Below, piece after piece: positions 1-64,000 of a stretch of DNA of 64,000 nucleotides (position 1 is its first letter; every line of letters starts with the position of its first letter). The position numbers were made by a program, and so were the translations under genes. This stretch comes from Polytrichum commune (lineage: Eukaryota; Streptophyta; Polytrichopsida; Polytrichales; Polytrichaceae), in contig OX485804.1 of assembly GCA_950295325.1 (NCBI GenBank), positions 24,306,001-24,370,000 of the forward strand, written 5' to 3'. The notes under the pieces are model-generated. The model had not been told where the DNA came from, made no database searches, and saw nothing but the letters and a program-made list of their open reading frames with translations.

Positions 1-724
1 CCTACGTGCCTCTCTCTTACTCCACACACACACAAGCTCACTTACTTTAATAAGGTAACTTTGTAAGTCCAACAAAACTAAATGTTCCCATAAGAGACTT
101 TGCACATCCACATAAGTATAAGGCTAATCAATGTAAATCCAAGTACTGAAACAAAGCCATAAATTGAACTTTAAATCGTTCACGCCCAACTATTACTAGC
201 AAGAGGTCAAGCCCTCTTCAAGGCCAACTAGCCTTGGCTCCTAACCTTACACCTATGCACACAGACGTGCTCCTATCTTGCTTCCTACGCACCCACACTT
301 ATAACACGTGGGGTGCCAAGGAGCACGAAGGAAAGAGAGGATGAGTGAGGGAAGAACGAGGTCTTAAATAGTGAGTTTGAGGAGGTGAGCACCCTCAAGG
401 CTCACGATAAGCCTTCGAGATCTCCTCCTACCTTGTAGGCTTTCATCTTATCTCCGAAGCCTTCCTCCCTCAAATGATCAACAAAGATCTTAATTCAAAT
501 ATTTAACTATCATTGGCTTTCTACCTACCACACTTTCCACCAAGGTCATGCCTTCACACTACTAAACTTATTCAATCCACTCCACACAAACCTAATGCTT
601 AAACTTAGTTTTGTTCAAGCTCCACTCTTTTTATATTTTTGTGAATAGTCATAAATCATAAAAACATCATTTGTAACGTTTTACAAGTGTTAACAACACA
701 TGTGGGCATCATTTTGGGCTCACA
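1..724 (+). repeat. LTR-family L, copy L1 (3' part)
   Basis: This is the right-hand part of a repeat whose other copies end at 11611, 27148 and 60216. It ends with TTTTGGGCTCACA at 724. It shares with the 60-kb copy a long colinear stretch, including the segment on holding 'accctcaaggctcacgataag' like sequence near 390-410. The start lies before the window or is lost. No coding region is visible. Confidence 0.7.
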
Positions 725-1544
725 CGCCACTTAGTTTACAAATGGTGAGGTTTTCTTCAAACTTCACCACGCAAAACTAGGAACCTTTGTCGCTTGACAA
801 AATCTTTACGCGATGTTCACATTCACTAACAAGGCCGTATCATCTATTTCTACCTTCAACATCTTTGCGCACGTTGGCGTTATGAAAGAATTCGTGGCTC
901 CTATACCAATTAACATTCACACGTTAGTTCCGTTTATTTGGCCTTTCAAATAAGCCAACCCCTTTCTAGTTGAATTAATCAAAGAGAGCTTTGCTTCAAA
1001 GGCATCTTCGGCAACTAGCATTTTTAGACTCTAGTTTTCGAGCATCCGGTTGCCCCGCTTAAATATCGATACATTGTCTTTGATTGGGGTCGCATGCGGA
1101 TGTTCATCTTGCCTTTCGGATGGCGATATCGTGGTAGAGTTCAATTCTACCTGTCCGCCCCCGTCGGCGCAGTCGCGATACCCTCTCGCCATGGGTCATG
1201 CCTTGCCACATTTTTTCATTTTTTCATCACGTTTTTAGCGTCGATCCGTTTCGATCGTTTGACTTGACTTTTGGGAGTAATTGGCTTGCCGCTCGATCCG
1301 CCCTAGGATTTTTTTCTTGCCTCATATTTCCGCTTTGGAAATTTGGGCTTGTTGTCTCCGAAGGTCTTTTCGAATGGCCTCTTCCCGCTTGGACTATCGA
1401 GGCAACCCATTTCTTTTGTGTCTTCCAAATGTACTACCACATCGAACAACTCCATCATCGTGGTTGTGTATATATTCGCGCTCCCACATTTTGCGTCGAA
1501 TCGACTCGTTACGGTTTGTAAGAAAATGCCCCCTTCATACCTAG
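725..1544. other. intergenic, nothing recognised
   Basis: Short overlapping open frames occur here but none resembles a known family. The stretch is flanked by an LTR copy and a gypsy integrase relic, so it may be older retrotransposon sequence. Confidence 0.4.
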
Positions 1545-2038
1545 TTGTGGATTTTTCTCACAATCGAATTGCAACTATTTCGCCTTAAATTCCTCGGCGT
1601 ACGTCAAAAAAATTTGATGTTGTTGGACTGGAACGATGATATTAGAAGAAAAATATTGTTGGAGCTTAAAAACCAGTTGCTTGAAAGATTATTTGAAGAC
1701 CATATGATTGCATTGGAAAAATTAAAGGCTTCAAAGTTGAGTAACAAGGAGAAATTTGACAAGACTTATCGTTTGAGATCAAATCCCATTGAAGTTGGAG
1801 ATTAGGTGTTGGTATTTGATAGTAGTTTGGAATATCAACACAGCATACTTAGGATGTTTGCACGGAGATGGTTTGGACCATATGTAGTGGTCATAGTGCA
1901 TGATAATGCTACCTATTCCCTTCGGGCATTAGATGACACACTATTGAGGATCCCTGTAGTATGAAAAAAATAAAAAACATTTAGGAGGAGAGTTACAAAA
2001 TTTGCTTTAGAAGATGACACAATTGATCCAAGACCATG
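1545..2038 (+). pseudogene. Ty3/gypsy integrase C-terminal relic
   Basis: The frame reads through an acidic/basic helical part, then NKEKFDKTYRLRSNPIEVGD, a TAG stop at 1803-1805, and continues in the same frame with VLVFDSS, RMFARRWFGPYVV and HDNATYSLRALDDTLLRIPV. This is the typical end of a Ty3/gypsy integrase: the conserved RxxNP..VGDxVLV segment followed by the GPY-like module, here FGPY. Further stops follow near 1962. The catalytic core lies upstream and is not recognisable. A decayed fragment; family assignment is firm, the exact clade is not. Confidence 0.8.
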
Positions 2039-2739
2039 TTAAGATCATGATAATGCTGACGAAGCATCAGATAATGATGGATTGGCTGAAGGTGAAGAAA
2101 ACCAATTGTAGATTGGCACATACCGGTGGATGTGCAGGTTTGGAGGGAGTGGATGTCGTGCAAAAAATGGTTTAATATGTAAATATAATGTAAAATAATT
2201 TGAGAGTAGGATTTAAAATAAATAAAAATTAAACAAATAAAATAAAAAGTATAGACAAAAGGGAAGGGAAAATAAGAAGAATGAAGGGAGGAAGAAAAGT
2301 CGTGCTTATAACCACAAAACTTGGAGTTTCTGCGTCTTCTCACATGCTCAGGAGTTAGGTGGCGCCAATTCGTAGTTACCTGTCTAGTTTTTACCAGCAG
2401 TGCCAAACTACATGGCTATTTGTTCACTCACACAGGTCCAAAGGGTTTCGAACCCGGACCAGTGCTAGGGCGCTTGAAGTACTTTATCAGTTGGGCTTCC
2501 GCGCTTGGCGTTTATCATAGCATGCTGAAGGGGTTTATATTTCCATCTATTGTTTATACATTATTTATTTGGTATTTATTTGAATGGATTTTGATTGGAA
2601 GAAAAAATCACATCTTTAAGGGAAGCTTCAAAATGACGCCTTCTTGGTAGAAAGTATTTATGTTATAAGAAAAAAAACCATTTTAGAGCTTCACCAGTTT
2701 AATGTACTTATTTAAATTTTTTTTAACACGTCGAATTGA
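2039..2739. other. AT-rich spacer
   Basis: I see no coding signal. It joins the gypsy relic to an unrecognised open frame and may be the 3' part of the same retroelement. Confidence 0.3.
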
Positions 2740-3186
2740 GGAGTTTTTTCTAAGTCTCAAGATGAAGAACTTCAACCAGAGTTTGAGCTAGAGTTTTTTC
2801 TATCTCAACCGCCAATTCGTACTCTTCTATCACTTAATTCTGCAGCACTGCATGAACGTCTACAAGAAGAAGTTGGGCCTTCTTGGCCGTCAAAGCAACC
2901 TCTTGTGGAGCAACGGTGGCACGAAATTCTTCAACAAGATGCTCGTGTATTGGTGATTTTGTTGCAGGTTGGGTGTGTTGAACCTGAGACTCGAGATATG
3001 ACGTTTGCAGGAATTTTTGAAGGCTTAAATGATGATTAATATTCTTGTTGTCTTAGATCTGTGAAAGGAAGTCGCGGCCATGAACGTTGGCTAGAAGGTC
3101 CAATTAATCCATTGACTGAGGCTGATCGTGCAGACTACGTTGCACTTATTCTTCGACGCATCCTCAAGTTCTGGCAGATGGAGTAA
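2740..3186 (+). pseudogene. unrecognised protein-like frame, one internal stop
   Basis: A frame open from 2740 reads QDEELQPEFELEFF, then PLVEQRWHEILQQDARVLVI, up to a TAA at 3037-3039, and carries on in the same frame with GSRGHERWLEGPINPLTEAD and a terminal ILKFWQME stop at 3184-3186. The composition (balanced charge, amphipathic stretches, little low complexity) looks like real protein. I do not recognise a family. It may be a host exon fragment or an accessory frame of the gypsy element just upstream. No convincing start codon is visible. Confidence 0.4.
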
Positions 3187-4009
3187 ATTCTTCTTGGAAT
3201 TCTTTTTAACTTCTTTTAGACATATATTTGATATTTTACATTTAGTTTTTAGTGTTTTCAAACTTCATCTTATATGTTTAAAGTTTGGTAAATGAAAGGT
3301 AGAAATAGTTAACATTTTGGTAGACTTTTGATGCCTTATGGCTAAGATAAGAGATAGATAAGGCTGAAGTAAGCTAATGAGGGTTAGCCAATGACTAGTT
3401 GAAGCCCATGTGACATAAGTTTGGACTAATGTTGACTTTGGGAGGAGGCTAAGGGGTCGGGCCCCTTTCTTCTCAAAGGGGGTTGAATTTTGAGGTGTAT
3501 AGTGTGTGGAGAGCGAGTACTCAGTTTGAACTGCGAATTTTCTATAAGATTTTGTATAGATTCTAAAGATGAATTTTGAAGAGAACCTATGTGATGTTGT
3601 TAGCTTTCCAAAAAGCTATCATTTGGCGTTGGAAAAGCTTATATGAAGTCAAAATGCCCTGTGAAGTGAAGGGATGTGCAGATGATATATGACCTTTGAC
3701 GAGCTATGGACCTTGGACAGTACCTTACTAATCTTTAATCTCTCTCGTATTTTGTTAAACACTTTGATAGCTTTCCAAAATACTAAAACAGTCTTGATTT
3801 GAAGTATTTATGCTAATTTGAAAGTTATTTAAATTTTGACTATAATTTTAGAGAGAGATCCGGGATTATGAAGGTATGTATAAGACTTATACGAGTTTGT
3901 ATACATAATGTATTCAAAGATGAATGTCTTTTACATTATCCTTGTCTCCCATGTCTTAAGCCAAAACTAATTGCAGCCAAAAATCCAGTATTTTCCCAAA
4001 GCAAAGATT
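3187..4009. other. intergenic, nothing recognised
   Basis: AT-rich sequence without a supported gene. Text-like similarity to other parts of the window was not seen. Confidence 0.35.
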
Positions 4010-4560
4010 GCCCTACCCGACACCACTTTTGATTATGTCCACCAACAATTGGTTTTGGTCCATTAAGGTGGACATTGTCAAGTTTATCTTGCGAACTTCA
4101 TCTTTGAATTTTTTTCTCGGCGTTTCTCGACATCGAGGTCATTTTCGATCTGAGTCGCTTTCGGATCTGTCGGAGCTAACCTTCTCGCTTTCACCAAGTG
4201 GTTCGTTAGGTTGCTCTTGTTCTACCAAGCCTTGATTCACCACTTTTTTTCATGGATTAACCTCGGTAGAATCGGCTCCAAGTTTAACTCATCCCGAAGT
4301 GGACTCGCGGTTTTTTCACTGTCAAAAACCTTCTTCTTGCGCAACACCCGAGTTATTTTTTTCGGCCTGCCTTCTTCGCCTTGAGTGGCCATCAATTCGA
4401 CTTCCAACGCCAACTCCTCTCGGTCTCGTCTTCTCCTCGTCGCGATTTGCTTTCGCCCTTCTTCGAGCATTTCGTGGTTGCCATCTTCACCACCTCCAAG
4501 ATCGTTAGGCCTACACGTCGTCTTTGAATGTCGAATCGCGATATTGAGCTTAGACGCTTT
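4010..4560 (-). pseudogene. LTR-retrotransposon leader and gag N-terminal frame
   Basis: On the minus strand, directly after an LTR and a tRNA-type primer-binding site, a frame runs through KASKLNIAIRHS, a Gly/Glu-rich stretch and an Arg/Glu-rich stretch (RRRRDREELALEVELM) to HEKKW near 4237; open sequence in other frames continues to about 4010. The position argues for the gag start of the element. I see no zinc knuckle and no pol sequence here. It may be a truncated or solo 5' end. Confidence 0.45.
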
Positions 4561-4567
4561 GATACCA
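4556..4567 (-). other. retrotransposon primer-binding site
   Basis: The minus-strand sequence TGGTATCAAAGC lies two bases after the LTR end. It matches the usual initiator-methionine tRNA 3' complement (TGGTATCAGAGC) at all but one base. Confidence 0.7.
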
Positions 4568-4569
4568 CT

Positions 4570-4961
4570 TGTAACACCCGTTAGCGCTACGTCCTTCACG
4601 CCCCGCGCGAAGCTAACAACTCACCTGTACAAGCTTTTTGTTTAGGTGAGTCCACGCTCTCTTTACCTTAGGATCCTAACTATCCTAACACTTGTGGGGT
4701 CCTCACTAGTCAATCCACGTGCCACCATGGCCCCGCGTGTGCTCCGAGTCCGCCAAGTCCTCACCCTTTGGCCGTCGTGGCCAAGCCCTTCGAACACCCA
4801 ACGCACGGGTTACCCTACCCCACATTTTGTCCGCCCGCCTAAGTGTGGATTCCAAGCCGGGTTCAACCCAATACATACTAAGGGGTGCGGCTAACCGCAC
4901 ACCCAACCCCCGTCGGTGTTCGTCCGCCCAATGCTAACGTTTGCTCTAAGGGGGCCTTACA
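4570..4961 (-). repeat. LTR (392 bp) of a minus-strand retrotransposon
   Basis: Read on the minus strand it begins TGTAAGGCCCCC and ends GGGTGTTACA, giving TG..CA borders, and is followed two bases later by a primer-binding site. The second LTR is not found in the window, so the element is 3'-truncated or rearranged. Confidence 0.65.
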
Positions 4962-5329
4962 TGCATTGTGAATAACTACAACATGGGCCATAATTGGTGA
5001 GAAGATAGTCCCGTTTGAGAATGTACATAGATCGTACATCCAGATTGATTAAGAGTTGTGGAGACTGAGCCTGGTGAGAGATTCATCATGGCGGCACCAC
5101 ACCAACTCCCTTGGCTTCATGTGCCAAGGCTATATGTCTACCAATCATCAGTTCATTAAAATTGACGACCTTTTGCTTTCGAAGTGGGATGTTGGAGGAC
5201 ACTAAATTGGAAATGGAACTAGATGTTTGTGGAGTAGTAATTTGCAGAGGCATTGTAAGGCCCATGCTTCATTTCTTGGGTGTTTGTCAACTTTAGGTTG
5301 GCGGTACTTAAGAAAGCATGCCATGTCAT

Positions 5330-5960
5330 GTGTTAATATATAGGCTCCCCACACATACTGGTTTAGGATAACAGTGAATGGGCAAACTTTGTTGACTGCC
5401 GCCAGTAAGTGTGGGCCTATGTCCGGGTAGAGCTGGCAGTTAATTACAGATAAACTGGTTGAATTTGGAAAATAACCGGTTGAAGTTCCAGACTTCAGGA
5501 GAATTATCGATCAGTTTAGAGGAATCTATAAAATACAATATCTCGATTAAATAAAGCCAAACCGGAAGATGTCAACATGTAACCGGTTGGATTTAGAATC
5601 ACTAGGAATTGCTAAGAGTATGTGGGTCTTATTAGGTTTGTTTTTCTTGTTCTCCATCTTCTGCTGATCATATCTACATCTTCAAAGTTGTGTTATATCA
5701 ACAAATCCATGATGAAACATCAAACAAAAACCAGAGTGAAGATTAAATCTCCCATGGTTTAGTTATGGTTATTAAAAGTGCATGTTGTTGATTTTTGGAT
5801 TGAACACATAGGTTTATACGACTATTAGGACAACCTATACAATCTTTTAATGAGAAAGAAAACATTCACTTTGGTTATGAATAAGGTATTCACATGAGTT
5901 TTCAAACTAGGAGGAAAATGACTATGAGCATGACTTCAACTCACATCCAATCATCATCTT
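5330..5960 (-). repeat. dispersed repeat family R2, inverted copy
   Basis: The reverse complement matches 38200-38700 and 40865-41050. Shared landmarks are the AACCGGTTACATG-type motif, the segment about prepared cDNA-like 'cttcaaccggttattt', and a stretch about 'aatcaacaaacatgcactt'. No coding capacity is seen. It is probably LTR or non-autonomous element sequence. Confidence 0.55.
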
Positions 5961-6054
5961 GCATTAATTTTGTGTTGCATATCTTATAAGAAGAGAGTGT
6001 AGAGCTAAAAAAATGTTTGTTGAAGACCTGCTTCTTTTAAGTACCTTATATTAG

Positions 6055-6823
6055 GGGGGCCATTCACGGTTGGGGTACTACTTTTGGGACAAAGGACTTA
6101 AGGACTTTGTCGCATTGATCTTGGTTTTTATCATGATTTACTATTATTTGATTAATAAATTTTACATAAATAAGTAGATAGTTCATAAGCTTTATCAAGA
6201 AAGATTTTTATTATTATTTAATAATCACCCTAAACCCTAAACCCTAAACCCTAAAACCTAGGCCACATCAGTGGCATTTTTTTTGCTATTTAGGTGTGCA
6301 TTGGTGGTCAATTATTTCTTGTTATGTATCTTGGTACCTTGGTAAAAGTGTCATGTGTCCATTCATATAAATTTTTTTGTCCAATTCTAATACTAGACGT
6401 TCCTTTTACGTGTGGCCGTGAGTATATGTATATTTGGACATGTATGGTGCCACATGTAAAGTTGGGCAATTGCTATTCAATACATATTTGGTTCTATTGG
6501 TACACACTTGAACGATGAGTGTGAGGAAAAAAATTGGGATCGTTTCGATTGATTTTTGTTGTCCTTTTCATTCCTTGATCCTAAGGTGAACAATTAAGAC
6601 ATCACTCCTGAATGTCCTTTAAGGAATCAAAAGGATATCTTAGATGACCCTATTCCTTCTAAATTAACTTTGTCAGTGTACTCGATATGGAGTATGAAAT
6701 GTAGGTATGATCCAAAATATGCTTCACAATACAAATCTAAGCATACCAAGCATGTGAAGTTATCCAAAAAAATCCGTTTTCCGTTAGATGGCGAAAAGTA
6801 GTGCCCCAACCGTGAATGGCCCC
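6055..6823. mobile_element. TIR element with TAG target duplication
   Basis: The left end begins GGGGGCCATTCACGGTTGGG and the right end is its inverted copy (4 instead of 5 terminal G, one internal mismatch) over about 30 bp. TAG flanks both ends (6052-6054 and 6824-6826). A 3-bp duplication and G-rich terminus are reminiscent of PIF/Harbinger-type elements, but no transposase is visible, so it is non-autonomous. It carries a telomere-like run. Confidence 0.7.
6228..6255 (+). repeat. telomere-like run (CCCTAAA)4
   Basis: Four perfect CCCTAAA units inside the TIR element. This is an interstitial copy, not a chromosome end. Confidence 0.9.
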
Positions 6824-6826
6824 TAG

Positions 6827-9099
6827 GCACATGCGCTAGTGAAACAAAAAAGGAGGAAGAGAAAATATTCGCTTTGAGAATGAATAAGATATTCATACTA
6901 GCTCCAATAACTATGAAGAAGCTAGCTACGAGCATGATTTGGATTTGCTACTCACTTTGCATTAATTGTGTGCAGAGCTAAAAAATGTTTCTTTAAGACA
7001 TGTTGCCCACCTTACGTAAATATGTTAGCTCATTGCGAAGGTGAAACCATAGTGAATCATCTCGCGCGAAATGATCTGGTAGTGCGAAATTACCTTGCGC
7101 ATCAGCGAATGAGCAAGTGACAGGATGGATACGCCCAATCGTTGCCAATGCTCTAAAGTGTTTTAAAAGTTTGACCTTGTTGGTGTGTGAGCCCAATATC
7201 ATGCTCACATGTGTCCTTAATCTTGAAATGATCAAACCGGAGGCCTGGTGATCACATTGAGCACTCAGAAAAGATAAAAAGAGTGATGTTTTTGAGCTTG
7301 GATTGAAAGTAAGTTGCAAGACTAATAAGGGTTTTTTAGAGTTAGAAACTTAGAAGGATTTACGGGGAAGGGGGGTAGTTAATGATTAAGGAGTGCCTAG
7401 GTTGGAAAGTTGGTTGTCATGGTTAATGTTCATTTTAGGTAGGGGGGCTGGCCGAATTGGTGGCTTTTTGAATATGGATGAGGTGGGAAACTCGATTCTC
7501 GGATCCAAGGGGTTGTGAAGGTGCGGCGGCCGAGAGCCGACCGCTCTCTCTCTCTCAAGTTTTCTCCGAAGGTAGGAGGCAGGGGGGATGCTGGTAGGTT
7601 GTGTGGAGAGAGGGAGGAAGCTCGGCGGTGTAGCGCCGGGTGAAAATGCAGCAGAGTTTAGCTCAAAATATTTTCTCGGCTTGAAGGAGGCCAGGGGGTC
7701 ATTCACACGGAGGAAGGAGGTCGAAGCCAGCTGAGGCACTGCTGCGACATATTGATTCATGTTCGAGGAAGGGATCTCACAAGGGGCAATGCAAGTGCGG
7801 AGCCGGGCGAATGGCTGCCTAAGGCTGGACGAGGGTGCAGTCAACACTAATGCTCGAATTTACAGTAAAGGGGATCTGGCGACAGGGCAACTGGAGTTGC
7901 TCGGAGATATATGACTGGAATGTGCGGCAGGGGCGGTGTCAGGTAATGTGGCCTCGCCGAAGGAGAACAATGGGAGTAGGAAGCGAGGGAGTGCTTCGCA
8001 CACACCGCAGCCATTGGGTTGCAGAGAGGGAGAGCGGCCAACAACAAGGGTGTAGCATTAGAGGTGGATGGAGCAGTAGCAGGGATGATGGGATTCAACC
8101 CCCCTCCCCTTCGAGAGCGTGAGGGGCCACTGTCATAGAGTGCTCGGAGTGAAGTAGTTGCTGCTACCTCGAAGAGACTGGAGCTAATTCTACTGAAGGC
8201 CCCTGAAAAGGGCCTGGAATTGCTGGGGATGAGTAGTGCGGCACTGGGACCGAAGCCATGGCATCACCTTGAATCGAATGGCCTTACTTAGGCTTGAGAT
8301 TGGTGAAGAAGGGAATTAGGGGCGAGTTTAACCTTCAGAGGACAATACAGAGTAATTAAGGGGGTTGAGGAGAAAGGGAAAGTGCCTAGTCGACCGCCCA
8401 ACTTGGGATGACCACAATTCAACTTAGAATCATTTTGTGTAATAGGAGCTTAGGAATTAGGTGTGTTGTGTGGAATCTAGTGAGTGATTATGTGGGTGAG
8501 GAAGACAAGAGGGGGAAGTATTTCTAAATACTGGCCACCTTGCGTCATTTGAATAAAAATGTGTGTTTCAGCATCCACATTGTGAAGTATTGGGTCCAAA
8601 GTTCAAAACCAAGTAAGGGTAAGTAATCACATGTGAACCTTAGGCTCTCACCTGGACTACGACGCATAAGGGTGGGGATTTATGGCTGACATGGTGGGAA
8701 TCGTTGACTGACCTCACCACCAATAGGTGTGGGGCCTAATAATTTAAAGTTTTCAGTGTTGGCTGGCTTGTCTGCGTCCGTTCAAGTTGTTTCATCTTCA
8801 AAGGAGGCAATAGATTTTGGGGACCTTCTAATTCTCAAATTACATGTTTCATAAGTATATATAAACTTTAACCAACTCAAACATAAGTAATGTCGCGATT
8901 CACACCGGTGGCAACATTGGAATCACCTTTCTTTCTTTCAATTTGTTAAGTTTTCAAAGCTTATAATTGTGAAAGAGAGAAAGTGGTGGCATGTAATATT
9001 CTTGACTCATACAAAGACTCACTCATACAAATGCACATATCCTTGTCTTTGGAGCACTATTGAGCACTTGGATTTAATGACAGTTGAATGAACTAGATA
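6827..9099. other. intergenic with a GC-rich block
   Basis: Between about 7400 and 8400 the base composition rises sharply and open frames appear on both strands (for example 7386-7847 minus, rich in Pro, Ser and Arg). None resembles a known protein. The block could be an old promoter/leader region or a retroelement leader. Confidence 0.35.
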
Positions 9100-9661
9100 A
9101 TCAATGTGAGGAGCCTTGGCATGGGATGTAGTAGATTAATACCTCCTTGATTATCTTTCCAACTATAGGATTCTTACAATTATTTAATTGTTTCAATGTG
9201 GTATAGTGAAGGTTTAATCCTTGTCCTCACTTCTTAAGAAGTCTTGTTGTCTAAAACATTATGTGTAGATCTTTTTTGTATATAACATGTTGTAGAAATA
9301 GTTTTAGCCCATAACTTGTTGGTACCTTTGATAGATGTAACATACACCTTGCACTCTCAATTAAGTCCTCTTCTTTATCTTAGCAACTCCATTTTTGCTA
9401 CGGAGTATAGGGGCTGTTAACTCTCTATCTAGTAGCTATTCCAAGTGTATTATAGAATTCTAGCCATTCTTTGGTCACATATTCCCCACCATTATCATTT
9501 TTATTTATTTTTTGATCTTCTTTTGTGATTGGTGTTACTACTAGAGCTTTGTTGATGTTGAACTTATAAAAAAACTTGAGATTTTTTGAAAAGAAAATAG
9601 TCAGTAGCCTTTTTGAAAAATCATCACTAAAAAGTGACAAAGTATTTGCATTGGACCGCAC
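9100..9661 (-). pseudogene. Ty1/copia integrase relic (distal half)
   Basis: Minus-strand frames read DDFSKRLLTIFF, then DNGGEYVTKEWLEFYNTLGI, then in shifted frames PYTP, ESARCMLHLSKVPTSYGL and VLDNKTS. This is the order of the copia integrase core: first Asp region, the DNGGEY second Asp, PYTPQQNG-like and ARSMLH-like motifs. It continues the protein at 11686-13165; the two parts are separated by inserted elements. Several stops and frameshifts show it is dead. Confidence 0.85.
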
Positions 9662-10280
9662 ATCTGGGGGGTGGACTCTTTATTGGAAACCTAAATGATG
9701 TGCGTGGGCCAATATGAAATCAAACCCCCTATATGCAAGAAGTTGTTATAGAAGAAAAAAAAGTATATGTAATAATAAAAGAGCTAAGCTTTTCAAATTA
9801 ATGTAATAAATGCCTCCACTACATATACCAAATAAAAATCATGCATTGATTATGCCTTTATTACATGCTAAATCCATGTTTACTATCTATTGGGAAAGTC
9901 ATTGAACATTTTCCTCTTTCAAAGCATGCAACTTAATGATTACATCAAAGAAACAAAAATAAATGCACAATAACTTAGCCACAATTTGGAAAGCAAAACT
10001 CAAGGGAGCCCATGAGCCCTCCAAGAGGTTCTAGCTTGTCCCAAAACCCTAATGCGAACCCTAATAAGAATGGACAAGGGAGTCATTATGAACTATGTCC
10101 ACATGACAACAATCAATGAATGAATGTAAGATGGATGAAACTAGCACATTGTGTCAAGTTTTCCTGTAAACCTTAGGGCCCCTTTTTGTACATCTACCTT
10201 CACTTCAAAATTCTTAATAGACTTTTTAAATGTACATAGTAGAGAAATTTAATACCTCTCTCTTATGTATATTATGTACA

Positions 10281-11611
10281 TGTGAGGCCAAACTGCCCAC
10301 CCTTAAGCGTCCTAGTCCGGGTGAGGGAATGGGTATCACATTCGTGTTTCCATACTCCATTTACCAAATTCGTGAGACTCCATTACAATTCCCATCAATC
10401 ATTGCACACCAATCCATTCCACGATAATATTACAAGCGTTAACAAACGCTCTTCTCTATTATCCCAATCATAATACCCCCTATTGCTATCACCATCTCAT
10501 CCACACCCCAATGCAACCGCGAATCCTACCATCCAATCCGTCTTATTTTCCTAGCTTACTCATGAACTAATGATTTAAACTAATATTAAGTGACCACCTA
10601 ATTCACTATCTATTACCACGTCAAGTGTGGCACCACGGCTTTACCCCCTTTATATCCCTTGGTTCCCTCAAGCCCCTCAACTAAAAATATCCACAACCTA
10701 GCCTTAAATCTTCGGCAGCTTCGAAGAAACCAACACCATTTAGCTGCCGAACCAGCATTACTTAGTTGCAGAGACCAGCACCATTAGCTGCAGAAACCAA
10801 CATACTTAGCTGCAGAAACTAGCACCATTAGCTGCCAAACCAGCACCATTAGCTGCAGAAACCAACATTACTTAGCTGCAGAAACCAGCACCATTAGCTG
10901 CCGAACCAGCACCATTAGCTGTAGAAACCAGCATACTTAGCTGCAGAAACCAGCACTAACTAGCTGCAGAAACCAGCATACTTAGCTGCCAAACCAGCAC
11001 CATTAGCTGCCGAGACTAGCATTACTTAGCTGAAGAAACCAACACTAACTAGCTACCGAACCAACACCCTTGAGCTAATTCACACTTTACTAGTTAATCC
11101 CACTAAGCCCTAACTAATTCCGCTAATTAACTTCACTAATTCCCTAAAACATCCTTACCTAATTCACACATTTTTCCTAGTTCTAAGAGCTCAAGAAGTT
11201 CTAGAGGAGAGAGAGAGAAAAAGGGAGACGGAGAAGAGAGAATGAAGAGAGGAGAGGAGGAGGAGGAGAGGGCACCCAAGACCACAAGCCCCTTAGCCTT
11301 CCCCTACTTAGTAGGACCTTATCCTATCCACTAAATCCTCACCCTTTAAACCAACAAGAGTATGTTCTAATTCAAACATTTAAATCCAAGGACCTTCCTC
11401 TTGCTTCATCAACCACTACTCACTTAATCACAACACTCCCTAATATCACTAAGCTTCTACTTAACCACACAAAATAGGCTTAAAGCCTAAAACATAAACC
11501 ACACCAAGCATCACTCTTTTTATACTTTTGATTGTTTCAATAACACTCCAAATGCAATTCTAAATAAATTCTAAACATAAAACAAATATGAGCAACCATT
11601 TTGGGCTCATA
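10281..11611 (+). mobile_element. solo LTR L2 with GTACA target duplication
   Basis: It begins TGTGAGGCCAAAC and ends TTTTGGGCTCATA, and is flanked by the exact 5-bp repeat GTACA (10276-10280 and 11612-11616). The start matches copy L3 at 25014 and the end matches L1, L3 and L4. No internal coding region remains, so it is a solo LTR or a non-autonomous element. It holds a minisatellite. Confidence 0.85.
10720..11065 (+). repeat. minisatellite in LTR L2
   Basis: Roughly 20-23-bp units containing TTAGCTGCAGAAACCAGCA or TTAGCTGCCGAACCAGCA are repeated about fifteen times, with ACC and ACT linkers. Copy L3 carries a different minisatellite in the comparable place. Confidence 0.85.
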
Positions 11612-11685
11612 GTACACCAGTGGCTCAAATTATACCCCTTCTTACACTCATGGTATTTCATACATGGTAGGAAGAGTCCACCCCC

Positions 11686-13165
11686 TGAGACTGCACACGA
11701 CATAGTGTACTATCTCCAAAATTTCTAATGATCTTCTGCCTTGAACGATTGGGAATCTCAAATGTTGTGACTTTCCATGAACACAACTTGGACAAGATAT
11801 TAATTTATGTTGGAATCTTAGGTGAAATGAAATGAAATTGATTTGTAAGTCCGGGAAGTTGACAAGGCTAATTGGACTGAAGCACATCACGATGGTTTCA
11901 AACTAGTTAATTATCTTGAGTGGCGGATTAAGATAGAGGCTTCATAAGTCTAAGCCTTCAACCATAAAATGTATGAACATTAGCTATGGACGTTGTTCAC
12001 CAATGATGCGTACCATCCTATAATGCCAAACATTTATATTAGACTTTGCTTGAAATTTAAAGAACTTATCTATTTCTGATATTCCTCTTACAATCATTGT
12101 GTGCCTGCTACTTTTGCATCCAACTTGTATAGATTGATTTGTCTCCATCCTGTACAAATAACTTGATTAAGTGATAAATATCTTATGACACATTCATTTG
12201 ACTTGAATGTTATGTTGTATTTTAAGTCTGTCACTTTCTCGACATAAAGCAACTTAGTCTGGAAATCTAGCACACGAAAGACATCATTAATGCACGAAGT
12301 TTGTCTATTTGGTAATTGGAATGTGATAGATCCTTTTCCTATCACGCTACAATGAGTATTGTTTTCTAGATATACTTTCTCAGGTTCTATCGTCCTTGTG
12401 TATTGAACAAACCAATTTCTATTTGGACTTATGTGATGTGAAGCACATGAATCCAAATACTGGTTATCTTTTTCATCACTTGAATTGACAATAACGCAGC
12501 AATGAAAAGATATGGTGGTTCTTCACTCACTATATTCAACTTGTGACCACTTGGTTCTTCTCATATTTAGGATCTGTATGGTCTTTTACAATACGACTGT
12601 ATTGATTACAATTGAAACACTTCACTTGCTTCATGTTTTTATTGTAATTGGACTTTATTGAGTGGTGGTCCGGTTCTTTTATGAGTGTTTATACCTTTCC
12701 TGTGTTGAAAGTTAGACTTCTTTTTAGTCCAAAAAATACTTGATGATGAGTCATCATTTAAACTACAATCCGACTTTCTTCCTGATTCATGCTGTAATAA
12801 CTTTGACATTGCAATTGATAAAGTGATGCTAACAGTGTTGCTTATAAACAACAACTACAGTTTGATGGGATTGTAAATCACTTCCAAGAAATGTTTCAAG
12901 TTGTTCATCATCTTAAATTATAACACTAATGGCAACCACTTCATCAAGAAATGACATGAACATATGTTCATGTTCACTCATGCTCTTTTTTGTCATCTTC
13001 TTTTAATTTGATAAGTTTTCTTCTCAAATATGTTTTATTTGGGATTTTGCTCACTTGATAAATTGCTTGCAATTCTTCCCAGGCCTCTTTGGCCATTGCA
13101 ACCCTTATATTGTGATGAAGACCTATATATTTCACACTACTAACCAATATTGTAAGGGTGGACAT
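11686..13165 (-). pseudogene. Ty1/copia gag, protease and pre-integrase relic
   Basis: Read from 13165 downward: a gag part with AKEAWEELQAIYQVSKIPNK (the UBN2-like copia gag signature), a decayed CCHC knuckle near 12610 (CFNCNQYSRIVKDH, with two ligands altered), the protease start DSCASHHISPNRNW near 12450, and the GAG-pre-integrase motif LISCPSCVHGKSQH near 11790 followed by LEIVHYVVCSLRG. The copia order gag-PR-IN is kept. Stops and frameshifts break it. Element T1 separates it from the rest of the integrase at 9661. Confidence 0.85.
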
Positions 13166-13254
13166 GTTTTTATCCTCCCAATCAATGATACTCCCCGGCC
13201 TAGTTCCAATTTAAAGAGCAACGCTTATCCCTATAGGTGGTATTGGTCACCTGG

Positions 13255-13964
13255 GGAGTGGACTCTTCATTTAAAACCTAAATGACGTGTGTGGGTCACT
13301 ATGAAAAAAAATCCCTATATAAGGGGACTTTATGAAGAAAAACAAATGTATACATACTAATGGCAAGCTAGAAAATGGACTCATGTATTTATACTAAGCT
13401 TTTAAATTTCATGTGATAAATGCCTCCACTACATATACAAAATAAAAATCATGAATTAAATAGGCCTTTATTACTTATAAAATCCAATTTTACTTTCCAA
13501 TGAGAAAGTCATGGAACATTTTTCACATCAATAGCATGGAACTCAATGATTTCATCTAATATACAAGGACAAGAACACAATAACTTAACCACAATCCGAG
13601 GAGAAAAACTCAAGGGAGCCCATGAGTGCTCCAAGAGCTTTGAGTTTGTAAAACCTAAAATCCAAATGCAAACCCTGACATTAAGGAACAAGGTAGTCAT
13701 TGAGGACTATTGCCATATGACAATAATGGATGAAATTGCAAATTGAATGAAACTAACACATCTATTGTCAAAAATCTCTCTCAACCTTAGGGCCCCTTTT
13801 TGCACATTTACCTTTATTTCAAAAAAATTAATAGCCTTTCTAAATGTACACACTAGAAAACATAATACCTCTCCCTTATGTATACTATGTATGTAAATGC
13901 CTCAAGTAGTACACCTTCTTAGAGTCACATTAGTTTGTGCATTGTATGAAGAGTCCACCCCCCC
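13255..13964. mobile_element. TIR element T2
   Basis: Left end GGGGAGTGGACTCTTCAT, right end ATGAAGAGTCCACCCC. The interior aligns with T1 without its nested LTR, so this copy shows the uninterrupted form of about 0.7 kb. It lies just upstream of the copia gag relic. A third left terminus of the family is at 58935. Confidence 0.7.
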
Positions 13965-14999
13965 CTTGGGACTAGTCTAGGTTCATTTCCATCCACAAAG
14001 GACCATAGGTTCTCCCTCCTAAGAGTGAAAGTCATATGAGTTCTCGATGTTCAATATTTCTCCTCATCTAGTTTATGAACATAACGTAATAATTCATAGG
14101 GAGTGACTGGAAGACTCATTGTCATTTACTTGACATGAGAAGAATGAAGCTTTTGCATCATGCAATCTACAAATTAATGAAAGACTCTAAGCTTTTCTTT
14201 TTTGGAATCAATTCAAGCCCAAACATTCTCTTTGATTGTGACCATGATAATGACTTTGCTATTCTAATTGACATGTCACAAGACTTCTTCATCTCAACTC
14301 ATCGCTCTATACCATTTAAGAACTTGGAAAGAAACACACAAATACTTGTAAAAGAGAATGAGATATCATTGTATTTCTTGTTCAAGAGTTTATACATTGT
14401 TCATGTTACAAGGCCATGGCTAGTCTTATACAAGGTGAAGAGCCATGAACAGTAGAGCGTTACCCTATTTCGTGAATAGTTACCCTCTTTCGTATCACAT
14501 ACCCTTTAGCTACTTGAATAGTTACTATGATAAACTTTTCTATTAATGAATGCCTAGCAAACTACTTTCATCCGAATTCCCTATTTTAACAGTTTTAAGG
14601 CATCAATTATTCACGGTACCTAGGATCATTCTTAATGGAATGCTAACCAGGAACCGAAGAAATTCTTGAACTTAGATGTGACTCTGACATGAAAAGAACT
14701 GAGGGGAAAACAGCATGAGAATGTATTGTCCCTTCGAGACAATTTGTATTGTGTGAGGCTATTTACAAGGAAGTGTTTTTCAGGGTGTTACCAAAATTCC
14801 AACAAGCAGTGAACAAGTATTCCTCGACTTACATTATGAAACATGCACCAAATTGCAATGATTATGACTTGAACAACCATCGTGAAAGCTATGGATATGG
14901 ATTTTGATTATATATTGAGGGAAATACCAAAGATAAAAAGAGGTCTGCTCCAGTGTAAAGGGTAGTGCAATACAGTTACTTGTGAAGTCCCCCAGAAGA
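13965..14999. other. intergenic, nothing recognised
   Basis: One open frame of about 100 codons (14135-14455, plus) has no recognisable features. No repeat copy elsewhere in the window was noticed. Confidence 0.35.
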
Positions 15000-15360
15000 G
15001 GGCTGAAAGCATGGGTTTGATCCTTCTTTGAAAAAACTTTCTATTAAGAGCTAGTTAGTTGGTTGTAAATTGGAGTCTATTTTGAAAGTTGGGTGAAACT
15101 CTGGGATATTCTCTTTTTACTTCTCATATTTTGAGAAATTTTTATAAAATAGGGTGTGTGCATGGGACTCGATGTCCTAAATCATGGATTGGCCTGTGCA
15201 AGGCTAAGCTTGGCCCACCCATTCTAGTAGGATAACCTAGAAAGTGCTAAGCACTAAGAAATCTTGGGTGACTTTGTGTGAATTCTCATAGACTCATGGT
15301 TGGGACTAAATCCATGGTTTCATCTGCTTTAGTTCTACAAATAACTCTAATAGCTCCCAA
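15000..15360 (+). repeat. dispersed repeat R3, copy 1
   Basis: It matches 39730-40075 in the same orientation. Shared landmarks are 'tttgatccttctttga', 'gtgcatgggac', 'aagcttggcccacc' and 'gactttgtgt'. The second copy has an extra stretch of some 35 bases in the middle. Noncoding. Confidence 0.65.
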
Positions 15361-16390
15361 ATATGCTTAGGAAGCTACCGGACGACTAGCACTCTGAAGA
15401 GATTAGGTTGATATGAAAAGGTTCATGGACCTTGTATTAAATCTTACACTAATAAGAACATATGCGCTCTAACCTCCGTAATGTCATGCATGTGGCAACC
15501 AAAGTGCACATGATATTAAGGAATTCTACAATGTTAACCGATGGATGCATGATAAAGGAGAATTAGTGTGTTGGGTGACATTATGGAATGACATGAAGTG
15601 CAACATCGCAATGCTAAAATTGATGATTTCATACATGGGACACAAATAATCTCCCAAAGTTGTACACATACGCAAAGCTTCAAACTTTATAGGATATGTT
15701 TGCTCAAATTTTCATAGCATTATGTACAAAACACTGGAATAAGTACAAGTACAAAAGATACTTGTACATATAAATGATGTCCAAAAAAAATAGTCACTAT
15801 TAACCATGCAACATAAAACTCTTGATATCAGACTTTTTAGTAACAGTTATATGAGCAACACACATTCTAGACAAGTTGTCACAGATGCGCTCCACTTGCA
15901 ACAACTCATAACAAAGAAAAACTTTCTGAACCTTCACCTACAATGAAATCCAATAATTGTCATCATATTGCACGCATTTGTACATGACTCTAGAGACATA
16001 TCAGAAACTGTAGCTCTGGAATGCAACACACTGAATCTATTTGAAATCTTCAAAGTCAATAAAAATCAAGAATGAGATACATCAAGCACACACAGGAATT
16101 AAACTGATATACAGAAGACAACTGATACTACATATGATGTATCAAAAGTTTACTGATATTCTTATTACAGGAGCAAAGGCTCAATGTACAAAATTAAGTT
16201 CACTCTGCGAACTGCGGATTGCGGGACTCACCGCCATTCTTTACACTACCAAGCTCTTGGTCACTACCTGTCCAACTCCTAAATCTCGCAACTGATAGGA
16301 AGTGGTCTTTATCGATTTGGTCCAACTCCACAATCCAATTTCACAAAATTGATGCAAAACATATTTGCAACTGGTGGTCCAAGTTGAGAT
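15361..16390. other. intergenic, nothing recognised
   Basis: I see no gene. The right end leads into the decayed heat-shock gene, so part may be its old 3' flank. Confidence 0.3.
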
Positions 16391-16398
16391 ATCCAACT

Positions 16399-16690
16399 TT
16401 AAGACTTCTCAATCTGGTGGACGTTTGGCTTTGGCTTTGGCTTATCCAATTTCAGGATTGTGACTGTCAGCTCTCCATCCTGCACCTGTGCTTTCTCCTC
16501 ATCCAACTTTGTGTTCTCAAGCAAACGGAAATGCATCAAGACCCTGTCCTGGGACTGCTCCATGTGATGCCAAGTGTAGCTTTTTTGCACATCCTCTTTC
16601 TTACTCTCACCACTGGTCTCCAGTGTGGAAGAGAAAGATGGCTGGAGCTGTTCTCGCATTTATGTCAAAACCCGTGATATTTAAGAGGGA
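16399..16690 (-). pseudogene. HSP20 (class I small heat-shock protein) fragment
   Basis: Small heat-shock proteins bind unfolding proteins through an alpha-crystallin domain. The minus-strand frame gives SGESKKEDVQKSYTWHHMEQ, then RVLMHFRLLENTKLDEEKAQ, then VQDGELTVTILKLDKPKPK and a terminal VHQIEKS stop. This matches the second half of a plant class I ACD: SGERKKE, WHRxERSSG.F.RRFRLPENAK, the GVLTV core motif (here GELTV) and a Lys/Pro tail. The N-terminal arm and first half of the domain are missing or unreadable upstream of about 16690, and no start codon fits. I read it as a truncated nuclear pseudogene. Identity is firm from motif order, activity unlikely. Confidence 0.75.
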
Positions 16691-16699
16691 AATGCGACA

Positions 16700-18344
16700 A
16701 CAAGGCGTGACATTTGAAATGAGAACATTTGTTCCTTAGGGTTCAAGATATTATATTGAGAGAAGGAGTGACGTTAAGGAGGTTGATGTTACGGAGGATA
16801 GAATGCACAACACTTGATTTTAGTACAACAATTGTCAGTTTAGGTAACCAAGCACCCCTTATTTACGACTTTACACATAATTTGTAATTTGCGTTGCACT
16901 TAATTTGGTATCCAAGACAGCATGCAATGGTGGACATCAAACATCCCCCAACAAGGTCGGGGAGGGGGCGTCATAGTCAATATTTTATTGCAGGGTTGCA
17001 GCTCCTTGGGGTTTCTTCCTCCTCTCGCTCGTGTCATGATTGTACCCCAAGAGATTCAGACTGAAATCTACCAAGAAATGGAACTGTATTTTAGTCTGAA
17101 AGATTTTCCCTCACAATCTGAAAGTTGTCACCTTGTAAATTTCCAAATTAATGGTCCATCTCTTTTCCACAAGTGATCAACATATGCAGCACCATACTGT
17201 TAATCATGTGCACAAAAATAACAGTATGTTCAAATCTTGAATCTGTTTTGACGTTGTTAGTCCAGATAGAGAAGGTTATTTTGCACATTGAGCAGGTCAT
17301 TCTGTAAACTCACCCTTCTACTTTGAGCAGATCATTTTGGACAACATTGTGTTTATTCCATCGAAACAATTTAAGTTCCTTGTGTACATACCGAAGATTA
17401 TGAAGTCTACAGCCTGAGCAACTGGTCATGAGTAGTGTACATGATAAATTGGTGAACAATAAACTCCCAAAGGGATATTTTATGAAGTATTCATCCATGA
17501 TTATAGGCAATGCATATGGACCAAAACTTGAATTCCAAGTTCCAGATCTCTTTGCACCTATTTGGTTAGGATTTTCATACATTGATGAAGGAAGACGATC
17601 CACCTTATCAACAACACATGCTACTTTGGCATCCTCCTTTGACAGTGATTGACTTGTTGTCTGCACAACAACTCACACTCCTCTGAGTTGACGAGAAGCT
17701 TCCCATTGCGGTCTATCCCCATGGAAACTTCTTGGTATGTTGCGTTTGAATTGATGTGCACATATTACATGGAATTTTATCCACCACCTTTTGAAGAATC
17801 ACAAGCCTACAATAGGAACTTTGCATATATATTCCAAATGGACAATGGTTCATTATATACAAGTGAGCCCCACCATGAGCTTGACTAAGTAACCTAGAAG
17901 ATGGTTCCTTACTAAATGCCCACATAGGGTGAGCGGCTAACATGAATGATCTTACTAGATTCTCTTATGTGACTATTGACTGTCAGAAACAGTGAAGACT
18001 CTGCCATGTATATTGAGGTTTCTACACCTCCTCTTGTTCGTGACGCTTTCAATTTTGAATTAGTGGTCATGGCAAGGGTAGAAATAGAATCAATTTGAAC
18101 CTTGAGTGAGCAGGCTTAGAGGTTGTCATTTTGGCAAACCTTTTTGATAGCACTATGGAGCTTCTACTTATTTCTCTGTAAGTTGAGCAACTATGTCCTA
18201 GTTGTTGTGGGTAGGTGGTTCGTTTCAACACTTGAGAGTGATGGAGATTTGGTGAGTTGTGGAAGTTCTTCAGTCGACCCTTGCAGCTCAACATGAAGTA
18301 GTCCAAATTTCTGCAGTCTATAGGAGGAACGTTACCACTGTGTT
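16700..18344. other. intergenic, nothing recognised
   Basis: Frames of about 75-118 codons occur on both strands (for example 17310-17666 minus, 17649-17888 plus) and overlap each other; none shows a family motif. The right end should hold the 3' LTR of the copia relic that starts at 18345 on the minus strand, but I could not define its borders. Confidence 0.35.
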
Positions 18345-18742
18345 CTTATGAATAAATTAATCTTGTGATCCATTCCAAACCGAGTTGAGCTCTCAACCTC
18401 TCGAATGTTACTCTACCCAATAGCTTAGTCAGAATGTCGGCCAATTGGTCTCTAGTAGAAACATACTTTGGAGTAATTTGAGCTGATTCCACAATTTCTT
18501 GAATGAAGTGGCGTTAGACATCCACATGTCTTGTCCGAGAAAGAAAAACTAGGTTGTGAACTAAATTTAAACTTCCTTGATTATCCCCAAAAATCATTGT
18601 TGGAGTTGTGCCTTGGAGCACTTGATTTTCTTGGAGTAGTTTGCGCAACCATATGGCCTCCTTTGTTCCTTCTATGAGTGCCATGTATTCAACTTTGGTT
18701 GAAGAAAGTGATAGTTTGGTTCTTGCTATTCCAAGTAATGGG
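18345..18742 (-). pseudogene. Ty1/copia RNase H C-terminal relic
   Basis: The minus strand reads PITWNSKNQT, then (after a one-base shift) KLSLSSTKVEYMALIEGTKE, AIWLRKLLQE, a FGDNQGSLNL stretch, HVDV and QLADILTKLLGRVTFERLRA. These are the standard copia RNase H and pol-end motifs (SSTEAEYMAL, DNQSA, RTKHIDVRYHFIRE, ADILTK). It is the downstream continuation of the copia relic at 36588-37811. The 17.8-kb element A sits exactly between the two halves. Confidence 0.9.
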
Positions 18743-18746
18743 TATT
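18743..18746. other. target-site duplication TATT, left of element A
   Basis: TATT occurs here and again at 36575-36578, directly outside the two inverted termini. With one copy removed the copia frame runs LGEIPITW across the join, the expected LGxxPITW of RNase H, which supports 4 bp rather than 3. Confidence 0.8.
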
Positions 18747-18791
18747 AACACTATATTCGGTATTTGGAGACTTTTTGTTGATTATGAGACT
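18747..18791 (+). repeat. left terminal inverted repeat of element A
   Basis: It reads AACACTATATTCGGTATTTG, then GAGACTTTTTG and later GAGACT. The right end, inverted, reads AACACTATATTCGTTAATCG then GAGACTTTTGAAAGTCTC. The first 13 bases are identical and GGAGACTTT is shared. Confidence 0.85.
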
Positions 18792-19135
18792 ATATAAGGA
18801 TGCACATTTCAAAAATGGACCAGTAATGACGACTAAAAATCCCATATGTATAATGGTATGCTACTATTATTATACATAAAGGCATGGAAGTGAACAAAAA
18901 TGTGAGGCATACATGAAAATAGTTGCGTATGAAATGACAACTCGTTATGAATGGAAGGGAAGATGCGAAGAATGAATGGAAGTTGAATGAATTAATTGGG
19001 ATAGAAATACAATTATAATGGAAATACCATCAATGTCTTGAGTAACTTGGAATAGCATAGAAAGTAAGCACTTAAATATGTTCTACACCTAAGCCCATTT
19101 AGGGAGTCCGTCCCACTAGTACGCTTCTAGTCACA
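18792..19135. other. subterminal region of element A
   Basis: Noncoding, AT-rich. It lies between the left terminus and the last minus-strand frame and probably contains that gene's 3' untranslated region and polyadenylation site. No palindrome copy is present. Confidence 0.45.
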
Positions 19136-20116
19136 CTAGTCCGACCCACTATTTTTTTTTGCGGCTAAGTCCTTTTTTTTGGCGGCCTCCATGGCTTTAA
19201 AAATCTCAGGCCCACGACTGTATCCTTGTGTGTTGCTTGGAAAGGAATATGTGTCGTTCTTGCATGTTTCAGGACGCGCTCCCGAATTGTACGAGGTGGT
19301 ATTATAAGTAGAATACGAGGGCGTTTGCGAAAGGGAACGTCTTGCGCTTCTCCGGAGGGCCAGAGAACGATCGCACTCGGAAGATGCGGCCTTGAGGACG
19401 TGCCTTGGCAATGACGAAGTCGAGGAGGGTTGGCCACCAAGCGAGCGGGGAGCCACCTGCCAAAAACGCCATAGGAAGATAACAATAAGAACGGAGTGGG
19501 GAAAATGAGGAAGGGCGGTTTGGGATGGGCGCTCGTAAACCTCTTGGCACGCGCAGACAAAGAGGAAAGCAATGGTGAATATGGGTTTAAGGACAAAGAA
19601 GGGCACCTTGGATTTGGTGACATGGATCCCGGGGACGATGGGGGTGTCGAGGAGAGCATACGAATCTGGTTGAATTGCGGCATTGTTCAGTAATGTGGGG
19701 GAAGCATGGCAAGGAGGGCCAACGACCGGGGATGGGTTTGCAGGAGGAGGAACGGGGACAACGGGGGAGGGGTCGCACCGGGTTGCTTCCAGGTGGAGAC
19801 GTCGGCTCGGCCCACGACGAGCGACGGCGTCGTCCCTCGAGGGCGACACATGCCCCAAACGAACGAGCGTCCGCTTCTCCTTGGAGAGGGGGGAGGGCGA
19901 CGGGGCGAATGCCTGGGGGACAACCCTAGGGGGCGGGTTGTTGACAACACCGTCGTCGACGTCCCGGGAGTAATCCACGGCCGAGGCCACGTCGACCGCC
20001 GAGAAGTGGTAGAGTGAGGGGATCACGGAATACGTCACGCCGTGGGAAGAGGAGCCTGGGGACGAGGGGGGACGGGAAAGGCCGTCGAGGACGGGGGCGT
20101 CACATATGGGGGCAAA
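19136..20116 (-). CDS. element A downstream exon or small gene, unknown function
   Basis: A minus-strand frame opens just after a pyrimidine-rich tract ending in CATAG (acceptor at 20117-20118) and runs from FAPICDAPVLDG to a stop at 19136. The N-terminal part is Pro/Ser/Arg-rich and probably disordered. Two hydrophobic stretches lie in the middle (PIFTIAFLFVCACQ and VLIVIFLWRFW), which could be membrane segments. The end is Ser/Tyr-rich, then Lys/Ala-rich (KKKDLAAKKNSGSD). A possible donor (GTATGT) lies after the phosphatase stop at 20218, so this may be a further exon used when that stop is absent, or a separate gene whose first exon I cannot find. No family recognised. Antisense frames here are GC-driven shadows. 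Confidence 0.4.
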   Translation of the reverse strand, partial: FAPICDAPVLDGLSRPPSSPGSSSHGVTYSVIPSLYHFSAVDVASAVDYSRDVDDGVVNNPPPRVVPQAFAPSPSPLSKEKRTLVRLGHVSPSRDDAVARRGPSRRLHLEATRCDPSPVVPVPPPANPSPVVGPPCHASPTLLNNAAIQPDSYALLDTPIVPGIHVTKSKVPFFVLKPIFTIAFLFVCACQEVYERPSQTALPHFPHSVLIVIFLWRFWQVAPRSLGGQPSSTSSLPRHVLKAASSECDRSLALRRSARRSLSQTPSYSTYNTTSYNSGARPETCKNDTYSFPSNTQGYSRGPEIFKAMEAAKKKDLAAKKNSGSD

Positions 20117-20217
20117 CTATGGGGAACAACAACAACACAGACAACAAAGACATCCAAAAACGGATGAAGCGTTAGATATGTGAACCAAATGATAACACGC
20201 ACATACATGAAGATATT

Positions 20218-20984
20218 TCAAATGAGTTTATTAAATTTCGCGAGCCTCATGATGCTCTTGTATACATTATCGCGGGGGCTTAGTCCCGCATTGCCGATGG
20301 GGTTGGACCTAACAAAAAAGGGGATGCTACCGGCGTGGAGCACAAGCCTTCTAAGGTACGGCGCTAGCGTATCGACCAAAAATGTGTCCTTCCTATCGCC
20401 GGTCCACGTGTCGGGAAAGATGACGTTGCCCGGGGGGTTCAAAACGCTCTTGGCGGGGCTGTCGTCGACCAGGAGGGTGTTCTCCGGAGTAGCCACCACC
20501 CGTGGGGGGTCCCCTGAAGCCGGGGGACGCCGCGCCAAAGTCTGGACCTGAGGACCTTGAGGAACTGTTGTCCTCTGCCTCGGCCGCCGAACTTGGGAAC
20601 CGGTAGACCCTTTTCGTCGAGTAGTTCATCGCAGTCCTCTTGCCCGAGGACAAGGCAAGGGCTCGGGAGATCACGGAATAGGAAGTCGACGATGGGTTCC
20701 GTGTTCTCCATGACCATGGAGCTCCACACAATGACGTGGGCGAACTCGACCACCTCGCGAAGGAAGTCGCGCAAGCCGGGACAGGCGCGGACAACCTTGC
20801 GGTTTATTAAGGTGTCAAGCTCGCCGTCATAGTCCCTTTCGTCGGGGTGACGGAAGGGACGCGTGGGGACCCTCGGGATGTGTTCGGTGTGACACAACAC
20901 CCCGTTGAGGTCAAACACGATGAACGGCTTGTTTCGGGTCTGAGGTCCACTGGTGGAGGGGTTGCGACCTATCTCCGGGGGGTC
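20218..20984 (-). CDS. element A, exon 4: FCP1/NIF-type HAD phosphatase domain (frameshifted)
   Basis: After an acceptor (TCACAG) the exon reads KPFIVFDLNGVLCHTEH (HAD motif I, in the DLNG form with Asn where classic DxDGT has the second Asp), VIVWSSMVMENTEP (motif II), GQQFLKVLRSRLW, and after a frame change near 20520-20550 ENTLLVDDSPAKSVLNPPGN (motif IV, DDSP) and FPDTWTGDRKDTFL with YLRRL, ending at a TGA (20218-20220). This is the full NIF/FCP1 homology domain, known in other proteins to dephosphorylate the CTD of RNA polymerase II. The DLNG form is known among plant relatives, so catalysis is uncertain. The join to exon 3 is in phase (DDE then DPPEIGR). The frame change suggests a decayed copy or an unrecognised small intron. 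Confidence 0.75.
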
Positions 20985-21575
20985 CTGTGATTAACAATTC
21001 GACTAGTTTAATGCTATGATCCAATAAAGAATTTAGCAAACATGAAGATGCAGTATGGAAAAAGACGAAGGGCGAGAACAAGGGTACATTTGCGAACAAT
21101 CGTTCGTGAAAGGCCAGCAGTGACCATGCGCACCATTCACGAACGTTCATTTGTGAATGAACCCTATAGTGCATTTACGAACGGGCGTTCGTGAAGGAGA
21201 TGGTCGCGGGGTGGCATCCTTTTACGAGCGTCCGTTCGTGAACGAGGCAGAATTGCACAACAGATTTGAACCCGCATGAACATACACAAAACAACCAATG
21301 CGAGATGACGCGATTCGATGCAAAAAAATGTTTCATTTATATGAATTCCGTGAAAATTTACAGTTTGTCTCAGATGATAATCTATCGTACAGGTTCCTAG
21401 GGCAACAGGATGCCGTGTCCTACAAAACTGGTCAACCTAAGGAAGCACGCAAAAATGGGCTATCGGAGGTCTCGGATGCTGATGTATATAACGCGCCAAA
21501 AATACAACGCATGTGGTTAGAGATGTTACGAACGCGCGTTCGTAAATGCATGCGGTAGTCTCAAAGATGAGTTAC
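20985..21575 (-). other. intron 3 of the long gene, with five palindromes
   Basis: Donor GAG/GTAACT and acceptor TCACAG/GAC preserve phase. Palindrome copies start near 21089, 21134, 21174, 21220 and 21526; most have one or two mismatches, the last is perfect with centre CG. Confidence 0.7.
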
Positions 21576-23004
21576 CTCGTCATCGGAGGGAGGGGCAGCG
21601 GCGCTGGATTGAGCGGCAGCTCCCTCCTCAGCGATTAACGAACGCGCGTTCGTCACATCCGCCGCCGCAGGTGCCTCAGTCTCCATTAGGTCGTCAGCAC
21701 ACGCCGCCTGAGACGCCTGGGTCTGCTGTATGTCGTCCTCCTCGCCACCCAGGTCGAGAGTCTCCATGTGCACGTCCCCAATGTATGCGGGGGGATGTCG
21801 GTCTTCCGCGGGGCTGTCCTCGACGTCCATCCTCTGGACGCCTGCGGTGTCACTCGGGCTCCCCTGTGTGTCCTCCACAATGACCAAGTCAGTGTGTCGC
21901 GCAGTATCATCGCCCCTTGTCCTATCTAGTAAACTGGGGACGACGGTGAAAGGTGCCGTGTCCGTCTGTGAAGGCAGTCCTACCCTTGGTGGGGGTGGGG
22001 TGAGGACTGTTGGACCTGAAGATTCACGAACGTGCGTTCGTAAATCCTCGTCCTCACGGATAGCCGCCGAGACTGCGTCGTGTATGTTGGCGGTGTCCGT
22101 GGGCATTGTAGGGGGTGGAGGAGTCCCCACCGGCGTTGGGTGGGGCGCTGGCTGGTAGGAATGTCCTCCCGGGAAAGGACCGTGCGTGGGGTATCCTGCA
22201 GGGAATGGGAATGCTGCCTGAGGGGCCACTGCAAAGTTTTGCAGTCTGGTCAGCATCGCCAGTATGGCGTCCGTCTTCTCGTTGGAGGACTTCAACTCCT
22301 CCTCAATTTTTCTCATTTTCCGGGCATTCTCCTCTGCAGCCGCAGCCATGTCTTCGTTCATCTTTTGCTCGAGCTTTGCGTTAAGCTCGGCGACGGAAAG
22401 GGCCTCCTCCTTGACCCTCTTGTTCTTGTCGAACTCCACCCCAAGCTCGACCATAATGTCAATGGCCCCCTCGTCCTCGTCGGAGACCTCGATGATCGCC
22501 CCCTCGGGCAACTCCACATACGGGGTCTTCTTCATCCTCCGTCGCGTGTTGCGGAACAGGTCCAACGTGGGACGGGAGCGTTGGTCGAGGACATCGAGGG
22601 TCTCCATTTTCGGGACCGCCAGCCTTTGCTTGGGGGACACCTCCTGGCGTGCCGAAGGGCTCCGCGCTTGAGGTAAGCGCGGGGAGGACATCCTGGGTGG
22701 CACCCGCCGAGGATCCAGTATATCTAGCCGGGGTCCCTTGGTATTCTGAAGGCTCCCCCGATGGGGCCAACAACCGGAGAGGAGTGACATCCAAAGCCTG
22801 GAGGATGGCATCGACGTTGACGGAGGGGCCAGGCTCGTCGTCGTCTGTTTCCATGGGCGGCATGCCTTCGTCGGCCGGCATGTTGAAGTCCGTTCTGGGC
22901 ACGGACATGTTAGCTAGGTCCATCGTCGACGCTTTTTTTCTGTGGAACTTGTAATCCTCCTCGTCGACGGTGTCAATATATGTGTTCACGCACAGCCCCA
23001 GCAT
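21576..23004 (-). CDS. element A, exon 3: acidic linker and coiled coil (frameshifted)
   Basis: The exon starts at MLGLCVNTYIDTVDEEDY after a TCTCAG acceptor, runs through an acidic, Pro-rich part (MPPMETDDDEPGPSVNVDAI), changes frame near 22650, and continues with TPYVELPEGAIIEVSDEDEG and a charged coiled coil (VKEEALSVAELNAKLEQKMN to LTRLQ). A Pro/Gly-rich and acidic tail leads to DDE at the donor. No domain family is recognised. The arrangement suggests a flexible linker that joins the N-terminal ParB-like part to the phosphatase domain. Two palindromes (near 21636 and 22021) lie inside the coding sequence and are translated as VTNARS and LRTHVRE. The antisense frames here are shadows. It could also be the start of a separate gene, because the exon begins with ATG. 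Confidence 0.6.
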
Positions 23005-23192
23005 CTGAGATAAGAAGGCAAAGATTCAGTCATTTACGAACGCGCGTTCGTAAACATGAAGGCTTTGAGCGAGGAAATAATAACAAAATAATTCACAAAA
23101 CAATCATAAGTATCGGCTGCCCATGATAAATTGTTTGGAGCATGCAGTGTTTACGAACGAGCGTTCGTAAAAAGTGGCGTGAGATGGCTTAC
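23005..23192 (-). other. intron 2 of the long gene, with two palindromes
   Basis: Donor ATG/GTAAGC, acceptor TCTCAG/ATG, phase 0. Palindromes start near 23034 (centre CG) and 23151 (centre AG) and sit close to the two ends of the intron. Confidence 0.75.
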
Positions 23193-24517
23193 CATGGCCG
23201 CATACATAAATTTGCTGCCCCCAAATATGTTGTAGACAGTCTCGCCAGTCATTGCCAAACCCTGCAATATGGAGACATAGAACTCCATCCTCAGCTCCAG
23301 CGCCGGGAAGACAGTGTACAGAGTCTCCTGGAAGAGATCCTTTGGAGGTGGGTGAGGGATGCTGTATATCTTCTTGAATGTGTTGATCGCCTTTATGGGT
23401 GCTCGCCCATTCCTAAGCGCATTGTACGTCAAGAAGATGAGGCTCACCGCTCCCACCTGCTTGTTGTCTCTGGCCTCGTTTACGGAAACAATCCCCTCCG
23501 TCTTCGCTGGCATGTATGTGCTGTGGAAGATGTTGTACTCGAACTTGATCTTGTTCTCATACAAATCGATGACGACGGATTGCTTCTCCTGCTCCACAAT
23601 CCAAAGCCATACGTGCGGCTCCCTCATGGTCGGAGATTTGTGCTCCATGAATTTCGCCATGAAGGGTTGTAAAAAGGCTCCCCCTTCGCGCCCTGTCGCG
23701 AGGCACCGGGGATCCCTCTGAAGTCGATGACCGCGAAGGGACAACCCCTTCGATCCTCCCTGACCTCGGACCTGCTGAAGGTGCCATCCCACTTGGAAAA
23801 CGTGGTCCTCTCCAGCCCCATGGTCACCACACAAAATCTTGCCATGCCCTCGAAGGTGGCGTTCCTCTTCCTCTCCAAGAAGGAGATGTACCATTGAAGC
23901 TCTTCAGGTTTCGTTTATGTTTTTTTTGCTCTTTTGTTTCCCTTGAGCTTCAGGACGGCGACGTGCTCCTTCACCAGGCTGCGCATTGAGGCACCGTTGA
24001 TATTGTACAGCACCTTGAACTCCTTCCATTTTGCCCAGTTGATATCCTCGTCGGCCTGAAAAAGGTGCATCTCAGGCAATAGGCCACTAATCTCCCGCAT
24101 CGCAGCGGTCTTCAGCTTCCTGTGGTCGCACCACTCTTTGATCGAGTACGTGCCGGGCTTGTGCTTTGGTCTCTTCAAAAATATCTTGGGATAAGGGATG
24201 GTCCTTCTGACGGTGTTCCCAAGAACGTGAACCGCACAACGCTGCAACTCTGATTCAGTCAGTCCTTGCAGGGCCCTAAAAAATTCCCGCAGTAGAGGCG
24301 GGGCCTCTCCGCTCTTCTCTTGAGCGTACTTCTCTTCTGTGTCTGGGTTCACCAGATCGCCCGAGCTGTGAGCGTCGAAGAACTGGGTCCACAACTCCCA
24401 AGTGTCTCTGTTGCAGCAAATCAGACGGAGCTCACCTTTGAGCTCCAGAACTGATTTGGTGCTCGTGGACTTCATGTCGATGGAGGAGAATTTGTCCACC
24501 ATCGCATCACAGAACGC
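23193..24517 (-). CDS. element A, exon 2 of the long gene (stop and frameshift)
   Basis: The exon begins AFCDAMVDKFSSIDMK after a TTGCAG acceptor and matches copy B exon 2 almost residue for residue up to the window end. Landmarks: LRLICCNRDTWELWTQFFDA, YSIKEWCDHRKLKTAAMRE, NINGASMRSLVKEH, then an in-frame TAA (KKT-stop, near 23913) that copy B lacks, FLERKRNATFEGMARFC, TFSKWDGT, a frame change near 23690, and KAINTFKKIYSIPHPPPKDL to KFMYAAM at the donor. No known domain recognised. Cys and Trp residues are well kept between copies, suggesting a folded region following the DGQHR domain. Function not inferable from sequence. Confidence 0.6.
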
Positions 24518-24640
24518 CTGCAACATACATACGAGGACGTCAGTGTTCAATGCTAAATACGAACGCACGTTCGTAAGTTGGAAAATTTAGAAATTGTTTA
24601 ATGCAACATATGCTTTACGAACGCTCGTTCGTGAACTCAC
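24518..24640 (-). other. intron 1 of the long gene, with two palindromes
   Basis: Donor AAG/GTGAGT, acceptor TTGCAG/GCG. Two palindromes (near 24555, centre CA, and 24613, centre CT) take up about a third of this 123-bp intron. Copy B keeps the same layout in its 116-bp intron at 63135-63250, with different centres (TT and TG). Confidence 0.85.
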
Positions 24641-25013
24641 CTTCCACTGTGGAGATTGCGTCTTGGCGTTCTCCCTCTCTTTTGGCGGGCATCCGTGCGC
24701 GACCCACACGTCTCTGGCCACCACTATATTCGCCGCCCATGAGGCCTCGAATGCCTTGATCTTGTTTCTGGAATTCAAAAATGTAGATATTTTGCGGAGC
24801 TTGTCCCAATCGTCAGACCAAACCAAAAACGCCTTCCAGTAGCGCAGGTCCGCCTTGAGCTCGTGCTGGAAGTTATCATCATTTAGGATGATCTGTGACG
24901 CCTCCAGACTGTGTTGTCCATCGATTATCCAGAACTCTCCATTCTGGATTATTGGCCAATCCTTCTCTGTGGGGCGTGACAAAAAACCCTTGGGCATCAC
25001 GCAAACGGTCTAC

Positions 25014-27148
25014 TGTGAGGCCAAACCCCCCACCCTTAAGCGTCCGTAGTCCGAGTAGTGGGTTTGGGCTCACATTCCTCCGCGGTATTGGATTTGGACT
25101 TGGATGAGTCCATAGTGCAAGGTTCACCCTTCAAGTGGTCTTGGATTTAACTGGAATTTCACTTTTAACAACTCAATGTACGATTTCAATACGTATGTGG
25201 AGAATGCACAAGTTAACTATGTTATTTTAACCTCCTTATGCTCGGGTGTTATTTTGTCTTTGTTTGCTTCTAACGTCCATCCGACTGCTTTAGCTACACA
25301 AGCCCTTAAGGATATCCCTCTCCTAAATGGAGTCCGTGCCGTTGACTCTATACTACCACTTGAACTATCACTTGTGTATTCCGTATCGCTACTATAAGAG
25401 GTCTCACTTGGTGTCTCCATACCGTACATAAGCCTTTAAGTATTAAGAAATACTTATGTGACTTATGTCAATCTCTCCCTCGCACCTTTGGTCTTTGCTT
25501 CCTTTGTCTTGCCATCGCGAGAGTGCTCCACATTCTCCATTAAGTTGTGCACGTGGTTTATTTTTAAAGAGAGGATGCAAGTGTTAAAAAAACACTATTT
25601 TCTATAGTCAATCTCAAATACATTTACTTGTGAAAGCCACACATAACACTAACTAGCATAATGTAACTAACTACTTGTCTATGAGCTAATTAGGTAGGCT
25701 ATCTACTAAGCTCCTTCATGAACCCATCTCTTTACTTTCTAATTACATAAACCTAGCTCCTTCATAAACCCAGCTCCTTCATAAACCCAGCTCCTTCATA
25801 AACCCAGCTCCTTCATGAACCCAGCTCCTTAGCTTCTAACTAAACAAACCCAGGTCCTTCATAAACCCAGCTCTTTACTTTCTAACTAAACAAACCCAGC
25901 TCCTTCATAAACCCAGCTCCTTCATGAACCCACAACTTTGTAGTTGTAATCCCCAACTACCTCACTAATTATTCAAGCCCTTAACTAATCTTCCTACCTA
26001 ATTTCCCTAATTCTACTAACAACCCCTTTCTAATCACACAATTCTTCTCTAATCCTAAAATCCTAAAATCCTAGAGAGGAGAGGGGGAGAGAGAATTTCC
26101 TAACTTCACTAAGACTAACTAATCCACACAAGTATATTTTTGCACTCATCACAACATCAAGTGCTCAACTCTTAAACATGGAACTTGCAACCACGTGTAT
26201 TCAAAACATGAACTTTAAGTACCACAAATTGGAATCATGAATTAACTTTAAAATCCTTCACGTCAACACTAATTCTACCAAGAGGTCAAGCCCTCTTCAA
26301 GGCTAACAAGCCTTGGCTCTCAAACTAAAAACTAAGCACACACGTGTGCTCCAATATGGCTTCCCACACCCACACTTATAACTCGTGGGGTGCCTTGGAG
26401 CACAAAGGAAAGAGAGGATGAGTGAGGGAAGAATGAGGGATTATATAGTAAGCTTGAGGGGGTGAGCACCCTCAAGGCTCACGATAAGCCCTTGAGATTT
26501 CCTCCTACTTAGTAGGCGCCAATCCTATCTTCTAAGCCTTCCTCCCTCAAATGATCAACAAGGATCCTAATTCGAACATTTAACTAGCCTTGGCTTTCTA
26601 CCTACCACACTTTACCAAACTTGGGATGCTTCAACCCAAACTTAGCCTCCTTCGCTTTCCGCCGCCATAACTTTCTCCCCTTACTTTCCCAAATCGTCGC
26701 TCACCACTTAATTCAAACCACGATGCTTAACTCGTGATTTGATTGGTGCTTTGAAAATTTGCTTATCCTCCACCTTGCATTCTTCCTTGGGCCTTCCCCA
26801 TTAAGTGGCCATGATGAGGTGGTCCACTTGTGCGCTCCATGTGATCCTCCATTCATCCCAATTCGAATGCACTTGCCTCTTGAGTCACTTTGGTTGTCTC
26901 CATCCATTTGTACTAGCCTACTCACTAACTACTCAATCCAAGTTCTCCTTACCTATCCTCATTCACTCAAATCCTTCCGAAGGTAAAAACACAATAACAA
27001 CTCACATCCTAGCCTCTTACAACATGGTACTTCTAAGACTAACATTTCACTCTTTTTATATTTTTGTGAAGTAACATGCTACTTCAAAGTGCATCAACTA
27101 ACGTTTCAAGGGTCTAAAACTAAATGTGGGCACCCTTTTGGGCTCACA
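25014..27148 (+). mobile_element. LTR-family L insertion L3 with TCTRC target duplication
   Basis: It begins TGTGAGGCCAAAC and ends TTTTGGGCTCACA. TCTAC precedes it and TCTGC follows it, a 5-bp duplication with one change. It splits the DGQHR exon of element A between the sequences that are contiguous in copy B, so it arrived after element A was in place. At 2.1 kb it is longer than L2; the extra length is mostly AT-rich noncoding sequence. No gag or pol is seen. Confidence 0.85.
25745..25935 (+). repeat. minisatellite in LTR L3
   Basis: An 18-bp unit, CCCAGCTCCTTCATAAAC, is repeated about nine times with variants (CATGAAC, CTTTACTTTCTAACTAAAC). Confidence 0.85.
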
Positions 27149-28076
27149 TCTGCCTATCCCACTTCACGTTGTTCATGAGGTTATTAATCTGCCACTTCAC
27201 CCCTCCGCTTTCACGAGACCTCACCACCCACTTGTTAGGGGATTTCTCGCACTTGAAACAATCCACGTTGAAAGTGAAGTGGCGTCCCATAGGCCAGCAA
27301 TCCTTGGAGTAGTTGTTGAAGTCTCGAAGGATTTTTGTCGCTTTGGCAGCGTCTGGGTTTTCTCCCTTCTTCAAAGGGGTTGGCATCACTGGCGGAGAAC
27401 TAACCTCAGCGCCTTCCGTCAATCCGGACTTCTCCATCTCGTCCCTCGACCTCTTGGATGGAGTGGATTGTCTGCTGGGCCCTTCTGTCAACCTGCTCCC
27501 CGAATGCACAGGCCGCGGAGCACTTCTCGATCCTCCTGCCCCCGAAGCAGCTGGTTTTTTCAGATTTTATTTTATTTTATTTGCCTCCGCGGCAACACTG
27601 TTGTACTTCGAAACATTCAAGGTCAGGGCAGTCAACTTCCTCGCCGTCCAGTGTTGACTCAGGGCATATTTGGTGAAGAGAGCATCCAGGTTGAAATATT
27701 TCGCATCGGATGCAACATTATTGCATGCATAAGCATAAGAGAATGGGTGCAATAGGTAGTTTAAGAGGAGGTTCACATGGTCTTTTTTATTTTTCATATC
27801 CAGAATAACAAAGTCTCCTTGTGCTTCTACGGACTCTATCTCCCAATTCTTTGTCTGCACCCATTGGTCTGGTTGGTCAGCCATTGTCTGCAGCTCATAA
27901 ATGAATCGCAATGCAAACAACCCTTCCTCGGTCTTCGTGGGGATGGCCGTCCACTCAGCCATGACTTCTTCTTTTGGGACATAGTTGTCGTTCCCATTGG
28001 TATTCGAGACTCCTTCTGGAAGGCGCTCCACTGGCACTGCGAACAAGTCGATGGCGTTTCTGCTAGCATTAGCCAT

Positions 28077-28911
28077 CTGCATCACACAAGAGCAAATTAG
28101 AATTGCTTTTACGAACGTTCGTTCGTAAACAACACCGTGCCATGCATACTATTTTCATAGTGTGGTTTTTGGAAATACGAAGTTTTGAATGCTTTATGCA
28201 TTTCAGGGTGGTTTCCAATGCATTCACATTGGTTCACATCTTTCACGAACGCGCGTTCGTAATATGAGATACCTGTTTATTAGTATTTTGTACATAACTA
28301 TACGAACGCGCGTTCGTAAAGTCATGCGATATTGTGGAACCTATTGAGTTAAATTTAGTGTTGTGATTGGATTTAAGTACTTATATGAATTACAGCATGG
28401 ATATATCCCTCCATTTTGGAATTAGGGTTTCGAACGCACGTTCGTAAACGTAGTCCTTGGGTTCCAAAGAATCTTTACGAACGCGCGTTCGTAAAATGGT
28501 ATATATTTTGCGCGGCACATGCATTTACGAACGCGCGTTCATAAATGGTTGTATATTGTGCGCGGTAGAGGTATTTACGAACGCTCGTTCGTAAATGAGC
28601 TTGTTGTTTGTTTTTATATATATAATTAATAATAACAATATAGTGTCCGTACATATACGAATTCGTATACATACGTATGGCAAGGTCTTGCTTGCTGTGT
28701 CTCAGCAAAGCTTGCACTTGTGCCTGCAAGTGTTCGTCAGAAAGGTGAGATTGAAGAAAAACAATACAATCAAAACATATAGACTTGGAATGTGACAGAG
28801 AATTCAGAATGAGGATCCGAACTTGACTTCCAAAACACATGCCATTCAATAATGAACAAATATAGACTATGAAGGATTTGAGAATGGAAGGAATATTGTG
28901 CTTACTCTGAA
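28077..28911 (-). repeat. leader intron of the long gene with seven palindromes
   Basis: Palindromes ACGAACG-NN-CGTTCGT start near 28109, 28242, 28301, 28430, 28475, 28524 and 28573; centres are TT, CG, CG, CA, CG, CG and CT. The acceptor just before the ATG is clear. The donor (GTAAGC near 28911) is inferred. Copy B has eight palindromes in the matching interval 60939-61841. Confidence 0.7.
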
Positions 28912-29560
28912 ATTTTACACACCCAAAAGCTGCTTGCTCCCTTGTTGAAAACCCCAGGAAACCCCACAAAAGCAAGGTGATTTGAAAGTCAAATGCACCA
29001 CTGCACCACTGAAATTGCCTTCACACTAGTTGTTGCATGCTATGTACAAACCCTAACTAAGACTCTGATGTATATGCAACTTCAAATGCAGTATCTCTCA
29101 AGCTGCTACTCTAAAACTTGCAATTATCAAGCTTATAGCTTGAGTATCCTAATCTTAAGCTTCCAACTCTCAAGCTTTAAACTCTACAAACTTTCAACTC
29201 TCCAACTTTCAACTCTTCTAACTCGAGTTCTCTATTCTTAAGCTGCAACTCTCAAGGGACTGTTAATAACTCTCAACACTTGCGCCTACAAAAGAAGTGC
29301 ACCACACAAAACTAAAAAATGCAAGAGCTTCGCCTCTAAACTCTAAACCAACGCGGCGCTCCTCCTCTCTCTGCTCCAAATGAGAATGAGGAAGGAGAGG
29401 AGGGGGCGCGGGGAGGTAGCCCGCGCCTCTAGGGTTTTCCCTCGGGCTGCCACATGGCCGCTTCCCATTGGGGAGGGAAGGGATGGGTCGGGCTAGGAAG
29501 ATGAGGGGATGGGATGGGGAGATATATAGCATGGGGTGTGGGATGGGTGGATGGGGGGGA
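28912..29560 (-). promoter_or_regulatory. probable 5' leader and promoter region of the long gene
   Basis: CTTGAGAGTT-type repeats (here read on the other strand between 29090 and 29260) and a GC-rich block with CCTCCCCGCG and CATTTGGAGCAGAG (minus strand) match copy B at 60217-60740. Conservation between two otherwise diverged spacers and the position upstream of the leader intron suggest transcription initiation here. No firm TATA box chosen. Confidence 0.5.
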
Positions 29561-29994
29561 TGGGTTGGAATTCATTGGGGTTTAGTAATTCAATGTAATC
29601 AAAGCACATAAACATATTCAATGTGACTTAATAAAGTGATTTGCATGGGGGGCACTAACCGATTTGACATAAATATATGTCATCACAATAAGAAATGCAA
29701 CTATATATTACACCATTTGCACTTAGTTTGAGACTTTCCCAACTCTCTAATTAACGAAAATAATCTAAGTTGGATGTATAAGCAATAAAGGCATGTTAAT
29801 TTCAAGCTTTTTAATATGTATATGCCTCCATCACATAAACATAAGGAGTCCAGTACAAAACATGCATTTTAAATGCTACATCCCCTTCATCTACTTTGGA
29901 TACATTGTAAACATCTTCTAGATAGGGAGTATGAATTCAATTTCCACATTGCACATCATGTACTAGGGATTCGATGAAAACCCTACCCCCAACG

Positions 29995-30175
29995 ATGTGT
30001 ATTAATATGGTTGTTTAGAAATTCCCTGTTTTGGGACGGGTTGTTTTTTCTTTAACCTTTCCATGGACGGGTTGATTTAGAAATTACCTGTTTTGGGACG
30101 GGTTGTTTTTTCTTTAACCTTTCCATGGACGGGTTGGTTTAGAAATAATTACCGGTTTTGGGACGGGTTGCAATT
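29995..30175 (+). repeat. short tandem repeat, about 67-bp unit
   Basis: Two and a half units built around TTTTGGGACGGGTTG and CCTTTCCATGGACGGGTTG. It is present in copy A only, as far as I can see. Confidence 0.8.
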
Positions 30176-30639
30176 TTTTTTGCCTTTCAATTCAAGGTTT
30201 TTGGACGTGGACGGGCAAAACCTTTGTGAAAAATCAGCCTTCGGTGGGGGGGTTCAAAAAATAACAACTATACAAAATGTACAAGTAACACTTGTACAAC
30301 TAAAACCCTAAACCATGAACATTTATAGAATTAACACTAATTGTTTTTAAAAAGAGAACCCTAAGGTTTAATACAAAAAAAGCATAAACGATAGTATATA
30401 TAATTCAACTTAACTATTAATTGAATGAAACATTCTACAAAACGTAACACTTATAACGACTTGAATGTATAAGTAATGAGTTCACATTAAATTCATGATT
30501 TGTAAACCCTATATGTAATGGATGCCTCTATCACATTAACTTCAATAACTTAGTAAACATGCTTGAATTTTGTTTATCGTCATTCATCTGAGGACATTTT
30601 AGATTGAACTTGTGCATCGCAGCCATGTGGTCGAATACA

Positions 30640-30673
30640 CTAAACCCTAAACCCTAAACCCTAAACCCTAAAC
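30640..30673 (+). repeat. telomere-like run
   Basis: About five CCCTAAA units inside the spacer between the two divergent genes of element A. A decayed counterpart on the opposite strand is at 58186-58215 in copy B, so the run predates the split of the two copies. Confidence 0.9.
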
Positions 30674-31521
30674 ACTATCACCAACCCTAAACTCTACATC
30701 CCTGCATCTTTGTATCTTACATGGTAGTCTTGTATGTGGCCATGTTGTGATCTATGGGCATGTCAAAATGATCTACCGATGTTCGATGGATTGGAAATTG
30801 CTTTATTCGATTCATATCAATCGTAATAATTGAGAATCATGCCGATTGTCATTTGGAGATTCTAAATTAATTGAATTGAGACAAAAATTTGGTTTATGTG
30901 ATTAATAAAACTTGAAACTTAAGAGTTTTGATGAAATAATAACTTAATAGTTATTATACAATTTGATCACACAATCCATACTTAATATTATTATAACTTG
31001 CATGTCTTAGGCTCTTAATTCATGCGTCAATGATTTTCTGTTCATGGGTCCATGAGTCCCACTCCCACCTTATTGAGTGATATAAATTTAGTTTCTAAAT
31101 TTAGTTTCTTTTATATATCAAGGTTAAGAAGAGTTATGGATGGTATTTCCATTGAATTGATTCAAGTTCCATTAATTCTCGGTATGTTCCCTTCCTTTGG
31201 GGTCTATTTCTCATTTCATGTGCAAATATTTTCATGTAACTATGTTTCATAATTTCGTTCACTTCAATGCATTTATGTCTAATATAAGGTGTATCCGATT
31301 TGGAAACTATACGTATGGAAGTTTTAGTTTGTAATTACAAGTCCATATTTAAAATTTAAAGTGCGTTCTTAAATAGTCTCAAAATCAACTAAATGACTCC
31401 AATTACCAAATATACCATTATTGTATTAGATATGAATTGTTAATTAACTTGGACTTCACACCTTGGTTGCAAATCATTTAATCTTCTATGTCAAAATTCA
31501 TAATATTTAAATATCATGAAA

Positions 31522-31525
31522 CATA

Positions 31526-31557
<32 letters not shown>
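31522..31557. repeat. AT dinucleotide microsatellite
   Basis: An alternating TA run just upstream of the conserved transposase promoter region. Copy B has a longer, more broken AT tract at about 57275-57345. Confidence 0.85.
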
Positions 31558-31656
31558 GATTTGGTGGTTCAGACCTTGGTTACATCTAAGGTGTGCGACC
31601 GATTTACATTTTTTTCCAATATAATGTGCTTGCATGCAATACATGTTGCATACAAA

Positions 31657-31670
31657 ATGCTATTTATATA
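31657..31670 (+). promoter_or_regulatory. probable TATA box of the transposase gene
   Basis: ATGCTATTTATATA is kept in copy B (57143-57156, opposite strand) within a spacer that otherwise has many changes. It lies about 240 bp before the inferred leader-intron donor at 31906. Assignment as promoter is inference from conservation and position. Confidence 0.5.
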
Positions 31671-31905
31671 ATTGGTCATGGCGGGAATGGCATGGCGGGA
31701 ATGGCATATTGGTAGGTCTAGGTAGGGGGCGGGAATCCGCTTTTTAAAGAGCATCCAAGAGATTTTGAACCACCGGGGGGAGGTACTTAAAGCTTTTCCC
31801 CCCACGGGAGAGCTCATTTCTGCGGCTGACGGGAGGTGTGCGCTCTAGAGAGTCGTCGGAGCGCGCTCAAGCCACCCTCCTGTTCGCCAACCGTACTCCT
31901 CATAG

Positions 31906-33043
31906 GTACATGACATAGCATATCCTACATATACCGCCGCAAATACCGGATACTTACGAACGCGCGTTCGTAAGTATGAGGTCCCATCACTAGCACAGTT
32001 GGATCGGACGGAATGTTGTGGGTTTACGAACGTGCGTTCGTAACTACCAAAGTATACCAGAGTCGACGTTGTGACACATGTATATCAATCATTTGCAATG
32101 CGAATGGTGGTTCATTTACGAACGTGCGTTCGTAAATGTGGCATCTACGCTTTTATGTATGTACATTTATAAATATAATGGTTGTTCATTTACGAACGTG
32201 CGTTCGTAAGTACGCCATCTATGATTTCCTAGTGTATACATTCAGATGGGGGTTGCTGTGGTTTTACGAACGCGCGTTCGTAAGTTTGAGGTCCTATCAC
32301 TAGCACAGTTGGATCGGACGCAATGTTGTGGGTTTACGAACGTGCGTTCGTAACTACCAAAGTATACCAGAGTCGATAGTGTGACACATGTATATCAATC
32401 ATTTGCAATGCGAATGGTGGTTCATTTACGAACGTGCGTTCGTAAATGTGGCATCTACGCTTTTATGTATGTGCAATTATAAATATAATGGTTGTTCATT
32501 TACGAACGTGCGTTCGTAAGTACGCCATCTATGATTTCTTGGTGTACACCTACAGATAGTGATTGCTGTGGTTTTACGAACGTGCGTTTGTAAACATGCT
32601 ATCTATTTTGTCCCGATATACTCTTGGAAATTCGGGATAGTTGTGGTTTACAAATTTTGCTCGTTAATACAACATGCGAGTTCTGTACTGGTTTCCAGAA
32701 AAAACTCCTCGTTTATAAATCTTTATACCCAAACTCATTCATCCTATGCTATATGAACGTACGTTCATATAAAAAACTTATACATTCTGCTCATGCAGGT
32801 CGATGGTCTGTAATTAACGAACGCACTTTCGTAAATTCCATCAGCGATCAATATGATAGCACTTTGAAAGTCTTTTTAAGTTATTGACTTCCACACATAG
32901 GCACATTCACTATTGCAGTCGTATACGAACGGACGTTGGTATTTAGAACTTGACTGATTTGACATGCTGCGTTGAACATCGTCCATGTTGGCTGTCATTC
33001 TTTCGTTTACGTTTGGGTCTCCTGGTGCCTCTGGTTTTTGTAG
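31906..33043 (+). repeat. leader intron of transposase A with twelve palindromes
   Basis: Palindromes start near 31953, 32023, 32115, 32189, 32263, 32333, 32425, 32499 and 32573, with three decayed ones near 32752, 32815 and 32922. The acceptor TTTTTGTAG ends at 33043; the donor CATAG/GTACAT is inferred from its counterpart in copy B. The interval 31953-32572 is a tandem duplication of a 310-bp unit that carries four palindromes, spaced about 70 to 92 bp. Confidence 0.75.
31953..32572 (+). repeat. 310-bp tandem duplication with four palindromes per unit
   Basis: 31953-32262 and 32263-32572 match base for base apart from a few substitutions, including 'cactagcacagttggatcgg' and 'gcgaatggtggttcattt'. 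It doubled the palindrome number in this array. Confidence 0.9.
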
Positions 33044-33048
33044 GTGGG

Positions 33049-36000
33049 ATGGCGATGCATGTGGGTGGTAGTTCTCTGGAGTTGTCAACAGACATGTCGT
33101 CCTCCGTTCGTGAATGTGAAATTTCATCCTCATCCGCGGATAGTTTTGACGACACAAACGTGGAGGGTGTGTCATTGCGTACATCCTCTCATGATTCTTT
33201 TCAAGTGCACGACAGTTCTCTACATTCCGGTGTGGAAGACGATGACATTCCTTTGTGTGCAGGATATGGTAGGGAGAAATGGGTGGGCCTTGATGTGGTT
33301 CTACTTAATGATCTAGGTGTCCCGGTGGCAAATGGCATATGTACAAACTCCGATCCCCGTGAATGTATTGATGCCAATCCACTTGGTCTCCATGATGTTG
33401 GGGTGTGCATCTTGAATTCTTTGCTTCCGCTTGAGGTCCCTGTGACTTGGAGGTTTTCATTGCGCCGATGGCCCCTTCGTCGGGTTCTCCATGAAGAAGT
33501 AAGCTTGTGGGATCATGGGCGACGGCATGAGCAAATTCAATCAACCTTGGTTTCCAACACTCGTCCTCGCAAAGGCCTCCGTAGATATGATTCTAGCCGC
33601 GCGCCTCTTGATGATAAAGAGCGTCGACGGGATCGCATAATAGGAGACGATACTATCCGTCTCGTGTCCGCCAAGGACTGTTATGCAAAAAGATGTTGCC
33701 AATTTTTCCCCCGCGAAAAAATTAAGTCTTTGCGTCATGAGATGTGGCTCGTGGATTTTCGTATGAGGTCAGCAAAGAAACTCGAGGTCTATAGAAATTT
33801 GCACCTTGATGCCCATGGCCATAAGGTGGTGACCCTTGAGAATGTGGAAGTGTGTTGTACCGCATGGTATACCATTCATGCCGTCTCCAAGGCTGACTTT
33901 TATAGGTTTAGAAAGTATTCATCATTGGGTCGTCGCTCTCGATTTCATGGCAATGCGGGCACAAAGAAACCAGGGAGGCTACACTCCAAGCCTCCGCCAC
34001 ACTCTCCACGATCATAGTGCCATTGGCCGATGCAATGCCCCACAATACGAAGACATTGTCGACAGGGGAGAAAGTTGTTCAAATGGTGTTGCCCACGCGC
34101 ACAAAATGGAAGAACATATTAACGGATATCAACGAAGTGGGTCGCATAGCGGGTTGTGGGCCCATTTCTTTGTCCAAGTTGAGTGTCATTAAAAACCAAC
34201 AATTTGCAGAATACATTTTGAAGAGACTTGGTGACAAGTTCGCGAGGTGCACGACGTGTGAAAAATACAAAGGTCTTCGAGATGCCCACCCTATAGGTAC
34301 TGAGTCTCATACCAGGCATCAGGCAAAATATATTGAACATGTCAACAACCAAGAGGCTCACCGTCAAGATTACTACAAGAACCGTGCTCTGTCCATAATG
34401 AGGCCTACAGAGGTTCTAACAATTATCCATGATAAAATGGACCACTCAAAGACCGCATGCCCTTGTTATGCTCGCAAAATAAAGGCCACGGATGGTCTTT
34501 TCAAGTTACCCGTATCTGTAACATGTTTGTATGGCATCACAAACCTATATTCACCCTAAATCCTATTTTATTGGGTGGTTTTTCCAAATATTCTACTTCA
34601 GTGGTCTCTTCATTTTTTTGGAGATTAACCCATCGTTTGTTTTTTATAGGTATGATTGCCCACGGCCATGGGGACGTAAAATATGCCCATTATGGTTTGG
34701 ATTTTTACCCTGGCGATGCTAACCACACGGTGGGTTCATTTGCAAAACTCTTGCGCGATCTAGAGAAACCGCCGATACAGTCTTCACGTGCATTGTTTGA
34801 TGGGTGTGGAACGACACCCCTTTATGAGGCAGTGCTTGCGGGTAAGGAGGTTTGTATGTCGTCATTGCCGGAAGCATCCGGAGAGCTTTTTTGTGCAAAA
34901 CCTTTGCCTCCAACTCTCCACGTTCAACTTGATAATTGCGCAAAGGACAACAAATGTCGATACGTATTTTGTTTTTGGTCTTTACTTGTGACAAAAGGTA
35001 TCTTCAAGGAGGTGTTTGTGTCTTTCTTGATGGTGGGACACACACATGACGACATTGATGCGTCCTTCGGACGGTGGAGCATGAAGTTGCATGAGGAAGA
35101 TTTTCCAACCGTACCACTTCTTATGAAATCGTATATGGATTTGGACCATATGCCGGTGATTCCGCACATGATCGAGGAAGTACCAGATTTTAAGGCCTTC
35201 ATCAAGCCATACATGTTGAAAGGAGGGGACTGTTTGGTGGGACACACCAAAGCACAACAATTCCGATTCTATATGAGGGATGATGGTCTCCCGGCCATGC
35301 AATTCAAGCTTTTGTGCACATCTCCTAATTGGGGCCCGGATGATGGTATACTAGTATGGCGTCAAGACAATGATGAGAAATGTTTGCTCCCGGATGGGGA
35401 TCCAAAGCCTTGTAAACCCGACCCCATGAGGAATGGACCGGAGATCATCAAAAACATATCCGGATTCATTGAATATTGGAAGGAGTTGTGTGAGGAGGAC
35501 ATCACTAGACGTGTTAGGGATACTCATGAACCATTGATTTCATATTGGGATCGCATTCGCTCGGCACTAGTGACAGTTGATGGCGACACCTATACGACTT
35601 TGACACAAGGGTTTTGGCCACAAAGTCGTTTGACGGTTGTCGAGTCCGACACCATGTTTTTCAGCAATGGAGACGTTCGTGAAGAGTTCGCAATGGATGA
35701 ACATTACGTTGGCCCTGCCCGCAATCGACCGGCACCGTCGTTTCGTGTTGGGGTTGATTGCCACGAAGGTTATATGGTGCTCGTACGAGCTGGGGATGAG
35801 GAGCATCCCAAACCAATTTGGTTGGTGAAAGCATTGTTTTCACCCAATTTTGTTCGAACTAGCCCCAACTTTCGTCAAATTGAGGTGGAATATTGCCGTC
35901 CAAGCACTAAAGACCAGAACGTGCTTCGCACTTATTTAGGTTGGGACACCAAAAAGAATTTCAAGTGGACAGTGGACTCAACGTACAAACCGGTTTGGAT

Positions 36001-36169
36001 AAACACGGATACTATATTTTGTGCTTGGAAGCCGCGCAAAGGTTCCAAAACAGAATCAATGACCATCCCCCAAAAACATATAGATTTTGCCAAGGACAAT
36101 TTGGCACGTATTGCAGCTGCGGAAAATGACTCGGACAATGGATATGAAGCGGAAGATGGAGATGGGTAA
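33049..36169 (+). pseudogene. element A transposase, DUF7869-type (one frameshift)
   Basis: Two exons, 33049-34524 and 34650-36169, with a 125-bp intron (GT..TATAG). The start MAMHVGGSSLELS follows a splice acceptor and is shared with copy B. Order of features: acidic N-terminal region, basic region (DDKERRRDRIIGDD), VEVCCTAWYTIHAVSK, a Cys/His segment (CTTCEKYKGL ... SHTRHQAKYIEHV), first Asp region IIHDKMDHSKTA, then in exon 2 HVQLDNCAKDNKCRYVF and FLMVGHTHDDIDASFGRWSM. This is the RNase-H-like DUF7869 core: the Asp of D-x-MD, of LDN and of HTHDDID are likely catalytic. A one-base deletion near 33975 (after GTKKP) shifts the frame relative to copy B; the rest is open. The C-terminus is acidic. 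Role: transposition of the host element, by inference from position next to a terminus and presence in both copies. Confidence 0.8.
34525..34649 (+). other. intron of transposase A
   Basis: GTTTGTATG donor, TTTTTTATAG acceptor. It lies between the first and second catalytic regions and has no palindrome. Copy B has its counterpart at 52993-53132. Confidence 0.8.
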
Positions 36170-36574
36170 ACATAACATACTAGGTGGGAGTTAATGGCGA
36201 GAGGCATGTGAGCTTAGCAAGCTTGGTTTTTAATAGACTTAGTAGACTTGTCACATTCCATTGTGGCATATGTTTGGGATGTGTCATCCAATTTTATAAG
36301 ACCCTTATTTTTGGGATGGGCACCCTAAATTCTAAAATGACAAAAACAATTTGTTTTTAAAAGTCCATTGTTATTTTTTACATGGACTACACGTTTTCAT
36401 TGTAATTGAGACTTTCTATTTTTAGTAATGATAATATTCTGCGCATGCAAATTTATAAATCATCATGTTCTTGATGTTCCCAATATTCTATATGCCCACA
36501 ATATTGGCATCCCAAACTATGGGCATATTTAATTTTGAGACTTTCAAAAGTCTCCGATTAACGAATATAGTGTT
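36170..36574 (+). repeat. 3' flank and right terminus of element A
   Basis: Noncoding. The last 44 bases are the terminal inverted repeat, which contains an internal hairpin GAGACTTTC/AAAAGTCTC. It is closely matched by copy B 51072-51470 on the other strand. Confidence 0.8.
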
Positions 36575-36578
36575 TATT
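36575..36578. other. target-site duplication TATT, right of element A
   Basis: Second copy of the TATT found at 18743-18746. Confidence 0.8.
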
Positions 36579-36587
36579 TCTCCCAAC

Positions 36588-37811
36588 CTAAAGAGATATC
36601 TTGTACTGGACTTTTTTATCATGTGAATCTCCAACCCAATTTGTGTCTGTATGTCCAGTTAAAATATTTGAATCTTCTTGTTTGTAGCACAAACTTAGGT
36701 TACTGGTTGCCTTCAGATATTTAAAGATGTGTTTAACTGCTAGCATATGAGGTACTTGAGGCTGGTGGATGTATCTACTGACAATGCTAATTAAATAAGC
36801 TATGCCAAGTCTAGACCGAGTTAAATAGATTAGTTTCCCCACCATTCTTTGATATAGTTTTGCATCAACATAGGGTTGCCCCATATGTATTATAAGTTTA
36901 GCCCCTTCCAACACATGAGTGGGGGAAGGATTGCAGTCAATGAATTCAAACTCCACTAGTGTAGTTTTTATGTACCTCCTTTGAGTCATAGTAATTCCGC
37001 ACTCATGAAATATGAATTCAATTCCTAGTGAGTGAGAGAGAATTCCTAGGTCTATCATAGAGAATTGTTTCTTGATTTCTTCTTATAGCCAATTGATTTT
37101 CTCAACATGATCACCCGTCATATAGAGATCATCTATGTATAGAATGAGTATAGCTATTCTCCCTCCTTCCTCAAATAATAGAAATTGTAGTTAGCATTTG
37201 ATTATAACACTCTTTTCTCACTCAAGAAGGGATATATTTTACTATAGCATGCTCTGGGGGCTTGCTTAAGTCCATAAAGAGCCTTAAGAAGCTTGCATAC
37301 AAATTCTTCTTTCCCTGGCACTCCATACCCCTTTAGTTGCTCAATATACAAATCCTGAATAATGTCTCCATTGAGGAATGCAGTGACTGCATCCAAATGA
37401 AAAATCTTCCACCTCCTATGAGCAACTAGAGCCACTAATGTGCTTAGAGTGTTCTATTTGACAACATGTGCAAAAGTCTCCTCAAAATCCTCCCCTTCTT
37501 TTCGTTGGAACTCTCTACCTACTAGTCAAGCCTTCAATTTTGCGATAATTCCTACATGATCCTTTTTTCACCTTATACACCCACTTGGTGGTAATAGGAG
37601 TACGTCATGGGGACAAAGAAACTAATTTCCATATATGATTGTCATAAATTGATTGTATTTCCCTATCCATAGCTGCTTGCCACCTTAAATGAGTAGTAGC
37701 CTCGAGAAAGCTTCGAGATTCTTGAACCAAATCAATTGCTATAGGGACATAATAACATATATCCGAAGAAGAGAGAAGAGCAGATTGTTCAGATACAGAA
37801 AAGAAATTCAT
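36588..37811 (-). pseudogene. Ty1/copia reverse transcriptase and RNase H relic
   Basis: From 37811 downward: LRWQAAMDREIQSIYDNHIW, then TPITTKWVYKVKKG in another frame, then FHLDAVTAFLNGDI (catalytic Asp), YGLKQAPRACYSKI, YIDDLYMTGDH near 37130 (the YxDD box), LGIEF, LIYLTRSRLGIAYLIS, HMLAVKHIFKYLK and GHTDTNWVGDSHDKK of RNase H. The order is that of copia pol. Frameshifts occur between the parts. The RNase H is cut by element A and resumes at 18742. Confidence 0.9.
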
Positions 37812-38199
37812 ATTGCTCCAGTTGATCAGGTACGCATATGAAATAGCAGTGTTTGACTCTAATCACTTCTTTTCATCAATAAACAGAAACAACCTATCAA
37901 AACTTGTAAACCTTTGGCCAGTACACAAAAAGCAGCTACAAATTCATCTTGATGTGGGATGGCAACTGATGACGAACTAGAGAACAGTTTGATGCACACT
38001 CCATAGAGCCACAATCGCTAAATTGCAGAATACAAAATCAATGACAACATCCTGATGCTTGCGACAGAATTGTATACATAGTCCAACAAGAACTTAAAGG
38101 TGGTTTCAAGCACACATTTCCTGATTTGGTTTGCAATGGATGGGGCCCTGCGGCCACAATTTATGATGTGTAGGCATTCCATAGGAAAATACCAAGGTA
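37812..38199. other. spacer, probably remaining copia sequence
   Basis: No motif is visible. By position it should hold the region between integrase and reverse transcriptase. Confidence 0.3.
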
Positions 38200-38700
38200 A
38201 GCGGGTGTTATTCGGTTACTTTTCTTAATCGGACACCTATATTTGATTCATATGTCCTTAGGTGAAGATTAGAGAACAGACACCACATAGACACATGCTC
38301 AAAGACATTGGATTATGTCTTCAAATTCATTAACTACTTCACATTGAATAGTGAATAAAATTAGAAAGACCTATACATTTAGTGAAGGAATCAACAAACA
38401 TGCACTTTTGTTAACCATAACTAAATCAAAGGAGGTTTGTTTTTTTAATGTGATTATGTTGATGTTTCATTAAAAATTTACTAATTTGCAACAAAATCTT
38501 GAAGATGTAAATCTGATCAATAAAAGATGGAGAACAAGAAAAACAAACTGATTAACACCCACATACTCTAAGACTTCCATATCCTAAGTGCAAAGTAAGC
38601 CTTCAACCATTGGTGTTGTATCGGCTCAACCGTCTCAATTTGCCAATCCATACAGGGATTAAACTGTTCATGTGGGATACTAAATCACAGTCGTCTTTCT
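38200..38700 (+). repeat. dispersed repeat R2, copy 2
   Basis: It shares 'acttttcttaatcggac', 'atcaacaaacatgcactt' and 'taacacccacatac' with copies at 38920 and 41290, and its right part with the inverted copy near 5330-5960. Noncoding. Confidence 0.65.
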
Positions 38701-38919
38701 GTTTAGACTTAAAATTTTCTAAGCTCCAGCCCACCACTTTCTAGTCATGTCATGATTGGAATGATAGCCATCACAGCCTTCACAATCCTCCACTCTCATA
38801 TGAGCTCCTGCCAACGAGTATCTGAAGGAAGTTCCATTCATTCCCATGATGAAAAACCATCTTATCCTCTGGTTATGTTTTGAGGAGAATCCATTCTGAA
38901 CTAAAGTATGCAGGTGTTA

Positions 38920-39270
38920 TTCCATTACTTTTCTTAATCGGACATTTATGTTCAATTGGTGTGTGGTTAGGTGAGGATCAAAGAACAAACACCATAAAAT
39001 TGCATGCATAAAAGAGATTGGACTATGTCTTCAAATTTTAGTACTCCACACTCATTTGTGAACAAAATTGGGAGGAGCTTTGTATTCAGTTAATGAATCA
39101 ACAATCATGCATTTTCAATAACAAAACCAAATCAAGGGAAGTCTTATTTTTGCTCATATTTCATCATAGATTTGCTTATGGAACACAAGTTTCGTTCTGT
39201 ACATCTAACTGGTAGAGGTTGGAGAACATGAAGATTGAACGCAGTAACACCCACATACCTTATGTACTGA
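38920..39270 (+). repeat. dispersed repeat R2, copy 3
   Basis: Same landmarks as copy 2 in the same orientation; it includes 'ctaactggtagaggttggag' and 'taacacccacatacctta' near its right end. Confidence 0.65.
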
Positions 39271-39729
39271 TGATCCGTTGTAAGAAGCGGAGTGGCAAAC
39301 AACCAATTTATTGCACGATGCTTCACAAACCTGTCCACTTGGGCATTTGCACCATGAGCAAATGCTTTGCTAGCAGTTGCCGATCGAGATTAATATTGTT
39401 TGATCATATCAAGGTCACCATTAAAATACATGGACAAGAAGTTCCTTTGTTTCAGATTTTCTCCATGGAGATTAACAAAATTTGAGTCAAGATCAAGCAT
39501 CCATTCCCATGCTTAAGCAGCTGAAGCACTTACCAGAAAGGAACATAACAAGGGCTTGTGCAACTATTCTTATCCCTGCTACCTGAGAAGATGAGCACAT
39601 GGTCGATTTCTGGCATCAGTGAGCAGAGTGGTAGCCTATTTGCCACTGATAACTTGTTTCCATGAAATGTCCTCTCAGATTTGGTCCATTAGAGTTATTG
39701 TAAAGTTCCTCAAAGAGAGACGAAATTGC

Positions 39730-40075
39730 GGGTTTGATCCTTCTTTGAGGAAGATTTCTATCAAGAGCTTGCGAGCTCCTCATTCCACCTCTAAAACAGT
39801 GAGAATTTTAGGATCTTAGAAAGGGTATGTGCATGGGACACACCGTCCTAAATCCTAGATTGACGTATGTAAGGTTAGCTTGGCCCACCTATCCTAATAG
39901 GACATGCTAGAATGCCGGCTTTTAATAGCCCATCACCACTCCTTGTGGATGATAAATTAAGCATTAAGAAAACTTGGGCGACTTTGTGTAAAATCTCATA
40001 AATTTGTGGTTTGGGACTAAACCCATGGTTTCATTCACTTCACTTTATGAGTAACTCTATTGTGTCACTTAATTT
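39730..40075 (+). repeat. dispersed repeat R3, copy 2
   Basis: Same orientation as 15000-15360, with a central insertion containing 'ccatcaccactccttgtgg'. Confidence 0.65.
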
Positions 40076-40479
40076 GCAAATATTAAACTGGAGCTCAGAA
40101 CAATAATCTTTGGTGTGCATACACTAATTGAATAGAGCACCCCACCATTACCTTCCAATTTTATGTTGTTCGCAGTATTGCCTAGTCAACCTTTGACATA
40201 GGGTAAGTGGGCCAAATTCAGATCCTCATTTTCATCCCTAAACTCTTCTAGAACCCATGTTGGGCCTCTCCATACGTATGCTATTTTGTAATTCTACAAC
40301 AAGAATATGGATTGTGCCATGACTTTTTGGTAGATAGTGATAGCTTGTTGTGGCGCAAGGTTATTCTCCTCAACACCCGGGATACAAAGTAAGTCAAAAA
40401 GAGTTTCATGAAAGTTTCATAGCATCCAATATAGAGAGAATACACAATTTGTATGATCTTGCTAAACGCTTTTAGAAAT

Positions 40480-41055
40480 TACACAAACACCTATATTTGA
40501 ATGGTATGTTGGTCAATTATGGATCTAAGAACGGACATCAAAAAGACATTTATGGAAAGACAATCACTCTATCCTCAATAGTCAAAATAATTGAGGGGGA
40601 CCTATATGACCATTTTATGAGCTCGATAATCTTCACCATGATCATTCACATGACATAGGAATTCATATGAGCTCCACAAACTATGAGGATAATGGCCTCG
40701 TGCACAATCTGAGTTTGCTGATCATCTTGCTCCAATTGCGTATTGTAAATCCTCCAAGAAGTGAGCTCAATAGGAAAAAATGTACATTAGAGATCCGCTC
40801 ACCTTACATGGCGGAAGCAGTGATCGGGGAGATTTTTGGGCATACTAATCAGTTGAGATCCTAGTGTTTGCAAGTCCAACCGGTTACATGTTAATGACAT
40901 CCTCCGGTTTTCCTTTATTAAATTGGGGTATATTCTTTAGATTCCTCTCAAATGATGGGTAATTATCCTGCAGTCTTGAACTTCAACTGGTTATTTCTCA
41001 AACTCAACCAGCTCATCTGTAACTAACTGCCAGTTCTACCCGATCATAGGGCGGA
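40480..41055 (+). repeat. R2-related fragments
   Basis: A short left-end piece near 40490-40560 and a right-end piece at 40865-41050. The latter is the inverted match of 5400-5620, with the CCAACCGGTTACATG and CTTCAACTGGTTATTT landmarks. Confidence 0.5.
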
Positions 41056-41289
41056 AGAGCTTCGTCCATTTCGTGTCCATTCCCAGTTCTGTCAGTGGAC
41101 AGCTAAGTGCTCATCTTCCTGGGTTTCTGCACCCATGATTTGGTTTTTGACCTTGATGTTGGCCTTGGCAATGGTGAAAGCTTGTGCACAAGAGATCAAA
41201 TTAACAAAAATGGGTTGCAGAACTCTTAATTGATCTTGAAAATGAAACTTCAGCGCACCTGGATGAGCCTAATAGGGTAGATGGGGTCT

Positions 41290-41660
41290 TAAGTGGCTAC
41301 TTTTCTTAATCGGACCCATGTATTTGAATGGTATGTGGTTTGATGAGGATCAAAGAGCCAACATCATAAAGACACATGTTTAAAAGAGATTAGACTGCAT
41401 CGTCAAATATTGATAACTACTCCACTTGATAGTGAACATTTTTGGGAGGACCTATGTATCCAATTGAGAAATCAACAAACATGCACTTATGATAATCATA
41501 ACTAAACCAGGGGAGGTCTGATTTGCAATCCGGTTTTTACACATGTTTCATCATAGATTTTCTCATGCACCGCAATTTTGGTTGTGTAAATCTAATCGGT
41601 AGAAGTTGGAGAACATGGAAACGGAACCACATAACATCCACATACCTTAGGTACATTGCA
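41290..41660 (+). repeat. dispersed repeat R2, copy 4
   Basis: Same orientation and landmarks as copies 2 and 3, including 'aatcggtagaagttggagaa' and 'catccacatacctta'. Confidence 0.65.
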
Positions 41661-41772
41661 TTTATTCTTGTGAATACTTGGAGGATGAAGCGTTTAGGCA
41701 TGGATTTCTAAAAGGGATTTTTTCCATTGTAGAATTTGGTATTGCCAGCCATGTGCTTGGTTGGGGCTAAAG

Positions 41773-42962
41773 CTCACGTCATTTGGGTGGGCCCCAATTG
41801 ACCGAGCCATGAGCCCATCTTGGGGGAAAAAGGGTGTTTAGGCAAGGACCCGCGATCTGGCACCCCCAAGCTGCCTTGCCAAAATTTTATCCCGTATTTT
41901 TTGATCCCGACCGACAATTATTTCTTGCCTCACCTGATTCCAGGGAAAAATTTGCCCTTGCATTCTTGAAGGCCTCTTGGCCACAAATTCCATATTTTGA
42001 GTGCACTTCGCCTTGAAGGCCCAAATTCAATATACATGTTCACTTCTCCTTATTAAATAAGCAATTGATTGGGGTTTCATTCCCGAAGTGAAACAGAAAG
42101 CATATAAATGAATGTAACTAAAGCATGTAATGTACTTGGATGTAAAAAAATATTACAAAATCCTGGTTAGCATTGAGGTTATAATGCATGTGACTTACCA
42201 TTTGAAAGGGTCATTTGTCATTCTAAATTGAAACTTATGTATAGAGTTGTGTAGTTTATAATAGTTTAGTCAATGCCTTCTACTCTCACAAGTATTCATA
42301 CTTATTCGAACTAATTAAGCATGATTGAATATAATCAATCATAATGAATTCAAGCAAGCGCATTTTAGATATAATTAGGCTTGATTACCTTGGTAAGCAT
42401 AATTTCTGGTTTACTTATATATTGTTAGGCTTGATACACTTGAATACATTTATTCAACTTAATTATTTTGAATATGTATAAATACTTGTGAAAGTAAAAG
42501 GCATTAACTAAAATAATAATAAATAAATAAATAAAACTAAAACAAAATTCAATTCAGAATGACAAAAGACTCTTTCAAATGGTGAGTCACATATACTATA
42601 ACCTCAATGCTAATGAAGATTTTCTAAAACAATTTACTTCAAAGTTCATTACATGCTTTATTAACATTCAATTACAAGCTTTCGTTTTCACTTCGGGAAT
42701 GAAACCCCAATCAATTGCTTATTTATTAAGGGGAAGTGAACATATATATTTAATTTTGGACCTTCAACGTGAAGTGCACTCAATATGAGATTCGTGGACA
42801 AATGGCCTTCAAGACGCAAGGATGAATTTTTCCCTAGAATTGGGTGAGGCAAGCAGCAATTGTTGGTCGAGGATTTTATTTTTTGTTTTTTGTTTTGTTT
42901 TGACGGGTCCCCCATGATGGGCTAATGGCTCGGTAGGCTGGGCCCTGCCTAAATGGCGTGAA
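41773..42962. mobile_element. foldback element with inverted arms of over 400 bp
   Basis: The left arm (41773 to about 42245) and the right arm (about 42545 to 42962) are inverted copies, diverged but clear: CAATTGATTGGGGTTTCATT at 42062-42081 pairs with its complement near 42700-42720, and the outer ends share CACGTCATTT/CACGCCATTT and GAGCCAT..AGCCCATC. The loop of about 300 bp is AT-rich. No transposase is visible. Foldback or long-TIR MITE. Confidence 0.75.
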
Positions 42963-45876
42963 CTTGACGCCACAGCCCCTATGGCTTCACTCACTAGAAT
43001 ATTAAATTTAGCTCTCGGGAATTGGGAACCGACCACCGCTTTTGAAGAGAACCAAAAGCAGCTCGCCAGCAACAAGTAAAAGCGGTTCCTGCATTCAACT
43101 TTGTCAAATTCATCAAATTGCTTTGACACAATCAATCACGTGTCTAATTTTTAAACAACATAATATGTGTCTGCTTGAAGTTGATTGCTTGGGTCCCGCT
43201 CCTTGAAGAAGTTGGTGGGGGTGTTTACAGAAGACGCAGTCAGGCCACAGATCGTGCACGCAAATCACGTCAATCAAGGAGAAAAATCAGGCGTTACATT
43301 GTTGCCAGACTGTCCAGGAAGGCAAATTGGTGCTGTACTGATGGTAGTATAAAAACGCGAGCCCCATGTGCACATCCTCGATCATCTCAACTCTCTTGAA
43401 TCCATGCTTCAGTCATGGAGCTTGGAATGATGTTTGTGCAGCTTCGTTGAAGGGCTGGACATGCATGCTGGCTCCTGCCTTCAGTGTGCATTTGAGAATA
43501 TATAAGTCTGAAGGAGTGATGATGATGATGATGCACACTGGACTACGGTGGGGTGGGGTGAGTGACGCCCAAACCACATGCCCGGACATTTTCCAAATGG
43601 GTGTTGGCTACTCAGGGCACTTACCCACCACGGGAGAGGAAGGGAATGCTTGGGCCTGGATGACTCATACTTTCCAGGTTTGGTTTTAGGATTGGAAATT
43701 GCATGTATGCACATGATGGCCAAGGATAGCGCGAGTGTCCAGAAATCTTAGGAATGGGGAGGAAGAGTAAGAATTGGAAGAGGGAAAGTGTTTTCATTAT
43801 GCGATTTATTAAATTTATAATGCCAACAAAGTTGCCACTATAGAGGAAGAAGACCTTTGTTGTTCATAGCTTGTGTGGTATTGATCTAAGTTAGATTAGG
43901 CCGGAGTCTTTGTATGTCTAAATCCATGTTTATGAGAACAAAGATTGGTGTTTGTGAGCACCTACGTGAAGATGGTATGTGTGTGGGTGGAGTGAGTGGC
44001 AAAATTTATCCCCCCCTCTCCCTCACCCTCACCATCACCAACAAGGTGCACCCCTCTTCCATCCCTATCTCAAAGTCATGTACATCATGCATGTCTAGTT
44101 AGATACCATAGAACCCCCACTTACATGTGGCAATAGCCCATGGGCGTACATGCTTGTCATTCACACTTGCTTCCGAAGAAGCTGACGTTTTTATCTATTA
44201 TCTTTCTATCTTACCACCGATTGGGCGATGGCATCAACCCCTAGTGTTATGGACATCACATGTTGGTTGTCAACTTGTGCTTTTTAATGTCAAAATGAAT
44301 AAGGTTGATTGATACTACACTAAATATTGTATTTAGTATCATACAGTATATTATGTCACTGTGGTAACTTTTCTAATGATGCTTCTTATAAATGAGTCAT
44401 GAGGAGGTCACACACTATATACATTTGTAAATTACGTGTAGTCGGGAATTAATTGAAGATGGGCTATTTATCCTAACCCACCCCACATCAAAACAATTAC
44501 ATGTAGAGCAAACCATGAGAACAAACCTTGGCAATTTGAGATGAAGAGGATTGACGACTATCGCCCTGGCAAAACCTCCGATATAGTTAGTACAGAAACT
44601 ATCCCAAATCTCATTATATCCCTCTTCTCAAGTCCCCACAATGGGTTTAAAATGAGACACACACACATGACCTTTCTTAGGGCTTGCAAGACCCTAACAA
44701 AATATCAAAAATTTGTTCCCAAGCCACCCTGCCTTTGACTTCATGGGTAGATCACTTAGTGCATTTTAAAAACGACGTGCGGCATAATATAGAGAGGATT
44801 AAAATCATTTGAAATAAAAATTATAAAGGAATTCCAAATAATGAAGGGGCCATTAAATGTAGACAATCCCATTATAAGTAAGTTAGATGGACATAAAACG
44901 TGGACCATTATTTTTTTGTAAAATTAATATAGGGGCTGAAGATAAGGATCCTAGAAGTTATGTTTAGTATGGTATGTAAATGGGTTTAGGACTCACGGGA
45001 ATGGATGATAATTGGGATTTCCGTCTGTCCAAAATTACTTAAAGGGAATACAGAGTACAAAAAATTGCAGTGACTTGGACAATATAAGTAATGGAAGGGT
45101 GCAAACAAATGGACCATTTTTGAAATTTAAGTAATTATAGGAAGGCTTTAATTCAGCCCTTGAAGGTAAGTAGCCCCAAAACAAAAAAACCCTAGCCGCA
45201 CGTGGTGCACAAAAATGCCTTAGAGTGATCTACCCGTGTTTGACTTTTATTTCATCTTTGGCCAAGATGATAAGACATGACCTACAATCATGTGGCCGCA
45301 TTTAACATCACAATAAATTTCAAAAACAACAACAAAAATGTCTTTGTACTCACCAAATATGAATTGGACACCCTTTTTATTTCTTTTTTAAATTGTACTC
45401 AAAGATGGACCAACATAATTCAAACTTAATAAATCCACCATCCTCCACCCCCCCCCCCCCAATACATTTTCATGGCTTGATTGAAAGTTTTGGTATTAGA
45501 AGAGAATCTTAATCCCCTTTTGCTACAATTTAGGTTGGCAACAGTGTCCCTCATGAATTTCCAAAGGGTTAAGCGTCCCCCAAATGCTTCTTACCTATGA
45601 GCATACAATATATATTGATGGAACTTTAGCATATTATGGGTATTGGAGGCTTCCTTTGTCGACTCATGCAAGGTAGGTCATTTGACCTTTAACTACATAA
45701 TTCTAGCCCTATTGGCCCAATGGTAGAAACTTTCAAGCTTAAGCTTCTTCCTGATTATTCGACTATGAGTGGTTAGTTCATCACATGATAGGTAACCTAA
45801 TCGTCTCCCCCCTTCGGTACTCGTAGCTCCTCTCTTCTCAATAATATGGTCCTCACACATCACCCTTCCACGAAAG
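42963..45876. other. intergenic, no gene supported
   Basis: It holds short open frames without family features, an imperfect palindrome with ACTAAATATTGTATTTAGT near 44320 (a MITE-type terminus like those at 48264 and 58412), and a run of about fourteen C near 45450. Confidence 0.35.
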
Positions 45877-47196
45877 TGTCACGGTATGCGGCGTCGGCGG
45901 TCATACCTTATCCGTTGGGTTTCATCTACTTAGTTGTGGATAGGAAGGCTTCTAAGTGAGGAGCTTCCTCCTTAGCTTGGCATTTTTGCCAAGTCAAGTC
46001 TTGTGAATGAGTGTGTGAAGAAAGCTTGTGTGAGGTGAAAATTGCATATGTTTGCAATAAATCTTAAGTTCTTCTCTCATTTCTTACACTCTTGGATTTT
46101 CCTGTGGTGGAGTGAGAGATAGTTTGACACATTGTGTGCATTTGAAAAGAGATTAGAGCTCTTATAAATGTTTGACTTTCTTCCTTTTCACTTGGCAATA
46201 ATGCATGATTCTTCATATTTTCTTCAAATCTTGACCTATAACACTCAAGAAAAAATGTGAGGACAGGTGGTGGCGAGATTGTGAAATGGAGAACGACAAA
46301 CATCGCGGATTAGCGCAGCAACAAGAAGAAAGAGGTGTGCTTGTCAAATTTACACATGACTTTGAATTATGGTGAGAAATCTCTAAATACTACACGGAAT
46401 TTCTTGTCATGAGTTGCCCATAAGCATAAATTTGTGAAGTGGAAGGTATAGGGGCATTCTTGATCATTTGTGAGAATTCCAATTTTATTTGAAGGAGGAA
46501 TATAGAGGTTTTCGTTGAGATCAAATGCAACGTATCTAGAACTTTCGACGGGAGGAAGATGACACACCTCGTACCATGTACATGAGGTTGGCGAGGTTTG
46601 CCAGAGAATCTGGAGGTGTTTTCGCAGAGAGCCAGTTGGTGAAGGTCTTTTTGTCAAAGATTAACAAACGCCTCATTGACTTAGTACTGCCTAGGATCAT
46701 CATGGATTATAGTGGTTGTGCGACACTTACAGAGGCTTTACCATTGTTGAGCAGTGCGATCGTGCCTTGTATCAGCATGACACCACTGACTTAATGTCCA
46801 TGCTAGTGGATTCTAGCAAATCCCGGAAGATTCCGGTTGCGGCTGTGGGATCGGCGGAGGCAGAGAAGGAAGAGAGTCAAACATCCATAAGAGCTCTAAT
46901 TTCACTTCAAATGTACACAATGAGTCAAGCTATCTCTCACTCCACCATGGGAGAATCCAAAAATGTAAGAAATGGGAGAAAAACTCAAGATTTATTGCAA
47001 ACACATGCAATGTTCACCTCACTCAAGCTCTCTCCACACACTCATTCACAAGACTTGATTTGGCAAGAATTCCAAGCCAAGGAGGAGGCTCCTCACTTAG
47101 GAACCTTTCTCTCCACAACTAAGATTCATTCATCCAAATCTAAACGAATGAAACCCAACGGATAAGGTGTGGCTGCCGACGCTGCATACCGTGACA
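45877..47196. mobile_element. inverted repeats of about 320 bp flanking a gag fragment
   Basis: The left arm starts TGTCACGGTATGC at 45877 and the right arm ends with its complement at 47196. Further pairs include CTTATCCGTTGGGTTTCAT with its complement and the TTAGAGCTCTTAT segment. The arms enclose a gypsy-type gag piece. Either two LTR pieces in inverted order (TG..CA type borders) or a foldback element that captured gag. Confidence 0.7.
46560..46866 (+). pseudogene. Ty3/gypsy gag fragment (one frameshift)
   Basis: RTMYMRLARFARESGGVFAE, then KVFLSKINKRLIDLVLPRII, then, after a frame change near 46740, IVEQCDRALYQHDTTDLMSM and KSRKIPVAAVGSAEAE. The pattern F.RESGG.FSESQL..IF..KI.K.L.D.V.P.II and the AIxEQC..A segment are those of plant gypsy capsid regions. 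No zinc knuckle or pol follows. Confidence 0.7.
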
Positions 47197-48263
47197 GCAT
47201 CCAAAGTCACATCATGGCCCCTTACCAACTAATTGATATTTATAAAATCGCTAGTAGTTCATAGTAGCTATGAGGGAACAAAGGGGTCTTACGTGCCAAC
47301 TCGGAGGCGCTTCTCTAAAGTAATCTCCATCCGATTTTTGTTACCGGATGACTTTAATTGAGTGCCACGAATCCCCGGCCCTTCTGGACTCACTATTGCA
47401 ATGGAGGGAAGGGTGACATCTTAGATGTAGATCAATCCTTGTAGCTTGAGTAACAGTCTGTTTGATCACAGTTGTTCCGAGATTTTATTTTACAAATTAC
47501 TTGCTAAACACATGGCATTTCCTAGCCTCTAATAACCACACCTTGAATTATTCAACCTAATACAAACAACACTATATATCTAATTTAGTGTGGGCCACTC
47601 TATTTACCATTGACCCAGGACAGTGGACATTAGACTAAATAAAGAGCACACCTTTATTTCTCTAGCAACGCATTTTCTCGATATGTTCAATATCGTGGGC
47701 CACATGACTAACCACAAACATAGATTAATGTGGGTCAGTAAATTGTGAGATGTGGCATAGCTAATATTGCAGGTGGCACTAAGACATGAAGCTTAGTAAT
47801 TTGTAGCAAGACAACACATCAATTATTTCAAAAGTTCATAACTTCATGGCCACAATAAATATGCAGCACACGAACTCTAATGTCCCACTAAATCAGAACC
47901 AGCGTGCCAGCTACAATTACAGTGCACCCCAGTTTCAGAGGAAGTGAAAACGTAAAAGACAATTTAAAGCACACCTATAATTGGCCTGCATATGCAAGTG
48001 AAGGGAAGAATATAAATAACTTGCAATATTCTCCCCAGCTTGCAGTTAACATGTCCAACCAGTAGCCACGACAGGTCCTTGAGGTCCCAAACAACTTTGT
48101 TCAAGCAAGTGCATCCACAAGTAAATTATAACAAAGGTCAATGACATAATGTTGGCAAATCACCAAATATAACCTAAATATGAGATACTCTTGTTGTTGA
48201 GTGTGAAGGTAAATCTTTTGAAAGATTCACCCTAAGCAAGGGGCAGTAGCTCTACACTGTGTG
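47197..48263. other. intergenic, nothing recognised
   Basis: AT-rich with no supported feature. Confidence 0.35.
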
Positions 48264-48459
48264 TGGTATTTAGTGTCACTTACTATTTGAATTTACGTAA
48301 TGCAATATCTTCCTACTCTAGAGGTTAATTTGTAAGAGCAATAGTTGAGTAGGTGGTTCAGACATTATAGGACATAAATGACGCTTGATAAAATATTACA
48401 TTCTCAATAAATGGTTAAAGCATTGTGTAACTCCGAATAGTAAGTGACACTAAATACCA
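48264..48459. mobile_element. 196-bp MITE with perfect 24-bp inverted termini
   Basis: It starts TGGTATTTAGTGTCACTT and ends with the exact complement. Further partial termini lie at 48477-48500 and 48806-48822, so several copies or a nested remnant may be stacked here. No coding capacity. Target duplication unclear. Confidence 0.8.
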
Positions 48460-48799
48460 TAAACTGTGTACACCATTGATGGTATTTAGTGTTACATACA
48501 CTACTTGCAAAGGGTCTAAACTAGGTTGCTAGAAGCCTTAAAATGTCACATCCGCTAATTGTCAACATTGTTAACGTGACATTATTTGTCAATATAAGTA
48601 AGTTTTCAAAGTGAAAGATTGTTTATAGTCTGACATTTAGCATCGCATTTGGAAACACTTGAGATGACAGTAAACGTTTTAGTATGCAAGAGAAAGATAT
48701 TATTGAGCATATTGTTGCCAAGTGTCATGAGGTTACACTTACGGTTCTGTTGTTCATCATAAGTGTATCCTACATATAAGCCTCATAACCGGGTAACTG
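48460..48799. other. spacer with partial MITE termini
   Basis: Holds GGTATTTAGTGTTACAT near 48480. Otherwise nothing recognised. Confidence 0.4.
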
Positions 48800-50237
48800 A
48801 TGCTAGTAGGGCAGTGACACTAAACACCATAAGCGTTGTGCTGATGGTCTCAGACAAAGAGATTGTGTCCATGCTGACCACAATGGATGGTCAACCATTT
48901 CTTGATTTCTCTTTCTGAAGGCACGTCGCAAGCGCAGATACACAAGAGCAAACAAAATCATACCAGAGGACACGATCAAGCACATTCTACAACTACAAGA
49001 TTTCAGATTCTGTAGAGAGGTATAGCAGAATACCTTTACAGTTTTCAAGAACCTCTGCCATAAGTTGTAGACAATCTTGATAGGGCTGTATCTCTTTGAA
49101 AACATGCACCTCTCCCTCCTTGGACTTCAATGGATCGTAGGCCTTATTTATATCAGAGTCCAGATCACCCAAACATGCGCAAAATCTTTGGGAATCTGAC
49201 TGATTTTCCGAGTCACAATCTTCAGAGTAAACACATGTCAACTTTGCTCTCAAGCGATGAAAAATGCGTGCATATTCGTGTGGGCAGCTCAATGCACCAG
49301 AGGACAAGCATGTGTTGTCGAGGCAGTGGGACAATTTCCACTCAAACAACATCTTGCGAACAACAACAATGTAGTCGGAGGTTTTGATGCAGTTTTTCCA
49401 GGGCTCCTTATTCAAAATTGCAAGTTCAGCTGCATTCATGTTCCACCCACAACAATTGAAAATACTCAGATTGGAAAATGGGAATATTTACCAAAGAACC
49501 AATCCTATTTAATCCTGACAGATGAACTCTCTGCCTCATGCAAAATACAGATAGATGTGTTCATTGTCAGACATGAAGATCGACCAGATTTTGCATGAAG
49601 AAGTATGCAGGAATATTCATTTTCAGAAAAATGCAAACAAGGCTGATGTGAAGGAAGTTGTTCCATGACATCAAGAAGCACAACGCCGAATGCTTAAAAT
49701 AAATACATGGCTGGCTGACCTCTAACTTGTCATGACAATTGCTCCATGCCACACCCATGATCGAGTGACTACTCCATGTAGGTGGAAAGCATGATACATT
49801 ATCACAACAATCAATGTAGACACCGGAAATAGACCCAAAACACAGGCGAACTCACAATCCAGGTCAGAAAACTCCCTCTCCAGTAGCATCTGTGTGACAT
49901 GGGTACCAGAATGTTGCCCATAAACTATGTCTGCCTCATCGGAGGTTGATGTATCTCCAAAGCCCACTCCCCTGGTAAAATCTGGCATCAAATCCAGCTT
50001 TGATATTGTCAAGGGAGTTGTAGGTCTCCTGCTATCATTAATTGCCTCAAATATGAGATCTTGCAAGTAATTAATTAAGCACGGATTGATCAAACCACTT
50101 GTTGTAGGTGCAAGGCCCTTACAAATGTCATGTTGATCATCATGTCTGCAAAAAACACCGCCACCATTTGTAACCAAAATCACTAAAAGTAAACAAAACA
50201 AAACAAGAAGGCATGGCCATGATAGGTCTTGTCCCAA
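48800..50237 (-). CDS. possible spliced gene for a secreted or membrane protein, unknown
   Basis: The first minus-strand exon starts MGQDLSWPCLLVLFCLLLVI, a good signal peptide, and continues through QHDICKGLAPTTSGLINPCL to DLDCEFACVL. A donor near 49834 and an acceptor (AATGCAG) near 49430 would join it in phase to AELAILNKEPWKNCIKTSDY, a Cys-rich stretch (CLDNTC, CPHEYARIF, CVYSEDC, RFCACLGDL). Further down LIVSSGMILFALVYLRLRRA in another frame looks like a membrane segment followed by basic residues. The layout is that of a type I membrane protein with a Cys-rich ectodomain. The second junction is not resolved and a frameshift may be present. No family recognised; it may be a real gene, a fragment or chance. 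Confidence 0.35.
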
Positions 50238-50743
50238 CTGATCTATTCAAGTTAATAGAATTGGCATAATGGTGATACAATAAAATGGTGGCATAAATTG
50301 ACATTGTAGTATCAATGTAATATTGGCATAATATCGTACTTTAAGCGTAAGTTTAGCACCTTTCTACCAAATAATTATTAAAAATGAAAAAATTGATTTG
50401 GAAAATATAAAAATATATGACATTTCAGCTCTAACAATATAAAAATGCCAAATGTGATGCCAAAAGGGTTTGAAATAAATCACTTAGGTTCCAAAGATGT
50501 GACTGGTAAAGTCTGTATGATCATAACCATAGCTATAGCAAACCTCATCCTCACCCTTTTAACATCCTACATGCTTCATACCTACTAACCTTAGGTATTT
50601 ACTAATTTCTCATATTTTCAACATTTTCAACAATTTTCAAAATAAGTTGTCATGTTTTTTAATAATTAAGACTACTATAAAACTACAATATCATGATATT
50701 ATTAACATATGAACCTAGAATGAACTTCTCATGAAACTATGAT
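50238..50743. other. AT-rich spacer
   Basis: Nothing recognised; it would contain the promoter of the gene to the left if that gene is real. Confidence 0.35.
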
Positions 50744-50950
50744 AAATGTTAAATGAAATCTAGAAATTCTAAGGAAATTCTGATGAATGTTTAAGTAAAA
50801 TCCATAAATTCTAAGTAAATTATGATGAATGTTAAATGAAATCCTAAAATTTTAAGGAAATTCTAATGAATGTTAAATGAAATCCTAAAATTCTAAGGAA
50901 ATTATAATGAGTGTTGAATGAAATCCAAAAATTCTAAGGAATTTCTAAGA
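50744..50950 (+). repeat. minisatellite, about 42-bp unit, five copies
   Basis: Units begin AATGTTAAATGAAATC and contain AAATTCTAAGGAAATT. It ends about 120 bp before the terminus of element B. Confidence 0.85.
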
Positions 50951-51071
50951 ATGTAGAATGTAGATGAACATTTGATGTGATTTTGAGAAACTTTTAGGAT
51001 ATTGGGGAATTTTGGAGAGAATTTTGGGAGAATTTTTAGAAAATTCTAGGAAAATTCTAGAAATGTGCTAG

Positions 51072-51115
51072 AACACTATATTCGTTAATCGGAGACTTTC
51101 GAAAGTCTCAAAATA
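51072..51115 (-). repeat. terminal inverted repeat of element B
   Basis: It reads AACACTATATTCGTTAATCG, then GAGACTTTCGAAAGTCTC, a perfect 9-bp hairpin in this copy. Identical to the right end of A in the first 28 bases. Confidence 0.85.
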
Positions 51116-51473
51116 AAATATGCCCATAGTTTGGGATGCCAATATTATGGGCATACGGAATATTGGGAACATCAAGAACACAACGATTTAAAAATTTGCA
51201 GGTAAAGCATATTCTCATTACTAAAAATAGAGAATGTCAATTAAAATGAAAACGTGAGCTCCATGTGGAAAATAACAATCGACTCTAAAAAAAAAATGGT
51301 TTATGTCATTATAGAGTTTGGGGTGCGCATCCCATAAGTAAGGCTCTTATGAATTTGGATGGCACATCCCAAACGTATACCACAATGGAGTGTGACAAGT
51401 CCATTAAGTCTATTAAAAACCAAGTCTACTAAGCGCCCATGTTTTTCGCCATGAACTCCCACCTATGTCATGT

Positions 51474-54400
51474 TTACACATCTCCGTCTTCCGCTTCATA
51501 TCCATTTTCGGCGTCATTTTCCGCAGCTGCAATACATGCCAAGTTGTCTTTGGCAAAATCTATATGTTTTTGGGGGATGGTCATTGTTTCTGTTTTGGAA
51601 CCTTTGCGCGGCTTCCAAGCACAAAGTATAGTATCCGTATTTATCCAAACCGGTGTGTACGCTGAGTCCACTGTCCACTTAAAATTCTTTTTGGTGTCCC
51701 ACCTAAATAAGTGCGTAGCACGTTCTGGTCTTTAGTACTTGGACGACAATATTCCACCTCAATCTGACGAAAGTTGGGGCTAGTTCGAACAAAATTGGGT
51801 GAAGACAATGCTTTCACCAACCAAATTGGCTTGGGATGCTCCTCATCCCCTGCTCGTACGAGGACCAAATAACCTTCATGGCAATCAACACCTACACGAA
51901 ACGACGGTGCCGGTCGATTGCGGGCAGGGCCAACGTAATGCTCATCCATTGCGAAGTCTTCACGAACGTCTCCATTGTTAAAAAACATGGTGTCGGACTC
52001 GACAACCGTCAAACGACTTTGTGGCCAAAATCCTTGTGTTAAAGTTGTACGGGTATCACCACCAAGTGTCATTAGGGCCGAGCGAATGCGATCCCAATAC
52101 GCAATCAAAGGTTCATGAGTATCTCTAACACGTCTAGTGATGTCTTCCTCACACAACTCTTTCCAATATTCAATGAATCCGGATATGCCTTTGATGATTT
52201 CCGGCCCATTCCTCATGGGGTCGGGTTTGCAAGGCTTTGGATCCCCATCCAGGAGCAAACATTTCCCATCATTGTCTTGACGCCATACGAGTATACCATC
52301 ATCCGGGCCCCAATTAGGAGATGTACACAAAAGCTTGAATTGCATGGCTGGGAGACCATCATCCCTTATATAGAATTGGAATTGTTGTGCTTTGGTATGC
52401 CTCACCAAACGGTTCCCTCCCTTCAACATGTATGACTTGATGAAGGCCTTGAAATTTGGTACTTCCTCAATCATGTGCGGAATTACTGGCATATGGTCCA
52501 AATCCATATACGATTTTATAAGAAGAGGTATGGTTGGAAAATCTTCTTCATGCAACTTTATGCTCCACCGTCCGAATGATGCATCAATGTCGTCGTGTGT
52601 ATGTCCCACCATAAAAAACGACACAAACACCTCCTTGAAGATTCCTTTCGCCACGAAAAATGAGCAAAAACAAAATATGTATCGACATTTGTTGTCTTTC
52701 ACGCAATAATCAAGTTGAACGTGAAGAGTTGGAGGCAATGGTTTTGTACAAATAGGTTCTCCCGGTGGTTCTAGCAATGACGACATACAAACCTCCTTAC
52801 CCGCAAGCACTGCCTCATAAAGGGGTGTCGTTCCACAACCATCAAAAAGTGCACATGATGAATGTAACGGCGGCTTCTCTAGATCGCGCAAGAGTTTTGC
52901 AAATGAACCCACTGTGTGGTTAGCATCGCCAGGGTAAAAATCCAACCCATAATGGGCATACATTACGTCTCCATGGCCGTGGGCAATCATCCCTGCGAAA
53001 AAAAACAAACGATGCTTGAACAACAACAATAACAACGACAACCCTAAACGGAGATATGAAATTGGACATTTGGCAAACAAACCCAATAAAATTTGAGAGA
53101 ATTTGAATACATATTTGTGATTCAATACAAACCTGTGACAGATACGGGCAACTTGAAGAGACCATCCGTGGCCTTTATTTTGCGTGCATAACAAGGACAT
53201 GCGGTCTTGGCGTGGTCCATTTTATCATGGATGATTGTTAGAACTTCTGTAGGCCTCATTATGGATAGAGCACGGTTCTTGTAGTAATCTTGATGGTGAG
53301 CTTCTTGGCTGTTAATATGTTCAATATATTTTGCTTGGTGTCTGGTGTGGGATTCGGTGCCTATGGGGTGGACGTCTCGAAGACCTTTGTATTTTTCACA
53401 CGTCGTACACCTAGCGAATTTGTCCCCTGGTCTCTTCAAAATGTATTCGGCAAACTGTTGGTTTTTAATCACACTCAACTTGGACAAAGAAATGGGCCCA
53501 CATCCCGCTATGTGATCCACTTCGTTGATGTCCGTTAATATGTTCTTCCATTTTGTACCCGTGGGCAACACCATTTGTACAACTTTCTCCCCTGACGACA
53601 ATGTCCTCGTCTTGTGGGGCATTGCATCGGCCAATGGGACTATGATGGTGGAGAGTGTCGCGGAGGCTTGGAATGTAGCCTCCCTAGGTTTCTTTGTGCC
53701 CGAATTGCCATGAAATCGAGAGCGGCGACCCAACGATGAATACTTTTGAAACCTATAAAAGTCAGACTTTGAGACGGCGTGGATGGTATACCATGCAGTA
53801 CAACACACTTCCACATTATCAAGTGTGACCACCTTATGCCCATGGGTGTCAATGTGGACATTTCTGTGGACCTCGAGTTTCTTTGCCGATCTCATACGGA
53901 AATCCGCAAGCCACATCTCTTGACGTAGGGACTTAATTTTCTCCCGCGGGAAAAATTGGCAACATTTCCTCTCGCAACAGTCTTTGGCGGACACAAAACG
54001 GATAGATTCGTCTCCCAATATGCGATCCCGTCGACGTTCCTTATCTCCACGAGGCACACGGTTAGAATCATATCTGTGTAGGCCTTTGCGAGGACGTATT
54101 TTGGCCAACAAAGCTAATTGCATTTGCTTATGGCGGCGCTCATGGTCCAACAAGCTTACTCCGTTATGGAGAACCTGACAAAGAAGTCATTGACGCAAGG
54201 AAAATCTCCATGTCACCGGGACGTCAAACGGAAGCAAAGAATTCAAGATGCACACACCCACATCATCGGGACCAAGGGGGTTGGCATCCACACAATCACG
54301 GGGATCAGAGTTTCTACATATGTCATCTGCCACCGGGACACCAACCTCGTTGAAAAGAACAACATCAAGGTCCATCCATTGCTCCCTAATGAAACCGGCA

Positions 54401-54609
54401 CATAACGGAATGTCATCGTTGTCATCCCCGGAACGTATAGATTGTTGGTGCGCTTCAAATGATTTGTGGGAGGATGCATCCACAAACCCACTCATGGCAT
54501 TTGCCATGCCATGACTACCCGCCGACGGCGAAGATAGTTCACAGTCACCATCGGAAGAGGAAGCTTTTGTGGACAACTCCAATGAACTATATCCAACGTG
54601 CATCGCCAT
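51474..54609 (-). pseudogene. element B transposase, DUF7869-type (stop and frameshift)
   Basis: Exons 54609-53133 and 52992-51474. MAMHVGYSSLELSTK starts after a GTTTAG acceptor. The same features appear in the same order as in copy A: DKERRRDRILGDES, EVCCTAWYTIHAVSK, CTTCEKYKGL, IIHDKMDHAKTA, then in exon 2 HVQLDYCVKDNKCRY (second Asp kept, its following Asn changed to Tyr) and FFMVGHTHDDIDASFGRWSI. Lesions: a TGA after WRFSLRQ near 54186, and a one-base deletion near 51705 (TYLG) that moves the C-terminal part into another frame, where it reads PVWINTDTILCAWKPRKGSK to the end. Copy A is open at both places, so the ancestor was intact. Likely inactive. Confidence 0.8.
52993..53132 (-). other. 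intron of transposase B
   Basis: GTTTGTATT donor, TTTTTTCGCAG acceptor, same position and phase as in copy A. Confidence 0.8.
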
Positions 54610-54614
54610 CCAAC

Positions 54615-56921
54615 CTAAACAAACCACCAATAAATGACCAACACAACAACAACTGCAATGCATACAAAAGCGGATACGAGATATGCCTATATATATGGCT
54701 CAAAAATCACAACCAACTCTCGCCACACCGTTGCAGGACCTCACATATGAAGACGAACGTGCGTTCGACAACAGCCCCATGACATGCAAATCCTACACAG
54801 GACTCAGACGTCCCTACACAACGAAACCCCATTCCGATATATATTACCCGTGAAGGGCTTTGGGTCGAGTCGCTAATAAAACATCAGAAGGGTTATCCAC
54901 CACCAAATGACAACATAAGCACATATATTCACGAACGCGCGGACGAAAACATCAACCTAATATACAATAAAATCTAAATGGAACATATTATAAGAGCACC
55001 TAAAATATACTTGCCACTTTATCCACATGCAGTAAGCATCATATTTGAGGGGCGTATATTTGAGGGGCGAGTGTTTACGAACGGTCGTTCGTTAGCTACA
55101 GCCGAAATTGAGGGGCGTATGTACACGAACGATCGTTCGTAAGTTCCAGCCGAAACTTAGGGGCGGATGCATACGACCGATCTTATGTATGTTACAGCCG
55201 TGACAATGTTTGTCAAAAATGATTGGACACGTCCGAATAGAGATATCTATAGCCACGTTACAGGGATACATGAAATCCAATTTCCAGGGGAAAATGATAA
55301 TCGACATCTATCACTAAAATCATGATTGCATAGATACGAACGAGCGTTCGTATCTATCCTAAACATGGTGTAGTTGTCGCAACCCTTGCTAGCCCCCTTA
55401 GCAATCTTGCCAATTTTCCTTTCTAGCAAAAGTTACGAGCGCTAACCCTTCGCATACCGCCATGGTAATGGTTAGCTCCTCTTACCCCGGACCATATAAT
55501 TCAAAGGAGGGGAACCAACCCTCCTACTTTGCTTTCGGGACTCACCCCTTAATCGGTAACCCATTTCTTCGATGTGGACTTCCATCCATGGAAGTTCCAT
55601 CTTATGTTGATCATCGCATTGCCGGAGCAACACTACAACAACCCGAACCATACTAGGCAACTATGGCCTCACAATGGGCCAAAGCCCATGGAGGCCGTGC
55701 CGTTCGGCCTCGGGTGGGTGAGGCCACACCACCTCACCCATATAAGCCTCTAGGACTCTACGCGGGGCCCCTACCCCACCGTCAACCAACCTCTTGTCTC
55801 TCTACCAAGAGTTGGGGCCCAGTGGACATTTTCCCTTAGCCGCTGGGCCTAGAAGCCCCCACAGCTTCAGACCATCATAACTTCCTTGTATGATGTCTGA
55901 TGCTAACACTTGACCACTCCATCTTCATCTACGCTTCACGTAGATGCCGATGGACTCCTCACTTGCCCCATTCGGGCAAGTGGTGAGGAAGTTATGCCTG
56001 TTTGAACCTTGGCAGTCCCGGGAATCACTCCCAGGCACTGCTGTACCAGGGCGCTGTCCCGGGACAGCGCCCCACTCAAATGGCCATAACTCCTAGCTCA
56101 CACCTCCGATTGAGGTGTTCTTGAGCATTCTAGAATCACCACACCATGAGCTACGCATAGCTCATGGCCTTACCCTTGTGCCTCCTAGTCTCCGTGGGTG
56201 GGAGGTGTTCCCAACGCCCGGGGCCCTCACCCACACTAGGATCATTGGGCCCTCTCACCAACGGCGCCACAAGTCCCGGGTGTCACTCTGGGGTCCCCCT
56301 TATGCCCATGGTGTTTCGGGCACTCCTCATGGAGAGGTGCGCGACAGTAGTCCTCTACACATGCTTGCGTCAACAGGTCTGTTGGTGGATGCGTGGACGG
56401 TGGACTGGTGGTATTTACGAACGCGCGTTCGTAAAATTGAAAAACCAAATTCTCCATGGACACAAATGGTAGTGCGAAATACGAACGCCCGTTCGTATTT
56501 AACTTCCATATTGTTAACGTAGCCAATGCACTGAAGTATATAAATTAAGGGATGTTTATGGATTCTTGAAAAATAATCCCAGGTGATATTTACGAACGCA
56601 CGTTCGTAAATATCCCATTATCAGATGATCCGTTGGAGAAAACAGTTACACGGGAACTTATACGCGTCTGAGTCTTCAAGGCAGACATACGAACGTACGT
56701 TCGTATATCATCGACACAATTTTCGTGCCTAGTTCTGTCTATAAGTAACTCAATGTCGAGTACGGTTTAGTAATCTACTTACGAACGCACGTTCGTAAAC
56801 AATTCACATCACATGTATGTACCTCTTGTACATGTGCTACCAACTCACGTTTATGAACGTGCGTTTATAAACGTCCGGTATTTGCGGCGGTATATACGGG
56901 TATGTGCAATCTGTAGTGGAC
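54615..56921 (-). repeat. leader intron of transposase B with twelve palindromes
   Basis: Palindromes start near 54752, 54929, 55074, 55122, 55170, 55334, 56414, 56480, 56589, 56687, 56779 and 56851; those near 54752, 54929, 55170 and 56851 are decayed. Copy A also has twelve, although A gained four through a tandem duplication that B lacks. Centres differ from copy A (GT, AT, AG, CG, CC, CA, TA). The donor CCCAG/GTCCAC is inferred. Confidence 0.7.
55370..56400. other. copy-B-specific insertion of about 1 kb
   Basis: This GC-richer stretch, without palindromes, has no counterpart in the leader intron of copy A. Its edges show weak inverted similarity (GTAGTTGTCGC and GCGACAGTAG). Probably a nested element or LTR; type not determined and no coding motif seen. 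Confidence 0.45.
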
Positions 56922-57142
56922 CTGGGAGGTGTAGGGTTGGCGCACAAGAAAATGGTTTGAATGCGTTCTAGTCAAGTCTGTGGAGCGCACACTTGGATGT
57001 GCCACAGAAAAAAGCTCTTCTGTGGGGGGAAGAGCTTTAAGTACCTTCCCCCCGATGGTTCAAAATCCCTTGGAGGCTATTTAAAAAGCGGATTCCCGCC
57101 GCCTACTTTGACCTAACAATATGCCATTCCATTCATGCGCAA

Positions 57143-57156
57143 TATATAAATAGCAT
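57143..57156 (-). promoter_or_regulatory. probable TATA box of transposase B
   Basis: Minus-strand ATGCTATTTATATA, identical to 31657-31670 of copy A. Confidence 0.5.
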
Positions 57157-58411
57157 TATATATGGAACATGTCTTGCGTACATGCAACATATTGTAAATA
57201 TGTAAATCCATCGCACACCTTAGTTGTTACCAAGGTCGCACGAAAATATGTCTATATGTCTATATGTCTATGTTTATATGTATATATATATATATAATTT
57301 ATATTATACTATTATATATATATGGATTATTATAATATATATATATGGGTTGATGGTTAACATTGAGTATTAAATTATTTGCGACTAAGGTGTGAAGTCC
57401 AAGTGAATTGATGAAGGTCTAAGTGATATATATATTCACACACACAATGAGATAAGAACATATTGTGGAATCCCCTAAAATTGTAGGTATCATATGATTC
57501 ACATAAAAAAAATGCTTGTAATATGGTCACCAAGTGCATGAATACCAATAAAAAGTCGTTTAATCCATAATGGCTTGTGCTAGGTAGATTGAGGACATTT
57601 GGAACTGGAGGCTCACCAAACATCGGCCCATATTAATATGACTCATTGCTACAATTCATCATTGGTGAAAATTAAAGTTTAATGCACTAGTATTTGATCG
57701 TTAGTTCAAGTTGACACCTAATTAAATGACTTGACGTCCTATTGGAAATTTACTTTAGGTCCACCATGGTGTGAAAATGGATAACTAATTTGGAATGGTG
57801 CATACAATAGTATGCACTTACAATTATATATTTGTATTATTTGCAACAAAAAGTATGTGCATGACCATAGCTTAAACTGTTGATTTAAGTTGAAGTCTTA
57901 AATCATTCATGTTATAATAAGATTAAGTATGTATTGTGTGATCAAATTGCACTCAAAACTATTAAAGTGAAAGGACTAGCATTTCAAAATTCACTCTTCA
58001 CCCCCTAAACCAATGTTTTATATCAAAATGACAATTAATGGCATGAATCTAGATTGTTATAGTTGCTATGACCCAAATAAAGCAATTTCCAATCGAACCA
58101 ACATTGGTAGACCATTTTGACATGATGCGCATAGACCACAACATGGCCATATATAAGAAAGGTTGGTAAGATAAAAAGATGTAGGGTTTAGGGTTTGGGG
58201 TTAGGGGTTAGGGTATAGAGTTTGTGAAAGTTGTCTATGTGGTTTGCGGACTTAGGGTTTAGATCGTTACTTCAATGCATTATATACACAAACAATATCG
58301 ACTCCTAAATAATCCATATCGCACTAATTTAATTTATGGGAAGCTCATGCTATTAATTGATATTACTAGCAAAACATGCGACCACATGGCTAAAATACAC
58401 TACACTAAATA
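57157..58411. other. divergent spacer of element B
   Basis: It aligns in inverted order with about 30600-31560 of element A, including 'aaggtgtgaagtccaag' and 'gaccacatggc'. Noncoding on both strands. Confidence 0.6.
58186..58215 (-). repeat. degenerate telomere-like run
   Basis: TAGGGTTTAGGGTTTGGGG and further variants, counterpart of 30640-30673. Confidence 0.8.
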
Positions 58412-58736
58412 TGATATTTAGTGTTTGATTGTATAATATAGTGTTGTTACACTATTATGGTCAACACTAAATTTCAATTCTTTGATAATTAGTGTTGGAC
58501 ATATTAAATGGGCCACCACATTTCCTACTACCATGTCTTTTATGCTTTTATCATTGTTAAATTTTTTTTTCATATTAATTTCCTTACACAAAATTTGTGC
58601 ATGCGACATCCACATATTACCATTATAATTGAAATTAAGTGTTTGAGTTCGCAATGAATAGTAGTTACTTTCATAGGGTTAGTGATATTTAATGTACTAT
58701 GCGTTTGTATTTAGAGTATCTAACACTAAATATCAT
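58412..58736. mobile_element. MITE-like element in element B
   Basis: TGATATTTAGTGTT at the left and AACACTAAATATCA at the right form inverted ends. Several internal AACACTAAAT copies occur. Element A has no such sequence at the matching point. The termini resemble those of the 48264 MITE. Confidence 0.6.
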
Positions 58737-58934
58737 ATTAAGGGTGGTTCAAGCTAACACCTCATTAAATTAATGACATCGTATTGAAAATTGAATTTTC
58801 ATCCACCTCTTGTGGAGAATCAGATAGCCCCTCTTCATAATTCAAATTGAGTCATTTATATATGTAATATTTATTTGAGGAACCATTGAAGAACTTTAAA
58901 GATGTCTCGTTCATGAAAACGACATTTGCATCTT

Positions 58935-59010
58935 GGGGGTGGATTCTTCATCGAAAACCTACTAAATGACATGAATTGTTAAATACAAATTATCTGAACA
59001 TACTTTTCTA
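58935..59010 (+). repeat. isolated terminus of the T1/T2 TIR family
   Basis: GGGGGTGGATTCTTCATCG, then AAAACCTA and AAATGACATG, as at the left ends of T1 and T2. No matching right end was found, so it is truncated. Confidence 0.55.
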
Positions 59011-59319
59011 AAATATGTTTACAAGGAATCCATATGTCGAGGTACTAAGGGGATACGGAAAGTTAAATTTATATCCCTAAACTAAGCTCCTCCCATTTCC
59101 TATTTCATTTTTCCTGAACCCTCATCCCTCCATGTCCCCATGGTATATGTTACCAAAAAGCCTCCACCCTTCAATTTCGTCCTAGCCCGAATGGAGAAGT
59201 TTATAATGACATGTAGAGATTTCTCTCTTTGTAATACAATGTATGATTCCAATCTATCGTTGGAATATAAGCAACTTAGCCAAGTCTATACTATGTCTTC
59301 TTACACTCCTTAATCTTGA

Positions 59320-59572
59320 AGTTTGGAAGTTTGGACATAGTCTCGGTTTTTTGGCTCTCAAAAATTCATATGAAGTCCAAAAAATGAGTTCTTGGTATCC
59401 ATGGATAGGTAATGAAGTCCTCTACATGAATATGCAATAATATTTCTACTGCCACAAATCATATGGTCGCAATTTTACACTGTTCCCTTTGAACCTACAT
59501 TTTTTCACTAGTTTTTGGAAGTTTGGACATAGTCTCGGTTTTTTTGGCTTTCAAAAATTCATATGAAGTCCA
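59320..59572. repeat. direct repeat of about 60 bp beside LTR L4
   Basis: 'tttggaagtttggacatagt' and the following 45 bases occur at 59321-59385 and again at 59513-59572, the second running straight into the LTR-like sequence. Confidence 0.75.
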
Positions 59573-60216
59573 ACAAAACTAAATGCTCCAATAAGAGACT
59601 TTTCACATCCGCATAAGTATAAGGCTAATCAATGTAAATCCAAGTATTCAAACAAAGCCATAAATTGAACTTTAAATCATTCACGCCCAACTATTACTAA
59701 CAAGAGGTCAAACCCTCTTCAAGGCCAACTAGCCTTGGCTCCTAACCTTACATCCATGCACACACACGTGCTCCTATCTTGCTTCCCACGCACCCACACT
59801 TATAACACGTGGAGTGCCAAGGAGCACGAAGGAAAGAGATGATGAGTGAGGGAAAAATGAGGGATTATATAGTGAGTTTGAGGGGGTGAGCACCCTCAAG
59901 GCTCACGATAAGCCCTCGAGATTTCCTCCTACTTTGTAGGCTCTTATCCTATCTCCTAAGCCTTCCTCCCTCAAATGATCAACAAGGATCCTAATTCAAA
60001 CATTTAACTAACCTTGGCTTTCTACCTACTACACTTTACCAAGGTTTGTCCTTCTCCTACTTAAATCCCCTCCACAAAACCCTAATGATTCAAACTAAGC
60101 TTTCTTCAAACTTCACTTTTTTTATATTTTTGTGAATAATCATAAATCACCAAAACACCACTTGTAATGTTTTACAAGTGTTAACAACCAATGTGGGCAT
60201 CAATTTTGGGCTCATA
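59565..60216 (+). repeat. LTR-family L, copy L4 (5'-truncated)
   Basis: It aligns with L1 (about 65-724) from 'gtccaacaaaactaaatg' to the end TTTTGGGCTCATA. It is inserted in the divergent spacer of element B; element A has no LTR at this place. Confidence 0.75.
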
Positions 60217-60938
60217 TTATCTCCTCATCCCCATCCCCTCCCCATCCTCATTCCCATTCCCATTCTCATTCCCATCCCCATCCCCATCCCAGCCCTCGCC
60301 AGTGGCCACTAGCCACGTGGCCGCCGCCGGGAAACCCTAGCGGCACCGGCTACCTCCCCGCACCCCTCTCTCTCCTCCTCATTTGTCATTTGGAGCAGAG
60401 GAGGAGAGGAGCTCTTAGTTGCAACGAAGCCCTTGCCAATTTTAGAGCCTCATTGTGAATGTTATGTTTTGTTGTGTTGTCAGAACCTTGAGAATATGAA
60501 AGCTTGAGAGTAGGAAAGGTTGAGAGGTTGAGAGTTATAGAAAGCTTGAGAGGTGGAGAGTTTTAGAAAGATTGAGAGCTTGAATTTTAAAAAGATTGAG
60601 AGGTTGAGAGTTTTAGAAAAGTTGAGAGCTTGAGAGTTTCAGAAAGGTTGAGAGCTTGAGAGTTTTAGAAAGCTTGAGAGCTTGAGAGTAGGAAAGCTTG
60701 AGAGCTTGAGAGTTTCAGAAAGCTTGAGTTTTCAAAGCTTGTGAGTTGTCTACATCAGGGTTTGTGTAGGATTTGCATATAAGTTGTGAAGGCTTGAGAG
60801 TGTAAGAAAGGAGTGAGGGTAGAAGAAATTGCAATTGAAAGCGAATTCAACACTTTTGAAAGACAATTTGATGTGCATTTGTGAGGATTTCTGGATTTCA
60901 CAGTAGGAGGCAGGAGGTTTTGTGTGCAACAATTCAAT
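60217..60938 (+). promoter_or_regulatory. probable promoter and 5' leader of the DGQHR gene, copy B
   Basis: A C-rich block (CATCCCCATCCC), then CCGGGAAACCCTAGCGGC and TCATTTGGAGCAGAG match the inverted block at 29340-29560 in copy A. From 60479 to 60735 follow some fifteen imperfect repeats of GAGAGCTTGAGAGTTTTAG, a purine-rich leader also present in copy A. The leader ends at a GTGAGT donor at 60939. Confidence 0.55.
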
Positions 60939-61841
60939 GTGAGTACATGTTTCCTTTACAAATCACTCCTTCACAATCTGAAATTGTTGTTTGATGAATT
61001 CCTTGTGATTATTTTATGCATTATGAGGTATGGTATGTTTTGTATGGAATAACACTTTCCTCTTCATTCTGAATTATCAATTATTGACTCGCAATTTTGT
61101 TCTGATTCTATTTTTCACTTGTGTTTCATCATTCTGATTACGAGTTGTAGGCGCATGAACAACGCAAGATAGTAACATTCATACCAACATGTATACGTAC
61201 ATGTATATGTATGGATATATATGTAAATAAATATACCATTTTCTAATCCCAGATGACCACATTTACGAACGATCGTTCGTAAATGTGGTCTGAATACATC
61301 CCTTACCCCACAAACATCTACGAACGTGTGTTCGTAAATACGCACCTCACCCTCCATTTTTACGAACGCACGTTCGTATATCCATTGATACCCGGTACAT
61401 CAGACAAATCCACAAATTAAATTACACATACAAAAATACGAACGAACGTTCGTAATCACAAACCCTTCATGGTAATTGTCTGCATTCCCGAGTAGCATAA
61501 TTTACGAACGCACGTTCGTAAATAAGAACTAAAGTATTAATTCACCTATTTAGAAGATGCTCATGGAAATTAGAACAATCCTCGTGGAAATTAGATAACC
61601 CTGGACAATTCGTAGACTTGTTTAGAAACAATACGAACGCACGTTCGTAAACTTGAGCCAAATACACCTTAGCAACCACATTCTTTACAAACGATCGTTC
61701 GTAAATGAAATCAGCGAAGACATAATTAAAATTCCTCACGGGTACCCATAGCCAGCGTTCATTGATTAGTATATATGATTTGCTTGTCAATTACGAACGC
61801 TCGTTCGTAAACACAATACTAAATGTTTATGTGCTCTGCAG
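60939..61841 (+). repeat. leader intron of the DGQHR gene, copy B, with eight palindromes
   Basis: Donor AAT/GTGAGT, acceptor CTCTGCAG directly before the ATG. Palindromes start near 61262, 61317, 61360, 61436, 61501, 61631, 61685 and 61791, with centres AT, TG, CA, AA, CA, CA, AT and CT. Confidence 0.75.
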
Positions 61842-63134
61842 ATGGCTAGACCGAGCAGGAGCGCCATTGAGATGTTCGCAGTGCAGATAGATCAGCTACC
61901 AGAGTCAGTGTCCGACCCCAACGGAAACGATAATTATGTCCCCAAGGAGGACTTCATTGGGGAATGGACGGCACTGCCAGAGAAGACATCAGACGGTCTT
62001 TTCTGTCTTCGCTTCACCTACGAGCTGGAAACGACGCCGGACCAGCCAGAGCAATGGGTGCAGATGAAGACTTGGGAAGTAGAATCGATTGAGGCACAAG
62101 GAGATTATGTGATTTTAGACATGAAAAATAAGAAGGATCACATTAACCTCCTGTTAGAGTACAGGAGACATAGTTTCTCCTACACATACGCAGAAAATAA
62201 CGTAGTGGTTGATGCCAAACACTTCCTCAAGGACCTCTTCACGAAGTACGCCCTGAGCTCGTACTGGACAGCAAGGAAGTTGGCCGCGCTTTCCTTGAAT
62301 ATCTCCAAGTACAATAGCGCGGTCGCCGAAGCCAACAAGAAAAAGAAGAGCCCACGAAAACCATCCGCATCCGGGGCAGGAGGATCGAGAAGTGCACCCA
62401 GGCCGGTGCCTTCCGCGAGCAGGGTGACGGAGGGTCCCAGCCGACATTCCACACCATCGAAGAGGTCCCGGGACGAAATGGAGAGGTCTGGGGTAACAGA
62501 GGGCGCTGAGGTGAGCTCTCCTCCCCTGATGCCAACCCCTTTAAAGAAGGGTGAGAATCCAGATGCAGTAAAGGCAACAAAGATCCTACGAGACTTCAAT
62601 AATTACTCGAAGGATTGCTGGCCCATGGGGCGCCACTTCACGTTCAACGTGGACTGCTTCAAGTGCGAAAAGTCCCCCAACAAGTGGGTGGTAAGACCTC
62701 GCGAGAGCGGTGGGGTGAAGTGGCAGATCAACAACCTCATGAACAACGTCAAGTGGGATAGGCAGACCGTCTGCGTCATGCCCAAGGGGCTGACATCCCG
62801 ACCGACAGAGATGGATTGGCCGCGAATCCAGAATGGAGAATTCTGGATTATAGATGGTCAGCATAGCTTGGAGGCGTCGCAACAAATCCTCAAGGACGAC
62901 AACTTCCAGCACGAGCTGAAGGCTGACCTGCGGTACTGGAAGGCGTTCTTGGTCTGGTCGGACGATTGGGACAAGCTGCGCAAGATTTCAACCTTCCTGA
63001 ACTCGGGGAACAAAATCAAGGCGTTCGAGGCTTTGTGGGCGGCTAACATAGTGGCTGCGAGAGACGTCTGGGTGGCACACGGATGCCCACCAAAGGAGAG
63101 GGAGAACGCCAAGAACCAGTCTCTTCAATGGAAG
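61842..63134 (+). CDS. element B, exon 1: DGQHR/ParB-like protein, open reading frame intact
   Basis: This exon reads 431 codons without a break. Approximate residues: 1-165 an N-terminal region with NGNDNYVPKEDFIGEWTALP and VILDMKNKKDHINLLLEY; 166-230 a Lys/Ser/Pro-rich linker with a basic cluster SKRSRDEM that could direct it to the nucleus; 230-300 FNNYSKDCWPMGRHFTFNVD and a CFKCEK pair of cysteines; 310-350 the signature PRIQNGEFWIIDGQHSLEAS, the DGQHR-type motif of the ParB/sulfiredoxin-like superfamily; 350-430 RYWKAFLVWSDDWDKLRKIS and WAANIVAARDVWVAHG. Family members bind or modify DNA, some as CTP-dependent clamps on palindromic sites. The start is chosen because ATG follows the acceptor in both copies. 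No HTH domain is evident, so DNA recognition is unproven. The stop at 63233 is in the intron and not used if it is spliced. Confidence 0.7.
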
Positions 63135-63250
63135 GTGAGTTTACGAACGTTCGTTCGTAAAGTGTTGGATTCACGAAAACATCAATTACTGTCTCAATTT
63201 ACGAACGTGCGTTCGTATTATGTGCAACACTGACATCTTGTTTTGTGCAG
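63135..63250 (+). other. intron 1 of the DGQHR gene, copy B, with two palindromes
   Basis: Donor AAG/GTGAGT, acceptor TTGTGCAG/GCA, phase 0. Palindromes start near 63141 (seven bases after the donor) and 63198. Confidence 0.85.
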
Positions 63251-64000
63251 GCATTTTGCGACGCGATGGTAGACAAGTTCTCTTCCATCGATATGAAGTC
63301 CACCACCACCAAGCCTGTGCTCGAGCTGAAGGGTGAGCTCAGACTGATCTGCTGCAACAGGGACACATGGGACTTGTGGACGCAGTTTTTTGATGCACAC
63401 AGCTCGGGCGATTTGGTCAATCCCGACACGGAGGAGAAGTACAGCACGGAAAAAACCGGTGAAGCGCCCCCACTACTGAGGGAGTTCTTTAGACACCTCC
63501 AGGGATTGACGGAGTCAGAGCTGAAGAGGTGTGCGATTCATGTTCTTGGGAACACCGTGGGAAGAAACCTTCCCTATCCCAAGATCTTTTCGAAGAGGCC
63601 AAAGCACAAGCCCGGGACGTACTCTATCAAGGAGTGGTGTGACCACCGGAAGCTGAAGACTGCTGCCATGAGAGAGTTGAGCATACTCGTACCAGAGTAC
63701 AAAATCTTTGAAGTCGACGGCGACATCAACTGGCCGTAATGGCAATTGTTAAAGGTCGACTACAACATCAACGGAGCCTCCATGCGCAGTCTGGTCAAGG
63801 AGCACGCCTCGATTTTGAAGTTGAAGGAGAACAAAAGGACTAAGAAAACCGACACGGATCCCCATGAGGTAATGCTGTACATAAAATTTTTGGAGAGGAA
63901 GAGGAACGCCACATTCGAAGGAGTGGCAAGGTTTTGCGTGATGACCTCCGGCGTGGAGAGGGTCACATTTTCCAAGTGGGACGGCACCATCAGCAGGGCC
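63251..64000 (+). pseudogene. element B, exon 2 of the long gene (one stop, runs off window)
   Basis: AFCDAMVDKFSSIDMKSTTT matches exon 2 of copy A throughout. An in-frame TAA at 63737-63739 (DINWP-stop) replaces a lysine codon of copy A; the frame continues open with NINGASMRSLVKEHASILKL, FLERKRNATFEGVARFC and TFSKWDGT to the window end. Copy A's own stop (near 23913) is absent here. Confidence 0.65.

Follow-up and report, generated by a model that had tools for sequence, protein, structure and literature searches.

Palindrome arrays in a transposon family as candidate docking sites of a predicted ParB-fold protein

Two related transposable elements, A and B, in a 64-kb window (the whole stretch of DNA analyzed here) carry arrays of a palindrome with fixed arms and a free 2-bp center, and related elements of the same genome carry other palindromes of the same design. 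With moderate confidence, drawn from the sequences, a predicted structure, and analogy with other systems, we favor the view that these are the sites of the elements’ own ParB-fold dimer, which would dock family by family on non-coding DNA, most likely to counter silencing. From the sequences, we infer that the binder is the ParB-fold protein rather than the transposase or a host factor, and that it binds as a dimer; analogy makes anti-silencing, rather than another form of control, the most likely outcome.

In the proposed mechanism, the ParB-fold protein would dimerize and read two 10-bp half-sites across the free 2-bp center, docking solely on copies of its own family, at their promoters and introns and elsewhere in their non-coding DNA. 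Protein and site would have changed together among related families, yielding about ten private specificities in one genome, and docking would keep the family’s copies expressed despite host silencing, the part that VANC plays in VANDAL elements. A more far-reaching version, conceivable but doubtful, would make this a eukaryotic counterpart of ParB-parS, in which the protein loads on private palindromes, spreads or bridges, and coats and shields the whole copy, some ten non-interfering codes having radiated within one genome.

Palindromes in the 64-kb window

The window contains 37 exact matches to ACGAACGNNCGTTCGT and 9, 4, and 5 matches with 1, 2, and 3 mismatches, 55 in total, compared with a mean of 0.93 and a maximum of 6 (≤3 mismatches) over 100 dinucleotide shuffles of the window. 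Three of the 55 (24563, 55129, and 56685) are shifted readings of an adjoining site, which leaves 52 distinct sites, 31 in A (18747–36574) and 21 in B (51072 to beyond 64000). A sequence-only reading of this DNA had put the number at about 52 and held the motif to be confined to the two elements, and within the window both claims are borne out: all 52 sites lie in A or B, and the remainder of the window has no match at ≤3 mismatches. A weak site at 19859 (2 mismatches) lies to the left of where that reading had begun, yet within A, whose true end is at 18747. The widening of the palindrome by TTT/AAA is also real, the four positions beyond the 16-mer carrying 1.11, 1.31, 0.71, and 0.36 bits of symmetrized information, and the half-site is therefore about 10–11 bp long.

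Element A is complete (18747–36574, minus strand), with ends AACACTA...TAGTGTT and the 4-bp target-site duplication AATA. Its transposase gene is on the plus strand (32950–36169; DUF7869, PF25273, E 6.5e-41), and on the minus strand are its ParB-fold gene (21561–28085), which a 2.1-kb insertion interrupts at about 25010–27148, and an ORF for a NIF/FCP1-like phosphatase (20442–20990, E 4.6e-07). Element B, of the same family and in the opposite orientation (51072–64000, plus strand), continues past the window into C2:24370001 onward. It has its transposase gene on the minus strand (51641–54663; DUF7869, E 8.8e-36) and a ParB-fold gene on the plus strand, exon 1 of which (61842–63134) encodes the IIDGQHSLEAS motif and the predicted ParB/Srx-like core, while intron 1 (63135–63250, GT...AG read by eye) contains palindromes at 63143 and 63201.

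In A, 12 palindromes lie upstream of the transposase gene (31956–32940), 7 upstream of the ParB-fold gene (28111–28592), 2 in the intron between its first two large coding blocks (24559–24632), 2 between later coding blocks (23036–23168), and 7 in its 3′ part and downstream (21092–22041). In B, 11 lie upstream of the transposase gene (54753–56868) and 8 upstream of the ParB-fold gene (61265–61808). Arrays upstream of both genes are also dense in elements E1, E2, E3, and E5, and elements carry 25–40 sites each. Part of the array upstream of the A transposase gene is a plain 310-bp tandem duplication (31954–32283 versus 32264–32593, 94.5% identity), so some of the array sites are not of independent origin. 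Telomere-type AAACCCT repeats are also present in the window, at about 30640, and point to a plant.

The palindromes avoid coding sequence: those falling mostly within coding blocks number 3 of 29, 4 of 30, and 2 of 34, against expectations of 14.2, 14.6, and 15.9. The sequence-only reading had proposed comparing arms with flanks and counting the motif genome-wide. Between related elements (five ordered pairs), the arms differ by 1.6–3.8%, the flanks by 11.1–25.9%, and the center by 12.5–31.8%, in agreement with the claim that the arms are kept while the two central bases vary. Genome-wide (408 Mb), the palindrome of A and B, class 1, occurs 5602 times exactly versus 4 for the reversed pattern, a control that gauges chance rarity alone and says nothing on sites at host genes genome-wide. 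A dimeric protein-binding site, as first suggested, is the best-fitting reading of the fixed arms, free center, two-fold symmetry, and avoidance of coding sequence, and it is made stronger by the related elements that bear other palindromes of the same geometry, the class tracking its own version of the (D/N)GQH(S/T) protein. The companion claim that the pattern does not reflect recent copying is borne out only in part, since tandem duplication has multiplied sites.

Palindrome classes in the genome

Ten half-sites occur among related elements of the same genome, nine of them distinct at the inner 14 positions, and every class is a symmetric palindrome with a 2-bp center, for example TTTACGGACG-NN-, CCCACGGGTG-NN-, and GTTTGGGTCG-NN-. 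The core of class 2 (TTTACGGACG) is found 1394 times versus 1 in the control, and that of class 5 (GTTTGGGTCG) 10,011 times exactly versus 0. A single base per half-site separates classes 3 and 4, 1 and 2, 7 and 8, and 7 and 9. The table of classes by region is nearly diagonal, with classes almost never mixed within a region. At least 3 copies of a single palindrome with a 2-bp center are borne by 13 of 18 regions upstream of DUF7869 matches and by 9 of 13 upstream of ParB-fold genes, compared with never more than 1 in any shuffle (30 rounds) and 0–1 in nine control pieces of the window. The array is absent or nearly so in three of the 13 (L049, L051, and L056), and a 10-kb region, L020, has 33 exact sites without an intact gene of the family. 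CpG-methylation sensing was considered and set aside as a general principle because the arms of class 6 (TGAGGCA-NN-TGCCTCA) contain no CG.

The ParB-fold protein and its pairing with palindrome class

A homologous, divergent gene for a (D/N)GQH(S/T) protein adjoins nine of the ten classes (1–5 and 7–10). For class 6, homology of the neighboring protein was not found; there, a broken ORF contains VDGQH, and the best tblastn E value is 0.21. Next to the class-5 ParB-fold gene is a relative of the NIF/FCP1-like phosphatase ORF (L042:695–1537, E 2e-14). GQH is invariant in all 11 aligned members (G339, Q340, and H341) and is followed by S or T. “DGQHR protein,” the name used in the sequence-only reading, is loose, the motif being DGQHS, NGQHS, or NGQHT and no DGQHR-domain model (TIGR/NCBIfam, DndB) being among the NCBIfam or Pfam matches.

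Sequence searches revealed weak profile matches, each in one of 11 homologs (DUF6551, 0.088; DUF1015, 0.099; the ParB-like phrog_1033, 0.029). A Pfam scan of the 11 homologs at E ≤ 10 listed four families, DUF1985 and DUF287 not among them, and sequence profiles of the protein had no PDB or Pfam match above the cut-off. For solved relatives, a single-protein search returned 0 matches and a profile search E ≥ 2 at best, and 152 stretches with the pattern in IMG/VR included no relative. An AF2 model of the core, from an alignment of 6 sequences, has a middling mean pLDDT of 61.9, with core blocks at 74–85; prediction from the window sequences alone (mean pLDDT 33.6) was unusable. In a structural comparison (VIA), all 13 best matches to the model were ParB, Noc, KorB, or PadC, with Z 6.0–8.0 over 91–104 residues versus Z 3.6–4.5 for sulfiredoxins, values that, under 8, may reflect a common arrangement. 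Foldseek returned nothing at E ≤ 0.001, its best match having an E value of 0.047 and a probability of 0.96. The core of the protein is thus predicted to be ParB/sulfiredoxin-like. The CTP-binding motif of ParB is GERR, and its place in the element protein is taken by GQH(S/T).

Distance between core proteins correlates with distance between motifs (Mantel r 0.78, p 5e-5) across 11 representatives of 16 aligned proteins, with c8a (cut short), c1E5 (broken), and class 6 excluded; shared descent accounts for part of this correlation. Among the clusters listed on contig C1, a class-2-type gene lies within 10 kb of five of six class-2 clusters and a class-1-type gene within 10 kb of none, and a listed gene of the cluster’s own class lies within that distance of three of six class-1 and one of seven class-5 clusters. 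On contigs of another organism, ParB-fold homologs are accompanied by further palindromes of their own, upstream and in introns, with a center of odd length as opposed to the 2 bp here.

Transposase and element ends

In both A and B, the transposase ORF matches DUF7869 (PF25273) only, with no match to an En/Spm-type transposase or TNP model, and we found no paper on DUF7869 in a limited open-access literature. The ends AACACTA...TAGTGTT include CACTA two bases inward. CACTA (En/Spm) elements make a 3-bp target-site duplication, which was not seen here; of 15 copies, eight are flanked by a 4-bp duplication, a further two (on contig C3) have reciprocally swapped 4-mers, and five are non-matching.

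Alternative explanations

Plasmid ParB and KorB proteins act as autoregulators, and the element protein might likewise be mainly a repressor or activator of two divergent promoters, with no special role against silencing. The dense arrays in front of each of the two genes, for the transposase and for the ParB-fold protein, would suit such a switch, but sites also fill the introns of the ParB-fold gene and the non-coding DNA downstream of it, the number of sites per element far exceeds the needs of a promoter switch, and L020 persists with its array despite having no intact family gene, all of which makes this explanation unlikely.

The repeats of En/Spm-type elements are placed subterminally, and the palindromes could similarly be bound by the transposase for excision or target choice. 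They occur only in elements with such a transposase or derivatives of these, and because the transposase sequence also diverges along with palindrome class, this protein is a possible reader. In E1, however, the array stops 3.9 kb short of the left end and about 1.1 kb short of the right; in addition, it was the ParB-fold gene alone that led to classes 7–10, class 8 having no DUF7869 match in the 6.2 kb further upstream. Subterminal transposase sites were rejected as the main reading because the palindromes are internal, and we regard transposase binding as improbable. Symmetric, CG-rich sites close to promoters could also suit transcription factors of the host, co-opted by the elements, but a host factor would favor one common site rather than some ten palindromes in related elements that track the elements’ own protein, and we see only a slim chance of this. 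Very little credence, finally, goes to the idea that slippage or gene conversion spread the palindromes as neutral repeats, or that they act as RNA hairpins in introns: local tandem duplication is present, but the arms are kept while the center and neighboring bases change, the sites occur not just in introns but also upstream of genes, and within an array the letters themselves are fixed, in addition to their pairing.

If docking by the ParB-fold dimer is the correct explanation, these elements would represent a second, independently evolved transposon-encoded system of family-specific DNA docking, beside VANC, based, in a eukaryote, on a core predicted to be of ParB type, with about ten matched protein–site pairs in one genome. 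Such natural pairs would allow one to ask how the code of a dimeric binder changes stepwise, through the class pairs that differ by a single base per half-site, how elements avoid mutual activation, and whether docking alone undoes silencing. Chromatin addressing is a further use for which they would be candidates.

Comparison with known systems

The titles and abstract openings of a limited open-access literature contained no comparable palindrome/ParB-like transposon system. In En/Spm, TnpA sites are repeated in the element. The present elements likewise have repeated sites, and CACTA lies two bases in from their ends, but the sites are internal and palindromic, the duplication is 4 bp, and En/Spm-type transposase and TNP matches are lacking. 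PMC10398659 links the transposon-encoded TnpA to demethylation of its own element. A gene proposed to counter methylation is also carried by fungal DNA transposons with a TET/JBP dioxygenase, as described in PMC12730594; that gene encodes an enzyme, whereas here we have a putative sequence-specific docking protein with arrays of sites.

Bacterial ParB-parS and Noc-NBS resemble the present system in the predicted ParB-type core and in palindromes of similar length, parS and NBS being 16 bp (PMC8494293 and PMC8429893). Here, in contrast, the setting is a eukaryotic transposon with tens of sites per element and about ten specificities in one genome, and the protein has GQH(S/T) instead of GERR as well as extra N-terminal and downstream parts.

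VANC of the Arabidopsis VANDAL elements provides sequence-specific anti-silencing by an element-encoded protein, reads the short, non-palindromic YAGTATTAY, and has DUF1985/DUF287 (PMC5735166 and PMC10398659). Binding and hypomethylation were measured for VANC, whereas the system here is known from sequence and predicted structure; its sites are 20–22-bp palindromes, its protein has a predicted ParB/Srx-like core without DUF1985/DUF287, and its transposase is of the DUF7869 type. In both systems, an element-encoded protein with conserved and variable parts is accompanied by short motifs multiplied by tandem duplication. As with VANC motifs, which lie in introns, intergenic, and terminal sequence, the placement of the palindromes and the table of classes show motifs that are repeated in the non-coding DNA of their own family and that change between related families.

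Palindrome sites and the elements that carry them

With up to 3 mismatches, ACGAACGNNCGTTCGT matches the window at 55 places, 37 of them exact, against a chance expectation of 0.93 and a maximum of 6 among 100 shuffles; removing 3 shifted readings leaves 52 distinct sites, in line with the roughly 52 copies claimed in the sequence-only reading. That reading had also confined the palindrome to two elements, A and B, and at the same tolerance every match in the 64-kb window (C2:24306001-24370000) does lie within them and none outside. The genome-wide count it had proposed gives 5602 exact copies versus 4 for the reversed pattern in an assembly of 408 Mb and 64 contigs. In pairwise comparisons of five full elements, the arms differ at 1.6-3.8% of positions versus 12.5-31.8% in the centre and 11.1-25.9% in the flanks (27 bases on each side), so that the earlier description of kept arms and a variable centre holds, as does the arm-flank comparison suggested with it. 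Sites lying mostly in coding blocks, which were recognised by protein-level similarity to other classes, number 3 of 29, 4 of 30 and 2 of 34 versus 14.2, 14.6 and 15.9 expected. The sites are located 5' of both element genes, within introns of the GQH gene (in B at 63143 and 63201, in the intron at 63135-63250) and 3', and part of the array originated by tandem duplication. A region on C1 (L020; G000 C1:638500-648499) packs 33 exact copies of this class-1 palindrome into 5.5 kb; its similarity to the transposase side is limited to a fragment, and it is probably a non-autonomous, site-rich derivative.

Element A occupies 18747-36574 and B, in opposite orientation, runs from 51072 to beyond the window end; the two are 71-87% alike across long aligned stretches. 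The termini are AACACTATATTCG... and its inverted copy, and an intact element is about 16 kb long (99% across 16.1 kb between copies E1 and E2). The DUF7869 transposase gene lies on one side and the divergently transcribed GQH gene, with its motif (I/V)(D/N)GQH(S/T), on the other, followed in A (20442-20990) and in a class-5 region (L042:695-1537) by a NIF/FCP1-like phosphatase reading frame; among the matches listed are 76 for the transposase (2136 candidates) and 98 for the GQH gene (1089 candidates). A 2.1-kb insertion at 25010-27148 interrupts the GQH gene of A, and parts of this insertion are repeated at 65-722 and 59566-60214 (75-89%). The protein sequence from exon 1 of the GQH gene in B (C2:24367842) is 100% identical at C2:24421870 and C2:24466800 (L005-L007), 54 and 99 kb away, possibly reflecting a large duplication. 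Just beyond A, reading frames at 36588-37453 look by eye like copia-type reverse transcriptase.

Flanking 4-bp duplications match in 8 of the 15 copies examined, mismatch in 5 and are reciprocally swapped in 2, both on C3. These two are inverted copies (G000 C3:58117886-58133972, AAGT/ACAT; C3:58372181-58388287, ACAT/AAGT; flanks L075-L078), an arrangement that recombination between the two, inverting the intervening ~240 kb, would produce.

Related families carry different palindromes

The main new result is that related element families carry different palindromes. The class-2 relative adjoining E1 has TTTACGGACG-NN-CGTCCGTAAA, whose core occurs in 1394 copies versus 1 in the control. From 18 regions 5' of DUF7869 genes, differing in reading-frame length, and 13 regions 5' of GQH genes, ten half-sites were obtained: TTTACGAACG, TTTACGGACG, CCCACGGGTG, CCCACGGGCG, GTTTGGGTCG, GGGTGAGGCA, CTTCCACTCG, CTTTCACTCG, CTTCCTCTCG and GTTCCTC(T/G)CG, the last two sharing their inner bases, so that nine are distinct across the inner 14 positions. 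The core of class 5 (GTTTGGGTCG) reaches 10,011 copies versus 0 in the control. Counting exact 7-bp arms around a 2-bp centre, at least 3 copies of one exact palindrome were present in 13 of the 18 DUF7869-upstream and 9 of the 13 GQH-upstream regions, whereas shuffles never exceeded 1 and the count was 0-1 in nine control segments taken from the window; two DUF7869 regions below this level, L024 and L025, have 17 and 20 class-6 sites at up to 1 mismatch. Among 41 regions scored by class, off-class entries occur in five class-2 regions, each with a single class-1-like site, and in one class-4 region, with two class-3-like sites; class-10 sites score as class 9. The centre is variable in classes 1-5, 9 and 10 and constant elsewhere (AT in class-7 and class-8 regions, CA in the class-6 region listed).

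Predicted fold and homologues of the GQH protein

Curated family models gave no match to the GQH protein. A structure model of its core, built with the window and L064-L066 sequences, has a mean pLDDT of 61.9 (74-85 in core blocks). Its top 13 chains in VIA-align are all ParB-type (ParB, Noc, KorB, PadC; Z 6.0-8.0, rmsd 3.1-5.0); the ranks below them go to free serine kinase, SbnI, a pair of uncharacterised proteins and sulfiredoxins. Foldseek returned no match at E 0.001, its best being ParB (E 0.047, probability 0.96). The modelled core is thus probably ParB/sulfiredoxin-like.

A scan of prokaryote genomes found homologues (25-29% identity) at three loci, L064, L065 and L066, all on contigs of a MAG labelled Synechococcales (AVDCRST_MAG81). 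These contigs carry transposon-type genes, and their split reading frames suggest eukaryotic contamination of the MAG. The loci have palindromes of their own: CAGCTCG-NNN-CGAGCTG occurs 3 and 4 times, ATCCTCG-NNN-CGAGGAT 5 times. These have a centre of odd length and sit 5' of the gene and between exons.

Pairing of protein and site

A homologous GQH protein adjoins nine of the ten half-sites. The exception is class 6: the reading frame beside it is broken, contains VDGQH and gave no significant match. Core identity between classes ranges from 18 to 87%, and core-protein distance follows half-site distance (Mantel r 0.78, p 5e-5, 11 representatives), a correlation to which shared descent contributes. 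Close pairs with different sites are 55-74% identical in the N-terminal part, 43-61% in the linker and 82-87% in the core. In same-site pairs, too, the N-terminal part and linker differ more than the core (in one pair 67, 64 and 80% identity, respectively), so this divergence does not single out the site-reading part. On C1, an own-class gene among the matches listed (98, 150 and 139) lies within 10 kb of 5 of the 6 class-2 clusters listed, 3 of the 6 class-1 clusters and 1 of the 7 class-5 clusters (C1:621959), with no class-1 gene beside the class-2 clusters and no class-2 gene beside the class-1 clusters; since genes were counted only among the matches listed, clusters lacking an own-class gene prove little.

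A candidate docking protein

We consider the GQH protein, with its probable ParB-type fold, a likely reader of the palindromes. In the mechanism that we propose, this element-encoded protein would dock on them as a dimer, each protein on the sites of its own family, and docking would most likely serve anti-silencing, by analogy with VANC. The complete proposal, a putative dimeric, family-specific, element-encoded docking protein serving anti-silencing, is one toward which we lean with less assurance. ParB has the motif GERR at the place where the element protein has GQH(S/T), and by this motif the GQH protein is not a ParB. Nor is it, by domain content, a VANC, the anti-silencing protein of Arabidopsis VANDAL elements, which two reports describe as binding motifs in non-coding DNA and affecting methylation (PMC5735166; PMC10398659).
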